A stretch of 64,000 nucleotides of DNA from Bordetella genomosp. 5 (GTDB taxonomy: Bacteria > Pseudomonadota > Gammaproteobacteria > Burkholderiales > Burkholderiaceae_B), in contig NZ_NEVN01000013.1 in the NCBI RefSeq assembly GCF_002261475.1, positions 1-64,000 on the forward strand, read 5' to 3'. Both the position numbers and the translations under genes were made by a program. The number at the start of each line of letters is the position of its first letter. Position 1 is the first letter of the stretch. The notes under the pieces were generated by a model. That model ran no database searches. It saw only the letters and a list, made by a program, of their open reading frames with translations, and was not told the DNA's origin. Of the stretch, positions 1 to 64,000 are shown in pieces.

Positions 1-9
1 CTTGGTCAT
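1..9 (-). CDS. Start of a leftward gene (only 3 codons in window)
   Basis: An ATG on the minus strand at position 9 is preceded by GGAG with a spacing of about 7 nt (minus-strand text GGAGAACAGAC then ATG), so a leftward gene probably begins here and runs off the window. Only Met-Thr-Lys is visible, so no function can be given. Confidence 0.4.
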
Positions 10-288
10 GTCTGTTCTCCGGTTCGGTTGAGGGGCGCGGGGTTGAGTGGGGCGCCGTTTGCAGGTCTGCGTCGTTGCGTCGCTGCCATGAACAGAACTT
101 TAAAGAACAGGACGAAAGCCCGGTAGATGGTGAAAATTCGCCTCAACGTTCTATTTAAAGAACGACGGGCGCGCAGGCCGAAGAACCGGTGCGACCGGGC
201 GGCCGAAAAAGGAAAGGCTCATGCCCCGGTGCCCGCGCAGAGCCACGCTGCGGCGGGCACCGCCCCAGGATGCGGAATCAGGCCGCCC

Positions 289-360
289 GGCGAATGTTCC
301 GGCGAATGTTCCGGCGAATGTTCCGGTGAACGTTCCGGCGGGGGCTCGGGCGGGGGTTCG
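289..360. repeat. Six 12-bp tandem repeat units
   Basis: Three identical units GGCGAATGTTCC (289-324) are followed by a two-base variant (325-336) and two more divergent units that keep the 12-bp period (337-360). They lie in the non-coding 3' flank of the gene ending at 403. A replication-slippage minisatellite is the simplest reading. Confidence 0.85.
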
Positions 361-372
361 AGCGGATGTCGT

Positions 373-399
373 GCGGCCACCGCATATGGCGGTGGCCGC
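373..399 (-). terminator. Possible terminator hairpin
   Basis: Perfect 11-bp inverted repeat (GCGGCCACCGC, 5-nt loop, GCGGTGGCCGC) starting 3 nt past the stop codon of the minus-strand gene ending at 403. No T-tract follows, so intrinsic termination is uncertain. Confidence 0.4.
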
Positions 400-402
400 G
401 CA

Positions 403-1113
403 TCAGGGCCGCGCGGCCGGCGGTTGGAAGCTCACCCGGGACGCGCCATCCACGCGTTCCTGCCAGAAGAACACCACGTGGCCGGAGGATGCGGCGCCCG
501 ACGGAGCGCCGCCCGACGGAGCGCCGCCCGACGGTACGCCGCTCACACCGATGCGCCAGTAAGGCGTCGCGCCGAAGCCGATCGAGCCCGGCGGGTGCGC
601 ATACTGGTTGTAGCAGCCCACATACATGGGCTCCGTGGAGCGCGCCCGGTTCGCCACGCGGATCACCAGATCACGGTGACGCTGATCCGCGCCGCGCGGC
701 GCCACCACGCTGAGCGGCGTATAACGCGCCGATGCAAAGTGCGTGCGCACGGCATCGCGGAACTCCGCGTCGATCGCCGCCCCGATGCGCTGGCGCGTCG
801 CGGCATCGTCGCTCGCGCCTCGACCGCCGAGTTGCGTCACGCGCTCATCCGCCGCACGGCAGATCGCCTGCACCTGATCCACCAGCGCGGTCTGCAGCCC
901 GGACAATGATTGCGCGCGCAACAAATTGCCCGCCACGAGCCCGCCTGCCCCGGCCAGCAGCAGTCCGGTGGCCACGCGGGGGCACCATCGGGGCAATGCC
1001 GCCCCGCGCGCACGCAGCACCCACACGGCGACCAGACCGTGCAGCGCCGCGACGGCCAGCACGAAGCAGGCCACATTCCAGAAATGGGCGGCAACCAGCG
1101 TCGTGAGGCTCAT
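403..1113 (-). CDS. Hypothetical membrane-anchored protein
   Basis: 236 aa. The start at 1113 overlaps the stop of the upstream gene as ATGA, which indicates translational coupling. The N-terminus (MSLTTLVAAHFWNVACF...) has one hydrophobic segment at about residues 8-29 and another at about 40-60; the rest looks soluble, probably periplasmic. Near the C-terminus three near-identical 15-bp direct repeats (about 490-535) encode a Pro-Ser-Gly-Gly-Ala repeat. The family is not recognised. The 97 in-frame codons upstream of 1113 belong to the neighbour read in another frame. It probably works with the upstream membrane protein. Confidence 0.65.
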   Translation of the reverse strand: MSLTTLVAAHFWNVACFVLAVAALHGLVAVWVLRARGAALPRWCPRVATGLLLAGAGGLVAGNLLRAQSLSGLQTALVDQVQAICRAADERVTQLGGRGASDDAATRQRIGAAIDAEFRDAVRTHFASARYTPLSVVAPRGADQRHRDLVIRVANRARSTEPMYVGCYNQYAHPPGSIGFGATPYWRIGVSGVPSGGAPSGGAPSGAASSGHVVFFWQERVDGASRVSFQPPAARP

Positions 1114-1544
1114 GACACCGCCCCCTGCCCCACGCGCCGATACATCGACAGGGCGAGTGCGACCAGCGCCACGAAGGTCAGGCTGGTCGCCGCCGCCATG
1201 AGAAAGAGCGGTGTCAGGTTCCACGCCCCGAGGTAGTCCGCGTAGACGGCTGCACCCCGCGGCGCGAGGTCGCTCGCGCGCAGCAGATCCAGGTCGGCAT
1301 ACAAGCGCGACCACATCGCCACCGCGACGGCGCCATGGGCCCAGACGCCCAACTGGAATCGCATCGCATAGACGAAGGCCAGCGCGGCCAGGCAGCCGGC
1401 CCAATGCAGCAGTAGCTGAGCGCCGCTATTGATCTGCAGCCGCGCGAAAGGCAGGCTGACTGCCCACACCGCCACCACGACGAGCAACGCCGCCACGATG
1501 CCGAGCGGCACGGAAAGAGGATGGAGATACCGTTGTCTGCGCAT
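1110..1544 (-). CDS. Hypothetical four-helix membrane protein
   Basis: About 144 aa from the MRRQRYLHPLS start. Hydrophobic segments at roughly residues 12-33, 42-61, 66-82 and 110-135 suggest a small polytopic inner-membrane protein. It overlaps the next gene by 4 nt (ATGA). An alternative start lies at 1571 (MTGFVIVAR). A TTATAGT string just upstream of 1544 could be a -10 element, in which case the message would have a very short leader. The function is not recognised. Confidence 0.6.
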   Translation of the reverse strand: MRRQRYLHPLSVPLGIVAALLVVVAVWAVSLPFARLQINSGAQLLLHWAGCLAALAFVYAMRFQLGVWAHGAVAVAMWSRLYADLDLLRASDLAPRGAAVYADYLGAWNLTPLFLMAAATSLTFVALVALALSMYRRVGQGAVS

Positions 1545-1568
1545 GCGGGCCACTATAACGAATCCCGT

Positions 1569-1680
1569 CATGCGCCCATTGCGCACATCGCACCGCCCGA
1601 GGCTCTCATGCGCCCATGGCGCGCATCGCACCGCCCGAGGCTTCATACGCCCATGGCGCGCATCGCACCGCCCGAGGCTC
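1569..1680. repeat. Three tandem ~37-bp repeats
   Basis: Units begin at 1569, 1607 and 1644, each of the form CATGCGCCCATGGCGCGCAT followed by CGCACCGCCCGAGGCT. Copies 2 and 3 are nearly identical and copy 1 has a few changes. They fill the space upstream of the minus-strand membrane gene (1110-1544) and downstream of psiF. They are too few, and spaced too closely, to be a CRISPR array. Confidence 0.85.
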
Positions 1681-1740
1681 GCGCAGCGGCGCCGCCGCCG
1701 GCCGGCGGACGCCGGCCAGCGACCCCGTCAGCCAGCGGCC

Positions 1741-2073
1741 TCACGCGCCTTTCAGGCAGGTACTCATGAAGGTTTTGCGCTTGTCGCCCGCCAGCGATTG
1801 GGCACTGGCCTTGGCATTGCAGTCCTTCATGCGCTGCTGTTGCGGCGTGAGCGCCTTGGCCGGCGCGGTCTCGCCCTTGAGGCAACTGCTCATGTAGGTC
1901 TTGCGCTCATCACCGGTCTTGCCGGTAGCCGACTGGTTGCATTCGGCCATGCGCTTTTGCTGTGGGGTGAGTTCTTTGGCGGGCGCGGCGGTCTGAGCGA
2001 CGGCGGCGGTGCCGTGTGCGAGGGTAAGGCCCAGACACAGGCCGGCGGCGATGCTGAACGTGCGGAAAGACAT
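1741..2073 (-). CDS. psiF: PsiF-repeat protein
   Basis: 110 aa, secreted. The start at 2073 is set by GGGAGG 7 nt upstream and by the signal peptide beginning MSFRTFSIAAGLCLGL and ending near AVAQT. The mature part has two PsiF repeats of the form ELTPQQ.RM..CN..A.....(G)DERK.(Y/F)M..CLKG, at about residues 36-70 and 74-109, each with two Cys that probably form a disulfide. PsiF (phosphate-starvation-inducible) is the E. coli family name; its biochemical role is unknown. No PhoB box was looked for systematically. Confidence 0.85.
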   Translation of the reverse strand: MSFRTFSIAAGLCLGLTLAHGTAAVAQTAAPAKELTPQQKRMAECNQSATGKTGDERKTYMSSCLKGETAPAKALTPQQQRMKDCNAKASAQSLAGDKRKTFMSTCLKGA

Positions 2074-2318
2074 GGCATTCCTCCCTGGCACCGGCTGCGC
2101 GCGACCGGCGTGCGACGCGGTGCGAATGACGCCGGCCAGCCTCCACCGGCGGCTCAATCTTCGGTCAAACCACCGCGCCCGACAAGCATCTTCGCGCGCG
2201 CTGACAACGGAGCTTCCCAAATGCCGACAAACCTGGCGACAAACGTTACGGTTTCGCGGCTTGTCCGCCAGCCGGGCCCACCGGTAAGGTGAATTCGTCG
2301 CAGCCACCGGAACCGACC

Positions 2319-2654
2319 ATGAAAACGCGTTTTGCCGCCCTGCTTCTCACCCTCGCCGCAGCCACCGCGGGCGCCCAGAGCCTGCCCTACGGGGTCAATG
2401 TGGGCAATCTGGAAGCCGTGCGCGACACGAACACCTCCCAGACCACCATCACCGGCACCTATTCGAACCTCGGCGCCAAGCGCATCGAGCGCGCCGAAGT
2501 GGAGTTCGCCCTGTACGACGCCGATGGCCGCGAGATCGGCCGGGTCAGCGACAAGACCGACAAACCGCTCGAGCCGGGCGAGGTCTGGCAGTTCCGCGCC
2601 GCCACGCCGCTGAGCTTCTCGCGCTTCACGGCGATGCACGTCCGCGCCGAATAA
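2319..2654 (+). CDS. Secreted FxLYD-domain protein
   Basis: 111 aa. The signal peptide (MKTRFAALLLTLAAATAGAQ) is followed by one immunoglobulin-like FxLYD domain; the diagnostic FALYDADG lies at about residues 67-74. Domains of this kind are found in exported proteins of unknown partner. The chosen ATG gives a proper signal peptide; an in-frame GTG at 2289 would add 10 unlikely residues. A weak inverted repeat (CCTTT/AAAGG) follows the stop codon. Confidence 0.75.
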   Translation: MKTRFAALLLTLAAATAGAQSLPYGVNVGNLEAVRDTNTSQTTITGTYSNLGAKRIERAEVEFALYDADGREIGRVSDKTDKPLEPGEVWQFRAATPLSFSRFTAMHVRAE

Positions 2655-2857
2655 CCCTTTGTTAATAAAGGTTATTGCGCGATCTGGCCAAGCCGTTGTA
2701 AGGCCGTTGTGGGAAAATTCACCTGCTCCCGCGTACCGGCGCAGGTTTTCTGGCGAGGTCTTGCTCGCGCGCCGTCGGTGCCTGCCTTACATGCAGGTCA
2801 GGCGACCGGCCCATCCGGGCCGCCGCCGGCGGGCAACGAACTCCAGGAAGGACCATC

Positions 2858-3508
2858 ATGTTTCCCAAAAGACTGACCGACGGCTATCAGGCGTTCCTGC
2901 AAGGCCGCTTCGATAGCGAACGCGCCCGCTACCAAGCCCTGGCCGAAAAAGGCCAAACCCCCGAGATCCTGGTGATCGGCTGTTGCGACTCCCGTGTCGC
3001 GCCCGAAACGATCTTCGATGCCGGCCCCGGCGAGTTGTTCGTGGTGCGCAACGTGGCCAACCTGGTGCCGCCTTGCGATCCCGACTCCGAGTCCTCGTAC
3101 CACGGCACCAGCGCCGCGATCGAATTCGCGGTCAACGGCCTGAACGTCAAGCACATCGTGGTGTTGGGCCATGCGTCGTGCGGCGGCATCCGCTCGTTCT
3201 ACGACGAATCGCAGCCGCTGTCGAAGATGGACTTCATCGGCAAGTGGATGTCGCAGATCGCCCCCGTGGCCGAGCGCCTGGGCGCCACCACCGGCGACCG
3301 CGACAAGGACATCAAGCGCATGGAACTGGCCGTGGTCGAGCACAGCCTGAACAACCTGATGACCTTCCCCTCGATCCGCCGCCGCGTCGAAAGCGGCGCG
3401 CTGCAGCTGCACGGCACGTATTTCGGCGTGGCCACCGGCCTGCTGTTCGTGCGCGATCCGGCCACCGGCGAATTCTCGCCCTGCCTCGAAGCGCCGATCG
3501 CAAACTGA
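2858..3508 (+). CDS. can: Beta-class carbonic anhydrase
   Basis: 216 aa, close to the E. coli Can length. It interconverts CO2 and bicarbonate in the cytoplasm. Zinc ligands are visible: Cys43 with the Asp44/Arg46 dyad in CDSR, and His105 and Cys108 in GHASCGG. The start is supported by AGGAAGG about 7 nt upstream. It is monocistronic, with about 200 nt upstream and a convergent amidase gene downstream. Confidence 0.95.
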   Translation: MFPKRLTDGYQAFLQGRFDSERARYQALAEKGQTPEILVIGCCDSRVAPETIFDAGPGELFVVRNVANLVPPCDPDSESSYHGTSAAIEFAVNGLNVKHIVVLGHASCGGIRSFYDESQPLSKMDFIGKWMSQIAPVAERLGATTGDRDKDIKRMELAVVEHSLNNLMTFPSIRRRVESGALQLHGTYFGVATGLLFVRDPATGEFSPCLEAPIAN

Positions 3509-3596
3509 TCGCGCGACGCGCGACCCGTCTTGCCCTGACAGCCGGGGCGGGCGGGTCCTTCGGGCTCCCCCCTCCCGCACGCCCCGGCCCGGGCAA

Positions 3597-5015
3597 TCAG
3601 TCGAGTCCGAACGCGCGCAGATCCGGCGTGCGGCGATGCCAGTCGCTCACGCCCTGGAACGCGATGCCGATGCGGCCGAGCGTGGCTTCGTCGAACGGCT
3701 TGCCCAGCAGTTGCACCGCGACCGGCAGGCCGTGTTCGCCATGGCCCGCCGGCAGCGATAAGCCGCAGGCGCCCAGGAAATTTCCGGCGCGCGAAAACGC
3801 CGCGAGCGGGGTGGCGTTTTCGTCGACCTCGTCGAGGCGGCGTGCCTCGAACGGCAGCGCCGGCGTGAGCAGCGCATCGTATTGCGCCATCCATTGCTGC
3901 CAGCGCGCGCGCGTCTGCGCGTGTTCGCGCAAGGCCTCGAGATAATCCGCCGCGCTGAGCGACTTGCCACCCAGCACGCGGGCACGCACGTATTGCCCGA
4001 TAGGCAGTCCGGCATCCTCGATATAGGCGCGATGCAGCGCATACGCCTCGGCCGCGATGATGCGTCCATTGGCGAGCATCATCGCGTGAAAGTCGAACGG
4101 CACGTCGCACTCGAACACCTCGGCGCCCAGCCCGCTGAGCACCGCGCGCGCATCGCTCACGGCACGCGTGATGGCCGGGGTGACCGCGATGGGGTAGGCC
4201 TCGGGCGGCATCACGGCGATCCGCATGCCTGCCAGCGGCGCGGCGCTGTCGCGCGGCAGCTCGATGCGAAACGGCGGCGCGCCGAGCGTCACGGGATCCG
4301 CGGCGTCCGGGCCGGCGAGCGCCTGCGTGATCAGCATCGCATCGCGCACATCGCGCGTGAGCGGCCCGATCGAATCGAGCGTCTGCGACAGCGCCACCGC
4401 GCCATCGCGGCTGATGACGCCGCAGGTGGTCTTGAGGCCGGTGATGCCATTGAGTGCCGCCGGGATACGCACCGAGCCGCCGGTGTCGGAGCCGATCGCC
4501 GCCGGCGCCAGCCCCGCCGCCACGGCCACGCCGGATCCGCTCGACGATCCGCCCGGCACGCGATGCGCCTGGGCGTCCCAGGGGTTGCGCGGGGTGCCCA
4601 TCACGGGATTGGTGCCCCAGCCGCCGAACGCGAACTCCACCATATGCGTCTTGCCCAGCACGACCATGCCGGCCTGCACGAGACGGTGCGCCACGACGCC
4701 GGTGGCCTCGCTGGCGCGCTCGAGCCAGGCCTGCGAGCCTGCCGTGGTCATCGTGCCGCGCACTTCGCACAGATCCTTGAGCGCGATCGGCAGGCCATCG
4801 AGCGGACCCAGCGTGTAGCCGCGCGCGCGCCGGTCATCGGCGGCCTGCGCCAGCGCCAGGGCACCCTCCGCATCGACGGACACGTAGGCGTGCAACGCCG
4901 CGTTGCCGCGTTCGATGCGATCGAGATACAGCCGCGCCAATTCCACGGCGCTGAAGCGGCCGCTCGCCAATCCTTCGGCCAGCACGGACAGGCTGGCATA
5001 GGCTAGTTCTGACAT
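3597..5015 (-). CDS. Amidase-signature family hydrolase
   Basis: 472 aa. It hydrolyses an amide bond of an unknown small substrate. The amidase-signature Ser-cisSer-Lys triad is intact: Lys80 (GLPIALKD), cis-Ser157 (GGSSSGSG) and nucleophile Ser181 (DTGGSVRIPA). The C-terminal half is divergent, as usual for AtzF/GatA-like amidases. It is not GatA: no gatB or gatC lies nearby. It is followed upstream on the same strand by a Liv-type binding protein (5091-6323) and lies in the same neighbourhood as a full Liv importer, so the enzyme probably processes the imported compound. Confidence 0.9.
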   Translation of the reverse strand: MSELAYASLSVLAEGLASGRFSAVELARLYLDRIERGNAALHAYVSVDAEGALALAQAADDRRARGYTLGPLDGLPIALKDLCEVRGTMTTAGSQAWLERASEATGVVAHRLVQAGMVVLGKTHMVEFAFGGWGTNPVMGTPRNPWDAQAHRVPGGSSSGSGVAVAAGLAPAAIGSDTGGSVRIPAALNGITGLKTTCGVISRDGAVALSQTLDSIGPLTRDVRDAMLITQALAGPDAADPVTLGAPPFRIELPRDSAAPLAGMRIAVMPPEAYPIAVTPAITRAVSDARAVLSGLGAEVFECDVPFDFHAMMLANGRIIAAEAYALHRAYIEDAGLPIGQYVRARVLGGKSLSAADYLEALREHAQTRARWQQWMAQYDALLTPALPFEARRLDEVDENATPLAAFSRAGNFLGACGLSLPAGHGEHGLPVAVQLLGKPFDEATLGRIGIAFQGVSDWHRRTPDLRAFGLD

Positions 5016-5090
5016 GTTTTCCTCATTGAGTCGGCGCTGGCCGCACTCGTGATGCGGCCAGCGCCAGGGAACGCGGCGTCCGGTACGGAC

Positions 5091-6323
5091 TCAGCGCTTG
5101 TTCCAGGCGGGGGCCGGGTACACGGCCTTCTCGACCGCGACGTCCTGCGGCCACACCGGCACCATGCCCTTGCCGGGCAGCAGCTGCACCACGGGGAACG
5201 GCATCTGCAACTGCTTGCCGGTCTCGTCGATCGCATAGGGGCCGGCCATCACCGTGACCTTGCCCGACAGGTCCATCGAGGCCTGCTTGAGCGCCGCCGC
5301 GTCGGTCGAGCCGGCCTTCTTCACGATCTCTTCGGTCAGGGCGCCCGCGCCATAGGCCAGCGCGGTCTGGAAATCGGGCGGGAACTCGGCCTTCGGGAAC
5401 AGACGATCGTAGGCCTGCGCGAACTGCTCGCGCGTGAGGCCCGCATCGACCTTCCAGTTGATCGACGGGTGATAGTTGGTGTGGCTGAAGATGTAGTTGG
5501 AGTCCGCGCCGATCGCCTGGAATTGCGGCGTCGAGGCATACACCATGAACACGTACGGGAACGTGATGTCGAGCTGCTTCATCTGGCGCGTCATGCTGAT
5601 CAGGTCGCCTTCATACGAAGTCGGGATCAGCGCTTCGGCGCCCATGGCCTTGGCCTTCTGCAACAGCGTGCTGAAATCTTTTTGTCCCTTGGGGTATTTT
5701 TCGTAGAGCACCACGTCCATATTCAGACGCTTGGCGTGCGCACGGCCGCCATCGGCCAGGCCCGCCGGGAACGGCTCGTCGGCGTAGAGCAGCGCGACCT
5801 TCTTCACGCCCAGATTGTTGGCCAGCTCCATCGGCGCGCGCAGCATGGACGACACCGGCATCTGGGTGCCCGACACCATGTTCTTGAAGCCCTGCTTGTA
5901 GAGATCGTCGCTCGCGGCGGACCACACCATCAGGTACTTGCCCAGGCGCTCGGTCACGGTGCCCGCCGCCGCCGTCAGCGTGGAACCGAACGGCGCAAAC
6001 ACCAGATCCACTTTTTCATCGACAATCAGGCGTTCGTAGACGCGGGTGACCATCTGTTTGTCGCTGCGGTCATCGAGCTTGACCAGTTCGACCGGATACT
6101 TCTTGCCCTTGATCTCGATGCCGCCGCGGCGGTTCACATCATCGACCCACACCTCCACGCCCCGCACACCCGATTGCGAGGCGAGCGCGAAGCTGCCCGT
6201 CGACGAGACGGTCATGCCGATGCGCACCTTGTCGCTGTTCTGCGCCGAACCCAGGGCGGGCGTGAGCGCGGCGGCCGCCAGCAACAGCGCGGGCAGACGG
6301 GATAACCACGGACTTCTGGACAT
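5091..6323 (-). CDS. Branched-chain amino-acid-type ABC transporter binding protein
   Basis: 410 aa periplasmic type-1 binding protein (LivJ/LivK/AmiC fold, Peripla_BP_6). The start at 6323 is fixed by AAGGAG 7 nt upstream and a signal peptide (MSRSPWLSRLPALLLAAAALTPALGSAQ). The mature protein starts with the typical KVRIGMTVSSTGSFAL. It lies 75 nt upstream of the amidase gene on the same strand and diverges from a LysR gene; the permeases and ATPases are on the other strand beyond it. The ligand cannot be deduced, but an amide or amino-acid derivative fits the amidase neighbour. Confidence 0.9.
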   Translation of the reverse strand: MSRSPWLSRLPALLLAAAALTPALGSAQNSDKVRIGMTVSSTGSFALASQSGVRGVEVWVDDVNRRGGIEIKGKKYPVELVKLDDRSDKQMVTRVYERLIVDEKVDLVFAPFGSTLTAAAGTVTERLGKYLMVWSAASDDLYKQGFKNMVSGTQMPVSSMLRAPMELANNLGVKKVALLYADEPFPAGLADGGRAHAKRLNMDVVLYEKYPKGQKDFSTLLQKAKAMGAEALIPTSYEGDLISMTRQMKQLDITFPYVFMVYASTPQFQAIGADSNYIFSHTNYHPSINWKVDAGLTREQFAQAYDRLFPKAEFPPDFQTALAYGAGALTEEIVKKAGSTDAAALKQASMDLSGKVTVMAGPYAIDETGKQLQMPFPVVQLLPGKGMVPVWPQDVAVEKAVYPAPAWNKR

Positions 6324-6389
6324 AGGAAAACTCCTTGAATTGCACAAAAGGGGAGATACCGACAGGCCCGCCGCACTGGGCAAACCGCA

Positions 6390-6414
6390 AATCTGCGTCA
6401 TGTTTGCGCAGATT
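6390..6414. promoter_or_regulatory. Palindromic operator between divergent genes
   Basis: Perfect 8-bp inverted repeat AATCTGCG-N9-CGCAGATT, midway between the binding-protein gene (minus) and the LysR gene (plus). Position, arm length and the T-N11-A-like layout fit a LysR-type autoregulatory and activation site. Confidence 0.6.
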
Positions 6415-6453
6415 GGCAAATAGCGTATAACAAATAGGCATGGAGCGCACGCC

Positions 6454-7365
6454 TTGAATAAACTCAACTATCGCCAGACCGAAATGCTGTGGGCCATCGT
6501 GGTCGCGGGCTCCATCAGCGGGGCAGCGCGATTGCTCGGCATCAGCCAGCCGGCGGTCAGCCGCATGCTGGCCACCACCGAAAAGCAACTGGGACTGAAC
6601 CTGTTCGAACGCGTGCGAGGCCGGCTCCAGCCCACCGCCGAGGTCCACGCCCTTTTCGAAGAGATCGAGAAAACCCAGCGCATGATGCAGCGGGTCAATG
6701 ACCTGGCGGATGCCCTGGCCGGCCACGGCGCGGGCGTGCTGCGCCTCACCTCGATCCCCAGCCTGGCGCAGTTCCTGGTGCCCCGCGCGGTGGCGCGCTT
6801 CCAGGGCCGGCGCGCCGACGTGCTGCTGCGCCTCAATACCAACGCGCTGCCGCACCTGATCCCCGACGTGCTCAATGGCGAGGCCGATCTGGGCCTGGTG
6901 GTGATGCAGACCGAGCACCCCTTCATGACCACCATCCCGCTGCACACGGGCCGCATGGTGGCGGCGATCCCGCGCGAGCACCCGCTGGCGAGCCACGCGC
7001 AGGTCAGCCTGCACGACCTCTCGCCTTATCCGCACATCGTCGTGGGCACGCGGATGCCCTTCGGCATGCTGGTCACCAACGCCTTCGAGCAGGCGGGCCT
7101 GCCCTGCCGCATGTGCGCCGACGTGCCCTGGAGCCAGCTGGCCTGCGCGCTGGTCAATGCCGGCACGGGCATCGCGATCATCGACGAATTCACCGTCATG
7201 CAGAACCACTGGCCCGACGTGACCATCGTGCCGCTGGCCGACGACATCCCGCTGCACGTGACCGCCGTGCACGCCAGCAACCGCCCGCTGCCCCGCATCG
7301 CCGCCGAGTTCATCGACGACCTGCGAGTGGTGCTGAACGCCTCTTTCGGCAATAAGTTGGGGTAA
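6454..7365 (+). CDS. LysR-family regulator (TTG start)
   Basis: 303 aa. An N-terminal winged HTH (about residues 5-62; SGAARLLGISQPAVSRMLA) is followed by a periplasmic-binding-fold effector domain. The best start is TTG at 6454 with GGAG 9 nt upstream: the ATG at 6440 is closed by a stop after five codons, and the next ATG would remove part of the first helix. It lies between the divergent binding-protein gene and the liv permease operon and presumably controls both in response to the imported substrate. Confidence 0.9.
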   Translation: MNKLNYRQTEMLWAIVVAGSISGAARLLGISQPAVSRMLATTEKQLGLNLFERVRGRLQPTAEVHALFEEIEKTQRMMQRVNDLADALAGHGAGVLRLTSIPSLAQFLVPRAVARFQGRRADVLLRLNTNALPHLIPDVLNGEADLGLVVMQTEHPFMTTIPLHTGRMVAAIPREHPLASHAQVSLHDLSPYPHIVVGTRMPFGMLVTNAFEQAGLPCRMCADVPWSQLACALVNAGTGIAIIDEFTVMQNHWPDVTIVPLADDIPLHVTAVHASNRPLPRIAAEFIDDLRVVLNASFGNKLG

Positions 7366-7465
7366 ACACTTAACACCAAGTTATGGCCTTGATGGGCTGA
7401 CCTGTTCATAATCCGTTCAAACGACACGGCCACGCTTTTCCCACCGCACCAAGAGGGATAGAGAC

Positions 7466-8458
7466 ATGAGCAGCAGCCCCGACGCGCTGGCAGGCAACCC
7501 GCCCGCCCGCGCGCAGGACCAACGCGTCCTGCGCCTGCGCACCCGCATCGCCATCTCAGTTTTCGTTTTGCTGGCCGCCGCCCTGGCGGTCGTACCGGCG
7601 TCCACCACCAATATCTCGTTCGCGTTCTACCTGATGCTCTGGGTCACGCTCGCGAGCGCCATGAACATCTGCGTGGGCTTCACGGGCTACCTGCCTTTCG
7701 GCTACGTGGTGTTCTACGGCGTGGGTTCCTACGCCACGGGCATCTGCTACAAGGTCCTGCAGTGGCCGATGCTGCCCTCTCTGCTGGTGGCGGGCGCGGT
7801 GGGCGTGCTGGTCTCCCTGCTCTTCGCGCCCACGCTGCGCCTGCGCGGCGTGTACTTCGGCATCGTGAGCCTGGCGCTGGCCACCATCATGAGGCTGCTG
7901 ATCTCGAATCTGCCGCAGGACTTCACCGGCGGCAGCATGGGACTGATCCTCGCCAGCGCCAACAATCCCGTGCACAGCTACTACGCGATGCTCGCCGTGA
8001 TGGCCGCCACGCTGGCCACCGTGACCTGGCTGTCGATCTCGCCGCTGGGCAAGGCACTCAAGGCCATCCGCGACGACGACGCCGCGGCCGCCTGCATCGG
8101 CATCCACGTGCCCCACACGCGCCTGAAGGCCTGGATGCTGGCCGCGCTGTTTCCGGCGCTCGCCGGCGGCGTGGAGGCCTGGTACACGAACGTGGTCGAC
8201 CCCGAGTACGCCTTTCATGTCCTGATCACGGCCAAGAGCATCATCTATGCGATGGCGGGCGGCTTCGGCACCATCCTCGGCCCGGTGATCGGCACGCTGG
8301 CACTGGTGGGCGTCGACCACCTGATCTGGCAGAAATTCCCGGTGCTCAACCTGCTGCTGCTCGGCCTGGTGATCGTGCTGCTGATGCTGTTCCTGCCGCG
8401 CGGCATCGTGGGCAGCCTGCTCAAGCGCTATCCCAATCTGCGCCGCTACATCGCCTGA
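7466..8458 (+). CDS. livM: LivM-type ABC permease
   Basis: 330 aa inner-membrane permease with about 9-10 hydrophobic segments. The family loop GKALKAIRDDDAAAACIGI, which contacts the ATPases, lies at about residues 196-214, and the YAMAGGFGTILGPVIG stretch near 265-280 is typical of LivM. It starts 100 nt after the LysR gene and is the first gene of livM-livH-livG-livF. The N-terminus carries about 25 hydrophilic residues before the first helix. Confidence 0.92.
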   Translation: MSSSPDALAGNPPARAQDQRVLRLRTRIAISVFVLLAAALAVVPASTTNISFAFYLMLWVTLASAMNICVGFTGYLPFGYVVFYGVGSYATGICYKVLQWPMLPSLLVAGAVGVLVSLLFAPTLRLRGVYFGIVSLALATIMRLLISNLPQDFTGGSMGLILASANNPVHSYYAMLAVMAATLATVTWLSISPLGKALKAIRDDDAAAACIGIHVPHTRLKAWMLAALFPALAGGVEAWYTNVVDPEYAFHVLITAKSIIYAMAGGFGTILGPVIGTLALVGVDHLIWQKFPVLNLLLLGLVIVLLMLFLPRGIVGSLLKRYPNLRRYIA

Positions 8459-8468
8459 AGGAAGCCTC

Positions 8469-9350
8469 ATGAGTGCACTCATCATCCAGGGGCTGGTCAA
8501 CGGCCTCATCCTGGGCGCCATCTACGGCCTGATCGGCGTGGGCCTGAACGTGGTGTTCGGCGTGCTGCGCGTCGTGAACTTCGCCCACGGCGAGTTTCTC
8601 GTGCTGGGCGCCTACTTCGCCTACCTGATGCTCGAGTACTTCGGCATCAATCCGCTGCTCGCCCTGCCGCTGGCGTTTCTGGTGTTCTTCGGCGTCGGCT
8701 ACGTGCTGTACTTCCTGCTGATCCCGCGCCTCTCGCGCGCCGAAGACCCGGAGATCAGCTCGCTGCTGCTCATGTTCGGCGTGTCCATCATGCTGGGCGC
8801 GCTGATGCTGCTGATGTTCGAGGCCGACGCCCGCTCGCTGCCCTACAGCCTCGAGCCCGTGTTCCTCAAGTTCGGCCCGGTGCTGATTCCCACCGTGCGT
8901 CTCGTGGCGCTCGCGATCGCGCTGGCCGTGATCGGCGCGCTGGCCTGGTTCCTCTATCGCACGCAGGTCGGCAAGGCGCTGCGCGCCATCATCATGAACC
9001 GCGACGCGATCCGCATCGTCGGCATCAACGCCGAGCGGCTGTCGGCGGTGGCGTTCGGCCTGGGCATCGGCCTCGCGGCCGTCACCGGTGTACTGGTGGC
9101 GCTGGTCTTCCCGTCCTTTTCGCCCTTCATGGGCAACGACTACACGCTGATCGGCTTCATCGTCATCGTGCTCGGCGGACTCGGCCACCCCGTCGGGGCC
9201 CTCGTGGGCGCGCTGCTGTTCGGCGTGACCGAGCAGGTCTCGGTGGTGTTCTTCAACCCCTCGATCGCGACGATGCTGGGCTTTGCGCTGATGGTGGCCA
9301 TGATCTTCGTGCGCCCCTCCGGCCTGTTCGGCCAGCGCGCGCTGCGCTGA
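8469..9350 (+). CDS. livH: LivH-type ABC permease
   Basis: 293 aa, about 8 membrane segments. Typical LivH features: GLVNGLILGAIYGLIGVGLN at the N-terminus, VNFAHGEFLVLGAY, and the coupling stretch GKALRAIIMNRDAIRIVGIN at about residues 167-186. It starts 10 nt after livM. It pairs with LivM to form the channel. Confidence 0.92.
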   Translation: MSALIIQGLVNGLILGAIYGLIGVGLNVVFGVLRVVNFAHGEFLVLGAYFAYLMLEYFGINPLLALPLAFLVFFGVGYVLYFLLIPRLSRAEDPEISSLLLMFGVSIMLGALMLLMFEADARSLPYSLEPVFLKFGPVLIPTVRLVALAIALAVIGALAWFLYRTQVGKALRAIIMNRDAIRIVGINAERLSAVAFGLGIGLAAVTGVLVALVFPSFSPFMGNDYTLIGFIVIVLGGLGHPVGALVGALLFGVTEQVSVVFFNPSIATMLGFALMVAMIFVRPSGLFGQRALR

Positions 9351-9362
9351 AGGAGCGGACCC

Positions 9363-10070
9363 ATGTTGAAGATCGACAATCTGAAGAAGCGCTTCGGCGG
9401 CCTGGTCGCTCTGCAGGGCGTGAGCCTGCATGTTCCGCGCGCCGCCATCCTGGGCGTGATCGGCATGAACGGCTCCGGCAAGACCACGCTGCTCAATTGC
9501 ATCAATGGCCTGTATCTGCCCGATGAAGGCAGCATCCTGCTCGATGGCAAACCCATAGCCGGCAAGGCCACGCACGAAGTCGCACGGCTTGGCGTGGGCC
9601 GCACCTTCCAGGTGCCGCGCGTCTTTCCGCACCTGAGCCTGCTCGACAATCTCGACGTGGCCCAGCAACAGACCGGACGCGACGCCGACGAACGCTACGC
9701 CCAATCGGAGTATTGGCTGAATAAGGTGGAGCTGCACCGCCTGCGCCACAACCACGCCGAAGAGCTGTCGGGCGGCCAGCAGAAGCTGCTGGAGCTCGCC
9801 CGCATCATGGTGGCGCGGCCCAAGGTCGTGCTGCTCGACGAGCCCTTCGCCGGCGTGAACCCCACGCTCGCGCAGCTGCTGATCCGCATCATCGCGGAGG
9901 TGCCCCGCGAACACGATTGCTCGGTCGTGCTGGTTTCGCACGACCTCACTTCCATCTATCAGCTGTCGCACCACATCATCGTGATGAACGAAGGCGCGAT
10001 CCTGTGCGAGGGCGACGCCGACCGCGTCAAGAGCGACCCGCGCGTGGTCGAAGCCTATCTCGGAGCCTGA
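9363..10070 (+). CDS. livG: LivG-type ABC ATPase
   Basis: 235 aa. Walker A GMNGSGKT at residues 34-41, ABC signature LSGGQQ near 139-144 and Walker B KVVLLDEPFAG near 157-167. LivG-type ATPases usually carry the longer PRVFPHLSLLDN insert, seen here. It starts 12 nt after livH with a GGAG ribosome site. Confidence 0.92.
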   Translation: MLKIDNLKKRFGGLVALQGVSLHVPRAAILGVIGMNGSGKTTLLNCINGLYLPDEGSILLDGKPIAGKATHEVARLGVGRTFQVPRVFPHLSLLDNLDVAQQQTGRDADERYAQSEYWLNKVELHRLRHNHAEELSGGQQKLLELARIMVARPKVVLLDEPFAGVNPTLAQLLIRIIAEVPREHDCSVVLVSHDLTSIYQLSHHIIVMNEGAILCEGDADRVKSDPRVVEAYLGA

Positions 10071-10072
10071 GC

Positions 10073-10813
10073 ATGGCCGAATCCGTTTTCTCGCTGGACA
10101 ACGTGACCGTGGCCTATCACGGCGACATCACCATCCTCAACGGCGTGAACGTGCATGCGCGCGCGGGCCAGGTCACGGGCATCATCGGGCCCAACGGCGC
10201 GGGCAAGTCCACCGTGCTCAAGACGCTGTTCGGCTTTCTGCCGCTGCGCGGCGGCAAGATCACGCTGCGCGGGCAGGACATCTCGCGTCAGCCCTCGCAT
10301 CAGCGCGCCGGCAGCGGCGTGGCGTTCGTGCCGCAGCACCGCAGCCTGTTCGGCGAGCTGTCCGTCGAAGACAACCTGCTGCTGGGTTGCTGGCCGTTTC
10401 GTCGCGACAAGGCCCGCGTACGCCGCCGCATCGACAGCATCTACCAGCGCTTTCCCATTCTCGCCGCCAAGCGCAACGACCCCGTCTCGAGCATGAGCGG
10501 CGGGCAGCAGCGCTTCGTCGAGTTCGGCCGCGCGCTGCTCATCGAGCCCTCGGTTATCCTGCTGGACGAGCCCACCGCCATGCTGGCGCCCAAGATCTCC
10601 AAGGAGATCTACGCCGTCATCCGCGGCTTTGCCGACGAGGGCATGACGGTCGTGCTGGTCGACCAGAACGTGCGCCGCTGCGCCGAAGTGTCCGACTACA
10701 TGTACATCCTCGAGCTCGGCCGCAACAAGGCCGAGGGTGAACGGGCCGCGTTCGACCAGGAAGGCGGACTGCACGACATGGTCGCGTCCTGGATGGACTA
10801 CAAGATCGATTGA
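10073..10813 (+). CDS. livF: LivF-type ABC ATPase
   Basis: 246 aa. Walker A GPNGAGKST at residues 39-47, signature MSGGQQRFVEFGR and Walker B VILLDEPTAML follow in order. The start at 10073 lies 2 nt after the livG stop; codons further upstream in this frame overlap livG and are not needed. It is the last gene of the liv operon. Confidence 0.92.
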   Translation: MAESVFSLDNVTVAYHGDITILNGVNVHARAGQVTGIIGPNGAGKSTVLKTLFGFLPLRGGKITLRGQDISRQPSHQRAGSGVAFVPQHRSLFGELSVEDNLLLGCWPFRRDKARVRRRIDSIYQRFPILAAKRNDPVSSMSGGQQRFVEFGRALLIEPSVILLDEPTAMLAPKISKEIYAVIRGFADEGMTVVLVDQNVRRCAEVSDYMYILELGRNKAEGERAAFDQEGGLHDMVASWMDYKID

Positions 10814-11222
10814 GGCCCGGCCGGGGCCGCCGCGCCCCTCGCCGTTCCGCCGTCAGTCGTGCCGCGGCGGTCACCGTGCCGGCGCAAGTGCGCACCACCC
10901 TCGGCGCGCCCTTCGCCATGCCTGCGCGGGCGCGCCCGCCCTCCGCGCGCCGTTCTCTGATGGCTGATTCTCATTCTCAAAAATGGCCGCGCGCGACGCG
11001 ATCCCGCGCTCGCGGCGCAGGGCCCCCACACCGCCGAAACCCGCGCCAGGCAAGGCTCTGCGGCTCAGAACCATAGCCACCAACCTTATTACCAAAATGA
11101 CTTAGACGGGGTCCGCGCCCTGCTGCTACGGTTATGTACATCCATCCGTCATGGCGCCCTGCCGGCGCCGCCGCATCCGCGCGCCACGGCGCGCCGCACC
11201 GACACCTGTTAGGGCATTGACC
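10814..11222. other. Intergenic region upstream of cysI
   Basis: 409 nt without a supportable gene. It must contain the end of the liv transcript and the cysI promoter. The segment 11080-11105 is locally AT-rich and may be the promoter or regulator-binding area, but no clear -35/-10 pair or terminator could be assigned. Confidence 0.5.
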
Positions 11223-12965
11223 ATGTATGTGTATGACCCCGTCGACCAGCAACTGGTCGAGGAGCGCGTGGCCCAGTTCGCCGGCCAGACGCGCCGCTTT
11301 CTCGACGGCCAGCTGACCGAAGACGACTTCCGCGTTCTGCGCCTGCAGAATGGCCTGTACATCCAGCGCCATGCGCCGATGCTGCGCGTCGCGATCCCGT
11401 ACGGCATGCTCAACGCGCGCCAGCTGCGCAAGCTCGGCCATATCGCGCGCACCTACGATCGTGGCTACGGCCACTTCTCGACGCGCCAGAACATCCAGTT
11501 CAACTGGCCGCGTCTCGAAGACGTGCCGACCATCCTCGGCGAGCTGGCCGAAGTGCAGATGCACGCCATCCAGACCAGCGGCAATTGCATCCGCAACACC
11601 ACCACCGACCACTTCGCGGGCATCGCCCCCGATGAGTTCGTCAATCCGCTGGTGTGGTGCGAGATCATCCGCCAGTGGTCCACGCTGCATCCCGAATTCG
11701 CCTTCCTGCCGCGCAAGTTCAAGATCGCCGTGTCCGGCGCCGTGCAGGACCGCGCCGCGGTCGGCGTGCACGACATCGGCCTGCAGGCGGTCGAACAGGA
11801 CGGCGAGATCGGCTTTCGCGTGTGGATCGGCGGCGGCCTCGGCCGCACGCCGATCGTGGGCCACCTGATCAAGCCTTTTGTGCCCTGGCAGCATCTGCTG
11901 ACCTATCTGCAGGCCGCGCTGCGCGTCTATAACCTGCATGGCCGCCGCGACAACAAGTACAAGGCGCGCATCAAGATCCTGGTCAAGGACCTCACGCCCG
12001 ATGTCTACGGCCAACAGGTCGAAGAAGAATGGCAGCACATCAAGGGTGGTCCCGACACGATCACGCAGGCGCAGCTCGACACGATTGCCAGCCGCTTCGT
12101 GTGGCCGCAATACCGCGCCGAAGCCGCGCAAGCCGCTGATCCCAGCCCGGCCCTGGCCGAGGCGGATCCCACGTATCGCCGCTGGTTGCGCACCAATGTG
12201 CACAGCCACAAGATCGACGGCTACGCCGCCGTGACCCTGTCGCTCAAGCCCACCGGCGTGCCGCCGGGCGACATCACCGCCGACCAGATGGACGCCGTGG
12301 CGGATCTGGCCGAACGCTATGGCTTCGGCGAGCTGCGCGTGTCGCACGAGCAGAACCTGATCCTGGCCGACGTCGAACGCGCCCGCCTGCCCGAGCTGTG
12401 GGCGGAGCTCAAGGCGCTCAACCTCGCCACGCCGAACGTCGGCCTGCTGACCAACATCATCGCCTGTCCGGGCGGCGACTTCTGCGCGCTCGCCAACGCG
12501 GTGTCGATCCCGGTGGCCGAGTCGATCCAGCAGCGCTTCGACAATCTCGATTATCTGTTCGAGATCGGCGAGCTCGATCTCAACATCTCCGGCTGCATCA
12601 ACGCCTGCGGCCACCACCACGTGGGCCACATCGGCATCCTCGGCGTGGATAAGGCGGGCGAAGAGTGGTATCAGGTCACGATCGGCGGCCGCCAGAATGG
12701 CGCGGCCAAGCCCCTGCCCGACCTGGAGTCGCGCCGTGGCGGTGGCGCCGCGATCGGCCGCATCATCGGCCCCTCGTTTGCCCGCGGACAAATGCCCGAC
12801 GTGGTGGATCGCCTGATCCGCACCTATCTCGAGCTGCGTGACAGCGACGCCGAACGCTTCATCGATGTGGTTGACCGCGTCGGTATCGATCCCTTCAAAC
12901 GCGATGTCTATGCCGATCCGGTCATCGCCAAGCCCGCCGCCGACCGCGAGGCCGCCCATGTCTGA
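11223..12965 (+). CDS. cysI: Sulfite reductase hemoprotein (nitrite/sulfite reductase family)
   Basis: 580 aa cytoplasmic enzyme carrying siroheme and a 4Fe-4S cluster; it reduces sulfite to sulfide in sulfate assimilation. The cluster cysteines are present in the family spacing: Cys415 and Cys421 (ACPGGDFC), Cys458 and Cys462 (GCINAC). Two ferredoxin-like halves are visible. The ATG at 11223 is preferred over 24 upstream in-frame Arg/Pro-rich codons. A nitrite substrate is possible by homology, but the DUF934 partner is typical of the sulfur pathway in Burkholderiales. Confidence 0.92.
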   Translation: MYVYDPVDQQLVEERVAQFAGQTRRFLDGQLTEDDFRVLRLQNGLYIQRHAPMLRVAIPYGMLNARQLRKLGHIARTYDRGYGHFSTRQNIQFNWPRLEDVPTILGELAEVQMHAIQTSGNCIRNTTTDHFAGIAPDEFVNPLVWCEIIRQWSTLHPEFAFLPRKFKIAVSGAVQDRAAVGVHDIGLQAVEQDGEIGFRVWIGGGLGRTPIVGHLIKPFVPWQHLLTYLQAALRVYNLHGRRDNKYKARIKILVKDLTPDVYGQQVEEEWQHIKGGPDTITQAQLDTIASRFVWPQYRAEAAQAADPSPALAEADPTYRRWLRTNVHSHKIDGYAAVTLSLKPTGVPPGDITADQMDAVADLAERYGFGELRVSHEQNLILADVERARLPELWAELKALNLATPNVGLLTNIIACPGGDFCALANAVSIPVAESIQQRFDNLDYLFEIGELDLNISGCINACGHHHVGHIGILGVDKAGEEWYQVTIGGRQNGAAKPLPDLESRRGGGAAIGRIIGPSFARGQMPDVVDRLIRTYLELRDSDAERFIDVVDRVGIDPFKRDVYADPVIAKPAADREAAHV

Positions 12966-13482
12966 GCACACTTCCGCCGAAGCCCGTCTGATCCGGGCCG
13001 GTCACCTGCAGGCCGATACCACCCGCGTGTTCAGCGTGCCCGAAGACGCCCCCGACAGCCTGCCCGCCGACGAGCCCGGCTGGCAGGTACCGCTGGCCCT
13101 CTGGACCGCGCAGCGCGCGGCGCTGAGCGCACGCCGGCATCCGGTGGCGGTTCTGCTGCCGCCCGACACCGAGCTCTCGCAGCTGGCCGATGAAAACGGC
13201 AACATCGACGCCGCGCACATCGCCTACATCGCCATCGATTTTCCGGCCTACACCGACGGCCGCGGTTACTCGATCGCGCAACTGCTGCGCCGCCAGTATC
13301 ACTGGCAGGGCGAGTTGCGCGCGGTGGGCGACGTGATGATCGATACGGTGTTCTACCAGGCCCGCGTGGGCTTCGACAGCTTTCTGGTCAAGCCCGGCCA
13401 CGACCCGCAGGCCGCGCTCGAGGCCCTGCGCACGTTCAGCGTGCGCTATCAGCAGACCTACCCGGTGCCGCAGGCGGCCTGA
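12958..13482 (+). CDS. DUF934 protein of the sulfite-reduction locus
   Basis: 174 aa. It overlaps the 3' end of cysI by 8 nt (ATG at 12958, cysI stop at 12963), so it is translationally coupled. DUF934 proteins are regularly found beside cysI/cysH in proteobacteria, and a role in delivering electrons or assembling the reductase has been supposed but is not established. The conserved core AYIAIDFPAYTDGRGYSIAQ and the LLRRQYHWQGELRAVGDV segment identify the family. Confidence 0.9.
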   Translation: MSEHTSAEARLIRAGHLQADTTRVFSVPEDAPDSLPADEPGWQVPLALWTAQRAALSARRHPVAVLLPPDTELSQLADENGNIDAAHIAYIAIDFPAYTDGRGYSIAQLLRRQYHWQGELRAVGDVMIDTVFYQARVGFDSFLVKPGHDPQAALEALRTFSVRYQQTYPVPQAA

Positions 13483-13499
13483 ACGCCATCCACCAAACC

Positions 13500-13527
13500 A
13501 AAAGGCCACGCGAATGCGTGGCCTTTT
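13500..13527 (+). terminator. Strong intrinsic terminator after cysI-DUF934
   Basis: Hairpin AAAAGGCCACGC-GAAT-GCGTGGCCTTTT, 12-bp stem with a tetraloop and terminal T residues, 17 nt after the DUF934 stop. The symmetrical A/T flanks could also stop leftward transcripts. Confidence 0.9.
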
Positions 13528-13577
13528 GCTTGTGCAGGCGTGAATGCAGATGTGCAGCGCGCCGGCCAGCCACGCGC

Positions 13578-14144
13578 CTACATGCCTTCCCAGTGCGGCC
13601 CGGGCACTTCGATCTCGAAGAGCTCGAGCACGCGCGCCACGGTGTGGTCGATCATCTGCTCGATCGAGGTGGGGCGATGGTAGAACGCCGGCAACGGCGG
13701 AAACACGATGCCGCCCATTTCGGTGACGGCGGTCATGTTGCGCAGGTGCGCCAGATTGAACGGCGTTTCGCGCACCATCATCACGAGGCGGCGGCGCTCC
13801 TTGAGGGTGACGTCGGCCGCGCGGGTGATGAGGTTGTCGGACAGACCATGCGCGACCGCGGCGAGCGTGCGCATGGAACACGGCACGATCACCATGCCCG
13901 CGGTCTGGAAGGCCCCGCTCGCCAGCGTGGCGCCCACGTCGCGGATGCTGTGGACGTGGTCGGCGAGCGCCTGCACCTCGTGGCGCCCGATGTCGAGCTC
14001 GTGCTTGATGTTGAGCACACCCGACGACGAGATCACGAGATGCGATTCGACGTCGTCCACGCCGCGCAGGGCCTGCAGCATGCGCACGGCATACAGGGCG
14101 CCCGTGGCGCCCGTGATGCCGATGACGAGCCTGCGCTTTGCCAT
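13578..14144 (-). CDS. ubiX: UbiX flavin prenyltransferase
   Basis: 188 aa. It makes prenylated FMN, the cofactor of UbiD-type decarboxylases in ubiquinone synthesis. The N-terminal GITGATGALYAVRML flavin-binding stretch and the VIVPCSMRTLAAVAHGLSDNLITRAADVTLKERR core are diagnostic. The start overlaps the grxD stop by 1 nt (TGATG), so the two are coupled. Longer in-frame upstream codons lie inside grxD. Confidence 0.95.
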   Translation of the reverse strand: MAKRRLVIGITGATGALYAVRMLQALRGVDDVESHLVISSSGVLNIKHELDIGRHEVQALADHVHSIRDVGATLASGAFQTAGMVIVPCSMRTLAAVAHGLSDNLITRAADVTLKERRRLVMMVRETPFNLAHLRNMTAVTEMGGIVFPPLPAFYHRPTSIEQMIDHTVARVLELFEIEVPGPHWEGM

Positions 14145-14470
14145 CAAACGGTGGCGCCGGCTTCGTCGAGCAGCTTCTTGAGCTCGCCGCTTTCGTTCAT
14201 CTCGCCCATGATGTCGGAGCCGCCGATGAACTCGCCCTGCACGTAGAGCTGCGGAATGGTGGGCCAGCTGGAGAAGGTCTTGATGCCCTGACGCACTTCG
14301 TCGTCTTCGAGCACGTTGACGGTCACCAGCTTCTTCACGCCACAGCCTTTCAGCATCTGGATCGCACGGCCGGAAAAGCCGCACTGCGGGAATTGGGCCG
14401 TGCCCTTCATGAACAGCACCACGGGGTGCTGGGTAACCGTTTCACGGATGAATTCTTGGACGTCGCTCAT
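14144..14470 (-). CDS. grxD: Monothiol glutaredoxin Grx4/GrxD
   Basis: 108 aa. The CGFS active site is at residues 30-33, with KGTAQFPQ before it and the WPTIPQLYVQGEFIGGSDI glutathione-binding stretch after it. Family members bind and pass on 2Fe-2S clusters. It lies about 50 nt downstream of prmC and overlaps ubiX. Confidence 0.95.
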   Translation of the reverse strand: MSDVQEFIRETVTQHPVVLFMKGTAQFPQCGFSGRAIQMLKGCGVKKLVTVNVLEDDEVRQGIKTFSSWPTIPQLYVQGEFIGGSDIMGEMNESGELKKLLDEAGATV

Positions 14471-14518
14471 GGTAGGTCTCGCAAAATAGGAAGCGGTTGT
14501 TCAGACTGCATGGGTCAA

Positions 14519-15331
14519 TTATAGGTAGCCGCCGGAAATCCGCTCGATTCCCCCCAGATCCCGCCGACTTTCGACCTGGCGCAGGCCCGCCTGGACCAGC
14601 AGCGCGCGCACCGCCACGGCCTGGTCCCAGCCGTGCTCGAGCCAGATCGCGCCGCCAGGCGCCAGCCGCGCCACGGCCCCGTGCGCAAGCTCGGCCAGGG
14701 CCGACAGGCCGTCCTGATGGTCGGTGAGCGCGCCCGGCGGTTCGAAGCGCAGGTCACCCTGCGTCAGATGCGCGTCGTCGCGATGGATATAGGGCGGATT
14801 CGACAGGATCAGATCGAAGACGGCATCGGCCGGCAGGGCCTGATACCAGCTGCCCTGATGAAAGGTGACGCGCGCGTCCAGCCGCGCCGCATTGGCCCCG
14901 GCCACGGCCAGCGCATCGGCGCTCAGGTCGGTCGCACGGACGTCGGCCTCGGGCGCGCCCAGGGCCACGGACACCGCGATGGCGCCGCTGCCCGTGCCCA
15001 GGTCGACCACGCGCGCGCGTGGATGTTCGCGCAGAAACGCCAGGGCGGTCTCGACCAGCAGCTCGGTATCGGGGCGCGGGATCAGCACGGCCGGCGAGAC
15101 GGCGAACACATGCCCCATGAACTCGCGTTCGCCCAGCACATAAGCCATGGGCTCGCCGGCGATGCGCCGCGCCGCCAAGGCCTCGTAGGCCTCCTGCTGC
15201 ACGGCCGTGAGCGCGTCGGTGTCGTGCGCGATCATCCAGGCGCGCGTGCGGCCCAGCGCGCGCTCGGCCAGCATGCGCGCCTCCAGACGCGGCAGACGCG
15301 GGTCGGCGAGCAGGTCCTTGATCTGCGCCAT
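14519..15331 (-). CDS. prmC: PrmC (HemK) release factor glutamine methyltransferase
   Basis: 270 aa SAM-dependent enzyme that N5-methylates the Gln of the GGQ motif in RF1/RF2. The SAM-binding motif DLGTGSGAIA is at residues 110-119 and the NPPY catalytic motif at 178-181. It follows prfA by 5 nt on the same strand, so it is made together with its substrate RF1. Confidence 0.95.
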   Translation of the reverse strand: MAQIKDLLADPRLPRLEARMLAERALGRTRAWMIAHDTDALTAVQQEAYEALAARRIAGEPMAYVLGEREFMGHVFAVSPAVLIPRPDTELLVETALAFLREHPRARVVDLGTGSGAIAVSVALGAPEADVRATDLSADALAVAGANAARLDARVTFHQGSWYQALPADAVFDLILSNPPYIHRDDAHLTQGDLRFEPPGALTDHQDGLSALAELAHGAVARLAPGGAIWLEHGWDQAVAVRALLVQAGLRQVESRRDLGGIERISGGYL

Positions 15332-15336
15332 GGCGA

Positions 15337-16419
15337 TCAGATGTCGTCGCCCAGCGCGGCCAGCAGCTCGGCCTGACGCTCGGCCAGCAACGCGCCCGTG
15401 AGCTCGTCGAGGTCGCCTTCCATGATGTGGCCCAGCTTGTAGAGCGTGAGGTTGATGCGGTGGTCGGTAACGCGGCCCTGCGGATAGTTGTACGTGCGGA
15501 TGCGCTCGGAGCGGTCGCCGGAGCCGATGAGGCTTTTGCGCTCGGCCGCTTCCTTGCTCTGGCGCTCGCGCATTTCCTTGTCTTTGAGGCGGGCGGCCAG
15601 CACCTGCATCGCCTTGTCTTTATTGCGATGCTGCGAACGGTCGTCCTGGCACTCGACCACCAGGCCCGTGGGCAGGTGCGTGATGCGTACGGCGGAGTCG
15701 GTTTTGTTGATGTGCTGGCCGCCCGCGCCGCTCGCGCGGAACGTATCGATGCGCAGGTCGGACGGATTGATGACGATGTCGCTCATCTCGTCGGCCTCGG
15801 GCATCACGGCCACGGTGCAGGCCGAGGTGTGAATGCGGCCCTGAGCCTCGGTGGCGGGCACGCGCTGGACGCGGTGCGCCCCGGATTCAAACTTGAGCCG
15901 GCCGTAGGCGCCGTCGCCGTCGATGCGCGCGATCACTTCTTTGTAGCCGCCCAGCTCCGATGCGCTCTCGGACATGATCTCGACGCGCCAGCCGCGCTGC
16001 TCGGCGTAGCGCGAGTACATGCGCAGCAGGTCGCCGGAGAACAGCGCGCTCTCGTCGCCGCCGGTGCCCGCGCGGATTTCGAGGAACAGGCTGCGGCTGT
16101 CGTCGGGATCGCGCGGCAGCAGCAGCACCTGCAGATCCGCTTCGAGCGTTTCGATGCGCGCGCGGCCGGCCTTGATCTCGTCTTCCGCCATCGACTTCAT
16201 GTCGGGATCGGAGAGCATCTCCTGCGCGGTGGCCAGATCGCCCTCGGTCGCCTGGAACGTCTTGAAGGCTTCGACGACGGGCTCGAGTTCGGCGCGTTCA
16301 CGCGAGAGTTTGCGAAAACGATCCATGTCGGACGCGCTTTCGGGATCCGCCAGCAAGGCATCGACTTCAATCAGACGGTGAGCCAGCTGCTCCAACCGGC
16401 TGCGCATGGACGATTTCAT
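15337..16419 (-). CDS. prfA: Peptide chain release factor 1
   Basis: 360 aa, exactly the usual RF1 length when started at 16419 ([11 protein letters not shown]). The codon-recognition tripeptide PAT is at residues 188-190, typical of RF1 and not RF2, and GGQ is at 233-235. Nineteen upstream in-frame codons run through the hairpin at 16452-16472 and are rejected. It forms a unit with prmC, 5 nt downstream. Confidence 0.96.
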
Positions 16420-16435
16420 GGGATCAACTCGAAGA

Positions 16436-16472
16436 AAATAAAAAACGGGCGCGCGTGCGACCAGCGCACGCG
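16436..16472 (-). terminator. Hairpin with T-run between hemA and prfA
   Basis: On the minus strand the 8-bp stem CGCGTGCG/CGCACGCG (16452-16472, 5-nt loop) is followed, after GCGCCCG, by a run of six T. It lies between the hemA stop (16501) and the prfA start (16419), so it could terminate or attenuate hemA readthrough into prfA-prmC. Confidence 0.6.
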
Positions 16473-16500
16473 GCATCAGACGGGGCGTGTACGGGCGCCG

Positions 16501-17775
16501 CTAACGGCGGGAGTCGCGGCCGGGGAACAGGCGCGGCACCCAGGCCAGCAGTTCCTTGCGCTCTTCGCCCTGACTGCGGTTGAGCGCGGCGAGCGGGCCA
16601 TGCAGATACTTCTGCGTGAGGCCATGCGCCAACTGCTCGAGCACCGCTTCGGGCGACTCGCCGCGCGCCAGCATGCGGCGGGCGCGCTCGAGTTCGGCGG
16701 CGCGGACGTCTTCGGCGGCCTGATGCAGGTCGCGGATCACGGGCACCACTTCACGCGACTGCATCCAGTGCATGAAGTTTTGAACGCGCGTCTCGATGAT
16801 GGCCTCGGCCTGCACCACCGCCGCGCGACGCGCGTCGGTGCCGCTCTGCACGAGACGGCCGAGATCATCGACCGAGTACAGATAGATGTCGTCGAGACGG
16901 CCGACTTCGGGCTCGATATCGCGCGGCACCGCCAGGTCGATCATGACCATCGGACGGTGACGGCGCAGACGCGTGGCGCGCTCGACCATGCCCAGACCCA
17001 ATATGGGCAGGGAGCTGGCCGTACAGGACACCACCACGTCGAATTCGGCCAGGCGATCCGTGAGATCGGCCAGCTTCATGGTGCTGGCCGAGAAACGGCC
17101 AGCGAGGGTCTCGGCGCGCTCGACAGTGCGATTCGCCACGACCATGGATTTGGGGTTTTGCGCCGCGAAGTGCGTGGCGCACAGCTCGATCATCTCGCCC
17201 GCGCCGATGAACAGCGTGCGCGCCTGACCGAGGTCACCGAAGACGCGCTCGGCCAGACGGACGGCGGCAGCGGCCATCGAGACCGAATGCGCGCCGATGG
17301 CGGTCTGGGAGCGGACCTCTTTGGCGACCGAGAAGGTGCGCTGGAACAGCTGATGCAGCAAGGTGCCGAGCGAGCCGAGCTCGTCGGCCGCGCGCACCGC
17401 GTCTTTCATCTGGCCCAGGATCTGCGGCTCGCCCAGCACCATCGAATCGAGGCCGCTGGCCACGCGGAACGCGTGGCGCACGGCGTCGTCCTGACGATGG
17501 CGATACAGGTGGGGCGACAGCGCGGAGGTCTCGAGGCTGTGATGCTCGGCCAGCCAGGCCGGCAGTTGCTCGGCGGCGACCGCGTCGGCGGCACAGTAGA
17601 TCTCGGTGCGATTACAGGTCGAGAGGATCGCGGCTTCGCGCACCGATCCGCCAAACGCCAGGCGCAAGCCGTCCAGCGCGGGCTTGAGCAAGTCCGCGGG
17701 CATGGAAACACGTTCGCGCACCGAGACCGGCGCGGAGGTGTGATTCAGACCGAAGGCAAGAACGGCGACTGACAT
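16501..17775 (-). CDS. hemA: Glutamyl-tRNA reductase
   Basis: 424 aa. It reduces Glu-tRNA to glutamate-1-semialdehyde, the first committed step of C5-pathway heme synthesis. The catalytic Cys54 lies in STCNRTEIY. The NADPH-binding fold starts near [10 protein letters not shown], and a C-terminal dimerisation helix region follows. It is upstream of prfA-prmC-grxD-ubiX, an order common in Bordetella and relatives. Confidence 0.96.
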
Positions 17776-17840
17776 GAGGGTTCGGACAAGTGCGACCCGT
17801 CCGGCGCAAAGCTGCTAAGTTGTAACAGCGACCGAAAAAG

Positions 17841-17884
17841 ATTATACCCCCCTGCCCCGGGTAGACCCGGATACCCTACCCGGG
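17841..17884 (-). promoter_or_regulatory. hemA promoter with overlapping inverted repeat
   Basis: A minus-strand -10 element TATAAT lies at 17841-17846, about 66 nt before the hemA start. No good -35 is present. Instead a perfect 9-bp inverted repeat, CCCGGGTAG-N11-CTACCCGGG (17856-17884), covers that position, which fits a regulator-binding site. Alternatively it is the terminator stem of the LysR gene ending at 17939. Confidence 0.5.
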
Positions 17885-17938
17885 CAGTCGGGAGTCTGTG
17901 GTAGAGGCGCCATAGCCGGCCCGGCGGCGCCGCGGGCG

Positions 17939-18814
17939 CTAGGCCGCGGCGGGCGGCGCCTCCATGGCGGCCACCAGGGTTTCGAACAGGCGGCCGTAGG
18001 TCGAATGATGGGGCCACAACAACCCCAGCCGCCGCGCCAGCGTGTTGCGCGGCAGCGCCACCACGGCGACGCCCGCGGGCAGCGCCCCCGGCCGAAAGCA
18101 ATTCGGCACCAGCGCGATGCCCAGACCCATCTCCACCAACGCAGCCAGGCCGTCGGGCGAGTCGAGCTCAAAGCGCTCGCGCGGATTGAGGTTGCGCGAC
18201 TGCAGGTATTGGTCGGCCAGCGAGCCGCCCCAGGTGCGCCGGTCATAGCGCAGCAGCGGCTCCCGGACCAGCAGCGTGTCGGGCTCGACCCCGGCCATCG
18301 CCGCCGGCACGAGCAACACCAGCGGCTCCACGCGCAAGGTGTGCCAGGTGAAGGACTTGGGCGTGCGAAACGGCGGCTCGACCAGAAAGGCGGCGTCGAC
18401 CTTGCCCGCGATCACCTGGTGATAGAGCTCGTGCGACGCGCCCAGGTCGATCATGGCATCCAGACCCGGATGGCGCTCGGCGATGTGCTTGAGCGCCTGC
18501 GGCACCATGTTGCCCAGCGCGGTGCGAATGGACCCGATGCGCAGCCCGCCCGGAAAACCCTCCGTCGAGACCGCGGTCTTGAGCGCCCGCACTTCGCGCT
18601 GGAAACGCCGTGCGCGCTCCAGCAGGCGTGCGCCGCCCTCGGTGATGCGCACGAAGCGCCCCGAGCGGCTGAAGAGCGGGACGCCGAACTCGCGTTCGAG
18701 CGCGTGCATGCGCTGCGCCAGGGCGGTGGGCGTGATGCTCATGCGGCGGGCGGCCTCGGCCATGGAGCCGCACTCGGCCACGAGTACGAAGGTGTCGATG
18801 TAGCGGGTATCCAT
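17939..18814 (-). CDS. LysR-family regulator
   Basis: 291 aa. The N-terminal HTH (about residues 3-60; SMAEAARRMSITPTALAQRM) is followed by a standard effector domain. It diverges from the RraA-like/Bug/FMN-dehydrogenase operon starting at 19004 across 189 nt, so it is the likely regulator of that operon. An Ala/Pro-rich tail ends the protein. Confidence 0.9.
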   Translation of the reverse strand: MDTRYIDTFVLVAECGSMAEAARRMSITPTALAQRMHALEREFGVPLFSRSGRFVRITEGGARLLERARRFQREVRALKTAVSTEGFPGGLRIGSIRTALGNMVPQALKHIAERHPGLDAMIDLGASHELYHQVIAGKVDAAFLVEPPFRTPKSFTWHTLRVEPLVLLVPAAMAGVEPDTLLVREPLLRYDRRTWGGSLADQYLQSRNLNPRERFELDSPDGLAALVEMGLGIALVPNCFRPGALPAGVAVVALPRNTLARRLGLLWPHHSTYGRLFETLVAAMEAPPAAA

Positions 18815-19003
18815 GAATCCACAAATCCTTCGTTCTCAATGTTCTAAAAGCAAATTGTGGTTCAGTTTGAGCATGGCCACAATGACCGGTGTCAGGGCAG
18901 TCGCCCTGGCTGAGTCCATCGTGAATGGCCCCTCGGCCGCACAGGCGTTCGGCCCGCGGCGTTCCCCGCCGGGAATGGCGAGGGTGGTCTATTTGGAGTG
19001 AAC

Positions 19004-19726
19004 ATGTCCGTCGAAGCTTTGCCCATCGATCCCAAGATCCAACGCGCGCTGGAAGGCGTGACCACCGCCACGCTCACCACCGTGCTGCTGAAGAAGGGCC
19101 TGCGCAACGTCTGGCTGCGCGGCGCTTTCCCGCTCGTGCCGCAAGGCAAGCGCATCGTGGGCCGTGCCTTCACGCTGCGCTTCGTGCCGGCGCGCGAAGA
19201 CCTGGCCACGCCGGCCTCGTGGTCCTCGCCCATCTCGACGCGGGCGGCGATCGAAGCCATGCCCGAGGGCGCGATCGCGGTGGTCGACGCCATGGGTTCG
19301 ACCGACGCGGGCATCTTCGGCGACATCCTGTGCGCCCGCATGAAAAAACGCGGCGTGGCCGCGCTGGTCACCGACGGCGCCGTGCGCGACCTCGAAGGCG
19401 TGCTGGGCACCGAGCTGCCGGTCTGGGCCAGCGGCGCCGCCGCGCCGCCCTCGGTGGCCGGCCTGACGTTCGTCAACTGGCAGGAACCCATCGGCTGCGG
19501 TGGCGTGGCCGTGTTCCCGAACGACTACCTGGTCCTGGATCGGGATGGCGCGGTGCTGATTCCGGCGAACCTCATCGACGAGGTGGTCGAGGCCTCCGTC
19601 GAGCAAGAGCGCCTGGAGGGCTGGATCATGAAGGAAGTGGATGCCGGCGTGCCGCTGCCCGGCCTCTACCCGCCCAACGAAGCCGCCGCCGCCCGCTACA
19701 AGAGCTGGCGCGACACGCAGAAGTAA
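19004..19726 (+). CDS. RraA-like / HMG-CHA aldolase superfamily protein
   Basis: 240 aa. The metal-site motif DGAVRD (Arg-Asp pair) near residues 124-129 and the GDILCARMKKRGVAALVTDG stretch place it in the RraA/4-hydroxy-4-methyl-2-oxoglutarate aldolase superfamily. Its length (RraA is about 160 aa) and the catabolic context favour a lyase or decarboxylase on a 2-oxo or 2-hydroxy acid over an RNase E regulator. The ATG at 19004 has GGAG 7 nt upstream; a GTG two codons earlier is inside that site. Confidence 0.8.
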   Translation: MSVEALPIDPKIQRALEGVTTATLTTVLLKKGLRNVWLRGAFPLVPQGKRIVGRAFTLRFVPAREDLATPASWSSPISTRAAIEAMPEGAIAVVDAMGSTDAGIFGDILCARMKKRGVAALVTDGAVRDLEGVLGTELPVWASGAAAPPSVAGLTFVNWQEPIGCGGVAVFPNDYLVLDRDGAVLIPANLIDEVVEASVEQERLEGWIMKEVDAGVPLPGLYPPNEAAAARYKSWRDTQK

Positions 19727-20071
19727 GTTTTCGCGCGCTTTCGACGCGAGTGATTCCGTGCCGCGCGCCCTGGCCGCGGCACGGCGGGACTCCTGTCGCC
19801 CGCGGCGGGGGTTGGAGTGACGCGCACGTTGCGCGCGACCCGGACGATCTGAACGACCCGGACGATCTGAACGACTCGCACGACCCGAACGACCCGAACA
19901 ATCCGAGCGACCCGAACGCCCCAAACGCTCTGGACGATCCGAACGCTCTGAACGACCCGAATGATCCGAGTGATCCGCACTACCCGAACGACCCGCAGCA
20001 CGGCCGTACCTGCACGACCCGATACATAAAAAACATATCAAGTCGCAGCCGCGACATTACGGAGACAAACC
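19727..20071. other. Intergenic region dominated by a 9-bp minisatellite
   Basis: 345 nt between the RraA-like gene and the Bug gene, without a supportable gene. About half of it is the repeat at 19837-19998. A ribosome site (GGAG) for the Bug gene lies just before 20072. Confidence 0.6.
19837..19998. repeat. Degenerate 9-bp tandem repeat, about 18 units
   Basis: Consensus GAYCCGAAC repeated 18 times with point changes (for example GACCCGGAC, GATCTGAAC, GATCCGAGT). In the frame of the repeat it would encode Asp-Pro-Asn triplets, but there is no start with a ribosome site, so it is regarded as a non-coding minisatellite. Units are contiguous, so it is not a CRISPR array. Confidence 0.9.
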
Positions 20072-21079
20072 ATGCCGCATCCCCTGACCGCGCAGACGCG
20101 CCGGCGCCTGCTTGGCGCCACCCTGGCCGGTGTCATCGCCGCCCCGTTGATGATGGGCGCCGCCGCCCATGCCGCCGACGCCTATCCCAGCAAGCCGACC
20201 ACGATCCTGGTGGGCTTCTCTGCCGGCGGCGCCGTCGACAACGTCGCCCGGCAGCTCGGCCATGGCCTGGGCGCGGCCTTCGGGCAGACCTACGTCATCG
20301 AGAACCGCGCGGGCGCCACGGGCACCATCGCCGCCGAGGCGGCATCGCGCGCCCAACCCGACGGCTACACGCTGCTGCTGGGCACGCAATCGACGATGGT
20401 GGTGGCGCCGGGCATGTATCCCTCGCTGCGCTTCGATCCGATCAAGGATTTCGTGCCGGTCTCGCTGGTGGCTTCGGTACCGCTGGTGCTGGTGGTTCAC
20501 CCGTCCTTGCCGCTCAAGACCGTGCAGGACGTGATTGCGTACGCCAAAGAGAAAAACGGCGAGCTGACCTATGCCTCGTCCGGCCTGGGCGGCCCGCAGC
20601 ACGTTTCGATGGAACTCTTCAATTCCATGGCCGGCGTGAAGATGGTGCACGTGCCGTATCGCGGCGAGGCCAACGCCATCACCGACGTGCTGGGCAACCA
20701 GGTGCCGCTGATGTTCAGCAACCTGCCCACGCTGCTGCCGCACATCAAGAGCGGCAAGCTGCGCGCGATCGCGGTGTCGGGCCTGGAGCGCTCGCCCACC
20801 GCGCCCGAGATCCCCACGGTCGCCGAGTCGGGTCTGAAAGGCTTCGAGGCGCTCACGTGGTTCGGCCTCTATGCACCGCAAGGCACGCCCGACGCGGTCG
20901 TGAAGAAGCTGGAATCCGGCGTGAAGACCGCGCTGGCCGATCCCGCCACGCGCACGAAGATGGGCGAACAGGGCATGAAGATCGAGGGCCGCGACAGCGC
21001 CGCCTTCAAACAGTACATGCAGACCGAGAGCGTGAAGTGGGGCGACCTGGTCCGCAAATCGGGCATCAAATCGGAGTAA
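20072..21079 (+). CDS. Bug/TctC-family periplasmic solute receptor
   Basis: 335 aa. The signal sequence has a twin arginine (RRRLLGATLAGVIAAP) and could use Tat or Sec; the mature part begins near ADAYPSKP. Typical Bug motifs: the first beta-strand ITILVGFSAGG-type region and ENRAGATGTIAAE. The receptor binds a carboxylate-type ligand. No cognate TctA/TctB is seen, which is usual for Bug proteins. It is flanked by catabolic genes in the same direction, so its ligand may be their substrate. Confidence 0.92.
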   Translation: MPHPLTAQTRRRLLGATLAGVIAAPLMMGAAAHAADAYPSKPTTILVGFSAGGAVDNVARQLGHGLGAAFGQTYVIENRAGATGTIAAEAASRAQPDGYTLLLGTQSTMVVAPGMYPSLRFDPIKDFVPVSLVASVPLVLVVHPSLPLKTVQDVIAYAKEKNGELTYASSGLGGPQHVSMELFNSMAGVKMVHVPYRGEANAITDVLGNQVPLMFSNLPTLLPHIKSGKLRAIAVSGLERSPTAPEIPTVAESGLKGFEALTWFGLYAPQGTPDAVVKKLESGVKTALADPATRTKMGEQGMKIEGRDSAAFKQYMQTESVKWGDLVRKSGIKSE

Positions 21080-21086
21080 TAGAAGC

Positions 21087-22277
21087 ATGGCTCAAGCTGC
21101 ACCGTCCTCTTTGCCACGCCGCCTGCGCGGCGTGCTATCGCTGGACGATTTCGAAGCCGCCGCGCGCCGTCATCTGCCGCGGCCGGTCTTCGGATACCTG
21201 CGGGCGGTGGCCGAGACGGGCGCGTCCTACGACGAGAACCGGAACGCGTTTCGCGACTACGTGTTCCGGCCGTCGGTGATGGTGGACGTGTCCCGGCGCA
21301 GCACCGCCATCACGCTGTTCGGCCAGGAGTATGCCGCGCCGTTCGGGCTGTGCCCGCTCGGCCTGTCGGCGCTTTCGGCCTATCGTGGCGATGTCGTGAT
21401 GGCGCAGGCCGCGGCCGAGGCGCGCGTGCCCATGATCATGAGCGGCTCCTCCCTGATCCCGCTCGAGGCCGTGGCAGAGGCGCATCCGCAGGCCTGGTTC
21501 CAGGCCTACCTGCCCGGCGACCGCGCGGCCATCGAAGCCCTGATCGACCGGGTCGCCAGGACCGCGTTCCAGACGCTGGTGGTGACCGTCGACACGCAGG
21601 TCAAGCCCAACAGCGAGACCATGACGCGCAGCGGATTTTCGGCGCCGATGCGCCCCAGCGTCAGCCTGGCGTGGCAAGGCATCACGCATCCGCGCTGGCT
21701 GTTCGGCACCTTTCTGCGCACCCTGTGGCGGCACGGCATGCCGCACTTCGAGAACAACTACGCCACGCGCGGCGCGCCCATTCTCTCGCCGAGCGTGATG
21801 CGCGATTTTGCCGAGCGCGGCAACCTGAACTGGGAAACCCTGCGTGCGATCCGCGCGCAGTGGCGCGGCCGGCTGGTCGTGAAGGGCGTGCTGCGCGACG
21901 ACGACGCACGCCAGGCCCGCGATGCCGGCGCCGACGGCATCATCGTGTCCAACCACGGCGGCCGCCAGCTCGACGACGCCATCGCACCCTTGCGCGCCCT
22001 GCCCGAGATCGTGCGGGCCTGCCCGGACATCCCGGTGATGATCGATAGCGGCGTGAGGCGCGGCACCGACGTGCTGAAGGCATTGGCGCTGGGCGCGAAG
22101 TGCGCGTTCGTCGGGCGGCCCTTCGGCTATGCGGCAGCGGTGGGCGGCATGCCCGGCCTGCGACACGCGATCGGCCTGCTGTCGGCGGAAGTGTCGCGCG
22201 ATATGGCGATGCTGGGCGTCACCGACGTAACGCAGCTGGATGCCGCGCGGCATCTGGCGCGGCGGGACGGTGATTAA
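21087..22277 (+). CDS. FMN-dependent 2-hydroxyacid dehydrogenase (LldD/GOX family)
   Basis: 396 aa. It oxidises an L-2-hydroxy acid (lactate, mandelate or related) to the 2-oxo acid using FMN. The active-site signature SNHGGRQLD carries the catalytic His290, and the C-terminal DSGVRRGTDVLKALALGAK phosphate-binding stretch is present. It starts 7 nt after the Bug gene, so receptor, dehydrogenase and the upstream RraA-like lyase form a likely catabolic operon. Confidence 0.92.
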   Translation: MAQAAPSSLPRRLRGVLSLDDFEAAARRHLPRPVFGYLRAVAETGASYDENRNAFRDYVFRPSVMVDVSRRSTAITLFGQEYAAPFGLCPLGLSALSAYRGDVVMAQAAAEARVPMIMSGSSLIPLEAVAEAHPQAWFQAYLPGDRAAIEALIDRVARTAFQTLVVTVDTQVKPNSETMTRSGFSAPMRPSVSLAWQGITHPRWLFGTFLRTLWRHGMPHFENNYATRGAPILSPSVMRDFAERGNLNWETLRAIRAQWRGRLVVKGVLRDDDARQARDAGADGIIVSNHGGRQLDDAIAPLRALPEIVRACPDIPVMIDSGVRRGTDVLKALALGAKCAFVGRPFGYAAAVGGMPGLRHAIGLLSAEVSRDMAMLGVTDVTQLDAARHLARRDGD

Positions 22278-22291
22278 GAGCAGCCACCGGG

Positions 22292-22866
22292 ATCACAGAC
22301 CCGTTGGCCGACCCCGTACGCGCCACGCGGGACGTGGATGCCGTGTTGGAGGCGAATCACGCCTGTTTCATCGCTTCGAAGAAGCCATTGCGGCACGTGG
22401 TTTCTCGCGCGATGTGAGTAGCGACGTCATTTGCCGCTGGGTGCACAAGGAATCCGGTGTGCTCTTTGACCTCGTGCCCGTGCACCCGGACGTCCTGGGC
22501 TTCTCCAATCGCTGGTATCCCTATGCGGTCGAGACCGCCGGCATCATGGACCTTGGCAATGGCATCAGGATCAATCCGATGAGCGCCGCGGCCTTTATTG
22601 CCACCAAACTGGAAGCTTTCGTTGGTCGAGGCGGCGGCGACTTCATGAGCAGCCATGACATGGAAGATGTATTGAACATCATCGACGGACGCGAGGAACT
22701 TGCCGCGGAACTGAGCGCCGCACCCGTCGACTTGCGCCAAGCCGGGGGCGCGACGTTCGCACGACTCATCGAGAATCCCGACTTCGGCAACATACTGCCA
22801 GGCCTTCTTTCCGAACCTGAGCGCGCCGACCCCGTCATGGAACGCCTGAAGAGATGCAGCCAATGA
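22292..22866 (+). pseudogene. AbiEii-like nucleotidyltransferase remnant
   Basis: The 5' part in one frame encodes ITDPLADPVRATRDVDAVL, with the T-R-D-V-D-A-V motif typical of nucleotidyltransferase active sites, up to EANHAC. The rest continues in another frame from FHRFEEAIAARGF to the stop at 22866. A single missing C at about 22369 explains the change. The N-terminal Gly-Gly part of the fold is also missing. The family resembles AbiEii-type toxins (type IV TA). It overlaps nothing else and lies just outside the island's left att copy. Confidence 0.7.
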
Positions 22867-22937
22867 GCCTTCACCAGAACATCACCGCTGAGGCGACCTG
22901 GCTGTGCGATCCATTGGCACACTGAATGCACAAACGC

Positions 22938-22967
22938 AAAAAACCCAGCGCGAAGGCTGGGTTTTTT
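22938..22967. terminator. Bidirectional terminator at left island edge
   Basis: AAAAAACCCAGC-GCGAAG-GCTGGGTTTTTT, with T/A runs on both sides. On the minus strand it sits directly after the tRNA-Phe 3' copy at 22979-23025, so it is probably the original tRNA-Phe terminator displaced by island insertion. It also ends the nucleotidyltransferase remnant. Confidence 0.85.
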
Positions 22968-22978
22968 GACTTGAATCT

Positions 22979-23025
22979 TTGGTGGCCTGGGGCGGAATCG
23001 AACCACCGACACGCGGATTTTCAAT
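22979..23025 (-). repeat. Distal att site: 47-bp copy of the tRNA-Phe 3' end
   Basis: The 47 nt are identical to 51875-51921, covering the 3' end of tRNA-Phe from CCA back to the anticodon loop; identity stops at 23026. This is the distal direct repeat made when an island integrates into the 3' end of a tRNA gene. It lacks the 5' half and is not a functional tRNA. Confidence 0.93.
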
Positions 23026-23197
23026 GCGAATCCCGCGCTTTTCGGTGCCGAAGCCTACCGCAATACTCCGATTAATCAATCACTTAGCCGAACTCGACCG
23101 AAGTCGAGCGCAGGTTTCTTCCGTTCGCAGTGTCAGAAAATCGACAGATGCCGGCGACCGTGAATTCAGTCTATCAGACCGCCGCTGCGTTTGCTGC

Positions 23198-23419
23198 CTA
23201 CGTGATGCGTTTACGAACATCGTAGCCTTCCGACGAGTGCTCAGAAGGCTGCACACGTTCCGGCATTGCTGATGGCAACCCCAAATAAGCCGACTCGTTG
23301 ATTGTCGCCATGAGCTTCCACTGCTCGGCTGCAAACATCGAAGGCTCGCTCTTTGCGAGCTCGATGGCCTCCTGAAGGGACGGCTGATGCTTCTTGGGTT
23401 GTGGGGAGGATTTGCGCAT
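23198..23419 (-). CDS. Small hypothetical protein near left island end
   Basis: 73 aa, charged and without membrane segments or a known motif (MRKSSPQPKKHQPSLQEAIE...). It is read in the same direction as the replication initiator (23480-24382), 60 nt downstream. Codon use looks ordinary, but ribosome-site support is weak. It may be a maintenance accessory protein. Confidence 0.45.
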   Translation of the reverse strand: MRKSSPQPKKHQPSLQEAIELAKSEPSMFAAEQWKLMATINESAYLGLPSAMPERVQPSEHSSEGYDVRKRIT

Positions 23420-23479
23420 GGCATCTCATTGGCATGGGTTCTCACCAGTATATGCAAAGCACGCCACACCTAGACGACC

Positions 23480-24382
23480 TCAGATGTCGATGGTCATGCG
23501 AATACGTTCGAGTTCCATGCTAGCGTCGTCCAGGCTTGCCGGGGGGATGCGCTCCGGAGCCGGGAGGCGAGGAGACGGGGCTTTCAGGACCTTTCCCCGA
23601 GCACGCACCACCGTCACCTTGTCGTCGACGCCAAGTGAGCATGCAGGCCATCCTGTCACCTCACGTAGGCGGCCCAGTGCCGCAACCAGCGCCAGCCGCC
23701 ATTTGCTGTCTTGCATGGAGTCGCGTCCTAGCAGCCGTTTCAAGGTCTGTGACTTGATAGGGTACGGCGTGACATGGCTGGCGAAGTAAGCATGCAAGCC
23801 GCAGGCAAGGGGCTCTTGAAGAAGCGGGGTGCGTTCCGCACGCCTGAGCACCACGAATTGTCGCTCTTGAACGAGTTCTGGCAACCCAGCCCCCAAAGTG
23901 ACTTCCAGCCTACCTGATTTGGCAGCGGCCGAGATGACCGTCACCAAGGGCTGAAACAGGACGGTCCGGTGGCGACACCGTATCTCGAACGTCGCGGCCA
24001 TCAGCCTTTGCAGCGAACTCGACAAGAGCGTTCGTGTTTTTCCGCCCTTCTTTCGTGTCGTCGCAGACATCAATTGGGCCAGGGAGACATTAACCGTAGC
24101 GTATGAGGTCACGACGCCTTGGCCTTCAAGCACCGCCACGCGCACGATTTGATGCCAAAGCTCTGCATCCGCTTGGTCGAGTTGCCAGCCCGACAGTTGC
24201 CAGACCTCAAATTCCTCGGCCGACGCCAAGCGAGTGGGTCCTTGGTAGCAAGGCCGCATGCTAGGCCCGCGATAGGGCTGGGAGCTAAAGATGGCACTTC
24301 TGACCAATGCCCTCGCCGTGAAGGTGTTGCTGCCCAGCCCGTACGGCAATGGCAGGAAGTAGGAGACGGACGACCGGCTCAT
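23480..24382 (-). CDS. TrfA-like plasmid replication initiator
   Basis: 300 aa. Similarity in layout to TrfA of IncP plasmids: an N-terminal ARALVRSAIFSS segment, then Y.GP..LAS.EEFEVWQ and D.ELWHQIVRVA, a GKTRTLLSSSLQRLMAATFEIR winged-helix segment, and a second winged helix with PYPIKSQTLKRLLGRDS. Initiators of this kind bind iterons to open the origin; iteron-like repeats lie 100-190 nt upstream of this gene. In an integrated element it suggests replication of the excised circle. The identification rests on pattern recognition. Confidence 0.7.
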   Translation of the reverse strand: MSRSSVSYFLPLPYGLGSNTFTARALVRSAIFSSQPYRGPSMRPCYQGPTRLASAEEFEVWQLSGWQLDQADAELWHQIVRVAVLEGQGVVTSYATVNVSLAQLMSATTRKKGGKTRTLLSSSLQRLMAATFEIRCRHRTVLFQPLVTVISAAAKSGRLEVTLGAGLPELVQERQFVVLRRAERTPLLQEPLACGLHAYFASHVTPYPIKSQTLKRLLGRDSMQDSKWRLALVAALGRLREVTGWPACSLGVDDKVTVVRARGKVLKAPSPRLPAPERIPPASLDDASMELERIRMTIDI

Positions 24383-24487
24383 TCAATCTATTCCTAGTGG
24401 TCGCCTGCCGCTAAGGCCTGGCCGGCTTGAGTATAGGAATGAGGGGTCATTTCCCTACGACACACAACGGGCGCAAGGGCAGCATAG

Positions 24488-24572
24488 CGGGGGACTCGTG
24501 GCGGCTCTTCTGAGGGACTGGTCGCTACCCAAAGGGGACCTGCGGCCTAAATGCGGGGACTTGTCGCTATGA
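24488..24572. repeat. Four iteron-like direct repeats (candidate oriV)
   Basis: The core GGGGACTNGTCGCTA recurs with GGGAC(T/C) at 24491, 24514, 24535 and 24556, spacings of 23, 21 and 21 bp (about two helix turns). Copies 2 and 4 are close to identical over 14 bp, copies 1 and 3 are degenerate. Regular spacing, an adjacent AT-rich block and a neighbouring TrfA-like gene fit an iteron origin. Confidence 0.65.
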
Positions 24573-24597
24573 CTCAGGCAAAAAAGGCTGAATTCCC

Positions 24598-24650
24598 AAG
24601 GGATTTCTGAAAAAAATGGCGCGCTAAAAATTAAAAGAAAAAATATACAA
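24598..24650. other. AT-rich stretch beside the iterons
   Basis: A run dominated by A (GAAAAAAATGG, TAAAAATTAAAAGAAAAAAT) in otherwise GC-rich DNA, 25-80 bp from the last iteron. Its position fits a DNA-unwinding element of an iteron origin. Confidence 0.5.
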
Positions 24651-25307
24651 GCCCAAAGATAGCGCGAAGAGGCGCGCCCGCGTGGGGCTCATCACCCTTT
24701 AGCGACCGTCGTTGCTCCCTGGTGAAGTCCTATTGGCACCGCATGGCGCTACACACAATGGGCAGCCAGGGAGGTGGTCATTGCCTACTATTTTCCTCGC
24801 ACCTTGCCACCTCGAAGCATTCCGCCGCAGAAACTGCTTTCGACCCGCGTTGGTCGATGGCAAGCTGCGGAGCCAGCGCGAATTGTGTTGTAGTGCCCTA
24901 CGGAACGATGGAGGGCTAGAAGCATCATGCGTATGCAGAGACCGTCATTGTTAGGGCGCCACAGGCCGAAGCAACGAGCACAGGCCGGCCAGCGTTCACA
25001 TCCAGCGCTGTCTGGAGAACTTGTGCAGAAGAGCCGGTGTTCTCCGAAATTTCGCTCCGTTAACACTGAATTCGTTGAGTGCCTACCCCCTTCTGCGCTG
25101 GCGCGGTACTATCCTTCAGGTTTTTCAAAACGTAAGCGGGCTGTCGCAATGCGCCAAAGCCGATTGAAGGCGACCGCCCCGATATATAGAGGGCACGCGC
25201 TGGATTGTTCCAGCTTTGCGTAGTCATAACGAGCGTTCAGTTAACGCTCTATGGTCGGTCACTTGGGCGCTCATCTGGGCGAAAACGGCAACTAGAGGAA
25301 GGGAAAG

Positions 25308-28300
25308 GTGGACGTTTTTCAGTTTCGCGAGCACATCGTTGCCGAATATAGAGAGTTCACCCGCAGCTTCACTCGTATACGCTCAGACGATATTCGGGCA
25401 CATGTTGACCGTGAGTACGAAAGTCAACGCTATTGGCCTGAACCCTTAATTCAAATTAACCCCACCTACCGGTCCGGAGGGACGGTAGATGACCTCGTGC
25501 GCGCGGGACAGTTGAGCCCAGAATGTTCGAGCATCTTCAGGCTAGGAAAATCCGCAACATCCACCGGGGTAACGCTACCGCTGCACAAGCACCAGGCTGA
25601 AGCCATCAGTTTGGCCTTGGCGGGTGAGAGCTATGTTCTAACAACTGGCACTGGCTCGGGTAAGTCACTCAGCTATTTCATCCCTATCGTCGATGCTTGC
25701 CTGAAGGCAAAACGCGCGGACCCGACCCCGCGTACGCGTGCGATAGTTATCTACCCGATGAACGCACTGGCCAACTCCCAGCTTGAGGAGTTGAAGAAAT
25801 TCTTAGGGTCAGACGCGTCCACGCGAGCAGTTTCTTTTGGTCGATATACGGGACAGGAGTCGGACGAAGAGCGGCAAGCTATGGCCGCACGCCCCCCAGA
25901 CATACTGCTAACAAATTTCATGATGCTTGAGTTACTAATGACCAGGCAGAATGATATTGACAAAGCCGTAATGCGTAATGCTCAAGGCTTGCGCTTCCTC
26001 GTTCTGGATGAATTGCACACATACCGGGGGCGCCAAGGTGCAGACGTAGCATTGCTGGTAAGGCGCGTGCGCGAGGCGTTGTCTGAAGAACTCATTTGCG
26101 TTGGCACTTCGGCCACCATGGCGTCCGAAGGCACACAGATGGAGCGCAACGCCGTAGTGGCGAAGGTGGCCCGGAGGCTGTTCGGCACAGCAATCTCGGA
26201 CCGAAATATCATTACCGAGACACTTCGCCGCACGACGCCCGAGAGTCAGACGCTCGAAACCGTGAGGAACAAACTGAGGGACGCCATCCGAGCTGGCGTA
26301 CCGACGGACCTCAGCTATGACGCCATGGCCGCCCATCCGATGTCGGTGTGGGTCGAGCTTACCCTGGGCCTGACATACGAGGACGACAAGCCGCGTCGTG
26401 CACGTCCGCGCACGCTGGCAGATGCATCGCAGCGGCTGCACGAAGCCTCTGGCGAACCCATCGAGAGCTGCCTGACCTATCTGCAACAGTTCATGCTGCG
26501 CGCCTACGCAGTCACGAACGAGACTGGCAAAAGTCTCTTTGCGTTCAAGCTGCACCAGTTCATCGCTGGGGGTGGAAAGGTATACACGACACTCGAGGCA
26601 GCAGGAAACCGAGCCATTACGCTGGACGGCCAGCAGTTCGTCTCCGGTGATGACGACCGGCAGCGGCGGTACTTCCACGTACATTTCTGCCGCGACTGCG
26701 GCCAGGAATACATCCCCGTCTGGGACACCGAAGGCCCAGAAGGCCGAGGATTTGCGGTTCGCAGCATCGACGAGCGACAGCACGACGACGACGCGGTCAA
26801 GTTTGGATTCCTGATGCCCGACGGCCGCGGCCTGTGGGAACCGGAGGTAATTGAACGCTACCCTGAAACGTGGCTGGAAGAGCGGGTTGATGGGGAGTGG
26901 CGCATCAAATCGGCCCAGCGCAAGTTCGCGCCGCAAGCTGTCAAGGTTCGACCCGACGGGATTACGGCTACCGACAAGGGTTTGCAGGCATGGTTCATTC
27001 CCGGCGCCTTCCGCTTTTGCCTGGCATGTGGCATCTCGCACACCTCATCCGGCAAGGACGCACTGCGGTTGACCTCCTTATCAGGTGAAGGTCGTAGCTC
27101 AGCCACGACGATGCTTACGCTGTCGGCACTGCGCTATTTGTACGAGCAGGACCAGCAGCTTTCCTCCGAGGCCAAGAAGGTCTTGGGTTTCTCCGACAAC
27201 CGGCAAGACGCCGCACTGCAGGCGGGGCACTTCAACGACTTCTTGCAAGTGCTGCTGACCCGCGCGGCGCTGCTGTCGGCCGTGAATAAGGACGGCGGTC
27301 AGGCTCTTTCCGAGCGCGAAGTCGCCAGCGCGGTCTTCGAAGCCTTGGGATTTCAACGCGATGACCCGGCTGTGCGAGCGGAATACATGCAACAGCCCGA
27401 GGTCAAGGGCAACACGCGCCGGCAGGTACAGGAGGCCATGAGAGGCATTCTGGGCTATCGGACCTACTTCGACTTAAGGCGCGGCTGGCGATACAACAAC
27501 CCCAACCTTGAACAGCTGGGGCTAGTCCGCATTGGCTACCAGGACATCGAAGACCTGGCTGCCGACGCTACAGAATGGGCCGAGGCACCCCAAGTCTTGC
27601 AGGCGGCCACGCCCGCTGAGCGGACCTTGGTTCTGCGCGCGTTGTTCGACTTCATGCGCCAGGGGCTTTGCATCGCCACGCGCTACCTTGACCGTACCGA
27701 GCTCGAGCAGTTGCGTACGCAGAGCTACGCCAACCTATGCGAACCTTGGGGATTCACCGAGGATGAGCGACCAGTTCCGGCGCGATGGTTCGTCACCTCG
27801 CGTCCGAGCGAAGAGACCGACCGCCGTGGGCGTCGGTTGCAACTGGAAGATTTTCTGGTCATCGGTTCGAGTCGCTCTCGCCTAGGGAGGCTGCTGCGCC
27901 AAGGCAGCACATGGGGCGGCGGTAATCCGTTCTACAAGCACATCAATGACCAAACCTACCCGGATGTCATCTCGGCGTTGCTCAAGGCTGCCGAGTCCTA
28001 CGGTCTGGTTAAGCGCGAAGAAACGGATGTCGGCCTAACCGGCTGGCAGCTCAACGGTACCGCGCTGCTGTGGGAGCCAGGTTCGGGCCAGAGCCTGCGT
28101 CAAGCCGAAGACAACGAGTTTTTCCGTACCCTCTACCGTAACATCGCCGGTCTATTGGCAAATCCGGTGCACCAGCTCTTCGATTTCGAAGCTCGCGAGC
28201 ACACGGCCCAGGTCGAGCAAGACGACCGGCTCGAGCGCGAAGCCCGTTTCCGCTACACGGATAAGGACCGCGATGAGTTCCGCAAGAAGAACGGCGTTGA

Positions 28301-30650
28301 GCTGGAATGGCTGCCCGTGCTGTTCTGCTCGCCGACCATGGAGCTGGGCGTTGACATCTCCTCGCTGAATACCGTCTACATGCGCAACGTACCGCCAACA
28401 CCGGCCAACTACGCGCAGCGTAGCGGACGTGCGGGGCGAGCCGGGCAGCCTGCTCTGGTCATCACGTATTGTGCGTCGCAGAGCCCGCACGACCAATACT
28501 ACTTCCGAGACCCCGTCCGCATGGTGCATGGCCAGGTCAATGCTCCAACCCTGGACCTGGCCAATCTGGAACTGGTGAAGAGTCACATGCATGCTATCTG
28601 GCTCGCTGAGACAGGCAAGCGCCTGGGCAACAGCGTGCGTGACTTGCTGGATATGAACCAGCCGGAGGCGTTGCCAGTCACTGAAGAAATGACGGCAGAC
28701 CTCGACAAGCCGGAAGCCAAGAAGCGAGCCCACCAGCGCGGCCTCAAGGTTTTGGGCATGTTGGCCTCCGAGCTCACGCCCCAAAACGCTCCGTGGTACA
28801 GCGAGCACTGGGCTGAATCCGTTTTCCAGCGTGCGTATCACGAATTCGACGGCGCACTGCAACGCTGGCGCGACCTCTACCGTGCGACGGCGCAAGCCAT
28901 CGAGCTGAACTTCAAAATAGAGAACAACCCGGCAGCCAGCGAGCGCGAGCGTCGCGAAGCCCAGCAGCGCCACAATGAGGCCCGCAAGCAGCGTGACCTA
29001 TTACTAGCCGGCGACAGCGCCTTCAACTCCGACTTCTACACCTATCGCTACCTGGCCTCCCAGGGCTTCCTACCAGGCTATAACTTCCCGCGCCTGCCAC
29101 TGCTGGCCTACCTACCTGCACGCCGCGGCTCCATCGGCCGCGAGAGCTTCCTGTCTCGCCCACGCTTCTTGGCGCTGGGTGAGTTCGGCCCCTATAGCCT
29201 CATCTACCACGAGGGCAGCCAATACCGCGTGACCAAGGCGCTGCTGACCATCACGGGCCAGGACCAAGTAACCCAAGGCGCAAAGCTGCCGACCGAAGTC
29301 GCACGCCTGTGTCCGGCCTGCGGTTATGGCCACTTCCGGTCCCAGCGGGATTCAGACCGCTGCGTCTCTTGTGGAGCCTCGCTCTCGGGAGCTAAGGACG
29401 TCAAGAATCTTTACCGCATCGAGAACGTTTCCACCAAGCGGGCTGAGCGCATTACCGCCAACGAAGAAGAGCGAGTGAGGCAGGGGTACGAGATGCAGAC
29501 CACCCTGCAATTTGCCGAGGCCGAAGGCAAGCTGCAGATGGTCACTACGGTCGTTGAAGATAGCCAGGGGCCTCTGCTTGAGATGCAGTACGGTCCCGCT
29601 GCCACGGTCTGGCGGATGAACTTTGGCTGGCGACGCCGCAAGGAGAAGTCAATCCAAGGCTTCATGATGAACCCTGTAACCGGCCACTGGGTTGGCGGCG
29701 TCGACGATGGCAACGGAGTGACTGAGCAAGAGGGCGAGGCACCACCTGACAAGACTCCGCCGCAGCGCATCGTGCCCTACGTCGAAGACCGCCGGAACAT
29801 CCTCATCGTAAGGCCGCACAACCGCTTTGGCGAGCTTGCGGCTGAGACTCTAACCACCCTGCAGTACGCGCTTAAGCGCGGTATCGAAGCGGTCTACCAG
29901 CTCGAGGAAAGCGAGTTGATGGCCGAGCCACTACCCACGCGTGATAGCCGCCAGTCCATCCTGCTATTCGAGGCTGCCGAGGGTGGCGCTGGCGTGCTCA
30001 CACGCCTGGCCACTGAACCTGAGGCTCTGTCCGCCGTCGCAGCCAAGGCACTGGAAATCATGCACTTCGTGGCACCGCCCGCTGGCCAGCCATGGGCCAG
30101 GAAGAAGGTGACCGAAGAGCTGGACCATGCTGGCAAGCCGCTGTGCGAAGCTGGCTGCTACCGCTGCCTGCTCTCTTACTACAACCAGCCTGACCACACT
30201 CTAATCGACCGAAAGGACAAGAACGCTGACGGGCTCTTGCTGGACATCCTCTGTCGTCTAACGGCCGCTCGGGCTCACCAGGGCACGCACGGTCGGGCCC
30301 CGCAGGAACACGACGCCGAGCTCGCCCGGACGGCCGGCAGCACGCTGGAGCAAGCCTGGCTGGGCCATGTCAACGACCATGGGTACCGCAAGCCCGACCG
30401 CGGCCAGCACACTATCGCCGACGCCAATGCCTGCGCCGACTTCTTCTACGACGACCTGAACCTCGCCGTCTTTATCGACGGCCCATATCACGAAACCGAA
30501 ACCCAGCGTGCCGCTGATGCGGCCATCGACCGAACTCTCGACGAACTGGGCTATCTGGTGGTGCGCTTCCCGAAAGAACAGGCCCAATGGCCCGATATCT
30601 TCAAGAACAACGCCGACCTCTTTGGTCCAGGCAAGGCCTGCAAAATATGA
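25308..30650 (+). CDS. Helicase-DUF1998-nuclease-like defence protein
   Basis: 1780 aa, GTG start with GAGGAAGGG upstream. An N-terminal SF2 helicase has Walker A TGTGSGK (Lys119), DELH at 234-237 and motif VI QRSGRAGR at 1037-1044. A four-Cys zinc site follows (Cys1335, 1338, 1352, 1355), then a DUF1998 region with Cys1613, 1617 and 1620 (CEAGCYRC). The C-terminus (about 1690-1780) looks like a Vsr/DUF559-type PD-(D/E)XK fold with Asp1711, FIDG at 1722-1725 and His1728. DUF1998 helicases act in DISARM (DrmA/DrmB) and Druantia (DruE). Here helicase, DUF1998 and a putative nuclease share one chain. It overlaps the next gene by 4 nt. Confidence 0.85.
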   Translation: MDVFQFREHIVAEYREFTRSFTRIRSDDIRAHVDREYESQRYWPEPLIQINPTYRSGGTVDDLVRAGQLSPECSSIFRLGKSATSTGVTLPLHKHQAEAISLALAGESYVLTTGTGSGKSLSYFIPIVDACLKAKRADPTPRTRAIVIYPMNALANSQLEELKKFLGSDASTRAVSFGRYTGQESDEERQAMAARPPDILLTNFMMLELLMTRQNDIDKAVMRNAQGLRFLVLDELHTYRGRQGADVALLVRRVREALSEELICVGTSATMASEGTQMERNAVVAKVARRLFGTAISDRNIITETLRRTTPESQTLETVRNKLRDAIRAGVPTDLSYDAMAAHPMSVWVELTLGLTYEDDKPRRARPRTLADASQRLHEASGEPIESCLTYLQQFMLRAYAVTNETGKSLFAFKLHQFIAGGGKVYTTLEAAGNRAITLDGQQFVSGDDDRQRRYFHVHFCRDCGQEYIPVWDTEGPEGRGFAVRSIDERQHDDDAVKFGFLMPDGRGLWEPEVIERYPETWLEERVDGEWRIKSAQRKFAPQAVKVRPDGITATDKGLQAWFIPGAFRFCLACGISHTSSGKDALRLTSLSGEGRSSATTMLTLSALRYLYEQDQQLSSEAKKVLGFSDNRQDAALQAGHFNDFLQVLLTRAALLSAVNKDGGQALSEREVASAVFEALGFQRDDPAVRAEYMQQPEVKGNTRRQVQEAMRGILGYRTYFDLRRGWRYNNPNLEQLGLVRIGYQDIEDLAADATEWAEAPQVLQAATPAERTLVLRALFDFMRQGLCIATRYLDRTELEQLRTQSYANLCEPWGFTEDERPVPARWFVTSRPSEETDRRGRRLQLEDFLVIGSSRSRLGRLLRQGSTWGGGNPFYKHINDQTYPDVISALLKAAESYGLVKREETDVGLTGWQLNGTALLWEPGSGQSLRQAEDNEFFRTLYRNIAGLLANPVHQLFDFEAREHTAQVEQDDRLEREARFRYTDKDRDEFRKKNGVELEWLPVLFCSPTMELGVDISSLNTVYMRNVPPTPANYAQRSGRAGRAGQPALVITYCASQSPHDQYYFRDPVRMVHGQVNAPTLDLANLELVKSHMHAIWLAETGKRLGNSVRDLLDMNQPEALPVTEEMTADLDKPEAKKRAHQRGLKVLGMLASELTPQNAPWYSEHWAESVFQRAYHEFDGALQRWRDLYRATAQAIELNFKIENNPAASERERREAQQRHNEARKQRDLLLAGDSAFNSDFYTYRYLASQGFLPGYNFPRLPLLAYLPARRGSIGRESFLSRPRFLALGEFGPYSLIYHEGSQYRVTKALLTITGQDQVTQGAKLPTEVARLCPACGYGHFRSQRDSDRCVSCGASLSGAKDVKNLYRIENVSTKRAERITANEEERVRQGYEMQTTLQFAEAEGKLQMVTTVVEDSQGPLLEMQYGPAATVWRMNFGWRRRKEKSIQGFMMNPVTGHWVGGVDDGNGVTEQEGEAPPDKTPPQRIVPYVEDRRNILIVRPHNRFGELAAETLTTLQYALKRGIEAVYQLEESELMAEPLPTRDSRQSILLFEAAEGGAGVLTRLATEPEALSAVAAKALEIMHFVAPPAGQPWARKKVTEELDHAGKPLCEAGCYRCLLSYYNQPDHTLIDRKDKNADGLLLDILCRLTAARAHQGTHGRAPQEHDAELARTAGSTLEQAWLGHVNDHGYRKPDRGQHTIADANACADFFYDDLNLAVFIDGPYHETETQRAADAAIDRTLDELGYLVVRFPKEQAQWPDIFKNNADLFGPGKACKI

Positions 30651-33496
30651 ACGCTCCGATACCGGAATTTCTTCCGGGCAGTCTAGTTGAGGCCCGCGGC
30701 CGCGAGTGGATTGTCCTGCCAGAGTCTGACCAACAGACCCTGAGGTTGCGCCCATTGGGTGGAGGCGAGCGCGATGAGACGCTCATCTATCTGCCGCTGG
30801 AACGCCAGCCTGTGCAGCCAGCGACCTTTCCCTGGCCCTCCGTCGCCCAGGCGCGCAACCACTCTGCCAGCCAACTGCTCTTGGATGCCCTGCAGCTCAA
30901 GCTGCGCAGCGGCGCTGGCCCCTTCCGCAGCTTCGGCAATATCGCCGTCGAGCCGCGCGCCTACCAACTCGTGCCCTTGCTGATGGCGCTGAAGCAGCCT
31001 GTGGTGCGCCTGCTGGTGGCCGACGACGTGGGTATTGGTAAGACCATCGAAGGCGCACTCATCGCCCGCGAGCTGCTCGACCGGGGGGAGGTCCAACGCA
31101 TGACCGTGCTGTGCCCGCCGCACCTGTGCGAGCAGTGGCAACGCGAGTTGGCCGAGCGCTTTCACATTGCTGCCGTTGTGGTGCGCTCCAACACCGCCGA
31201 CCGGCTGGAGCGCGACCTGCCGCCCGGCACTTCGGTATTCCATGCTCACCCCTACACGGTGGTGAGCCTGGACTACATCAAGTCCGAGCGCCGTCGCGAG
31301 GCCTTCCAGCGCTTCTGCCCAGAGTTCGTCATCGTCGACGAGGCCCACACCTGCACCCAGTCCGGCCAAGGCCGTCAGCAGCGCTACCAGTTGCTCAAGG
31401 GCCTGGCGGCCGACGCGAAGCGGCACCTGGTGCTGCTGACGGCCACGCCGCACAGCGGCGACGAGGAGGCGTTCTTCAACCTGCTGGGCCTGCTGCGCAC
31501 CGAATTTACCCAGCTGAAAGACCTGCCCGCTAGCCAGCGCAGCGACCTGCGCGAAGACCTTTCGCGCCACTTCGTCCAACGCCGTCGGCCTGACATCGCC
31601 GAATGGCAGGACACCTCGATGTTCCCGGACCGCAAGTCCGCCGAAATCACCTACAAGCTCACTGGCGCTTGGGGCCAGCTCTTCAACGACGTGCTGGCCT
31701 ACGCTCGGGAGCTGGTCGAGCGCTCCGAAGGGCAGGCGCTGCGCGAGCAGCGCATGAACTGGTGGGCCGCGCTGGCCCTGCTGCGCTGCATCTCGTCGTC
31801 ACCCGCTGCGGCCGTCAACGCACTGCGAACCCGGCTGCAGGGTGCGCTGCCTGAGGCGGAGGGGGCTGAAGCTACGTCCCTGGAGGAGTTCGAGGCTCAG
31901 GCCAGCGACCGCGTGCTTGACGGCACCGACGATGCACTGTCCCCCGACGACATGGAGCCCGGCGCCCAGACCGAAGACAGCCAGCGCCTGCAAGCGTTGA
32001 TGACCAGCGCTGCGGCGCTGGCCGGCCAGCAGAGCGACCCCAAGCTCGCCAAGCTGCAGGAACACGTGTCGCTGCTGCTAAAGGAGGGCTTCCAGCCCGT
32101 CGTCTTCTGCCGCTACATCGCCACGGCGCACTACCTCGCAGCAGCCCTGCAGGAGAAGTTCAAGACAGCCAACATCAAGGCGGTGACCGGGGAGCTGACG
32201 CCCGACGAGAGGGAGGCGGCGGTCGACCAGCTTGGCGAGAGCGAGTCCCGCGTCCTGGTGGCCACGGACTGCCTGTCCGAGGGTATCAACCTGCAAGGCC
32301 TATTCACTGCGGTTGTCCACTACGACCTCAGCTGGAACCCGACCCGGCACGAACAGCGCGAAGGCCGCGTGGACCGTTTCGGCCAGAAGGCGCGCGAGGT
32401 GCGCAGCACCATGCTGTACGGCGAAGATAACCCCGTCGACGGCGCAGTCCTGCAAGTCATCCTGCGCAAGGCCGAGAGCATCCGCAAGGAGCTGGGCGTT
32501 CTCGTGCCCATGCCCGACAACGAGGGCAAGCTCACCCAGGCGCTTATGAACGCCGTGCTGCTGCGCAAGGGCCATCTCAACGCCCAATCTCAGTTGGACC
32601 TGTTCGGCGAGGCGGCCAACGAAATCGACCTGGCCTGGCAGAGCGCCAAGGAGAAGGCCAAGCAAAACCGCAGCATCTTTGCCCAGCGCCGCCTGAAGCC
32701 CGAAGACGTGCTGCCTGAGTGGCGCAAGTCTGCCACCGTGCTGGGTGGCGAAGCTGAAGTTAAACGTTTCGTCAGCCGTGCCGCAGCACAGCTCGGTGCA
32801 CCGCTGCAACCGGTGAAGCAGCACTTCAAGCTGCTCACCGAGCACCTGCCGCCTGCCGTGCGCGAGCGCCTCGCAGCCGAAGGCCTGTCCAACACGCTGC
32901 GCATCGACTTCCACCAGCCCGCTGCCCAGGGCACCAACTTCGTCCACCGCACGCACCCGCTGGTGTCCGTACTGGCCGACACGCTGCTGGAGCAGGCACT
33001 GGACGATGCCAGCACCTCCACCGATGACGCCGCGGTCGCTCGTGCCGGCGCTGCTTTCGTGCAGGGCGTGTCGCTCAAGACCACCGTGCTGCTGCTGCGC
33101 ATCCGTCACCAGCTCACCGTCACACATGACAGCCAGACACGGCTACTGATGTGCGAGGAAGCCGTCGCCGTGGCCGCCAGCGGTTCCGAGCCCTTTACCG
33201 AGCTGGCCTCCGAAATGACCCGCCAACTGTTGGGCGCCGAAGCCACCCGCAACATGCCCGCACCGTTGCGTGACCGTCAACTGCAGACGGCCCTCGACGC
33301 CTTGCCTGGCTGGCGGCCCCAGTTGGAGGCCATGGCCAAGGCTCGCGCCCAGGCGCTGCTGGCTGACCACCGCCGCGTACGCGAGGCGGCCGAAGGCCGC
33401 GGCAGCTACCAAGTCACGGCCAGCCTGCCTGTCGACGTGATGGGCCTGTACGTGCTGCTGCCGGATGCAGCCACCACCAACGCCAGGGGAGCCTGA
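30647..33496 (+). CDS. drmD: DrmD-like SNF2 helicase
   Basis: 949 aa. The start overlaps the upstream stop as ATGA. An SF2/SNF2 ATPase: Walker A DDVGIGKT (Lys132), DEAH at 231-234, and motif VI EQREGRVDRFGQ. The N-terminal leader PGSLVEARGREWIVLPES and the FRSFGNIAVEPRAYQLVPLL segment match my memory of class 1 DISARM DrmD proteins. Such helicases are thought to translocate on incoming phage DNA. No nuclease domain is visible. The name is tentative because no separate drmA, drmB or drmC is present. Confidence 0.8.
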   Translation: MNAPIPEFLPGSLVEARGREWIVLPESDQQTLRLRPLGGGERDETLIYLPLERQPVQPATFPWPSVAQARNHSASQLLLDALQLKLRSGAGPFRSFGNIAVEPRAYQLVPLLMALKQPVVRLLVADDVGIGKTIEGALIARELLDRGEVQRMTVLCPPHLCEQWQRELAERFHIAAVVVRSNTADRLERDLPPGTSVFHAHPYTVVSLDYIKSERRREAFQRFCPEFVIVDEAHTCTQSGQGRQQRYQLLKGLAADAKRHLVLLTATPHSGDEEAFFNLLGLLRTEFTQLKDLPASQRSDLREDLSRHFVQRRRPDIAEWQDTSMFPDRKSAEITYKLTGAWGQLFNDVLAYARELVERSEGQALREQRMNWWAALALLRCISSSPAAAVNALRTRLQGALPEAEGAEATSLEEFEAQASDRVLDGTDDALSPDDMEPGAQTEDSQRLQALMTSAAALAGQQSDPKLAKLQEHVSLLLKEGFQPVVFCRYIATAHYLAAALQEKFKTANIKAVTGELTPDEREAAVDQLGESESRVLVATDCLSEGINLQGLFTAVVHYDLSWNPTRHEQREGRVDRFGQKAREVRSTMLYGEDNPVDGAVLQVILRKAESIRKELGVLVPMPDNEGKLTQALMNAVLLRKGHLNAQSQLDLFGEAANEIDLAWQSAKEKAKQNRSIFAQRRLKPEDVLPEWRKSATVLGGEAEVKRFVSRAAAQLGAPLQPVKQHFKLLTEHLPPAVRERLAAEGLSNTLRIDFHQPAAQGTNFVHRTHPLVSVLADTLLEQALDDASTSTDDAAVARAGAAFVQGVSLKTTVLLLRIRHQLTVTHDSQTRLLMCEEAVAVAASGSEPFTELASEMTRQLLGAEATRNMPAPLRDRQLQTALDALPGWRPQLEAMAKARAQALLADHRRVREAAEGRGSYQVTASLPVDVMGLYVLLPDAATTNARGA

Positions 33497-33500
33497 CGCC

Positions 33501-36500
33501 ATGGCCAAGAAGCCCCTCCACCAGCTCGCCTACCGCGCCATTCGCATCGAAGGCGGCCTGCTCCCCGCTGAGGAACTGACTCGCCTCACTCTGCTGGCGG
33601 ACCCCAAGGCCAGCGAGCAGACCGAGCCGCAGTACCGCATCGCCAAGGGCCTGAAACTGCGCGACGAAATCGCCCGCGACTTCAAGATTGCGCTCACCCT
33701 CTGGCATGATTTCCAGTCCCTGCGTCAGCGAAAGGACGTGCAAGCGCACGACGTCACCGTCCGAGAGTGGCTGCTGCCGCTGCTGCGCGACGTGCTGCAC
33801 TTCCATGACGCTGCACGCTGCCAGGCCATCCAGCATGCCGGCCACCACTACGCCGTCGGGCATGCGGGAAACGGCGGGCGGGTGCCGCTCGTTTTCGCAG
33901 GCTTCGACCAACCGCTGGATAGCGCTGCCGAGCGCTTCGGCGAGACCGACCCTGATACCGGCAAGACCCGCCGTCGCAGCCCCTTCATGCTTGCGCAGGA
34001 GACGCTGAACGCCAGCGATGCATCGCTGTGGGCCATCGTCAGCAACGGCCTGACGCTGCGCATCCTGCGTGATAACGCCAGCCTCACGCGCCCGGCCTAC
34101 ATCGAGGTCGACCTCGAGGCGCTGTTCACCGAAGAGCTTCTGCCCGACTTCAGCGCCTTCTGGCTCCTGGCCCACGCCTCACGTTTCGGCGCCGCCGAAA
34201 CACCACCCACCGACTGCCCCTGGGAACGTTGGCGTGCCGCAGGCCAACAGGCCGGTGTCACCGTGCGCGGCAAGCTGCGTTACCAGGTGGCGGAGGCCCT
34301 CCGAGCGCTGGGGACAGGCTTCCTGTCCCACCCGGCTAATGGCACCTTGCGCGCCGCGCTGCAGAGCATGCAGGATGGCTACGACCGCCAGGCGTTCTTT
34401 GAAGAACTACTGCGCCTGGTCTACCGCCTCATCTTCCTGGCCACAGTGGAAGACCGACGCGACCGTGGCACGGGCGAACGTCTGGTCTTCGCTCCCGATG
34501 CCAGCGACGAGGCGAAGGACCGCTACCTGTCCGGCTACTCGCTCACCTGGCTGCGCGAGCGCGCCGTGCGCCGCAGCCAGCACGACCGCCATGCCGACCT
34601 GTGGCAGGCGTTGAGCATCACCTTCGGTTCCTTGAGCACCGGTGAGCCCGCCCTGGGCCTACCAGCGCTTGGCGGCCTGTTTGATGCCGAGCAGTGCCTG
34701 TACTTGGATTCAGCCCAACTGAACAACCGCCACCTGCTGGCCGCGGTGTTCCAGCTCGGCTGGTTCCGCGCAGACGGAGGGCTCTCGCGCGTCAACTACC
34801 GCGACATGGGCCCCGAGGAGTTGGGCAGCGTCTACGAAAGCCTGCTGGAGCTGGTTCCCGACCTGCAAGGGCTGGCATCGCATGCCACTGCTCGCCTGGC
34901 CTTCGTCGGCGACGACGAGCGCGACGCCAGCACCAAGGGCAACACCCGCAAGCTCACCGGCAGTTACTACACGCCGGACAGCTTGGTGCAGGAGCTTGTC
35001 AAGAGCGCGCTAGAGCCCGTCATCGCACAGACGGTGAAGGCCAACCCAGAGCAACCAGTGCAGGCGCTGCTGGCACTGACTGTGTGCGACCCCGCCTGCG
35101 GCAGCGGCCACTTCCTGCTGTCGGCGGCGCGGCGCTTGGCCGACGAGGTAGCACTGCACCGCGCTGCGGCCGAACGAGAAGGTGGGGCCCCGACGCCATC
35201 GGACTATCGTCATGCGCTTCGTGACGTGGTGGGTCGCTGCATCTTCGGCGTGGACAAGAACCCCATGGCCATCCAGCTGGCCAAGACGGCGCTGTGGCTG
35301 GAGGCCTACTCGCCTGACCGCCCACTGAGCTTCGTAGACCACCACCTGCGTGTTGGCGACGCGCTGCTGGGTGTGCTGGACCCCAAGGTGCTGGAGGACG
35401 GCATTCCCGACGAGGCCTACACCGCGCTCTCGGGTGACGACAAGGCCATGGCCAGCGCGCTGAAGAAGCAGAACAAGGCCGACCTGAAGAGCTGGCGTGC
35501 CATCGCTGGCGGCGACCTGCTCACCAAGGCTGGCCTGGCGACGCGGGCCGTGAGCGTTGACACCTTGGACGACGACACCCCTGCGCACCTGGCCGCGAAG
35601 CGCCAAGCCTGGACAACGGCGCAAACTGAGGCGCAGCGCAGCAGCTTTGCCCGTTTGGCAGACACCTACGTGGCTGCCTTCTTGGCGCCTAAGCTGGCCG
35701 GGGCTGGTGACACTGTTCCCCTTTCGGGCTACCTGTGGGGCGTGCTGAGTGGTCAGGCCCCCAAAACTGAGGTTGAGAATGTTGCTCAGGCTCTATGCCG
35801 CCAACACAGCGTCTTCCACTGGTGGCTGGCCTTCCCGCAAGTGGCCGCGAGGGGCGGCTTCAGCGTTATGCTGGGCAACCCGCCTTGGGAGCGTATCAAG
35901 CTGCAGGAAGAAGAGTTCTTCGCCACCCGCAGCCCGCTTGTGGCCATGGCCAAGAACAAGGCCGAGCGCGCACAGCGCATCGAGTGGCTGCGCGAGGGCG
36001 TGCTGCTGCACCGCGTGAATCCTGACTTGGAGCGTGCCGAGGGGTTGACTCCTCCCAACCGCGCAGAAATGGCGCTGTACGCCAGCTTCATCGCCGCACG
36101 CCGCGGTGCCGAGGCGGCCAGCCTCTTCGCGCACGACAGCCGACGCTACCCGCTCACCGGCGTGGGTGACGTCAACACATACGCCATGTTCTCCGAGCTG
36201 TTCCTGCAAGGCACAGCACCAAGCGGACGGGCTGGATTCATCGTGCCAACGGGCATTGCTACAGACGACTCCACTAAGGCCTACTTCGAGCGCTTGGCAG
36301 TGGGAGGCTTCTTGCGCAGCCTGCTCTGCCTGGAGAACGAAGAGTTCGTCTTTCCTTCCGTACATCACTCATTTCGTTTCGCACTTCTCACACTCGGGGG
36401 ACAGCCCTCTGGTGGGCCTGCCTCGCTCGTCTTCTTCGCGCGTCAGCCAGAGCAAATTCACGACACCCGTCGTCGCTTTCAACTCACGTCGGACGAGTTT

Positions 36501-38474
36501 GCCCTCATCAACCCGAATACCCGAACCTGCCCGGTGTTCCGCAGCGAGCGCGACGCAGAGCTGACCAAGAAGTTTTACCGCTCTGCGCCCGTGCTAATCA
36601 ACGAGGAGGTAATTGGTGACGATGGAGAGGTGCAGCAGCCCGACGTGAACCCGTGGGGCATCCGCTTCCGGACGATGTTCCATATGTCTGGCGACAGTGG
36701 CCTGTTCGCTGATAGGCCCGCTGCCTCTAGCATGCCCGACCGCTTGCCGTTGTACGAGGCGAAGATGATTCACCAGTTCGACCACCGGTGGGCGACCTAT
36801 GTAGAGGCTGCCAACGGAGTGGCGGGTGAAGTGGAAACTGACGACGTGAGCGGCGAGCAGAAGGCAGACCCCACCTTCACCGTGCGCCCGCGGTACTGGG
36901 TGGACGAGCGTGAGGTGTTGGCGCGTATCGCCCGCGTGCCAACCCGCGTTGCGCGAGCTTGGCTGGCACTGCACGCCGCGCGAGAGGCAGGGAATGCGAG
37001 CGCTCAGGATTCCGCGTTAGGCGACTTGTTGCTGGCATTGGCGCAATGGGTGGCTGGCGAGTTGTTCCATCGTGCGTCAGGTGCTGCACCCGCGCCCGAC
37101 GGGTGGACGCCGAGCCAGGCCCAGCCACACATCGCACCTACGGAGGCGCAACTCAAGACTCAATTCGCGCGCCTGAACGAAGTGCTACGCGGCGAGGGTT
37201 TGACGACCAAGAAGGCCTTAGCTGAGTTCCCCAAGTGGGCTACGCAAAACCAAGATGCCCGCTTGGCAGACGACGAACTGACGACCTTGGCAGAGGTGCT
37301 ACGAGCTGCATCACTGGCGGATACTTTGCGGACGCTGCTCGACGTCTGGATGGACCAGCGCAGTCCACGGTGGTTGATGGGCTTTCGGAACATCGCCCGA
37401 AGCACCGACGAGCGCAGTTATATCGCTTCGGTCATGCCGCGTGTGGCTGTGGGGCACTCAATGCCGCTAGTTGCGAGTGACCAGTCACCAGGTCTCTGCG
37501 CCTGTCTTCTTGGGCTACTCGGCTCGTTGAGCTTTGACTATGTCGTTCGTCAGAAGCTTGGTGGGACGAATATGACCTTCGGATACGTCAAGCAGTTTCC
37601 TGTCCCTCCGCCAGACCGCTTTTCTGACGCAGACTTCGCCTTCATCGTCCCCCGCGTCCTCGAACTCACCTACACCGCGAACGACCTGGAGGCTTGGGGC
37701 CAGGACCTCGCCACCTATGACCCGCGCCCAGCCGCAGAGCAGGGTCAGCCCTTCGCCTGGAACACCGAGCGTCGCGCCCAACTGCGCGCCGAACTCGATG
37801 CCTACTACGCCCGCCTCTATGGCCTCACCCGCGACGAACTGCGCTACATCCTCGACCCCAAAGACGTGATGGGCGCTGACTACCCCAGCGAGACCTTCCG
37901 GGTGCTGAAGGACGGCGAAATTCGGGCCTACGGTGAATACCGGACGCGGAGGCTGGTGCTGGAGGCGTGGGACGAGCAGGCCAGCGTGTCATCCGCGCCG
38001 CGGCCGGTGCCAATGTCGTACTCCGAGCTCGGGATGATTCGCAATGCCGAAGAAGGCCGCGTGGCTGGCTTGGTGATAGCACTGGTCGTCGAGCGGACGG
38101 GGGGCAGTTCGCTGGCGGACATCCAGTCAGCGGTGGCTACTTTGGCCGCGGCAGCGAACTATCTGGCAACTGTCGACGGTGCACGCCTCAAGGCCCTGCA
38201 AGGTTCACTCGGAATTGCAGACGTGGCGCTACTCCTGAGCCGCATCCTGCCCATCGTGCAGCGCCTAGTTGGCGTTGATGTGCTCGTGCGTTCAACCCGG
38301 GGTGGCGAGGTCTTCTATGCGCGCGGCGCCGGTGCGCCACCTAGCGATGTTATCCAACTACCAGAGCATCCCGAAACTGCCCGGCTTCTGTGGCTGGCAG
38401 AGAGCCGGCGCATGGCATCAGAAGCCGAGAGAAGCGCGACCGTGCCCGCAAGCTCTAAGGCCACTGGCACATAG
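33501..38474 (+). CDS. Large N6-adenine DNA methyltransferase (Eco57I/DrmMI-like)
   Basis: 1657 aa. SAM-binding motif DPACGSG at 530-536 and catalytic NPPW at 793-796 define a gamma-type N6-adenine methylase. About 480 residues precede the methylase core and about 800 follow, the latter probably carrying target recognition. Start at 33501 with AGGGGAG upstream, 4 nt after drmD. In DISARM the partner methylase marks host DNA as self. PglX/BrxX of BREX is a relative, but brxC and pglZ are absent. No nuclease motif typical of type IIG enzymes was seen at the N-terminus. Confidence 0.85.
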   Translation: MAKKPLHQLAYRAIRIEGGLLPAEELTRLTLLADPKASEQTEPQYRIAKGLKLRDEIARDFKIALTLWHDFQSLRQRKDVQAHDVTVREWLLPLLRDVLHFHDAARCQAIQHAGHHYAVGHAGNGGRVPLVFAGFDQPLDSAAERFGETDPDTGKTRRRSPFMLAQETLNASDASLWAIVSNGLTLRILRDNASLTRPAYIEVDLEALFTEELLPDFSAFWLLAHASRFGAAETPPTDCPWERWRAAGQQAGVTVRGKLRYQVAEALRALGTGFLSHPANGTLRAALQSMQDGYDRQAFFEELLRLVYRLIFLATVEDRRDRGTGERLVFAPDASDEAKDRYLSGYSLTWLRERAVRRSQHDRHADLWQALSITFGSLSTGEPALGLPALGGLFDAEQCLYLDSAQLNNRHLLAAVFQLGWFRADGGLSRVNYRDMGPEELGSVYESLLELVPDLQGLASHATARLAFVGDDERDASTKGNTRKLTGSYYTPDSLVQELVKSALEPVIAQTVKANPEQPVQALLALTVCDPACGSGHFLLSAARRLADEVALHRAAAEREGGAPTPSDYRHALRDVVGRCIFGVDKNPMAIQLAKTALWLEAYSPDRPLSFVDHHLRVGDALLGVLDPKVLEDGIPDEAYTALSGDDKAMASALKKQNKADLKSWRAIAGGDLLTKAGLATRAVSVDTLDDDTPAHLAAKRQAWTTAQTEAQRSSFARLADTYVAAFLAPKLAGAGDTVPLSGYLWGVLSGQAPKTEVENVAQALCRQHSVFHWWLAFPQVAARGGFSVMLGNPPWERIKLQEEEFFATRSPLVAMAKNKAERAQRIEWLREGVLLHRVNPDLERAEGLTPPNRAEMALYASFIAARRGAEAASLFAHDSRRYPLTGVGDVNTYAMFSELFLQGTAPSGRAGFIVPTGIATDDSTKAYFERLAVGGFLRSLLCLENEEFVFPSVHHSFRFALLTLGGQPSGGPASLVFFARQPEQIHDTRRRFQLTSDEFALINPNTRTCPVFRSERDAELTKKFYRSAPVLINEEVIGDDGEVQQPDVNPWGIRFRTMFHMSGDSGLFADRPAASSMPDRLPLYEAKMIHQFDHRWATYVEAANGVAGEVETDDVSGEQKADPTFTVRPRYWVDEREVLARIARVPTRVARAWLALHAAREAGNASAQDSALGDLLLALAQWVAGELFHRASGAAPAPDGWTPSQAQPHIAPTEAQLKTQFARLNEVLRGEGLTTKKALAEFPKWATQNQDARLADDELTTLAEVLRAASLADTLRTLLDVWMDQRSPRWLMGFRNIARSTDERSYIASVMPRVAVGHSMPLVASDQSPGLCACLLGLLGSLSFDYVVRQKLGGTNMTFGYVKQFPVPPPDRFSDADFAFIVPRVLELTYTANDLEAWGQDLATYDPRPAAEQGQPFAWNTERRAQLRAELDAYYARLYGLTRDELRYILDPKDVMGADYPSETFRVLKDGEIRAYGEYRTRRLVLEAWDEQASVSSAPRPVPMSYSELGMIRNAEEGRVAGLVIALVVERTGGSSLADIQSAVATLAAAANYLATVDGARLKALQGSLGIADVALLLSRILPIVQRLVGVDVLVRSTRGGEVFYARGAGAPPSDVIQLPEHPETARLLWLAESRRMASEAERSATVPASSKATGT

Positions 38475-38488
38475 TAAGAGAGGACGCT

Positions 38489-40480
38489 ATGTCAACTTGG
38501 CTCAAGGCAATTAAGCCGGTCCGCACGCAGCCCAGGCTGTGGGTTGAAACCGTTTGGTTCGTCGAGTCCCGTGAGCCGTTGGCCGTCACGCGTACCATCG
38601 ACCTGCATCCCGGGCTGAACATCGTCTGGGCCAAGGAGTCCGCTTCGAATGATGCCTCTGGCCTGGCCAGCGCAGGCCACGGCGTGGGCAAGACGTCGCT
38701 TTGCCTGTTGCTGAGGTACGTGCTGGGTGACGATGCACCGACCATCGCCACGTTGCGGAGCAAGGCGGCAGGCAGCTTTCCCAAGGGCGGCGTGGCGGCG
38801 AAGGTCCATGTGGATGGTGCCTTCTGGCTCGTCTTCCGGCCGTATGGTTCGCACAGCCGCTCCATGGCCGCTCAGTGTGACGCACTGGACCAGTTGCTCG
38901 ATGGCACCGCGCCGAACGACTTCGACGGTTATGGTCGCGCACTGGAGCAGTTCTCGATAGGCCAGCTTGCCGCCCCCACCTTGCCCGGCACGAATCAGGC
39001 GCTCGAGTGGCGTCACCTGCTGGCTTGGTGCATTCGGGAGCAGCGAACCCGCTTCGACGGCTTCTACCACTGGCGCGAGGGCGAAGGCCTGGGCTTCAAG
39101 CGCTCACGGCGGGACCCGCCGCTGCTGGTCGGCTCCGTGCTGGGTTTGGTAGACCAGGAACTGGACCGCCTGCTGCGTGACATCGAGGCCAAGCAGAAGC
39201 AGGTTGACCAGTGCAAGGAGCGCATCCCCGAGCTCGAGAGAGCACCAGCCTTTGCTCTGGCCCATGCTGACCGCCAACTGCGCCAGAAGGTGCGGGCTGA
39301 AGAGGACGAGCCCGTCTTCGCGACCACCGTCGGCGAATCAGTCGAGTCTCGTGTTCAGGCGGCGCTGCAGAAAGCCGAATTGGACGAGCGCAGATGGGAG
39401 ATGGAAGTGGTGCAGGCGGAGGAGGCGCTCGCAATGGAGCAGGTCCGCCTATATGAGCTGACGAAGGCCCGCGACCGAGCAGAGCTTGACGCCGGAATCG
39501 CCAAGTCCCTCGTGAGCGCAAACCAGGCCGACTTTGCGCGGCTGACCAAGCTGCGGGAGCAACTGGAAGGGCTGGACGGCAGTCGGTGCGAACATGGGGA
39601 TGTGGAGTTCAGCGCATGTCATCACATTCAAGAGCGCAAGTGCGCGGTCAATATGACGTGGTTCCAAGACGGTCGGCAGGTCAAGGCAAATGCGGCTGAA
39701 CTCGCCAAGCGCCACGAAGCTCGGAAGCGCGAGTTCGACAGTGCGATGCAGGAGGTCGCCGACCACGCGAAACGCATCTCCGGGAGGAAGACCGAGCTTG
39801 GACAACTACGTGTTCGTATCGCCACCAGCGAGAGCGCTCGGACGCTCTTGAAGCAGTCCTGGGATGAGCTTCAGGCGAAGCACGCCCGACGGAACCAAGG
39901 CGGTGACACAGCCGAGCTGGTTGCGGCTCGGAAGCAGCTTCAGGAGTTCGAAGCAGCGCTGGGCTCTCTGCGGGCGGCAGAGGTCAGCCGACGGTCTCAG
40001 CAGTCGTCGAGAGTCGACGCCATTAAGGCCCTGACGGCCACCGTATCAGCCAGGCTCCTCGGCGCGGCAGGATATGCGCGGTTCATTCCGGGGCATGAGG
40101 TTCGACCCTTCGAAGTAGCGCGCGGCGGTGAGGCCTACCAAGTACTGGAAGTACTGCTCGGCGACATCGTCTGCCTGCTCGACTCCGCCGTGTCCAAGGC
40201 CAGCAAACACCCGGGCTTTCTCGTCCATGACTGCCCGAGAGAGGCGGACATGAGCGAGCTCCTGTACCGCGAATTCTTCCTCGCAGCCGCCGAGGCGGCG
40301 GAGCAGCTCAGCGAGAGTGGCATGGCGCCGTTCCAGTTCATCGTCACCACAACCTCGGCGCCGCCGAAAAAACTTGGTGGAGCGCCGCACGTCGTCCTGG
40401 AGTTGGCGCCGGGGGCGGATGAGGCGCTGCTGTTCAAGCGGCAGTTGGCGCCTGAGCTGACGGGGTTTGATTTGGTTTGA
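38489..40480 (+). CDS. SMC/Rad50-like ATPase with Cys/His cluster
   Basis: 663 aa, 14 nt after the methylase, ribosome site GAGAGG. An N-terminal ABC half has Walker A GHGVGKTS (Lys68). A central coiled coil (about 220-500) is interrupted by Cys367-x9-Cys377-His-His-x5-Cys385, possibly metal binding. The C-terminal half has FLVHDCPRE (Asp581) in the Walker B position. The layout resembles RecF/Rad50-type and DUF2326-like ATPases. It may sense or tether DNA ends for the other subunits. I do not recognise the exact family. Confidence 0.75.
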   Translation: MSTWLKAIKPVRTQPRLWVETVWFVESREPLAVTRTIDLHPGLNIVWAKESASNDASGLASAGHGVGKTSLCLLLRYVLGDDAPTIATLRSKAAGSFPKGGVAAKVHVDGAFWLVFRPYGSHSRSMAAQCDALDQLLDGTAPNDFDGYGRALEQFSIGQLAAPTLPGTNQALEWRHLLAWCIREQRTRFDGFYHWREGEGLGFKRSRRDPPLLVGSVLGLVDQELDRLLRDIEAKQKQVDQCKERIPELERAPAFALAHADRQLRQKVRAEEDEPVFATTVGESVESRVQAALQKAELDERRWEMEVVQAEEALAMEQVRLYELTKARDRAELDAGIAKSLVSANQADFARLTKLREQLEGLDGSRCEHGDVEFSACHHIQERKCAVNMTWFQDGRQVKANAAELAKRHEARKREFDSAMQEVADHAKRISGRKTELGQLRVRIATSESARTLLKQSWDELQAKHARRNQGGDTAELVAARKQLQEFEAALGSLRAAEVSRRSQQSSRVDAIKALTATVSARLLGAAGYARFIPGHEVRPFEVARGGEAYQVLEVLLGDIVCLLDSAVSKASKHPGFLVHDCPREADMSELLYREFFLAAAEAAEQLSESGMAPFQFIVTTTSAPPKKLGGAPHVVLELAPGADEALLFKRQLAPELTGFDLV

Positions 40481-40539
40481 TGTCCCGTGCCGACGGGGAC
40501 TCGGCACAGGGAGCGCAACAAGAACGAAGGGAGAGCTGA

Positions 40540-43500
40540 GTGTCTGTGGTCAAAGAAGAGTATCAAGACCTCCCGCCGAAGGGCGAGAAGCTATGCGATG
40601 TCGTCGTGCTAGCCCAGGCATGGAAGAAGTCGCACACCTACATCCGTCGGCACAACTGGTATGCCGACGTCCTTGAACTGGACGCCTCGACCATCGACCT
40701 GGAGCACCATCTGCTTCGCTGGGCAGACGAGGTCGGCCAAGCCGAGTTTCGGCCGAAGGATTTGCTGTTGGTTCCCGCGCCCAAGAACGCGCGTTGGTGG
40801 TTTCGCCCAGCCCCAACCATCACATCTCTCGACCAATTGTTGGACCTTGACTTGAACGACCTTGGCGCCGAGCCGAAGTTCGAGGACTGGACGCCCAGAG
40901 AGCAAGGCCCGTCAGACTCATCGGATGGGCAGCCAGGACCCGCGCAACACCGATTGAGGCTGCGGCCGCTTGCTCACCTGTCGATTCGTGACCAGAGCCT
41001 GGCGACGACGGTAATGATGTGTCTGGCGGAGACCGTGGAATCCGCACAAGGCGATACGACGGGCACCGATGTCGCGGCGATGCGGGCGGCCGGAGTGGTG
41101 AGCTACGGCAACCGCCTGCATTGCACATGGGTCACCAATGCCGGTGCTAGGCCTCGAGCCCAGTTTTCGTGGGGCAATAGTCGGACCTATCGCCAGTACT
41201 TCCAGGACTACCGAACCTTCCTTGCCCGACCTCGTCGAGTGTGTGCGGAACTCACATCTCAGTTGCCGGCGCGGCGGGAGCTGTTTGTGGTTTCGTTGGA
41301 TATCAAGTCGTTCTTTGACCATGTCGACCGCGATGCTTTGCTCGAGGAACTGAAGGGCCTGGAGCTTGAGCACAGGACGGTGCACGGCCTCCCTGACTCT
41401 GCGGTGGCGGACGCGGCATTCTGGGAGCGAGCAGCCCGAATCTTCTCGTGGCAATGGCGCGCTGAAGACCAACAGGAGGCGGGACTGATTCGTGGAGCAG
41501 AGCATCAAACGCTTGAACTGGGACTGCCCCAAGGGCTAGTCGCATCGGGATTTCTCGCGAACGCCTATCTCGTTCGATTCGACCGCGACATGCAGAAGTC
41601 TGCAGCTGAGGGAGCCACGATTGGCGACGACGTCAAGCTGCTGGACTACTGCCGCTATGTCGACGATATGCGCGTCGTCGTTGAGACTGGGAGCGGGCCT
41701 AGCGGACTTGGTCAAGCTGCGGTGCTGGAGTATGTCAAGCGACATGTGACTTCGGCACTGAAAGCACACTGCGACCGCATGGGCGCTCGGACCGCACTTG
41801 AGCTGTCGTTGGAAAAGTGCGTTGCTACTTCATACCGGGCGATTTCGGCGCAAAGCCACGTATCGGCACTGATGGAGATGCTCAACGCAGAGTTGAGCGG
41901 GACCTTCGACTTGGAATCGTTGGCGCAGGCTGCAGGCGGCCTGGACGGGCTTCTGTGGACTTCCGAGCAGATTGACAGCGTCGACGACCCTAAACCCTCT
42001 CGACTGGCACTGGCGACGGTTGCCGTACCTAACACTGACGTGCGAGACGATACCGTGAAGCGGTTCGTCGCGACGCGCATTGCCCAGCTGATGCGGCACC
42101 GGCTGGCGATGACGGACCTTGAAAGCACGGCGGGCTCATCCGAAACAGTCGGCGACCAAGTGACACAGGGCGTGGTCCTGTCGCATGAGTTCGAGTCCAC
42201 AGCACGCAAGCTCATCAAGTGCTGGGCCGAAAACCCCGCACTGGTCTTGCTGCTGCGCTGCGGACTGGACCTGTTTCCTCATCCCCGCCTGCTGGGTCCG
42301 GTGACTGAGGCGCTCGATATCAAGCTGTTCGACCTAGCGGCTGACCTTGACGCGGCAAAGCTCAGGCAGGTGCGCGTGGCAGAGTACGTCCTGGCTGACC
42401 TGTTGCGGGCTGGTGCCGTGGAGACCGGCTTCCGTGACCCCAACGAGTATCCGGAAGGCGTGGACATCCAGGGCTACCGCGAGGAGCTTGGGGGAATCGC
42501 GCGGCGCGTCCTGACCGAACGAACCGCGTCGCCCTGGTACCTTCGCCAGCAGGCCCGTCTGTATCTGGCTTCCATCGGCGATGCGTCCCTCGCTGCAACG
42601 GTCGAACCTGCCCCCGAGGTACAGATGTACGCAGCGTTGCAGCGCGTGGCACTGTTCGAACCGGCTCAGGGGGCTGAGCTTAGAAGCTCCATACCTTTGG
42701 CCATCGTGGCGCAGCAACTGCAGCCCAATGCCCGGCGTTTCGGTGTGTGGTTGTCGGATGGACTCAGGCGCACCGACGACCAAGCTGTCCGGGAGACAGT
42801 TGTGCGCACCATGGCGTTGAGTCGCCCAGACTTGCTCATGGCGGCACTGAATGGGCGCCGCGCATCAAACTGGCGGCAGTTCGTTCCGGCTGCGCTGGTC
42901 CAAGTCAACAAGCGGTCGAGCAGTTCGCGGAGGCACTCGACCAAGCTGAAACGCGCTCAATCGCTTCTGCAAGTCATCAGTGAGTCGAACAATCTCTTCG
43001 ACCAGGAGAACGCTCTTCTCATGCTCGCGGACGCGTTGCTGCGTCATCCCGGAGCCGAAGAACAATTGGCAGCCGGTCGCAGCGCCTCTGACATCCTGCT
43101 TCGTTGCGAGGACTGGTCACGGCTTCCGGAGTTGCCTGAGCAGCCAGGCTTCCTGCGAGTGGAGTCGATTGAGGCAGGTGATGTGGCAGACCCGTTGTAT
43201 GCCAGCCCACCTTGGGTTGCGCCCGAGAAGGCCTGGCTCTACGGGCTGGGCCGCATCCTGCGCTCGGCCCTGACGGGGGAGTTTGACTTCACGAGCCGTC
43301 GCTACCTTGTGACTGAGGAGGTAGGTCGTTACAGTGGTTTGCGCAGCACTTGGTTCAAACGTCGCTTTGGCCTCTTGAACTCGGGCCGAGGTATCCTGGA
43401 TGAGCCTGCGCCGTTGTCGCCGTGGCTTTCCAGCCTCTTGTCGACGCTCCTTCAATGGCCTGGAGTTGAGTTCCGGACAAGTGCTGCTTCGGCCGCCGGC

Positions 43501-44514
43501 AATGTCAGAACCGCTGCCGAGCTACTCGCTCTTGTTCAAGAGCGCATCCTGGTGCAGCGCAGCTTGTACGGTCGTCGAAGCAAGACGCCAATGTACGTGG
43601 TACCAGTCGATGACCATGAGCCCTTGCAAGACCGACCTCTGCGCGTCGCCATCGTGCAGCCAATGCGACCCCAGAGAAGTGAATTCAACGACAAGGACCC
43701 TACGCACTGGACGCCGGGGACTCTGGCTGAGCACCGACGCCACTTGGCAGAGGTGTGCCGCCTGACTTACCAGCAGCTCAAGACCTGGGCGTCGGCGAGC
43801 CCTGCAACGGCATCCGACAAGACCAATGCCCCGTTGGTCGACATAATCCTCTTCCCCGAGCTGTCCGTCCATCCCGAGCACGTGTTCCTTCTGCGACGGC
43901 TTTCAGACAAGGCAGGAGCCAACATCTTTACTGGCTTGACGTTCCTTCATTCGCATAAGGCGGGTGGCGTCGTCAACCAAGGCCTATGGCTCATTCGAAC
44001 CGAATCTCCAGACCATGGGCGGGCGTTCCAGTACGTTTGGCAGGGCAAGCATCATCCGATGAAGCTTGAGGTGAAGATGGGGGTGAAGGGGCACCGGCCA
44101 CATGTGACTTTGGTCGAGCTGCCAATTGGCGCCAAATCGCGGACACGTGTGGCTGCAGCCATTTGCTACGACGCCACAGACTTGGACCTCGTAGCGGACC
44201 TTCGCGACAAGTCAGACGTGTTCTTGGTCGCCGCACTGAATCAGGATGTTCAAACCTTCGACAACATGGTGGCAGCGTTGCACTTCCACATGTACCAGCC
44301 GGTGGTTCTCGCCAACTCAGGCGAGTTTGGTGGTTCAACAGCTCAAGTGCCTCTGCCGAAGCACGAGCGTCTTATCGCGCACGTGCATGGAAGTCAGCAG
44401 GTCGCTGTGAGTGTTTTTGAAGTTGACCCGTCGCTCTTCAAGACCACATCAGCAGCAAAGAACCCAAAGGTTCTGAAGGCACCTCCGGCGGGATACGGCG
44501 GACGCCCGCTGTGA
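40540..44514 (+). CDS. Reverse transcriptase-nitrilase fusion (DRT type 1/UG1-like)
   Basis: 1324 aa, GTG start with AAGGGAG 7 nt upstream, 59 nt after the ATPase gene. The RT core is at about 200-470: motif A VSLDIKSFFD (Asp254), motif B LGLPQGLVASGF and motif C YVDD at 373-376 (Asp375, Asp376). A long alpha-helical middle (about 480-1040) is followed by a nitrilase/CN-hydrolase domain (about 1050-1300) with Glu1107 (LFPELSV), probable Lys1170 (GKHHP) and Cys1209 (AAICYDA), so all three catalytic residues are present. RTs of the UG1 class with a C-terminal nitrilase are known antiphage proteins (DRT type 1). Confidence 0.9.
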   Translation: MSVVKEEYQDLPPKGEKLCDVVVLAQAWKKSHTYIRRHNWYADVLELDASTIDLEHHLLRWADEVGQAEFRPKDLLLVPAPKNARWWFRPAPTITSLDQLLDLDLNDLGAEPKFEDWTPREQGPSDSSDGQPGPAQHRLRLRPLAHLSIRDQSLATTVMMCLAETVESAQGDTTGTDVAAMRAAGVVSYGNRLHCTWVTNAGARPRAQFSWGNSRTYRQYFQDYRTFLARPRRVCAELTSQLPARRELFVVSLDIKSFFDHVDRDALLEELKGLELEHRTVHGLPDSAVADAAFWERAARIFSWQWRAEDQQEAGLIRGAEHQTLELGLPQGLVASGFLANAYLVRFDRDMQKSAAEGATIGDDVKLLDYCRYVDDMRVVVETGSGPSGLGQAAVLEYVKRHVTSALKAHCDRMGARTALELSLEKCVATSYRAISAQSHVSALMEMLNAELSGTFDLESLAQAAGGLDGLLWTSEQIDSVDDPKPSRLALATVAVPNTDVRDDTVKRFVATRIAQLMRHRLAMTDLESTAGSSETVGDQVTQGVVLSHEFESTARKLIKCWAENPALVLLLRCGLDLFPHPRLLGPVTEALDIKLFDLAADLDAAKLRQVRVAEYVLADLLRAGAVETGFRDPNEYPEGVDIQGYREELGGIARRVLTERTASPWYLRQQARLYLASIGDASLAATVEPAPEVQMYAALQRVALFEPAQGAELRSSIPLAIVAQQLQPNARRFGVWLSDGLRRTDDQAVRETVVRTMALSRPDLLMAALNGRRASNWRQFVPAALVQVNKRSSSSRRHSTKLKRAQSLLQVISESNNLFDQENALLMLADALLRHPGAEEQLAAGRSASDILLRCEDWSRLPELPEQPGFLRVESIEAGDVADPLYASPPWVAPEKAWLYGLGRILRSALTGEFDFTSRRYLVTEEVGRYSGLRSTWFKRRFGLLNSGRGILDEPAPLSPWLSSLLSTLLQWPGVEFRTSAASAAGNVRTAAELLALVQERILVQRSLYGRRSKTPMYVVPVDDHEPLQDRPLRVAIVQPMRPQRSEFNDKDPTHWTPGTLAEHRRHLAEVCRLTYQQLKTWASASPATASDKTNAPLVDIILFPELSVHPEHVFLLRRLSDKAGANIFTGLTFLHSHKAGGVVNQGLWLIRTESPDHGRAFQYVWQGKHHPMKLEVKMGVKGHRPHVTLVELPIGAKSRTRVAAAICYDATDLDLVADLRDKSDVFLVAALNQDVQTFDNMVAALHFHMYQPVVLANSGEFGGSTAQVPLPKHERLIAHVHGSQQVAVSVFEVDPSLFKTTSAAKNPKVLKAPPAGYGGRPL

Positions 44515-44517
44515 TTA

Positions 44518-44901
44518 ATGCCTGCGAAGCGCAGCAAAAGAGTTCATACCTTTATGACTAAAACCGTGTTCAAAGAAATGCACTACAGCCTTGATGACCT
44601 CATCGGCAATATCGGCCTTCCCAACATCCAGCGCCCCTTCGTCTGGGCCAACGCCAAAGTCCGTGACCTGTTCGACTCGATGTATCGGGGTAACCGGTCG
44701 GCTACTTCTTGTATTCCCGGAGAGTCCCGTGGTGGACCTCTTAGACCCACAGCCCAAGGCCAGAAGACGGCGCAGGAGCGGCATCACCTGTTCCCCAAGC
44801 AGTTCTTGAAGAAACAGAGCATGGAGAGGGTGAACGACATCAATCAGATTGCCAATTACGCGCTGGTGGAGTGTGAGAGGCTAGTTTGGACGCGGGCATG
44901 A
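44518..44901 (+). pseudogene. Internally deleted DUF262 (GmrSD-type) gene
   Basis: The 5' part encodes a DUF262 N-terminus (MHYSLDDLIGNIGLPNIQRP then FVWANAKVRDLFDSMYRG). At about 44690 a shifted frame continues as PVGYFLYS, also typical of DUF262. The 3' part, QERHHLFPKQFL..., then NQIANYALVE, matches the HNH-like end of DUF262/DUF1524 proteins. Most of the roughly 600-aa protein is therefore missing. GmrSD-like proteins are modification-dependent restriction enzymes. It starts 3 nt after the RT-nitrilase stop. Confidence 0.75.
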
Positions 44902-45626
44902 CTCCGCTTGTCCGACTACGCATCGAAAAGGCCGCCACTGACTGCGGCTTCGAGATAACACCGCTTGAGCGTGACGGCGGCCTCGAACTGCGGTCAGCGC
45001 GATTCCCAGAGTCTGTGTTCGTGCAGACGACCGCTTCGTCGACTCTATCGGTCAGCGCGTCCAGTGCCGACCTGCTTGGAACGACGGACGGTGCTTGCGT
45101 CATTGCGGTGAATGGCTTCGGGGCGCTCTACGACGTGCTGCGTAGTGCGGCCGCGCATGCCCGAACGCGGCCTAACCGCGTAGCCGATGCATTTCGCCGC
45201 GAAACTGACAATATGCCCATGGCCACCGAGGCCGAGCGCATTGTCGTCCAGCGCGTGGGCCAGAACTTGTTTCGAGCCGCCTTGCTGGACTACTGGCAGG
45301 GCCGATGTTGTGTGACGGGACTTGCTATAACTGACTTGCTAAGAGCCTCGCACATAAAGCCCTGGGCTGTCTGCGGGAGCGACAACGAGCGATTGGATGT
45401 GTTCAATGGATTCCTACTCAGTCCGCACCTTGATGCATTGTTCGATGGTGGATGGATTTCATTTTCGGATGAAGGAAGGCTGCTCGTATCCGAAGCTCTC
45501 CCCATGAAATCCAGGCAGCAGCTCGGTCTTTCTACTGAATGGGGCGTAGGAAAATTAGCTTTGGGCCACACGGAATATTTGGCTTTTCACCGGCATCACG
45601 TGTTCCGGCAGACAGGGCTAGAGTAA
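44886..45626 (+). CDS. HNH endonuclease
   Basis: 246 aa. The C-terminal HNH_2-type domain has RCCVTGL, then SHIKPW (His156), NGFLLSPHLDALFD (Asn174, His181), so a divalent-metal nuclease site is complete. The N-terminal ~110 residues are of unknown fold. The likely start is TTG at 44886, 5 nt after GAGAGG; an ATG at 44898 is too far from it. It overlaps the end of the DUF262 remnant and is the last gene of the plus-strand run, so it may have belonged to the restriction unit or serve the defence operon. Confidence 0.8.
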   Translation: MDAGMTPLVRLRIEKAATDCGFEITPLERDGGLELRSARFPESVFVQTTASSTLSVSASSADLLGTTDGACVIAVNGFGALYDVLRSAAAHARTRPNRVADAFRRETDNMPMATEAERIVVQRVGQNLFRAALLDYWQGRCCVTGLAITDLLRASHIKPWAVCGSDNERLDVFNGFLLSPHLDALFDGGWISFSDEGRLLVSEALPMKSRQQLGLSTEWGVGKLALGHTEYLAFHRHHVFRQTGLE

Positions 45627-45643
45627 GCATGTTGGCCCGCGCG

Positions 45644-45670
45644 GAGGGTGTCCCGCTGCGGGACACCCTC
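45644..45670. terminator. Perfect hairpin between convergent genes
   Basis: GAGGGTGTCCCG-CTG-CGGGACACCCTC, 12-bp perfect stem, 18 nt after the HNH stop and just past the stop of the minus-strand recombinase remnant (45674). The T-run is poor, but position and stability suggest a terminator for both directions. Confidence 0.65.
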
Positions 45671-45673
45671 TGC

Positions 45674-47548
45674 TCACATCCGCCTGAATGAACTGTCCAA
45701 CAGTTCTGCCATCCGAGCTGCGCCGTCGCCACTACGAAGGCTGGCATAGTGGCGCTCGACTGTTTGAATGCGGTCATTCAGGACTAAGGCCGCAGTCTTG
45801 AAATCACCACCGTCAGCCTTAAGAATCGATGAGGCGACGAGATGACGGAACGCGTGGGGGCCGATGCCCTTGCAGCGCACCAGATACTTCGCGGTCAGTT
45901 CGGCCACGGTCTGTCCTAGCTCGACCCAAGGTCGATGCACAGCGTCAGCCCTCTTCTCCTTCATCGTCAGAAATACAAGGTTTGTTGGAGCGACCATTAG
46001 CGCTGGTCGATGCTTGTGGAGGTACCGCTCGATGTCTCGCCATGCGGTGAAATGCACTGGGCTATCGTAGATAACGTCTGCGGCAGCCCCATAGCTATTC
46101 TTGAATTCATTCTTGGGAATCTTTATCCACCATGAGCCGTCACCACGCTGGTAAAGGTGGCCGGTGTTGTCCGCGCGCCAGGTCATGTGGGCCAGGTTGC
46201 GCTTCCTCAGAGGGTTGGACAATAAGACTTTCAGTAGCACGAGATTGCGAGACCAGACAGCTTCACGTCGGGCATTGCCCAACGGGCCTATCGGCGCGAA
46301 GACGTTGAATCATGTCGGCCATCGCATCCATGGGGGACGCATAGTCCAAGATGTGTTTGATGGGCTCGAAAGAATCCCGCGAGACCTCAATTTCATTGTG
46401 ATAAGCGCCCGTCAACTGCTCCGTGAGCTCGAACTGCCGGGCGCATATGCTTTCCCATGGCTCCTGCTGCAACCTGGATGGCAACGTGGCCTGCATCTCG
46501 GGCCTTTGCAGTAGGTACCCCGTTCTGGGTCGCACCAAAGTCGCTACGAAGGCAAGGAACTGCACAAAGCCTTGGTTGCGCTTTCGTGCCCTGGCTGCCC
46601 GCCAGTTCAGATAGTCCTCCACATGGTCCGGCACAGCTAACCAGGCCATGGTCTGCACTTCCGACTCGAGGTGACCCTTGCCTCCAAGTTCGGTCGACAT
46701 CTTCAGCCAGCCGAGGAATGTACCGGTGAACTGCCAGCCCCTCCGGGCAGAGGCAACTTCTCTGCCATCCAAGAACGCCCACCAGTTCGTCGGCGTCAAG
46801 GCCGTCAGCGGGCAAGGCGACACGCGCCATTTCCCGCGCTTGGTGCGTTTGTAAAGAGGTACGGCCATGGTCTTGTAGCGCAGGAACTCTGTCCATTGCG
46901 GCCGCAGTGGCGAGTCGGCGTGCGGCTTTACAGAGTAGATAGACCGCGTCAGGCCGCCAAGTTGGTTGCGGTATTCAATCGGCGCGGGCGTACCACCGAC
47001 CGATTCCTGCCGTAGTCCTTTGACCTTCATCCCGGAGAGCTGAACCAGGAGGTTGCTCTCGACGCCAAAGAACCCTTCGAGGCGTCGTACGTAGGTGATG
47101 TTGTTGGGCCTGGGAATCTTGCCTCGCAGCCAGCCGAACAGCATGTCGCGGGGTATGCCGCTTGATGCGCTACGTGATTAATCGCCCGGTCTCCGATAAG
47201 GCTCGTCATGCTTTCGATGAACGGCGTGGGTTTTTCGGCAGCCAAGGCGAGCAGTGTGTCGCTCTCCACGACGGCTTCCTTCCACGGTCGCATGGCGGCC
47301 TTAGTGTTGGTGATGGACCGAGGGCTTTTTCCCTCGGCTAGTAGAGCGCCTAGGAACCGTTCCATCGCATCCGGGTACTGAATGCGCATCTCGTTGCCAA
47401 CTACGTCATCTGCGTGAAGGGAATTCGCCCGGAGAAAGTTGCGCAAGGCTATAGCGCGGTTGGCTGCTGTCCGAGCGTTCAATCCATCGAGTTGAACTTT
47501 GCGTTCCTGGTCTTCCAGGAGCTGTTGATAGGTGAGTGGGGTGGGCAT
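45674..47548 (-). pseudogene. Tyrosine-recombinase-like gene broken by two frameshifts
   Basis: Three consecutive reading frames make one protein of about 620 aa. Piece 1 (from MPTPLTYQQLLEDQERK at 47548) ends near 47160 after AINHVAHQ; piece 2 (GIPRDMLFGWLRGKIP...) runs to 46263; piece 3 (...GNARREAVWSRNL) runs to 45674. One missing A near 47163 and a shift near 46290 join them. Piece 1 resembles a SAM-like core-binding domain. Piece 3 holds GPHAFRHL and a late HYASL that fit the His-x-x-Arg and Tyr of tyrosine recombinases. Probably a dead second recombinase. Confidence 0.65.
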
Positions 47549-47982
47549 GTGCCGCCTTTTCGCCCGTTTCCCTGCCGCTTCCGTGGTCTGCGACGCAAGT
47601 AAAGACGACGGTGTGAAATACCTGCGAATCGAATAACCGCCTGATTCCTTAAGGTTTTTCAATTTCCTCATGCTCCACCTAAGAGGTTGGTAGGAGGCGC
47701 AAATGCAGGTAACGCTAGCGGAAGAAAAACGAGCATTCAATGCTTCGCTCCTCGTATAGCGTGTGCGCTCGAAAATCTCGCAACGGCGAGTAGGTTCGGT
47801 TATGCGGTTGTTCGCTCCAAGTTGACGACCGTGTCCAACTTGGACAGTCGAGTGGAACGTCAGTTGGCTCTCAGGCTTTGGGAACAACAGAATTTGAACG
47901 GAAGAACGGAGTCGCACAGACCATGTTGGTATACGAAAAAAGGCAACTTTCATCTCTCTCAGTTGCGTAAATTCAAGCCTGG
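47549..47982. other. Intergenic region between divergent genes
   Basis: 434 nt without a supportable gene between the recombinase remnant (minus) and the HAD gene (plus). It holds a 15-bp palindrome (47832-47846). A short minus-strand frame from 47953 is merely an upstream extension of the recombinase frame. Confidence 0.5.
47832..47846. promoter_or_regulatory. 15-bp palindrome, possible operator
   Basis: TGTCCAA-C-TTGGACA is a perfect 7-bp inverted repeat with a one-base centre, 137 nt upstream of the HAD gene and in the only promoter space shared with the divergent recombinase remnant. Confidence 0.4.
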
Positions 47983-48528
47983 ATGAAACCGTTGCATTGC
48001 ACTCAGTGCGACGACAAAATACTCGCTATGGGAACCGTAAAAAATTCGGATAAGGTGCTCTATCTTGACTTCGACGGAGTCGTTCATTCCGACGATGTTT
48101 TCTGCAGTGCCAAGCGAGGCATCTACATCAAGACACCTGGCCGAAAGCTCTTCGAATGGATGCCAATACTTGACCGCCTCCTACAGCCCTATCCCGACGT
48201 CGCAATCGTATTGTCGACAAGCTGGGTGCGAGTACGCAGCTTCGAGTTCGCCAAACATCAGTTGAGTGTGCCACTCCAAGCACGCGTGATTGGAGCGACT
48301 TTCCATCGACGTTATATGGGGAAAGAGTCGTTCTTGGCCAAGGCTCGAGGTGTGCAGATAGTCGAGGATGTACAGCGACGCCAGCCGCTGTCCTGGTTCG
48401 CTGTCGACGACGACAGCGATAACTGGCCAGCCGGATATGAAGACTACTTGGTACGAACAGATGGGACACAAGGCATCAGCGCAGCCGGTGTTCAGGACGC
48501 AATTCGAACCAAGCTTGAAACTCTCTAA
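47983..48528 (+). CDS. HAD-fold phosphatase-like protein
   Basis: 181 aa. The HAD nucleophile motif LYLDFDGVVH (about residues 26-35), motif II-like LSTSW and motif IV-like AVDDDSDNW are present, with no large cap domain. It resembles the stand-alone HAD domains related to those of Swiss-army-knife RNA-repair proteins (HAD_SAK). A later ATG at 48028 is an alternative start; neither has a strong ribosome site. It is followed 9 nt later by a 62-aa gene. Role as island cargo unknown; nucleic-acid end processing is possible. Confidence 0.7.
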   Translation: MKPLHCTQCDDKILAMGTVKNSDKVLYLDFDGVVHSDDVFCSAKRGIYIKTPGRKLFEWMPILDRLLQPYPDVAIVLSTSWVRVRSFEFAKHQLSVPLQARVIGATFHRRYMGKESFLAKARGVQIVEDVQRRQPLSWFAVDDDSDNWPAGYEDYLVRTDGTQGISAAGVQDAIRTKLETL

Positions 48529-48537
48529 AAGGTGGTT

Positions 48538-48726
48538 ATGGAACCGGTCGATATTTCTGTTGCCGTGAAGAAGATGCATCAGCTCGCCCTAGAAGACGGT
48601 GACATCGGCGCGTTGTACTGGAATTCCATCATCCGGCTACTGACGTCTGCCTCAGCGCTTGAACGAGATAACTTGCAACTGAGGAAAGCTTTGGACGAAC
48701 GCCTGGACGACGGTGCGACTTCGTAG
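48538..48726 (+). CDS. Small hypothetical protein
   Basis: 62 aa, acidic and helical (MEPVDISVAVKKMHQLALED...). AAAAGG lies 6 nt before the ATG, and the gene follows the HAD gene by 9 nt, so both are probably co-transcribed. A coiled-coil-like stretch (SALERDNLQLRKALDERL) lies at the end. No family is recognised. Confidence 0.55.
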   Translation: MEPVDISVAVKKMHQLALEDGDIGALYWNSIIRLLTSASALERDNLQLRKALDERLDDGATS

Positions 48727-48736
48727 AGTGGCCGGC

Positions 48737-48764
48737 AAAAAAAAACCCCGGCGAAGTTCCGGGG
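48737..48764 (-). terminator. Terminator for the minus-strand alpA-parB side
   Basis: On the minus strand, CCCCGG-N7-CCGGGG (48746-48764) is followed by nine T. It lies 32 nt after the AlpA-like stop codon and between convergent gene sets. Confidence 0.85.
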
Positions 48765-48795
48765 CTGAGTCGACTCGAAGGTCTCTTGCACTGCA

Positions 48796-49125
48796 TTAGC
48801 TGTATCGAATCACCGGGATATTCGGGCCTATCACTGGCATCCAATTTTCCTGCCCTGCAAACTTTAGCTCTTGCCAACGGCGAATCGCCAGTTCAGACCA
48901 ATACGTGTACTTGCCAATGCGTACCGGAGGCGGGAAAGCTCCCGCCTTCACCATGTTTTCAATGGTCCGGTCCGACACGGCCAGCAGCCCGCAAAGCTCC
49001 TTTTTGTTCACAAGCTTCGACACGGATGCATCGTCGGTAATGCTGGGGGTGGACTGTTCAGACGTGCTATGAACCTCTACTGTGGTTGAGTACAGGTATA
49101 GCGTTTTCGACCGAAATCGATGCAT
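48796..49125 (-). CDS. AlpA-like excisionase/regulator
   Basis: 109 aa. An AlpA/MerR-like HTH lies at about residues 37-85 (LVNKKELCGLLAVSDRTIEN, then AFPPPVRIGKYTYWSELAIRRW). Such proteins help integrases excise or switch on their genes. The start at 49125 (MHRFRSKT) is chosen over a longer frame that would overlap the ParB-like gene. It lies 76 nt downstream of parB in the int-parB-alpA row. Confidence 0.75.
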   Translation of the reverse strand: MHRFRSKTLYLYSTTVEVHSTSEQSTPSITDDASVSKLVNKKELCGLLAVSDRTIENMVKAGAFPPPVRIGKYTYWSELAIRRWQELKFAGQENWMPVIGPNIPVIRYS

Positions 49126-49201
49126 CTCAGCAAAAAAGTTGAAGCGAACGCCTCCGGCACGAATCGGTCCGCAGGCGCCAGTCAGTTCTTTCTCGCTTCG
49201 G

Positions 49202-50173
49202 TTAGCCCTTTTCAGGCTTTGCTTCGAACATCCGCTCGATGAACTCCCGTAACCGGACCTCTTGCTCACTTGTCATGGCACCAGCCTTCAGCTTGAGGGT
49301 AAAGCCCCTGGCGTCCCGTTGGATGCTGCCGGCCCGCAACGCTCCGGTATAGAGCGCATCGATTTGTATGGCGCTCGACGCCTTGCTGCCTCTCTGCCGC
49401 ACTATCGAGTCCAACATCGCGTCGGCCTTGCGATGGTCAAGCTTACCGGCAAGAAGCAGTGCCCAAACCTCCCTGGCTGCCTGCTCCCCTAGTTCTCCAT
49501 GACGCCGGATGGCGGTCACCAGTTCATCAGCCGTGGTGCTGCTTATCAGCCCAGGCCGCAGGGCCAAGTCTTCCAAGACGAAGGCGGGCAGCTTCTGGAA
49601 GGTGAAGAAGCGATACAGACCACTGCGTGACATGCCCAGCGCTTCAGCCATGCGCTTGCGGTTTGGGAAATGGGCCTCTGTCTGCAATAAGGCTTGCGCG
49701 ATTTCATAGTCCGACAGCTCTTCCCTGCTCAGGTTTTCTGCCAAGGCGAGCAGGGCCATGTCTTGGTCTTCGCACGTGACGATGACAGAACGGATAGTGG
49801 CCCGTTCTAGTAGATGGTGCACGCGCAGGCGTCGCTCGCCCGCGATGAGCTGGAAACGCTCCCCTGCCTGTCTCACGACGATGGGCTCTATCAGCCCTAT
49901 TTCCCGAACGGACTCCGCTAACTCCGACAAGGCATCAGGAGCGAACACTTTCCGGGGCTGCCACGGGTTGGGGTCGATGTCCGCTAGTGTGATGTCGAGC
50001 GAGCCGGCTCCTTTTTCAAGCTCTTTGACGCGCTGTTCGGCAGTCACTAGCGCGGCAATCATGCCTGGCATTGTGCGGGGCGCCTGAGGCGTGTCGGCTC
50101 TGGGGGTTGGTATGTCGGATGCGGTGGCAAGCGCTGCTGTCTGCTGCTTCATCCGGTCGCGTAAGGAAGCCAT
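49202..50173 (-). CDS. ParB/RepB-family partition protein
   Basis: 323 aa. The N-terminal ParB/sulfiredoxin-fold domain has DPNPWQPRKVF and the CTP-binding GERR box (112-115). The HTH region KRMAEALGMSRSGLYRFFTFQKL follows at about 173-195. A C-terminal extension of about 80 residues ends the protein. No ParA is present, so it may be a regulator or stabiliser of the excised island (RepB/KorB-like) and not a full partition system. It lies 78 nt downstream of the integrase. Confidence 0.85.
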   Translation of the reverse strand: MASLRDRMKQQTAALATASDIPTPRADTPQAPRTMPGMIAALVTAEQRVKELEKGAGSLDITLADIDPNPWQPRKVFAPDALSELAESVREIGLIEPIVVRQAGERFQLIAGERRLRVHHLLERATIRSVIVTCEDQDMALLALAENLSREELSDYEIAQALLQTEAHFPNRKRMAEALGMSRSGLYRFFTFQKLPAFVLEDLALRPGLISSTTADELVTAIRRHGELGEQAAREVWALLLAGKLDHRKADAMLDSIVRQRGSKASSAIQIDALYTGALRAGSIQRDARGFTLKLKAGAMTSEQEVRLREFIERMFEAKPEKG

Positions 50174-50251
50174 ATGTTCTACCTGGTGCGGCAGCGCATG
50201 GCCTGCGCCACGAGCTGCCTGATTTAGGGGTGTCTGTTTGACGGCGCCGTG

Positions 50252-51628
50252 TCAGGCGACTCTGCGGGAGAAGTCGAGGTGGACCACGTTGCTGGCACGT
50301 CCGACCGGTGCCGGCGTCACGACAGCTGCGGCGACTGGCGGAGTGACATTGACCGGAGACGAAGAGCCTGCTTGTTCCACCACAGGAGCCCGTAGCGGCG
50401 GCGAAACCGTGGAGCTTTGGTATCGCGCAGGAGAGTGCTCCTCGCCTGCTGCGTGGCCGTGCATGAGACGCGCCACGTCATCAGCAGTGACGCCGATGTA
50501 GTGCATGACCATCTTGACGGTCTTGTGCCCTGTAATCGGCATGAGCTTTGTTAGGTCGCCGTTGAACTGATTGGCGTACCGCGTGCTGGCCGTGCGACGC
50601 AGGTCGTGGAGGCGTGCGTTCTTGACACCGGCCTGCTCGCAAGCGACACGCCACCCTTTCTTTGCGGCCTCGTAGGTGATGGGAATGATGCGCCCGGACG
50701 CCTCCGGCCGCCCCATCGCGCGCAATGCGGTCAAGATTTCGATGGCGCCTGGCCCAAGCGGGACGTCTCTGCTGCCGGCCTTGGCGTCTCGCAACGAAAG
50801 GACGTTGCGCTCCCACTGCACGTCATCCCACGTGGCGTAGTGCAGCGGCTCGCACGACCGCATGGCTGTCTCCAGCATGAGGCAGACCAAGGGGAAGATG
50901 TAGGGGTTCGGATATTCACGCAGATGCGTGGCAATCCGCTTCCATTCTGCGGCTGTCAGGATGCGCTTGCGCGGCGCATCGGCTTTCGGCAAGGCCACCT
51001 GTGCGGCCGGATTGGAAACCGGATGGCTCCACCGAAGAATTTTCTTGGTGTACGTGAACAACCTGCGCAACTCGGCGCGTTCATTGGTGATGGTGGCGGC
51101 CTTAGCTCCCTCCTCGCGCATTGCGTTGATGAGTTCCTGCACATGGAAGGGCGAGATTTCCGCGATTTTGGTTGCGGCAAGACTGCGTCGGAGTCGGTCG
51201 GTTTTTTGCGTCTGGCCGGCCAGTTTCGTGCGATGAGACTTCAGGCTCTGCGGGATGGCGCGTTCTGGCTCGCGGCAAAGTGAGACGTTCCAGTAATGGT
51301 GCTTCTCTCCAGCAGTTGCGCCGACGCGCTCAAGCTGGATGACGGGAAGCTTCAATGCCCGTAGGTAACGGTTGATGCGATTCTTGTCCTGTGTCGCTCC
51401 CTTGAGGAAGGGGAGCTTGTGAATCGCGTAATGGGTGAACGCTTCAGCGAGTGTGGACTTGAAGGGGCCTTGGCCGTATGCCTGTTCGTCAGCAGAAAGC
51501 TGCTTTACCAAGTCTTTCATGGTGCTTTTGGCAGCGGCTTCAGTTTGGAAGCCGCTGCGGTAGACGTCCTGCCCGTTGAGGCGTAGCCGGAAAGCCCAGC
51601 CGTTACCTTCTTTGAAGGGCTTAGCCAT
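50252..51628 (-). CDS. Tyrosine integrase of the island
   Basis: 458 aa. Catalytic residues are intact: Arg257 (AMRSCEPLHYATWDD), His341-x-x-Arg344 (HDLRRTAS), His368 (GHKT) and Tyr377 (MHYIG). An N-terminal arm-binding-like domain and a SAM-like domain precede it; an unusual Pro/Ser/Val-rich tail of about 70 residues follows Tyr377. GAGGTGA lies before the ATG. Its position 247 nt from the tRNA-Phe 3' end and the matching att repeats show it as the enzyme that inserted the island. Confidence 0.93.
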   Translation of the reverse strand: MAKPFKEGNGWAFRLRLNGQDVYRSGFQTEAAAKSTMKDLVKQLSADEQAYGQGPFKSTLAEAFTHYAIHKLPFLKGATQDKNRINRYLRALKLPVIQLERVGATAGEKHHYWNVSLCREPERAIPQSLKSHRTKLAGQTQKTDRLRRSLAATKIAEISPFHVQELINAMREEGAKAATITNERAELRRLFTYTKKILRWSHPVSNPAAQVALPKADAPRKRILTAAEWKRIATHLREYPNPYIFPLVCLMLETAMRSCEPLHYATWDDVQWERNVLSLRDAKAGSRDVPLGPGAIEILTALRAMGRPEASGRIIPITYEAAKKGWRVACEQAGVKNARLHDLRRTASTRYANQFNGDLTKLMPITGHKTVKMVMHYIGVTADDVARLMHGHAAGEEHSPARYQSSTVSPPLRAPVVEQAGSSSPVNVTPPVAAAVVTPAPVGRASNVVHLDFSRRVA

Positions 51629-51835
51629 GGGTCACCTCAACAAGGCGTGACCGGTTGATGAGGTGGTGCGGGGATGGTTGCATGGCAACTCCGAAGATGA
51701 GGAGTTGCGGTATAGGTAAACGGAGCCAAAAACCGAGCGGTTCGAGGCGCGTCCGGGCGAAAAGTTGTTCCGTCCAAACGCCGGTGTCCGCAACCAGGCG
51801 CAGCCAAGAACGTCAGAAATCTGACAGACCAAAGC

Positions 51836-51859
51836 AAAAAGCCCCGCTTTCGCGGGGCT
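51836..51859 (-). terminator. Terminator after tRNA-Phe, supplied by the island
   Basis: On the minus strand AGCCCCGC-GAAA-GCGGGGCT is followed by TTTT. It lies 17 nt from the tRNA-Phe 3' end, so it replaces the original terminator that now lies at 22938-22967. Confidence 0.85.
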
Positions 51860-51874
51860 AAGTGCTTGATATTC

Positions 51875-51921
51875 TTGGTGGCCTGGGGCGGAATCGAACC
51901 ACCGACACGCGGATTTTCAAT
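51875..51921 (-). repeat. tRNA-proximal att site, 47 bp
   Basis: Direct repeat identical to 22979-23025, overlapping the 3' half of tRNA-Phe through the anticodon loop. After it the sequences differ: CCGCTG here against GCGAAT at the left end. Confidence 0.93.
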
Positions 51922-51951
51922 CCGCTGCTCTACCAACTGAGCTACCAGGCC
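51876..51951 (-). tRNA. tRNA-Phe (GAA)
   Basis: 76 nt on the minus strand. The acceptor stem GGCCTGG pairs with CCAGGCC and CCA is encoded. D-arm GCTCAGTTGGTAGAGC, anticodon stem GCGGA/TCCGC with loop TTGAAAA (anticodon GAA), and T-arm GTTCGATTC are all normal. The gene stays intact because the island restored its 3' end. Confidence 0.97.
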
Positions 51952-52176
51952 AACGCGAAGAACGAAACTATACATGAAATTTCGCGCGTGTGCACGGATG
52001 CTGGCAAAAAGTTTGCGAGGATTCGACGGCGGGACAGTCGGCCACCGGAAATTGCGCAGGCCTTGAGCAGCCATGACGGCACGCGAGCGGCCGGTCGGCC
52101 CGCGCCAAATGCCGGCTGGACCGGCCAGTGCGTGCTCTCGAAGCGGCGAATTACCGACGGGCACGACGGCAAACGC

Positions 52177-52500
52177 CTATGCCAGGACTTCGAGTCCGTA
52201 CTTTTGAACGACCTGGAGCAATCGAGCCGCGGGGCCACTCGGCTGCTTCGCGCCCGACTCCCACTTCTGCACGGTGGACGTGCTGGTGTTGAGATACCTG
52301 GCAAACACGGGCTGACTGACATTCGCCGTCTCGCGGATTCTCGCGATCGCGGCTGCATCGAAACGAGGCGCCTCCATGAGACACATCTCATCGAACTCGC
52401 GCATCGTCTGGCGGTTTCCGACACCGGAGCGCTGCAATCCGAGAGCTGCGCTATGGATCGCGGCAAACGCATCGCTTTTAAATCGTGGCTTCGTCGCCAT
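52177..52500 (-). CDS. HigA/NadS-like antitoxin or XRE regulator
   Basis: 107 aa. The C-terminal HTH (about residues 52-100; IRETANVSQPVFARYLNTST, then VQKWESGAKQPSG) is typical of HigA/NadS-type antitoxins, and the N-terminal half (RFKSDAFAAIHSAALGLQRSG) is as in that family. The ATG at 52500 is preferred to the frame opening at 52662. An unassigned open frame without a usual start codon (52478-52675, minus) overlaps its 5' end by 23 nt; no recognisable HigB/RelE toxin is seen, so it may be an orphan. Confidence 0.75.
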   Translation of the reverse strand: MATKPRFKSDAFAAIHSAALGLQRSGVGNRQTMREFDEMCLMEAPRFDAAAIARIRETANVSQPVFARYLNTSTSTVQKWESGAKQPSGPAARLLQVVQKYGLEVLA

Positions 52501-52656
52501 CGCTGACAATCTCCAGTAGTTCCTCGATCTCGAGTTGATCGAGCAGCTGTTCAACGCTGATAAGGCGATACAGATCCGTCTGATCACGATGCTGCGAAAC
52601 ATGTTCTGGTGGAGGCGCTTCTTCCAGATTTGACCCAACGCTCTCGCAATAAAGTC

Positions 52657-52671
52657 TAGCACTAAGTGCTA
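52657..52671. promoter_or_regulatory. Palindromic operator upstream of the HigA-like gene
   Basis: TAGCAC-TAA-GTGCTA is a perfect 6-bp inverted repeat, 157 nt before the HigA-like ATG. GCAC-N3-GTGC palindromes are typical of HigA autoregulation, and a TATAGC string on its edge could be a -10. Confidence 0.6.
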
Positions 52672-52742
52672 TATTTCACCACGCTTCGATGCCACCCACA
52701 CTCGCCCTATGCGGGCGAGTGGTGAGTCACGGCGGCCAAGCC

Positions 52743-54584
52743 TCAGTGATCGAAGTGCAGCCTCAGATACGCCTGCCCATTGCGCTCGCCGGTGGTGACG
52801 CGGTCGGTGAGGCGTTTGAGGAGGGCGGTAGAGACGCCGGCCAGCGCGGCGTCCAGGGCCGCGTGGAAATTGGCATCGTCGGTGTCGAGCAGGTGCGCGG
52901 TGTCGGCCGGGACGCCTGCGAGCGGTAGCGGCGGGCCGCTGTGCAGGAGTTCGATGTCGAGGTTGAACTCGTCGAAGGTGCCGCGCACCTGGAGCAGCCG
53001 GCGGCCGTCGGCCTGGCCGATGGCTTCGACGCCTTCGAGGGCCGCGGCGGCGGCGCGGTGGACGATGTCGCGGCGGGCGCCCCACACGCCGCCCTGGTGC
53101 TCGACGAACTGCACGATGGCGGTGGCGGCGTCGGGCGGGGGATGGGGATAGTCGGCCGTCGACTCGGGCAGCGGATCGATCGCCCGGGCCGCGCGGCGCG
53201 AGGTGCCGAGCCGGAAGATCATGTTCAGCAGGATGGCGATGATGCCGCCCAGGATCACGCCGTTGCTCACGACAAACTGCAGCACCTCGGGGGCATGCCG
53301 CGGCAGCGCCGGAAGCAGGATCACGCCCATGCCGGCCACCACCGAGAGGCCCACCATGAAGATGGCGCGGGAGTCCATGGCGCGCGAGGCGATCAACTCG
53401 ACGCCGGAGACGATCAGGTAGGCGGCGGCGTAGATCTCGACGGCGCCGATCACCGGCGTGGGGATCAGCGTCAGGGCGAGCGTGCCTTTGGGCATGAACG
53501 CCACCAGCGCCAGCAGCGCGGCGGCGGCGATGCCGACGTAGCGCGAGGTCGAGCGGCTGATGTGGCAGAGCGCGATGTTGGCCGACGACGTCGAGCTCGG
53601 CAGGCCGCCGAGAAAGCCGCCTGCGATGGCCGAGATCGAGCCGGCGCGGATGCCGCGGCCCACCCGGCGCATATCGGCGCGGCGCCAGTCGGCATCGTCC
53701 ATCTTGTTCATCAGGATCACGGTGCCGAGCGTGTCGAGTTGCACCATCAGCGAGAGCAGCGCCACGGCCAGCAACAGGCCGAGATCCACGTTGAGCACCG
53801 GTACCGGCAGCGCCGGCAAGGCAAAGAGCGGCGCAGCCGCGAGCAGCTCGCCGCCTGAGAGGCGACCGAACAGCGCCGCCACGACGACGCCGGCCAGCAA
53901 GCCGCTCAGCAGCGCGAAGAGCTTCATGCGGCGCGTGCCCCACACCGACATGCCGACCACCACGGCCAGCGCCACCGTCGTGATCAACACCGCGTGCAGA
54001 TCGAGCGGCCCGCCGTCGCCCATGCCCGTGCTGTGCTCGAGCGCGGGCGTCACGAGCGACAGCCCGGTCAGGCACACGACGACGCCCGCCACCGTGGGCG
54101 GAAACAGCGCGCGCAGGCGCGGCAACACCTGCGCCACGAAGAATCCGACCAGGCCGTTGACCAGACCCGCGGCCACCAGCCCGCCCGGGCCGTAATGCAC
54201 CAGGATCGCGGCCGCCGTCATGATGATCACGGGATCGGGGATGTGCACGATCAAGGCGCCCGCCCCCACGCGGCCGCCCCAGGCCTGCAGCAGGGTCGCG
54301 AGCGCCATCCCGAGGACGGTGGCCGTGACCAGGCTGTTGGTGGCGGCCAGCGGCAACTGCGCCATGTGTGCCGCCACGAGCACATACGCGATCAGCGCCA
54401 GCGCGGTGGCGGCGTGCTGCATGCCCAGGCCGAGCAGCGCGCCGGACGGCGGCAGGTCGGGCGCGGCATAAACGAGATCGGCGGGCCGCTTCTGCGGCGG
54501 CAGAGGCGGCAGACGCAGACGCGATAACAGGGAGGAGACGGACACGGACGACACCCGATGGCGTATGGCGGGCCCGCGCGACAT
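52743..54584 (-). CDS. NCS2-type xanthine/uracil permease family protein with C-terminal extension
   Basis: 613 aa. About 12-14 membrane segments fill residues 50-450, with family patterns QLDTLGTVILMNKMDD and GGFLGGLPSSTSSANIALCH (residues about 300-340; the second carries the QSVGLVSLT-like loop region) typical of nucleobase:cation symporters. A soluble tail of about 130 residues (HPPPDAATAIVQFVEHQGGV...) follows and is unusual for NCS2. The start at 54584 (MSRGPAIRHR) lacks a good ribosome site; a GTG at about 54554 is an alternative. It is divergent from a Bug protein gene. Confidence 0.8.
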   Translation of the reverse strand: MSRGPAIRHRVSSVSVSSLLSRLRLPPLPPQKRPADLVYAAPDLPPSGALLGLGMQHAATALALIAYVLVAAHMAQLPLAATNSLVTATVLGMALATLLQAWGGRVGAGALIVHIPDPVIIMTAAAILVHYGPGGLVAAGLVNGLVGFFVAQVLPRLRALFPPTVAGVVVCLTGLSLVTPALEHSTGMGDGGPLDLHAVLITTVALAVVVGMSVWGTRRMKLFALLSGLLAGVVVAALFGRLSGGELLAAAPLFALPALPVPVLNVDLGLLLAVALLSLMVQLDTLGTVILMNKMDDADWRRADMRRVGRGIRAGSISAIAGGFLGGLPSSTSSANIALCHISRSTSRYVGIAAAALLALVAFMPKGTLALTLIPTPVIGAVEIYAAAYLIVSGVELIASRAMDSRAIFMVGLSVVAGMGVILLPALPRHAPEVLQFVVSNGVILGGIIAILLNMIFRLGTSRRAARAIDPLPESTADYPHPPPDAATAIVQFVEHQGGVWGARRDIVHRAAAAALEGVEAIGQADGRRLLQVRGTFDEFNLDIELLHSGPPLPLAGVPADTAHLLDTDDANFHAALDAALAGVSTALLKRLTDRVTTGERNGQAYLRLHFDH

Positions 54585-54643
54585 GCACACGCCCAAAGGG
54601 CGTGAGTAACGCGAGTCGCGCTTCGGTTCCACGCCGCGCGTGG

Positions 54644-54686
54644 CCGGACCCAGGCGGCGGGCACGGTGGCCGCCGCCTGGGTCCGG
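54644..54686. repeat. Large perfect inverted repeat (17-bp arms)
   Basis: Arms CCGGACCCAGGCGGCGG (54644-54660) and its exact complement (54670-54686) flank a 9-nt loop between the divergent permease and Bug genes. It could form a very stable hairpin in either transcript leader or be a dimeric regulator site. Confidence 0.85.
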
Positions 54687-54812
54687 GGCGCGTGGCCGCC
54701 ACTGATCCCGCGCCATAAGCTTATTGCTCGTCGGTCTAGCCCCGCGTTGTGGCAGGCGCGTGCTTTCCGGGACAATGGCGGCCCTTGCACGTTGCCTCAC
54801 CAGAAGAAGTCC

Positions 54813-55796
54813 ATGATTCAGAAAGCCCTGCTCGCCGCCAGCCTGTCGCTCGCGGCCGCCCCGTTCTTCGCGGCTCCCGCCAGCGCCCAGGACAACTACC
54901 CCTCCCGCCCGATCACACTCGTCATCCCCTACCCTGCCGGCGGCGCGACCGACGCGCTGGGCCGCGTCGTGGCCAAGCAGTTGGGGCAGGAGCTGGGACA
55001 GACCGTGGTGGTCGAGAACCGCGCCGGCGCGGCGACTGCGATCGGCGCGGGCTATGTGGCGCGCTCCGCGCCCGACGGCTACACGCTGCTGGCCGGCCCG
55101 GGCACGACGTTTACCGTCAATCCGGCCATCCAGGCCAACCTGCCCTACGACCCGGTCAAGAGCTTCGACCCCATCGGCATCATCGGCCGCACCGGCCTGG
55201 CGCTGCTCGCAAATCCGAATGTGCCGGTCAAAACCCTGCCGGAATTCGTGGCCTACGCCAATGCGCACAAGAGCGAGCCGCCGCCGTACGGCTCGTTCGG
55301 CTCGGGCTCGTCGGCCCACTTCATGGCCGAAGCCTTCATTCATGCCGCGAAGCTGCAGATGACGCACATCCCCTACAAGGGCAGCGCCCCCGCGATGACC
55401 GATCTGATCGGCGGTCAGATCCCGTTCGCGGTCGACACGGTTGCGGCGGCCCTGCCGCAGAGCAAGCAAGGCAAGGTGCGCGTGCTCGCGATCTCCAGCC
55501 CGGCGCGTTCGAGCCTGATGCCCGACGTGCCGACCTTTGCCGAGCTGGGTTACCCGTCGGTGGCGATGGATTCGTGGTTGCTGATCGCCGCGCCCGCGGG
55601 CCTGCCGGCCGACGTAAAAGCGCGCCTGGAAAAGGGTCTGGGCACGGCCGCCAACTCCCCGGCCGTGCGCGAGACGCTGGAGAACCTGGGCTTCGAATCG
55701 GGTTTTGTCGGCGCCACGGAAAGCGCCGCGTTGATTCAGAAAGAGCTGCCGCAGATGAAGGAACTGGCGCAGCGCGCCAACATCAGCCCCAACTGA
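54813..55796 (+). CDS. Bug/TctC-family periplasmic solute receptor
   Basis: 327 aa. The signal peptide MIQKALLAASLSLAAAPFFA ends near ASAQDNYPSRP. ITLVIPYPAGGATDALGRVV and ENRAGAATAIGAGYVAR are the two ligand-loop motifs of Bug proteins. The start at 54813 has AGAAG upstream; earlier in-frame codons pass through the inverted repeat and are rejected. It is monocistronic and divergent from the NCS2 permease. Confidence 0.92.
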   Translation: MIQKALLAASLSLAAAPFFAAPASAQDNYPSRPITLVIPYPAGGATDALGRVVAKQLGQELGQTVVVENRAGAATAIGAGYVARSAPDGYTLLAGPGTTFTVNPAIQANLPYDPVKSFDPIGIIGRTGLALLANPNVPVKTLPEFVAYANAHKSEPPPYGSFGSGSSAHFMAEAFIHAAKLQMTHIPYKGSAPAMTDLIGGQIPFAVDTVAAALPQSKQGKVRVLAISSPARSSLMPDVPTFAELGYPSVAMDSWLLIAAPAGLPADVKARLEKGLGTAANSPAVRETLENLGFESGFVGATESAALIQKELPQMKELAQRANISPN

Positions 55797-55814
55797 ACGC
55801 CGCAGCCGCCGTGT

Positions 55815-56306
55815 TCAGCGGCCGCCGGCCGGCGTTGCGCACGGGAACGCGCGCCGCAGCGCCTGACCCGTGAGCGTGGCCGCGTTGCCGCGTAATGCGT
55901 TGGCCGGCAGATCGGTGAGATAGGTGTGCACGCGGTCCACCAGCTCGTGCGGCAGCACGCCGGTGCGTGTGCACCACAGGCGTCCCTGGCTCAGATCGGC
56001 CACTCCGACCACATAGGCCTGTCCGAAGGCCGCCGACGCGCGCTGGCGCTGGCCCACATCGGCATTGCCCGACGGCATGTTGCCCTCGATCGCGGCCAGC
56101 AATTCGGCGCCGCTGAAATGGTAAGTGCGGGGCGCCTGCTCGGCATGCGCCACGCAGGCGCTCAGCGCCAGCAACCCGGCCGCGGCGCACCGCAAAGCCG
56201 ACAGCCGCGCCCGGCGGGGTTCGGCATGTAAACCCAACTGCGCCGCCTGGCCATCGCGGGTTGCGAGGCCAGCGGGTGATGTGCGCATAGCGCGTCCTGC
56301 CATCAT
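55815..56306 (-). CDS. Rap1a/Tai-like small secreted protein
   Basis: 163 aa. A long basic N-terminus is followed by a signal-like segment (LSALRCAAAGLLALSACVAHA); the mature part (YHFSGAELLAAIEGN..., then QAYVVGVADLSQGRLWCTRTGV...) resembles the Rap1a/Tai immunity fold, with two Cys. Some family members are immunity proteins against type VI effectors; many others have no known role. The start overlaps the upstream stop by 4 nt, so the two are coupled. A start at 56288 is also possible. Confidence 0.65.
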   Translation of the reverse strand: MMAGRAMRTSPAGLATRDGQAAQLGLHAEPRRARLSALRCAAAGLLALSACVAHAEQAPRTYHFSGAELLAAIEGNMPSGNADVGQRQRASAAFGQAYVVGVADLSQGRLWCTRTGVLPHELVDRVHTYLTDLPANALRGNAATLTGQALRRAFPCATPAGGR

Positions 56307-57406
56307 TGACTCCAGTCAAAAGTGAGGTGCTGCAGATCGAGCCAGGCGTTGCCGGTGCCGAAGTTGTAGCCGCCGAAGGTTTCTTCGAACTCGATGTAAT
56401 ACGGGCTGATCCCGTCGGGAATGGCCTGCGCCGGCCGCATGGTGCCGCCGATATGGTTGGGCTGCAGATCGCGCGCCCAGGCGTGCTCGCGGTAATGCTC
56501 GCGCGCGACCTGCCCGCCCTCCCAATAGAACTCGCGCTGATACTGCCCCTCGCCGGCCGGCGGATCTTCCAGCGGCGCCAATCCGGCGTTGGGGTCCGTG
56601 CGGCGCGGCGACCAGGCGATGGCGCGGTTATAGCCGGGGGTGCGCCCGGGATCCTCGCCGATGATCTCGCGGTAGAAACCCTGGTCGATCGGCGGCGACA
56701 ATGCGTGGTCATAGCCCCAGAACGCCGCCGCCGAGCCCACGTTCATCCACACAGGCGCGCGCAGTCGGTCGCGAAAGCGGTTCGGCTCGAGCGCGGGCGG
56801 CTCGCAGAACTCGCCCTCGAACGAGGCCTGCGTATGGAAAATCACCGCATACGGGCAGCCGAGCAGATCCCGCATGCGGTGCAGATGCGGGTGCGCGCTC
56901 TGTTGCGCGCGCCAGAACGGCAGCAGCTCGGGATCGGCGGGCACGTCCATGCCGTCGCGCCAGCTGTCATAGAACGCTTTGACTTCCGCGACCTCGGCCG
57001 GTCCGCCGTCATTGTGATCCGGCGCGATGCCGAAGAACGACAGCGCCACCAGATCCGCGCCCCGCACCCGATACTCGGGCGGCAGCAACAGCGTGAATCC
57101 GTGCGAGAGCGGGTAGCCGTTGGTGGGGTCGAGCGGCCACTGTGCCGGCGTGATGCCGGGCGGCAGCCCGAAGCACCAGCCATGACCGCGCGGGCCATCG
57201 GCCGGCACGCTGCGATGTTCGATGACGAGATCGTAGGCCTGCATGCGGGAAGCGCTCCTGGAGGGGGTGGCCGCCGAACCCGGCCACGGAAGGCCCAGCG
57301 CCAGGCCGCCCATCATGGCGAGCAGGCCGCGGCGACACGCGTCGGGCGCATCGCCGTGCGTCACGGAGCGGATCGGGGATCGGACGGCGGGGTCGGGCAG
57401 CGACAT
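56303..57406 (-). CDS. Tat-like exported hypothetical protein
   Basis: 367 aa. The N-terminus carries a twin arginine and hydrophobic stretch (RRGLLAMMGGLALGLPWPGSA), which suggests Tat export and hence folding in the cytoplasm, perhaps with a cofactor. The remainder is globular and rich in Trp, Pro and Tyr (for example DPTNGYPLSHGFTLLLPPEY). The family is not recognised. It overlaps the Rap1a-like gene by 4 nt, so the pair could be an effector and immunity protein or an enzyme and accessory factor. Confidence 0.65.
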   Translation of the reverse strand: MSLPDPAVRSPIRSVTHGDAPDACRRGLLAMMGGLALGLPWPGSAATPSRSASRMQAYDLVIEHRSVPADGPRGHGWCFGLPPGITPAQWPLDPTNGYPLSHGFTLLLPPEYRVRGADLVALSFFGIAPDHNDGGPAEVAEVKAFYDSWRDGMDVPADPELLPFWRAQQSAHPHLHRMRDLLGCPYAVIFHTQASFEGEFCEPPALEPNRFRDRLRAPVWMNVGSAAAFWGYDHALSPPIDQGFYREIIGEDPGRTPGYNRAIAWSPRRTDPNAGLAPLEDPPAGEGQYQREFYWEGGQVAREHYREHAWARDLQPNHIGGTMRPAQAIPDGISPYYIEFEETFGGYNFGTGNAWLDLQHLTFDWSQ

Positions 57407-57516
57407 GGCGAAACGGCCGGCGTAACGAGAGCGTCCGAGTGTACGCAGGTCGCCCCGCCCACGACGTCACAAGTCGCAACGGCTTGCTGCGCCCCGCATC
57501 GCGCCGGCGCGGTCGC

Positions 57517-58197
57517 TCAGGCGGGGATGCCGCTCATGTAGATCTGCGCGTAACCCTCGCGGATCGCCACCACGATCTGGTCCATGCGGCGGCCGATGTG
57601 CTTTTCGAGAATCGCGACACAGGCGGCTTCGTCGCGCGCGAGCAGGGCATGCGCCAGCCGGCGGTGCTCGTCCTGCGAGGCGGGGCGGTCGGCGCGTTTC
57701 ATGTCGATCCAGCGCACGAAGCGGATGCGCGCGTTCACGTTCTTCAGTACGCGCAGCATCTCGACGTTGTTCGACATGCCGAGCACGCGCTCGTGGAACA
57801 TCTCGTCGAGATCGACCAGCTCGGCGATGTCACGTTCACCGGCGTCCGGGCCGGTGGCATCGAGAAAGTCGATCAGCGCACGGATGTCGGCCTCTTCGGC
57901 GCGCTCGATCGCCAGCTTGATCGCCGACACTTCGATGGCCTTGCGCAACTCGTAGAGATAGAAGATCTCGTGCACATCGAGATCGCGGCAATAGAAACCC
58001 TTGCCGGGCAGGAAGCGCAGCAGCCCTTCGATGCTCAGGCGGTTCAGCGCCTCGCGCAGCGGCGTGCGCGACACGCCGAGCTGCTTGGCCAGCGCCACCT
58101 CGTTCAGGCGTTCGCCGGGCTTGAATACGTAGCCGATCGCCATATGGCGGATCTGCTCGTAGACCTTGTCGACGACGCTGTCACTGGTAGCGCTCAT
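57517..58197 (-). CDS. GntR regulator, FadR/FCD type
   Basis: 226 aa. A winged HTH (about residues 10-70; KPGERLNEVALAKQLGVSRT) is followed by an all-helical FCD effector domain with the metal-binding pattern D..FHE, then H near the C-terminus (EKHIGRRMDQ). The ATG at 58197 has GGAG 8 nt upstream; a GTG seven codons earlier does not. It lies between the Tat-like gene and the TPP-enzyme gene, all on the same strand, and resembles the GntR protein at 60420. Confidence 0.9.
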   Translation of the reverse strand: MSATSDSVVDKVYEQIRHMAIGYVFKPGERLNEVALAKQLGVSRTPLREALNRLSIEGLLRFLPGKGFYCRDLDVHEIFYLYELRKAIEVSAIKLAIERAEEADIRALIDFLDATGPDAGERDIAELVDLDEMFHERVLGMSNNVEMLRVLKNVNARIRFVRWIDMKRADRPASQDEHRRLAHALLARDEAACVAILEKHIGRRMDQIVVAIREGYAQIYMSGIPA

Positions 58198-58539
58198 GAA
58201 TTCTCCGGACGATGACACGTAAGCCTTGCACCCGGCCAGGGGGTGGGCGATGGCCCCTCACCCGCCGCGGGCAAAACGACGCACAGCGCGCGAAGCCGGG
58301 GGTTTCAAGGCAGACCGTGCGGTCCGGGCGGGATCAGGATCGGCCGCCGCGGCGCACGGCGGGATATTAGTCGATCCGCCGGCCGTGCGAACGCGGCGCG
58401 CCCGGGATTCGTCGAGGGAGGAGTGACAGGACGCGACGGCGGGAGGCCGCCGCGGTGCGCAGCGGCGGGGGCACTGGTCGGCCGCACCTCGCCGGCCGCA
58501 CCTTGCCGGCCGCACCTCCGCGGCCAGCCCCCTTACGGC
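58198..58539. other. Intergenic region with 14-bp repeats
   Basis: 342 nt without a supportable gene between the TPP-enzyme stop and the GntR start. It includes three 14-bp tandem units GGCCGCACCTCGCC (58480-58521) just after the TPP-enzyme stop. No T-rich terminator is seen. Confidence 0.5.
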
Positions 58540-60210
58540 TCAGCCCTTGGGCGTGAAGTCGCGGGCGTGCGATTGGGCACGGGGATCCAGCGTGCAGTGC
58601 AGGATGGCCGGCTTGCCGCTGGCCAGCGCACGCTCGAAGGCGGGCGCGAACTGCTCGGTGGTTTCGACGCGTTCGCCGTGGCCGCCGAACGCCACCGCCA
58701 TCGCGGCGAAGTCCGGGTTCGACAGCTGCGTCGCCACCACACGGCCAGGGTAGTCGCGCTCCTGGTGCATGCGGATGGTGCCGTACTGGCCGTTATCGAG
58801 CACGACGACGATGATCGGCGCGTTGTACTGCACCGCCGTGGCGAACTCCTGGCCGTTCATCAGGAAGCAGCCGTCGCCCGCGAAGGCCACCACCGCGCGG
58901 TCGGGCAGTTGGCGCTTGGCCATCACGGCCGCCGGCACGCCGTAGCCCATCGAGCCACTGGTGGGTGCCAGCTGGGTGCCGTAGCGGTGGAAGCGGTGAT
59001 GACGGTGCAGCCAGCCGGCGTAGTTGCCCGCGCCGTTGCAGATCACGGCATCGGCGGGCAGGCGGTCACGCAGCCAGGCCACCACCTCGCCATATTGGAA
59101 GTCGCCGGGCAGCTTGCGCGGCACGTCGGTCCAGGCCAGGTATTCCTCGTGGGCCTGGGCGGCGCTGCCGGCCCACGCGGGCGAGGCCGGCACCTGCACC
59201 TGCTCGAGCGCGGCGGCGAAGCCGCGCGGCGAGGCAAGAATGGCCAGGTCGGGCTGGTACACCCGGCCCAGTTCCTCGGCGCCCGGATGCACATGCACCA
59301 GGGTTTGCTGCGGCACCGGCACGTCGAGCAGCGTGTACGAGGACGACGGCATCTCCGACAGGCGGCCGCCCACCAGCAGGATCAGGTCGGCATCGGTGAT
59401 GCGGGCCTTGAGCTTGGCGTCCGGGCCGATGCCCAGATCGCCGGCGTAATTCGGGTGGTCGGCGTCGATCAGCGAGGCACGACGGAACGAGGTCGCCACC
59501 GGCAGCTGCGCACGCTCGGCAAAGCGGGCAAACGCGGCGCAGGCCTGCTCGTCCCACCCCGAACCGCCCAACACGGCGATGGGCTTGCGCGCCTTGGCCA
59601 GCAGACCCGACAGCGCCTGCAGATCGGCGGGCGCCGGCCAGGCGAGCGCGGGCTCGACGCGCGGCGCATCGACCACCTTGGCCACCTCGACCAGCATGTC
59701 CTCGGGCAAGGCGATCACGACCGGGCCCGGACGACCCTGCATCGCCACGCGGAAGGCGCGCGCCACGATTTCGGGCACGCGGGCGGCGCTGTCGATCTCG
59801 ACGGTCCACTTGGAGATGGCGCCGAACATGCCGCGATAGTCGATTTCCTGAAACGCCTCGCGCTCTTTCATGGCGCGGTCGACCTGGCCGATGAACAGAA
59901 TCATCGGCGTGGAGTCCTGCATTGCGATGTGCACGCCATGGCTGGCGTTGGTGGCGCCGGGGCCGCGCGTGACGAAGCAGATGCCCGGACGGCCGGTCAG
60001 CTTGCCGTAGGCCTCTGCCATGATGGCCGCGCCGCCTTCGTTGCGGCACGAGATTACCTCGACGCCGCTGTCGTAGAGCGCGTCGAGCGCGGCGAGATAG
60101 CTCTCACCGGGCACGCAGGACACGCGTTCCACGCCCTGGGCGAGCAATTGATCGATGAGGATTTGGCCGCCGGTGCGGTCGGCAAGCGAAGCGGAACTGG
60201 CAGAGGTCAT
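58540..60210 (-). CDS. Thiamine-diphosphate-dependent enzyme, acetolactate-synthase-like
   Basis: 556 aa. The catalytic Glu58 (CRNEGGAAIMAEAYG) and the ThDP/Mg motif GDGCFLMNGQE with the downstream NGQYG are present, as is the central domain. Families with this layout include acetolactate synthase-like and other 2-oxo-acid decarboxylating or carboligating enzymes. No small regulatory subunit is nearby, so a catabolic role is likelier than branched-chain synthesis. The ATG at 60210 has an AGAGG-like site weakly placed. It diverges from the GntR gene, with a palindromic operator between. Confidence 0.85.
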   Translation of the reverse strand: MTSASSASLADRTGGQILIDQLLAQGVERVSCVPGESYLAALDALYDSGVEVISCRNEGGAAIMAEAYGKLTGRPGICFVTRGPGATNASHGVHIAMQDSTPMILFIGQVDRAMKEREAFQEIDYRGMFGAISKWTVEIDSAARVPEIVARAFRVAMQGRPGPVVIALPEDMLVEVAKVVDAPRVEPALAWPAPADLQALSGLLAKARKPIAVLGGSGWDEQACAAFARFAERAQLPVATSFRRASLIDADHPNYAGDLGIGPDAKLKARITDADLILLVGGRLSEMPSSSYTLLDVPVPQQTLVHVHPGAEELGRVYQPDLAILASPRGFAAALEQVQVPASPAWAGSAAQAHEEYLAWTDVPRKLPGDFQYGEVVAWLRDRLPADAVICNGAGNYAGWLHRHHRFHRYGTQLAPTSGSMGYGVPAAVMAKRQLPDRAVVAFAGDGCFLMNGQEFATAVQYNAPIIVVVLDNGQYGTIRMHQERDYPGRVVATQLSNPDFAAMAVAFGGHGERVETTEQFAPAFERALASGKPAILHCTLDPRAQSHARDFTPKG

Positions 60211-60258
60211 AGCGGGCGTCTCGGAATGAGCAAGGGTGGAAAAAATGATAGCACTTGA

Positions 60259-60293
60259 CTGCATACAGTCCAAGCATCATCATCTGTATGCAG
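60259..60293. promoter_or_regulatory. GntR-type operator between divergent genes
   Basis: Perfect 10-bp inverted repeat CTGCATACAG-N15-CTGTATGCAG. TGTATACA-like cores are typical of FCD GntR operators. It lies 49 nt before the TPP-enzyme start and upstream of the GntR gene. Confidence 0.75.
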
Positions 60294-60419
60294 CAACGGA
60301 TACAGCAGTTTTTTCTTGCCCCAGGGCAAGCTGTGTCGTCAGAATTACGCCGACTTATCAAAGACTTGATGCCGCCCGCCCCGCAGCGGGCCGCCACCGC
60401 CAGGATCCCCGGCACCACC

Positions 60420-61148
60420 ATGACCGCCGCGCCCGCGCCCCACGCCAGCAACATCTATGACCGCATCAAGGTCATGGCGACCACGTTTCGCCTGCGTCCG
60501 GGCGAGCGCATCAACGAGGTCGAGCTCGCGCGACGCCTGGGCGTGTCGCGCACGCCCGTGCGCGAGGCGCTCAATCGCGTCGCCGCCGAGGGCTTTCTGG
60601 TGGCCACGCCCAGCCGGGGCTACACGGTGCGCACGCTCGATGCGCAGCAGATCCTGGCGCTCTACGAGTACCGCGCCACGGTCGAGCTCGGCATCGTGCG
60701 CGCCGTGTGCAAGCGCGCCACCGACGACGAACTCGCCGCCCTGCTCGAGCTGGCCGAGTTGCATCGCGATGAGCCCGAGACCGACGGCCAGGCGATCCGT
60801 CTGCTGTGGCGCGACGAAGAATTTCACGAGCGCATGGCCGCGCTCACCGGCAATGCCGAGTTTCAGCGCTCGATCCGGTCCATCAACGAGCGCATCCGGT
60901 TCGCGCGCTGGATGGATCTGCGTTCGCGCCGCTCGCTCACGCACAACGACCATCCCGACATCGTGCGCGCCCTGATCGCCCGCGACCTCGCTCGCGTCGA
61001 GGCCCTCATGGCGCGCCACATCGATCATCACCTCGATCACCTGATCGAGCTCACGCGGCGCGGCTACGCCGAGATCTACATGGGCAATGCGCTCGCCGAT
61101 TACGCAGAAGCCAGGCTGGCCGAAACCAGCCTGTTGCCCCCTGCCTGA
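60420..61148 (+). CDS. GntR regulator, FadR/FCD type
   Basis: 242 aa from the ATG at 60420 (MTAAPAPHASNIYDRIK); an ATG at 60369 is an alternative, and codons further upstream read through the operator. HTH with RPGERINEVELARRLGVSRT, then FCD domain with D.EFHE and the late MARHIDHHLDHL. It lies upstream of the dehydrogenase-RidA-aminotransferase genes in the same direction, 31 nt apart, and probably controls both them and the divergent TPP enzyme. Confidence 0.88.
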   Translation: MTAAPAPHASNIYDRIKVMATTFRLRPGERINEVELARRLGVSRTPVREALNRVAAEGFLVATPSRGYTVRTLDAQQILALYEYRATVELGIVRAVCKRATDDELAALLELAELHRDEPETDGQAIRLLWRDEEFHERMAALTGNAEFQRSIRSINERIRFARWMDLRSRRSLTHNDHPDIVRALIARDLARVEALMARHIDHHLDHLIELTRRGYAEIYMGNALADYAEARLAETSLLPPA

Positions 61149-61179
61149 CACTCACCCCTCGACTCTCTCAAGGATCCCC

Positions 61180-62103
61180 ATGAAAGCTGTCTTCCTCGAT
61201 GCCAACCCCACGCTGTCCGCCGTGGCCGAACGCCTGCACCGCGCCGATGATCCCAAGCTGGAGATCAATCGCCAGCCCGACATCACGCCGGACCAGATCC
61301 CCGCCAAGCTGGGCGACGCCGAGATCGCGATCATCGATCACACCCACCTGCCCACCGACATCGCGCGCCAGTGCAAGGCGCTCAAGCATGTCGTGTTTCT
61401 CGGCACGGGCGCGCGTTCGTACATGAACCCCGAAGAGCTGGCCGAGATCGGCATCGAAGTGCACATCATCAAGGGCTACGGCGACACGGCAGTGGCCGAG
61501 TGCGCGTTCTCGCTGATGTGGACCGCCGCCAAGGGTTTCGCCAAGATGGACCGCGGCATGCGCGCCGGCAACTGGCTGCGCACCGACGCCGTGCAACTCA
61601 CCGGCAAGACCATCGGCCTGGTCGGCTTCGGCGGTATCGCCGCTGAAGTGGCTCGCCTGGCGCAGGGCGCCGGCATGAAGGTGCTGGCCTGGAACCGCAG
61701 CCCCAAGACCCACGCCGGCGTGACCTTCGTCACCCTCGACGAACTGCTCGCGCAAAGCGACGTGGTGTCCGTGCATCTGCTGCTCAACGACGAAACCCGC
61801 GGCCTGCTGTCGGCCCAGCGCCTGCAACAGATGCGCGACGGCGCGATCCTGGTGAACACCGCCCGTGGCGCCATCGTCGACGAAGCCGCCATGATTGCCG
61901 CCCTCAAGAGCGGCAAGCTGGGCGCCGCCGGCCTGGACGTGTTCGAAGTCGAACCCATGCCCGCCCAGCACCCGCTGTACGAACTCGACAACGTCGTGCT
62001 GTCGGCCCACTCGGCCTTCCGCACGCCGGAAGCCAGCGACAACCTGATCCAGGCCGCACTGAACCACGCACGCCGTGTGAGCGGCCAGGGAGCCCAGCAA
62101 TGA
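61180..62103 (+). CDS. D-2-hydroxyacid dehydrogenase family protein
   Basis: 307 aa. The NAD-binding loop GLVGFGGIA lies at 146-154, and the catalytic triad Arg229 (NTARGAIVD), Glu258 (GLDVFEVEP) and His277 (LSAHSAF) is complete. It reduces a 2-oxo acid or oxidises the hydroxy acid, substrate unknown. The start at 61180 is preceded by AAGGAT. It overlaps the RidA gene by 4 nt (ATGA). Confidence 0.92.
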   Translation: MKAVFLDANPTLSAVAERLHRADDPKLEINRQPDITPDQIPAKLGDAEIAIIDHTHLPTDIARQCKALKHVVFLGTGARSYMNPEELAEIGIEVHIIKGYGDTAVAECAFSLMWTAAKGFAKMDRGMRAGNWLRTDAVQLTGKTIGLVGFGGIAAEVARLAQGAGMKVLAWNRSPKTHAGVTFVTLDELLAQSDVVSVHLLLNDETRGLLSAQRLQQMRDGAILVNTARGAIVDEAAMIAALKSGKLGAAGLDVFEVEPMPAQHPLYELDNVVLSAHSAFRTPEASDNLIQAALNHARRVSGQGAQQ

Positions 62104-62459
62104 GCGATCGCCAGCCTATCACCCGCCTCGACCAGAACGCCCGCCGCTCGCGCGCGGTGATCCACAACAACACCGTGTATCTGGCGGGCCACACCGCCGA
62201 CGACCGTTCGCAGGACATCGGCGGCCAGACCCGTCAGGTGCTGGCCAAGGTCGACGAGATGCTGGCCGCGTCGGGCACCGACAAATCGCGCGCGCTGAAC
62301 GTGACGATCTGGCTCAAGAGCATGGAAGATTTCGCCGGCATGAATGCCGTCTATGATGCGTGGATCGTGCCCGGCCAGGCGCCGGCGCGGTGCTGCGGCG
62401 CCATCGAACTCGCCGCTCCCGACATCCTCGTTGAAATCATGGTCACGGCCGCCGTCTAG
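62100..62459 (+). CDS. RidA (YjgF/YER057c/UK114) family protein
   Basis: 119 aa. RidA proteins hydrolyse reactive enamines and imines to ketones. The family ends with a GAIELAAPDILVEI-type segment around residues 100-113, and the Arg near ARCCG fits the ligand-binding Arg. Its position between a dehydrogenase and an aminotransferase fits removal of imines made by the latter. Confidence 0.9.
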   Translation: MSDRQPITRLDQNARRSRAVIHNNTVYLAGHTADDRSQDIGGQTRQVLAKVDEMLAASGTDKSRALNVTIWLKSMEDFAGMNAVYDAWIVPGQAPARCCGAIELAAPDILVEIMVTAAV

Positions 62460-62486
62460 CCGACCTCACCTGAAGCAAAGCAAGCC

Positions 62487-63722
62487 ATGTCTACTTCTGC
62501 TACCTCCTCGGGCAAACCGGTACTGCGCCGCGCCCGACGCATCGCCAAGATCGAAGTCTCCGAAATCCTGCGCATCGGCGCGCGCGCGGCCCAGCTCAAG
62601 CGCGAAGGCCGGGACGTGATCGTGCTCGGCGCCGGCGAACCCGACTTCGACACGCCGGACAACGTCAAAGAAGCCGCGGTCCGGGCGATCGCGGCGGGCG
62701 AGACCAAATACACGCTGCTCGACGGCACCCTCGCGCTCAAGACCGCGATCGTGAACAAGTTCAAGCGTGAAAACGGTCTGGAATTCGGTCTGGATCAGGT
62801 CACGGCCAGCGCCGGCGCCAAACAGGTCATTCACAACGCCCTGCTCGCCACGCTGGACGACGGCGACGAAGTCATCGTGGTCACGCCCTACTGGACGTCC
62901 TACGCCGACATGATCACCATCGCCGGCGGCGTCACGGTGCAGGTGGATGCCCGCGAAGAAAACGGCTTCCTTCTGGACCCGGCCGACCTCGAGCGCGCCA
63001 TCACCCCGCGCACGCGCTGGCTGATGCTGAACTCGCCGTCGAACCCGTCGGGCGCGGCCTACGACGAAGCGCGTCTGCGCGCCATCGCCGAAGTGCTGCT
63101 GCGCCACCCGCACGTGTGGCTGCTGGCCGACGACATCTACGAACACCTGATCTATGACGGCTTCGCCTTCAAGACCATGGTGCAAGTGGAGCCGCGTCTG
63201 GCGGATCGCACGCTGACCGTGAATGGTCTGTCCAAGGCCTATGCCATGACGGGCTGGCGCCTCGGCTATGCCGGCGGCCCCAAGGAACTCATCGCGGCCA
63301 TGGCCGTGGTGCAGAGCCAGAGCACGTCCAACCCGTGCTCGGTCACGCAGGCTGCCGCGATCGAAGCGCTCAATGGTCCGCAAGATGTCCTGGCCGAGCG
63401 CCGCGAGTCGTTCCGCAAGCGCCGCGACCTGGTGGTGGACGCGCTCAACGAGATCCCCGGCATTCGTTGCCGCCGTCCCGAAGGCGCGTTCTATACCTAC
63501 GCCAACTGCGAGGGCGTGCTGGGCAAGACGACCCCCAAGGGCCAGAAGCTCGAGACCGACGCGGACTTCTGCGCCTACCTGCTCAACGACCACGACGTGG
63601 CCGTGGTGCCGGGCAGCATCTTTGGCCTGGCGCCGTACTTCCGCATCAGCTATGCCACGTCCGAGGCGCAGCTGCGCACCGCGATGGAGCGCATCGCGCG
63701 CGCCGTCAGCGAGCTGAAGTAA
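62487..63722 (+). CDS. PLP-dependent aminotransferase, class I (AspC-like)
   Basis: 411 aa, fold type I. The PLP lysine is Lys250 in NGLSKAYAMTGWRLGY; earlier family motifs are GAGEPDFDTPDNVKEAA and MLNSPSNPSG, and the C-terminal Arg-binding stretch FRISYATS follows. It transfers amino groups between an amino acid and 2-oxoglutarate or a related acceptor. It lies 27 nt after the RidA gene and ends the operon. Confidence 0.93.
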   Translation: MSTSATSSGKPVLRRARRIAKIEVSEILRIGARAAQLKREGRDVIVLGAGEPDFDTPDNVKEAAVRAIAAGETKYTLLDGTLALKTAIVNKFKRENGLEFGLDQVTASAGAKQVIHNALLATLDDGDEVIVVTPYWTSYADMITIAGGVTVQVDAREENGFLLDPADLERAITPRTRWLMLNSPSNPSGAAYDEARLRAIAEVLLRHPHVWLLADDIYEHLIYDGFAFKTMVQVEPRLADRTLTVNGLSKAYAMTGWRLGYAGGPKELIAAMAVVQSQSTSNPCSVTQAAAIEALNGPQDVLAERRESFRKRRDLVVDALNEIPGIRCRRPEGAFYTYANCEGVLGKTTPKGQKLETDADFCAYLLNDHDVAVVPGSIFGLAPYFRISYATSEAQLRTAMERIARAVSELK

Positions 63723-63757
63723 CCGCCGCTGCCGCGCCCGCGCGGCATCCGGCAACA

Positions 63758-63788
63758 AGCCCGCGCGAGCGATCGCGCGGGCTTTTTC
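63758..63788 (+). terminator. Intrinsic terminator after the aminotransferase
   Basis: AAGCCCGCGCGA-GCGA-TCGCGCGGGC followed by TTTTT, 35 nt after the stop codon. Strong GC stem with a tetraloop and T-run. Confidence 0.9.
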
Positions 63789-63866
63789 ACGTGTGGCGCC
63801 GCCGCGCAGCCGGCCGCGCCGGCGACGGTCGGCCCTTCACTTCACATCTCCGGCGGCCTTCGGCCC

Positions 63867-64000
63867 TCACTTCACCTGGAACGCCTCGTCCACCGGCACC
63901 TGCATCGCGGTGACGAGCGCATTGGTCTGCGCGGCCATGCCGATCACCGCCAGCAGCTCGGCATGCGCCCGATCGGTCATGCCTTTGGCTTTGGCGGCGG
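63867..64000 (-). CDS. C-terminus of a probable carboxymuconolactone-decarboxylase-family protein
   Basis: The last 43 codons of a minus-strand gene whose start lies beyond the window: ...AKGMTDRAHAELLAVIGMAAQ, then TNALVTAMQVPVDEAFQVK. The pattern of a helix with ..D..HAELLAVIG followed by N and a late VPVDE fits AhpD/carboxymuconolactone decarboxylase proteins; the CxxC motif would be outside the window. It is convergent with the aminotransferase operon. Confidence 0.6.
   Translation of the reverse strand, partial: AAKAKGMTDRAHAELLAVIGMAAQTNALVTAMQVPVDEAFQVK

Follow-up and report, generated by a model that had tools for sequence, protein, structure and literature searches.

In a 64,000-nucleotide stretch of DNA from Bordetella genomosp. 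5 (the window), a run of genes in a tRNA-Phe island probably consists of an ARMADA Type I system (genes 1 to 3) together with gene 4, for a Lamassu-like SMC ATPase, and a gene for an HNH nuclease. The interval between gene 4 and the HNH gene would be a cargo slot, filled here by a DRT1 reverse transcriptase (RT)-nitrilase (gene 5) and by what is left of a GmrSD gene. On this reading, a defence operon has a favoured site at which other defence systems nest and at which their gain, loss and scars can be followed, and the swapping of guests in one fixed host operon would offer a way to study the evolution of defence islands and the cooperation of restriction with abortive defence.

The gene run and its core

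The island, of approximately 28.9 kb, is delimited by a perfect pair of 47-bp direct repeats (22979–23025 and 51875–51921), the right copy of which lies, to within 1 nt, inside a tRNA-Phe gene (51876–51951, minus strand). A first-pass annotation had described five open reading frames on the plus strand of a tRNA island, with gaps of −4, +4, +14 and +59 nt, and we reproduced the location as well as all coordinates and gaps. However, the run does not end with the RT gene at 44514, as that annotation had it, but spans at least 25308–45626. After a gap of 3 nt, the RT gene is followed by what remains, in frame, of a GmrSD (HEC-05-like) gene (44518–44901, plus strand); this remnant is itself overlapped by 4 nt by the HNH gene (44898–45626, plus strand). 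A scan for promoters and terminators returned no promoter-like site in 24300–44000, which does not favour our explanation, and 13 terminator-like sites versus 15.3 expected.

Gene 1 (25308–30650, plus strand) encodes a YprA/DruE-like helicase with the Pfam domains DEAD, Helicase_C, MZB (DUF1998) and, at its C-terminus (residues 1708–1758), a nuclease-type DUF559 (E 0.00015, above the Pfam cut-off). DUF559 is presumably Vsr-like, which would offer a possible link between this C-terminus and Vsr-type nucleases. The protein matches DruE1 in PADLOC (4.8e-92), with DruE scoring above DrmA among the matches listed, and YprA in the PDB (6znp, 2.4e-23). Gene 2 (30647–33496, plus strand; the ATG start at 30647 is taken from the translation) encodes an SNF2-type helicase that resembles DpdE (7e-210), DrmD (1.6e-89) and BrxHII (1.5e-63) in PADLOC. 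Gene 3 (33501–38474, plus strand) encodes a large N6-adenine methylase of the DrmMI/type IIG/PglX-like kind, with matches to Eco57I and N6_Mtase in Pfam and to DrmMI in PADLOC (1.7e-61), and with the motifs DPACGSG and NPPW. The product of gene 4 (38489–40480, plus strand) is an SMC ATPase with a coiled coil, the invariant residues C367 and C377 and an LmuB/YydD-like fold; LmuB is its sole PADLOC match (1.8e-8), profile and fold agree on LmuB, and its relatives likewise match LmuB. The HNH protein matches HNH_2 in Pfam (1.1e-11) and 6yex in the PDB (3.2e-27), and its model has two fold matches at E 0.001, both to VcaM4I; fold comparison assigned no fold to its N-terminal 90 residues. The HNH gene is likely to be a core member that closes the run.

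Relation to known defence systems

Genes 1 to 3, which the first-pass annotation had labelled DISARM-like, are better read as ARMADA Type I. In that system (Bell et al. 2025 preprint, PMC12458937), the gene order is YprA-like, BrxHII-like and PglX-like, and the YprA-like protein carries DUF1998 and a C-terminal nuclease domain; genes 1 to 3 have the same order, and gene 1 has both DUF1998 and a C-terminal nuclease-type domain. Class 1 DISARM shares with our locus a DrmD-like helicase, a DrmMI-like methylase and a YprA-type helicase. However, a separate DrmB gene is absent from the run, the MZB domain being fused into gene 1 instead, no PLD family (DISARM DrmC) was found at E 0.001 in genes 1 to 5 or in the two ORFs after the RT gene, and gene 1 is closer to DruE than to DrmA among the matches listed. 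We rejected DISARM as a name for the lack of a separate DrmB and of the PLD nuclease DrmC. Plain Druantia, a system of DruE along with other Dru proteins, was a further candidate name; among the PADLOC matches listed, gene 1 fits DruE best.

The tRNA-Phe islands described in the ARMADA preprint hold ARMADA Type II. The terms ‘SMC’, ‘reverse transcriptase’ and ‘nitrilase’ are absent from its main text, and ‘HNH’ appears in its references only. We propose the SMC and HNH genes as two further core genes of one branch of ARMADA Type I. Gene 4 resembles LmuB of Lamassu (LmuABC) in both profile and fold, but an HNH gene stands in place of LmuA and LmuC, neither of which is among the PADLOC matches listed for the run. 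A literature search, covering mostly titles and abstract starts, found no description of this gene set in the titles, abstract starts or passages retrieved.

The interval between gene 4 and the HNH gene

With gene 4 as seed, we collected 50 loci, a sample that gives no measure of how often ARMADA Type I systems include gene 4; on plasmids, some ARMADA-like triplets lack gene 4, or both gene 4 and HNH. (The gene 2 tree excludes loci lacking a gene 2 ORF, and the duplicates L078 = L016 and L079 = L012; these, like L120 = L047, were taken as duplicates because their contigs are equally long.) Since genes 1 to 4 recur together in 45 of the 50 loci, their association is not due to chance, and an HNH gene follows gene 4 in 43. 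The slot is empty in 16 loci. DRT1 occupies it in 10, and as a remnant in one more, while other loci have GmrSD, PDC-S39, HEC-03 with an RNA ligase, Mokosh, PDC-M04, HEPN-RES or Schlafen there. These patterns suggest that the gene 4–HNH interval is a cargo slot that gains and loses complete defence modules.

It could be argued that the neighbouring systems are unrelated and adjoin each other just as defence-island genes ordinarily cluster, and that the slot has no special meaning. The cargo types are indeed typical of defence islands, and extra genes also occur elsewhere: between genes 2 and 3, a 475–507-aa ORF (L015, L043 and L080) or VapC genes (L090); between genes 1 and 2, an ORF of 281 aa (L007); and beyond HNH, GmrSD matches (L080 and L082). 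These placements also weigh against our own explanation, as does the fact that, across genomes other than that of the window, RT and gene 4 co-occur weakly (order p 0.037, family p 0.13), which would fit ordinary clustering. However, in 23 of the 43 HNH-bearing loci the space between these core genes contains whole labelled cargo, all labelled pieces are on the operon strand, and the scars are at this same place. Ordinary clustering is made less likely because gaps of more than 500 nt concentrate at gene 4–HNH (25/47 operons, versus 6/147 for the remaining intervals), and we consider it very improbable.

A different division of the run, into ARMADA Type I, cargo and an independent Lamassu-like system formed by SMC and HNH, is rather unlikely in our view, but draws on the LmuB/YydD-like fold and on a Paracoccus plasmid (L124), in which the SMC–HNH pair follows a 500-aa gene without a Pfam or PADLOC match, and where the 13 kb upstream contain no match to genes 1 to 3. 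On the other hand, HNH homologues follow genes 1 to 3 in L090 and L094, where there is no SMC match, so that HNH is linked to ARMADA even without SMC. In turn, each of the other five plasmid loci examined (L091, L095, L096, L122 and L123) has a relative of gene 4 next to genes 1 to 3. Seven plasmid records have an RT match, of which five were examined.

The reverse transcriptase and the possible role of guests

Gene 5 (40540–44514, plus strand) is a full-length match to Drt1a in PADLOC (1405 bits). It belongs to DRT1 (UG1), with RT and nitrilase in a single chain and catalytic motifs in both: YVDD in the RT, and Glu, Lys and Cys in the nitrilase. The nitrilase motifs and a C-terminal PAG motif are shared with the other DRT1s aligned. 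Here this DRT1 is cargo within the gene run of another system. Behind it, the GmrSD remnant aligns to residues 13–64 and 484–529 of a 600-aa relative.

The first-pass annotation had suggested that the five genes form one composite system. A restriction-like arm tightly spaced with a DRT1 RT-nitrilase stands, and is recurrent, but a fixed five-gene system is not supported. In 39 of the 50 loci there is no RT match in the slot, a few of these being truncated by a contig end, and other defence modules lie at the same position. In addition, three genomes of the family contain stand-alone RTs that are 84–85% identical to that of the window, and no relatives of gene 4 were found in these genomes. 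On the RT tree (which excludes L087, with 797 aa, and partial matches, and uses one unmended fragment each of the L041 and L013 RTs, which are interrupted by insertions), a clade of slot RTs only is rejected (p-AU 1.7e-50). A first tree with six stand-alone RTs had separated all slot RTs from the rest by one branch (93/94), but the slot-only lineage that this suggested was overturned once the family sample had contributed four more stand-alone RTs. Because these closely similar RTs stand alone and slot RTs do not form a clade of their own, the RT of the window looks like an exchangeable guest rather than a fixed component.

Slot RTs nevertheless cluster on the tree (3 changes versus 7.3 in shuffles), so an enduring association of the RT with the slot is possible, and this counts against our explanation to that extent. 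Together with the tight spacing, and with at most 135 nt separating the RT from the gene 4 match in 9 of the 10 RT-bearing loci, this clustering would suit an obligate composite in which the RT works jointly with helicases, methylase and SMC as an integral abortive arm. However, that reading is quite improbable given the loci without an RT, the stand-alone RTs and the absence of a slot clade; furthermore, passages of PMC13275509 describe a DRT1 that gives protection on its own, as one gene. Among 369 genomes sampled across the class, a full-length RT was found in the window's own genome only; the viral contig collection contained no RT relatives, and neither RT nor gene 4 had a match in phage records.

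As for how the locus might work, we infer a single predicted transcript, whose helicases and methylase would most likely recognise DNA as self or non-self and move along it, while the nuclease domain at the C-terminus of gene 1 would be one of the cutters. The SMC ATPase may clamp foreign DNA or DNA ends and control the HNH nuclease, and co-transcribed guests could serve as back-up layers, often abortive. A more speculative possibility, which we regard as doubtful, is that the gene 4–HNH interval is an evolved docking bay, that is, a conserved expression site in a restriction operon that recruits whole abortive systems onto the same transcript. The guest would then answer phage inhibition of the restriction arm, and the SMC ATPase may be a shared sensor that triggers different guests.

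Passages on BREX operons (PMC12839542), a paper with no occurrence of ‘reverse transcriptase’, describe GmrSD, HEPN and Schlafen as auxiliary or back-up effectors encoded inside core loci, a likeness to our locus that involves a different core. Hma was rejected as a name, since it carries an m5C methylase (HmaB) according to passages of PMC8565338, and gene 3 matches the N6-type Eco57I and N6_Mtase. The cargo of the slot nevertheless includes relatives of HEC-03 and HEC-05, an abbreviation that a table of PMC10855318 expands as ‘Hma embedded candidates’.

The gene run, its core and its island

The five ORFs in the first-pass annotation hold their positions and single strand when the ORFs of the window are re-read, as do the gaps of -4, 4, 14 and 59 nt, given starts at 30647 and 33501. 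The run was said to end at the reverse transcriptase (RT), but a GmrSD remnant and an HNH gene come after it. A 127-aa ORF (44518-44901, + strand) starts 3 nt past the RT and aligns to residues 13-64 (75% identical) and 484-529 (70%) of a 600-aa GmrSD relative; because both matched segments share one frame, we read it as an internal-deletion remnant of GmrSD. The HNH endonuclease gene (44898-45626, + strand; HNH_2, 1.1e-11) overlaps it by 4 nt.

In a Pfam search, gene 1 has DEAD, Helicase_C, MZB (DUF1998) and C-terminal DUF559 domains; its top PADLOC match is DruE (4.8e-92). Gene 2 matches DpdE (7e-210), DrmD (1.6e-89) and BrxHII (1.5e-63) in PADLOC, and gene 3, with DPACGSG and NPPW motifs, matches DrmMI and type IIG enzymes there. 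Gene 4, the SMC-like ATPase, has no match in a Pfam search and a single weak PADLOC match, LmuB. A PADLOC match to Drt1a spans the entire length of gene 5, the RT, which matches the solved DRT1 structure 9yfd at 2.7e-154.

Genes 1-3, initially called DISARM-like, agree with ARMADA Type I in order and best matches, on which the assignment rests. As described in the main text of PMC12458937, that system runs YprA-like, BrxHII-like, PglX-like, bears a C-terminal Vsr-type nuclease and has a YprA protein closer to Druantia's than to DISARM's. Neither SMC nor reverse transcriptase nor nitrilase is mentioned in the same main text, where HNH appears in the references only. Since ARMADA, assayed as Type II, is reported there to be direct and non-abortive, an abortive guest, the role proposed earlier for the RT as a back-up arm, would complement it.

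The tRNA island proposed around the run is real, its bounds being a perfect 47-bp direct repeat of tRNA-Phe sequence (22979-23025 and 51875-51921). Among its genes are those for a TrfA-like protein (23480-24382), a ParB-like protein (49202-50173) and a phage-type integrase (50252-51628). Near the latter, three consecutive - strand ORFs (45674-47953) resemble, by eye, fragments of a broken tyrosine recombinase, and a Pfam search of two of the three gave no match. A HAD-domain gene of RNA-repair type (HAD_SAK_2, 8e-30) lies at 47983-48528 on the + strand.

A cargo slot between gene 4 and the HNH gene

Fifty loci came from one scan of GTDB species genomes. Its seeds were exact peptide patterns from gene 4, so it reaches near relatives best. 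Each of genes 1-4 has a match in 45/50; in four of the others (L027, L030, L038, L049) the locus sequence starts within gene 3 or at gene 4; the fifth is L044, whose gene 1 match adjoins its gene 4 match. There, a single ORF (8831-10474) joins a partial gene 1 match to a match with the end of gene 4, as though a deletion had fused the two. Downstream of gene 4, an HNH homologue is present in 43/50 loci and was not seen in seven (L004, L008, L012, L025, L030, L039, L045), among which the sequences of L012, L030 and L039 end shortly past gene 4 or its cargo.

Whole cargo, labelled by BLAST and profile matches and hence by sequence rather than function, lies between gene 4 and HNH in 23/43 HNH-bearing loci. 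In 16 loci no more than 250 nt separate gene 4 from the start of the HNH match, two (L046, L049) hold remnants only, and nothing in the interval could be labelled in L024 and L044. The RT is found in ten loci (L003, L013, L014, L016, L018, L022, L035, L041, L047, L048), and L046 additionally has an RT remnant. Other cargo types are GmrSD/HEC-05, PDC-S39, HEC-03A/B with RNA ligase, HEPN-RES, Schlafen-AlbA and UvrD-like. Guests also share a slot: PDC-S39, a Mokosh pair (MkoA 1.7e-235, MkoB 1.1e-68) and GmrSD in L002, RT and PDC-M04A/B in L047, and RT and an NsnA/GmrSD_N-type gene in L041. The HNH-less L045 carries a UvrD-like, an AAA_5 and a McrBC-component gene. The UvrD/GajB-like cargo of L037 (12058-14718) and L045 (11962-14643) may be akin to ArmD of ARMADA Type II.

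All 54 labelled pieces, counting labelled ORFs only and including remnants and HNH-less loci, lie on the operon strand. Inserted ORFs interrupt the RT genes of L013 and L041, and those within the L013 insertion include opposite-strand ORFs. Scars of lost cargo are those of GmrSD in the window, L016 (preceding the RT) and L007, and that of L046, where the RT N-terminus runs into a gene 3-like piece. This junction of RT N-terminal and gene 3 C-terminal pieces (L046:12007-12252) is a scar of recombination between unlike genes.

We compared this interval with the other three across the window, the 50 loci and three further loci (L080-L082), counting gaps of >500 nt between neighbouring ORFs. Such gaps occur in 25/47 gene 4-HNH pairs versus 6/147 pairs elsewhere (1/48, 4/49 and 1/50 by interval; Fisher 2.4e-13, although the loci are non-independent). 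Cargo thus enters other intervals too, but rarely. Genes 2 and 3 are separated by an ORF of 475-507 aa in L015, L043 and L080 and by Phd/VapC-type genes in plasmid locus L090 (27728-28362), and genes 1 and 2 by an ORF of 281 aa in L007; L080 and L082 have GmrSD matches past HNH.

Association and history of the RT

Co-occurrence of RT and gene 4 across genomes was found with the window's genome included and weakened without it. Full-length RT (judged from match coverage; any match, 10 and 12 genomes), gene 4 and both occur in 4, 6 and 2 of 399 genomes in an order sample, and in 6, 8 and 2 of 268 in a family sample. Fisher values are 0.0011 (order) and 0.011 (family) with the window's genome, which had been picked because it has both genes, and 0.037 and 0.13 without it. 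In a class sample of 369 genomes, full-length RT was found nowhere but in the window's own genome. Slot occupancy is the stronger measure: the RT is in the slot in 10/50 loci versus full RT in 5/267 other family genomes (binomial 2.7e-8), or 9/49 with near-copies merged (3.0e-7).

On a tree of gene 2 (57 rows, built by a quick method), RT presence requires at least seven changes, a count that, like those on the RT tree, does not distinguish gain from loss. Three genomes of the same family have stand-alone RTs 84-85% identical to that of the window, which groups with them in a tree of 21 RTs (100/100). Their neighbours include AbiEii, TrbI and SIR2_2 genes; no core, HNH or other cargo query matched in the 19.9 kb around each, and gene 4 has no match genome-wide in the three. 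Slot versus stand-alone state requires three changes on this tree, compared with 7.3 for shuffled labels, so RT exchange is not free. A single clade of slot RTs was rejected on the same tree (p-AU 1.7e-50). The five plasmid DRT1s examined, out of seven records, all have contexts other than the slot.

Plasmid relatives and probable exchange of gene 4

The wider family on plasmids is looser in gene content. Genes 1-3 occur with no SMC or HNH match in L088 (truncated by the start of its record), L089 and L093, with HNH and no SMC match in L090 and L094, and with both in L091, L095 and L096. L122 and L123 have genes 1-4 and no HNH match, a DUF262 gene coming next in L123, and in L092 a gene 1 relative is the sole annotated member of the set. 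L124 has SMC-HNH without genes 1-3; this pair (11267-15692), on a conjugative Paracoccus plasmid, lies beside a 500-aa gene with no match in Pfam or PADLOC, and no ARMADA gene was matched in the 13 kb upstream.

How close a locus is to the window depends on the gene: identity is 77% for gene 2, 35% for gene 4 and 63% for the RT in L048, and 80%, 52% and 42% in L014. By these differences, gene 4 itself has probably also been exchanged.
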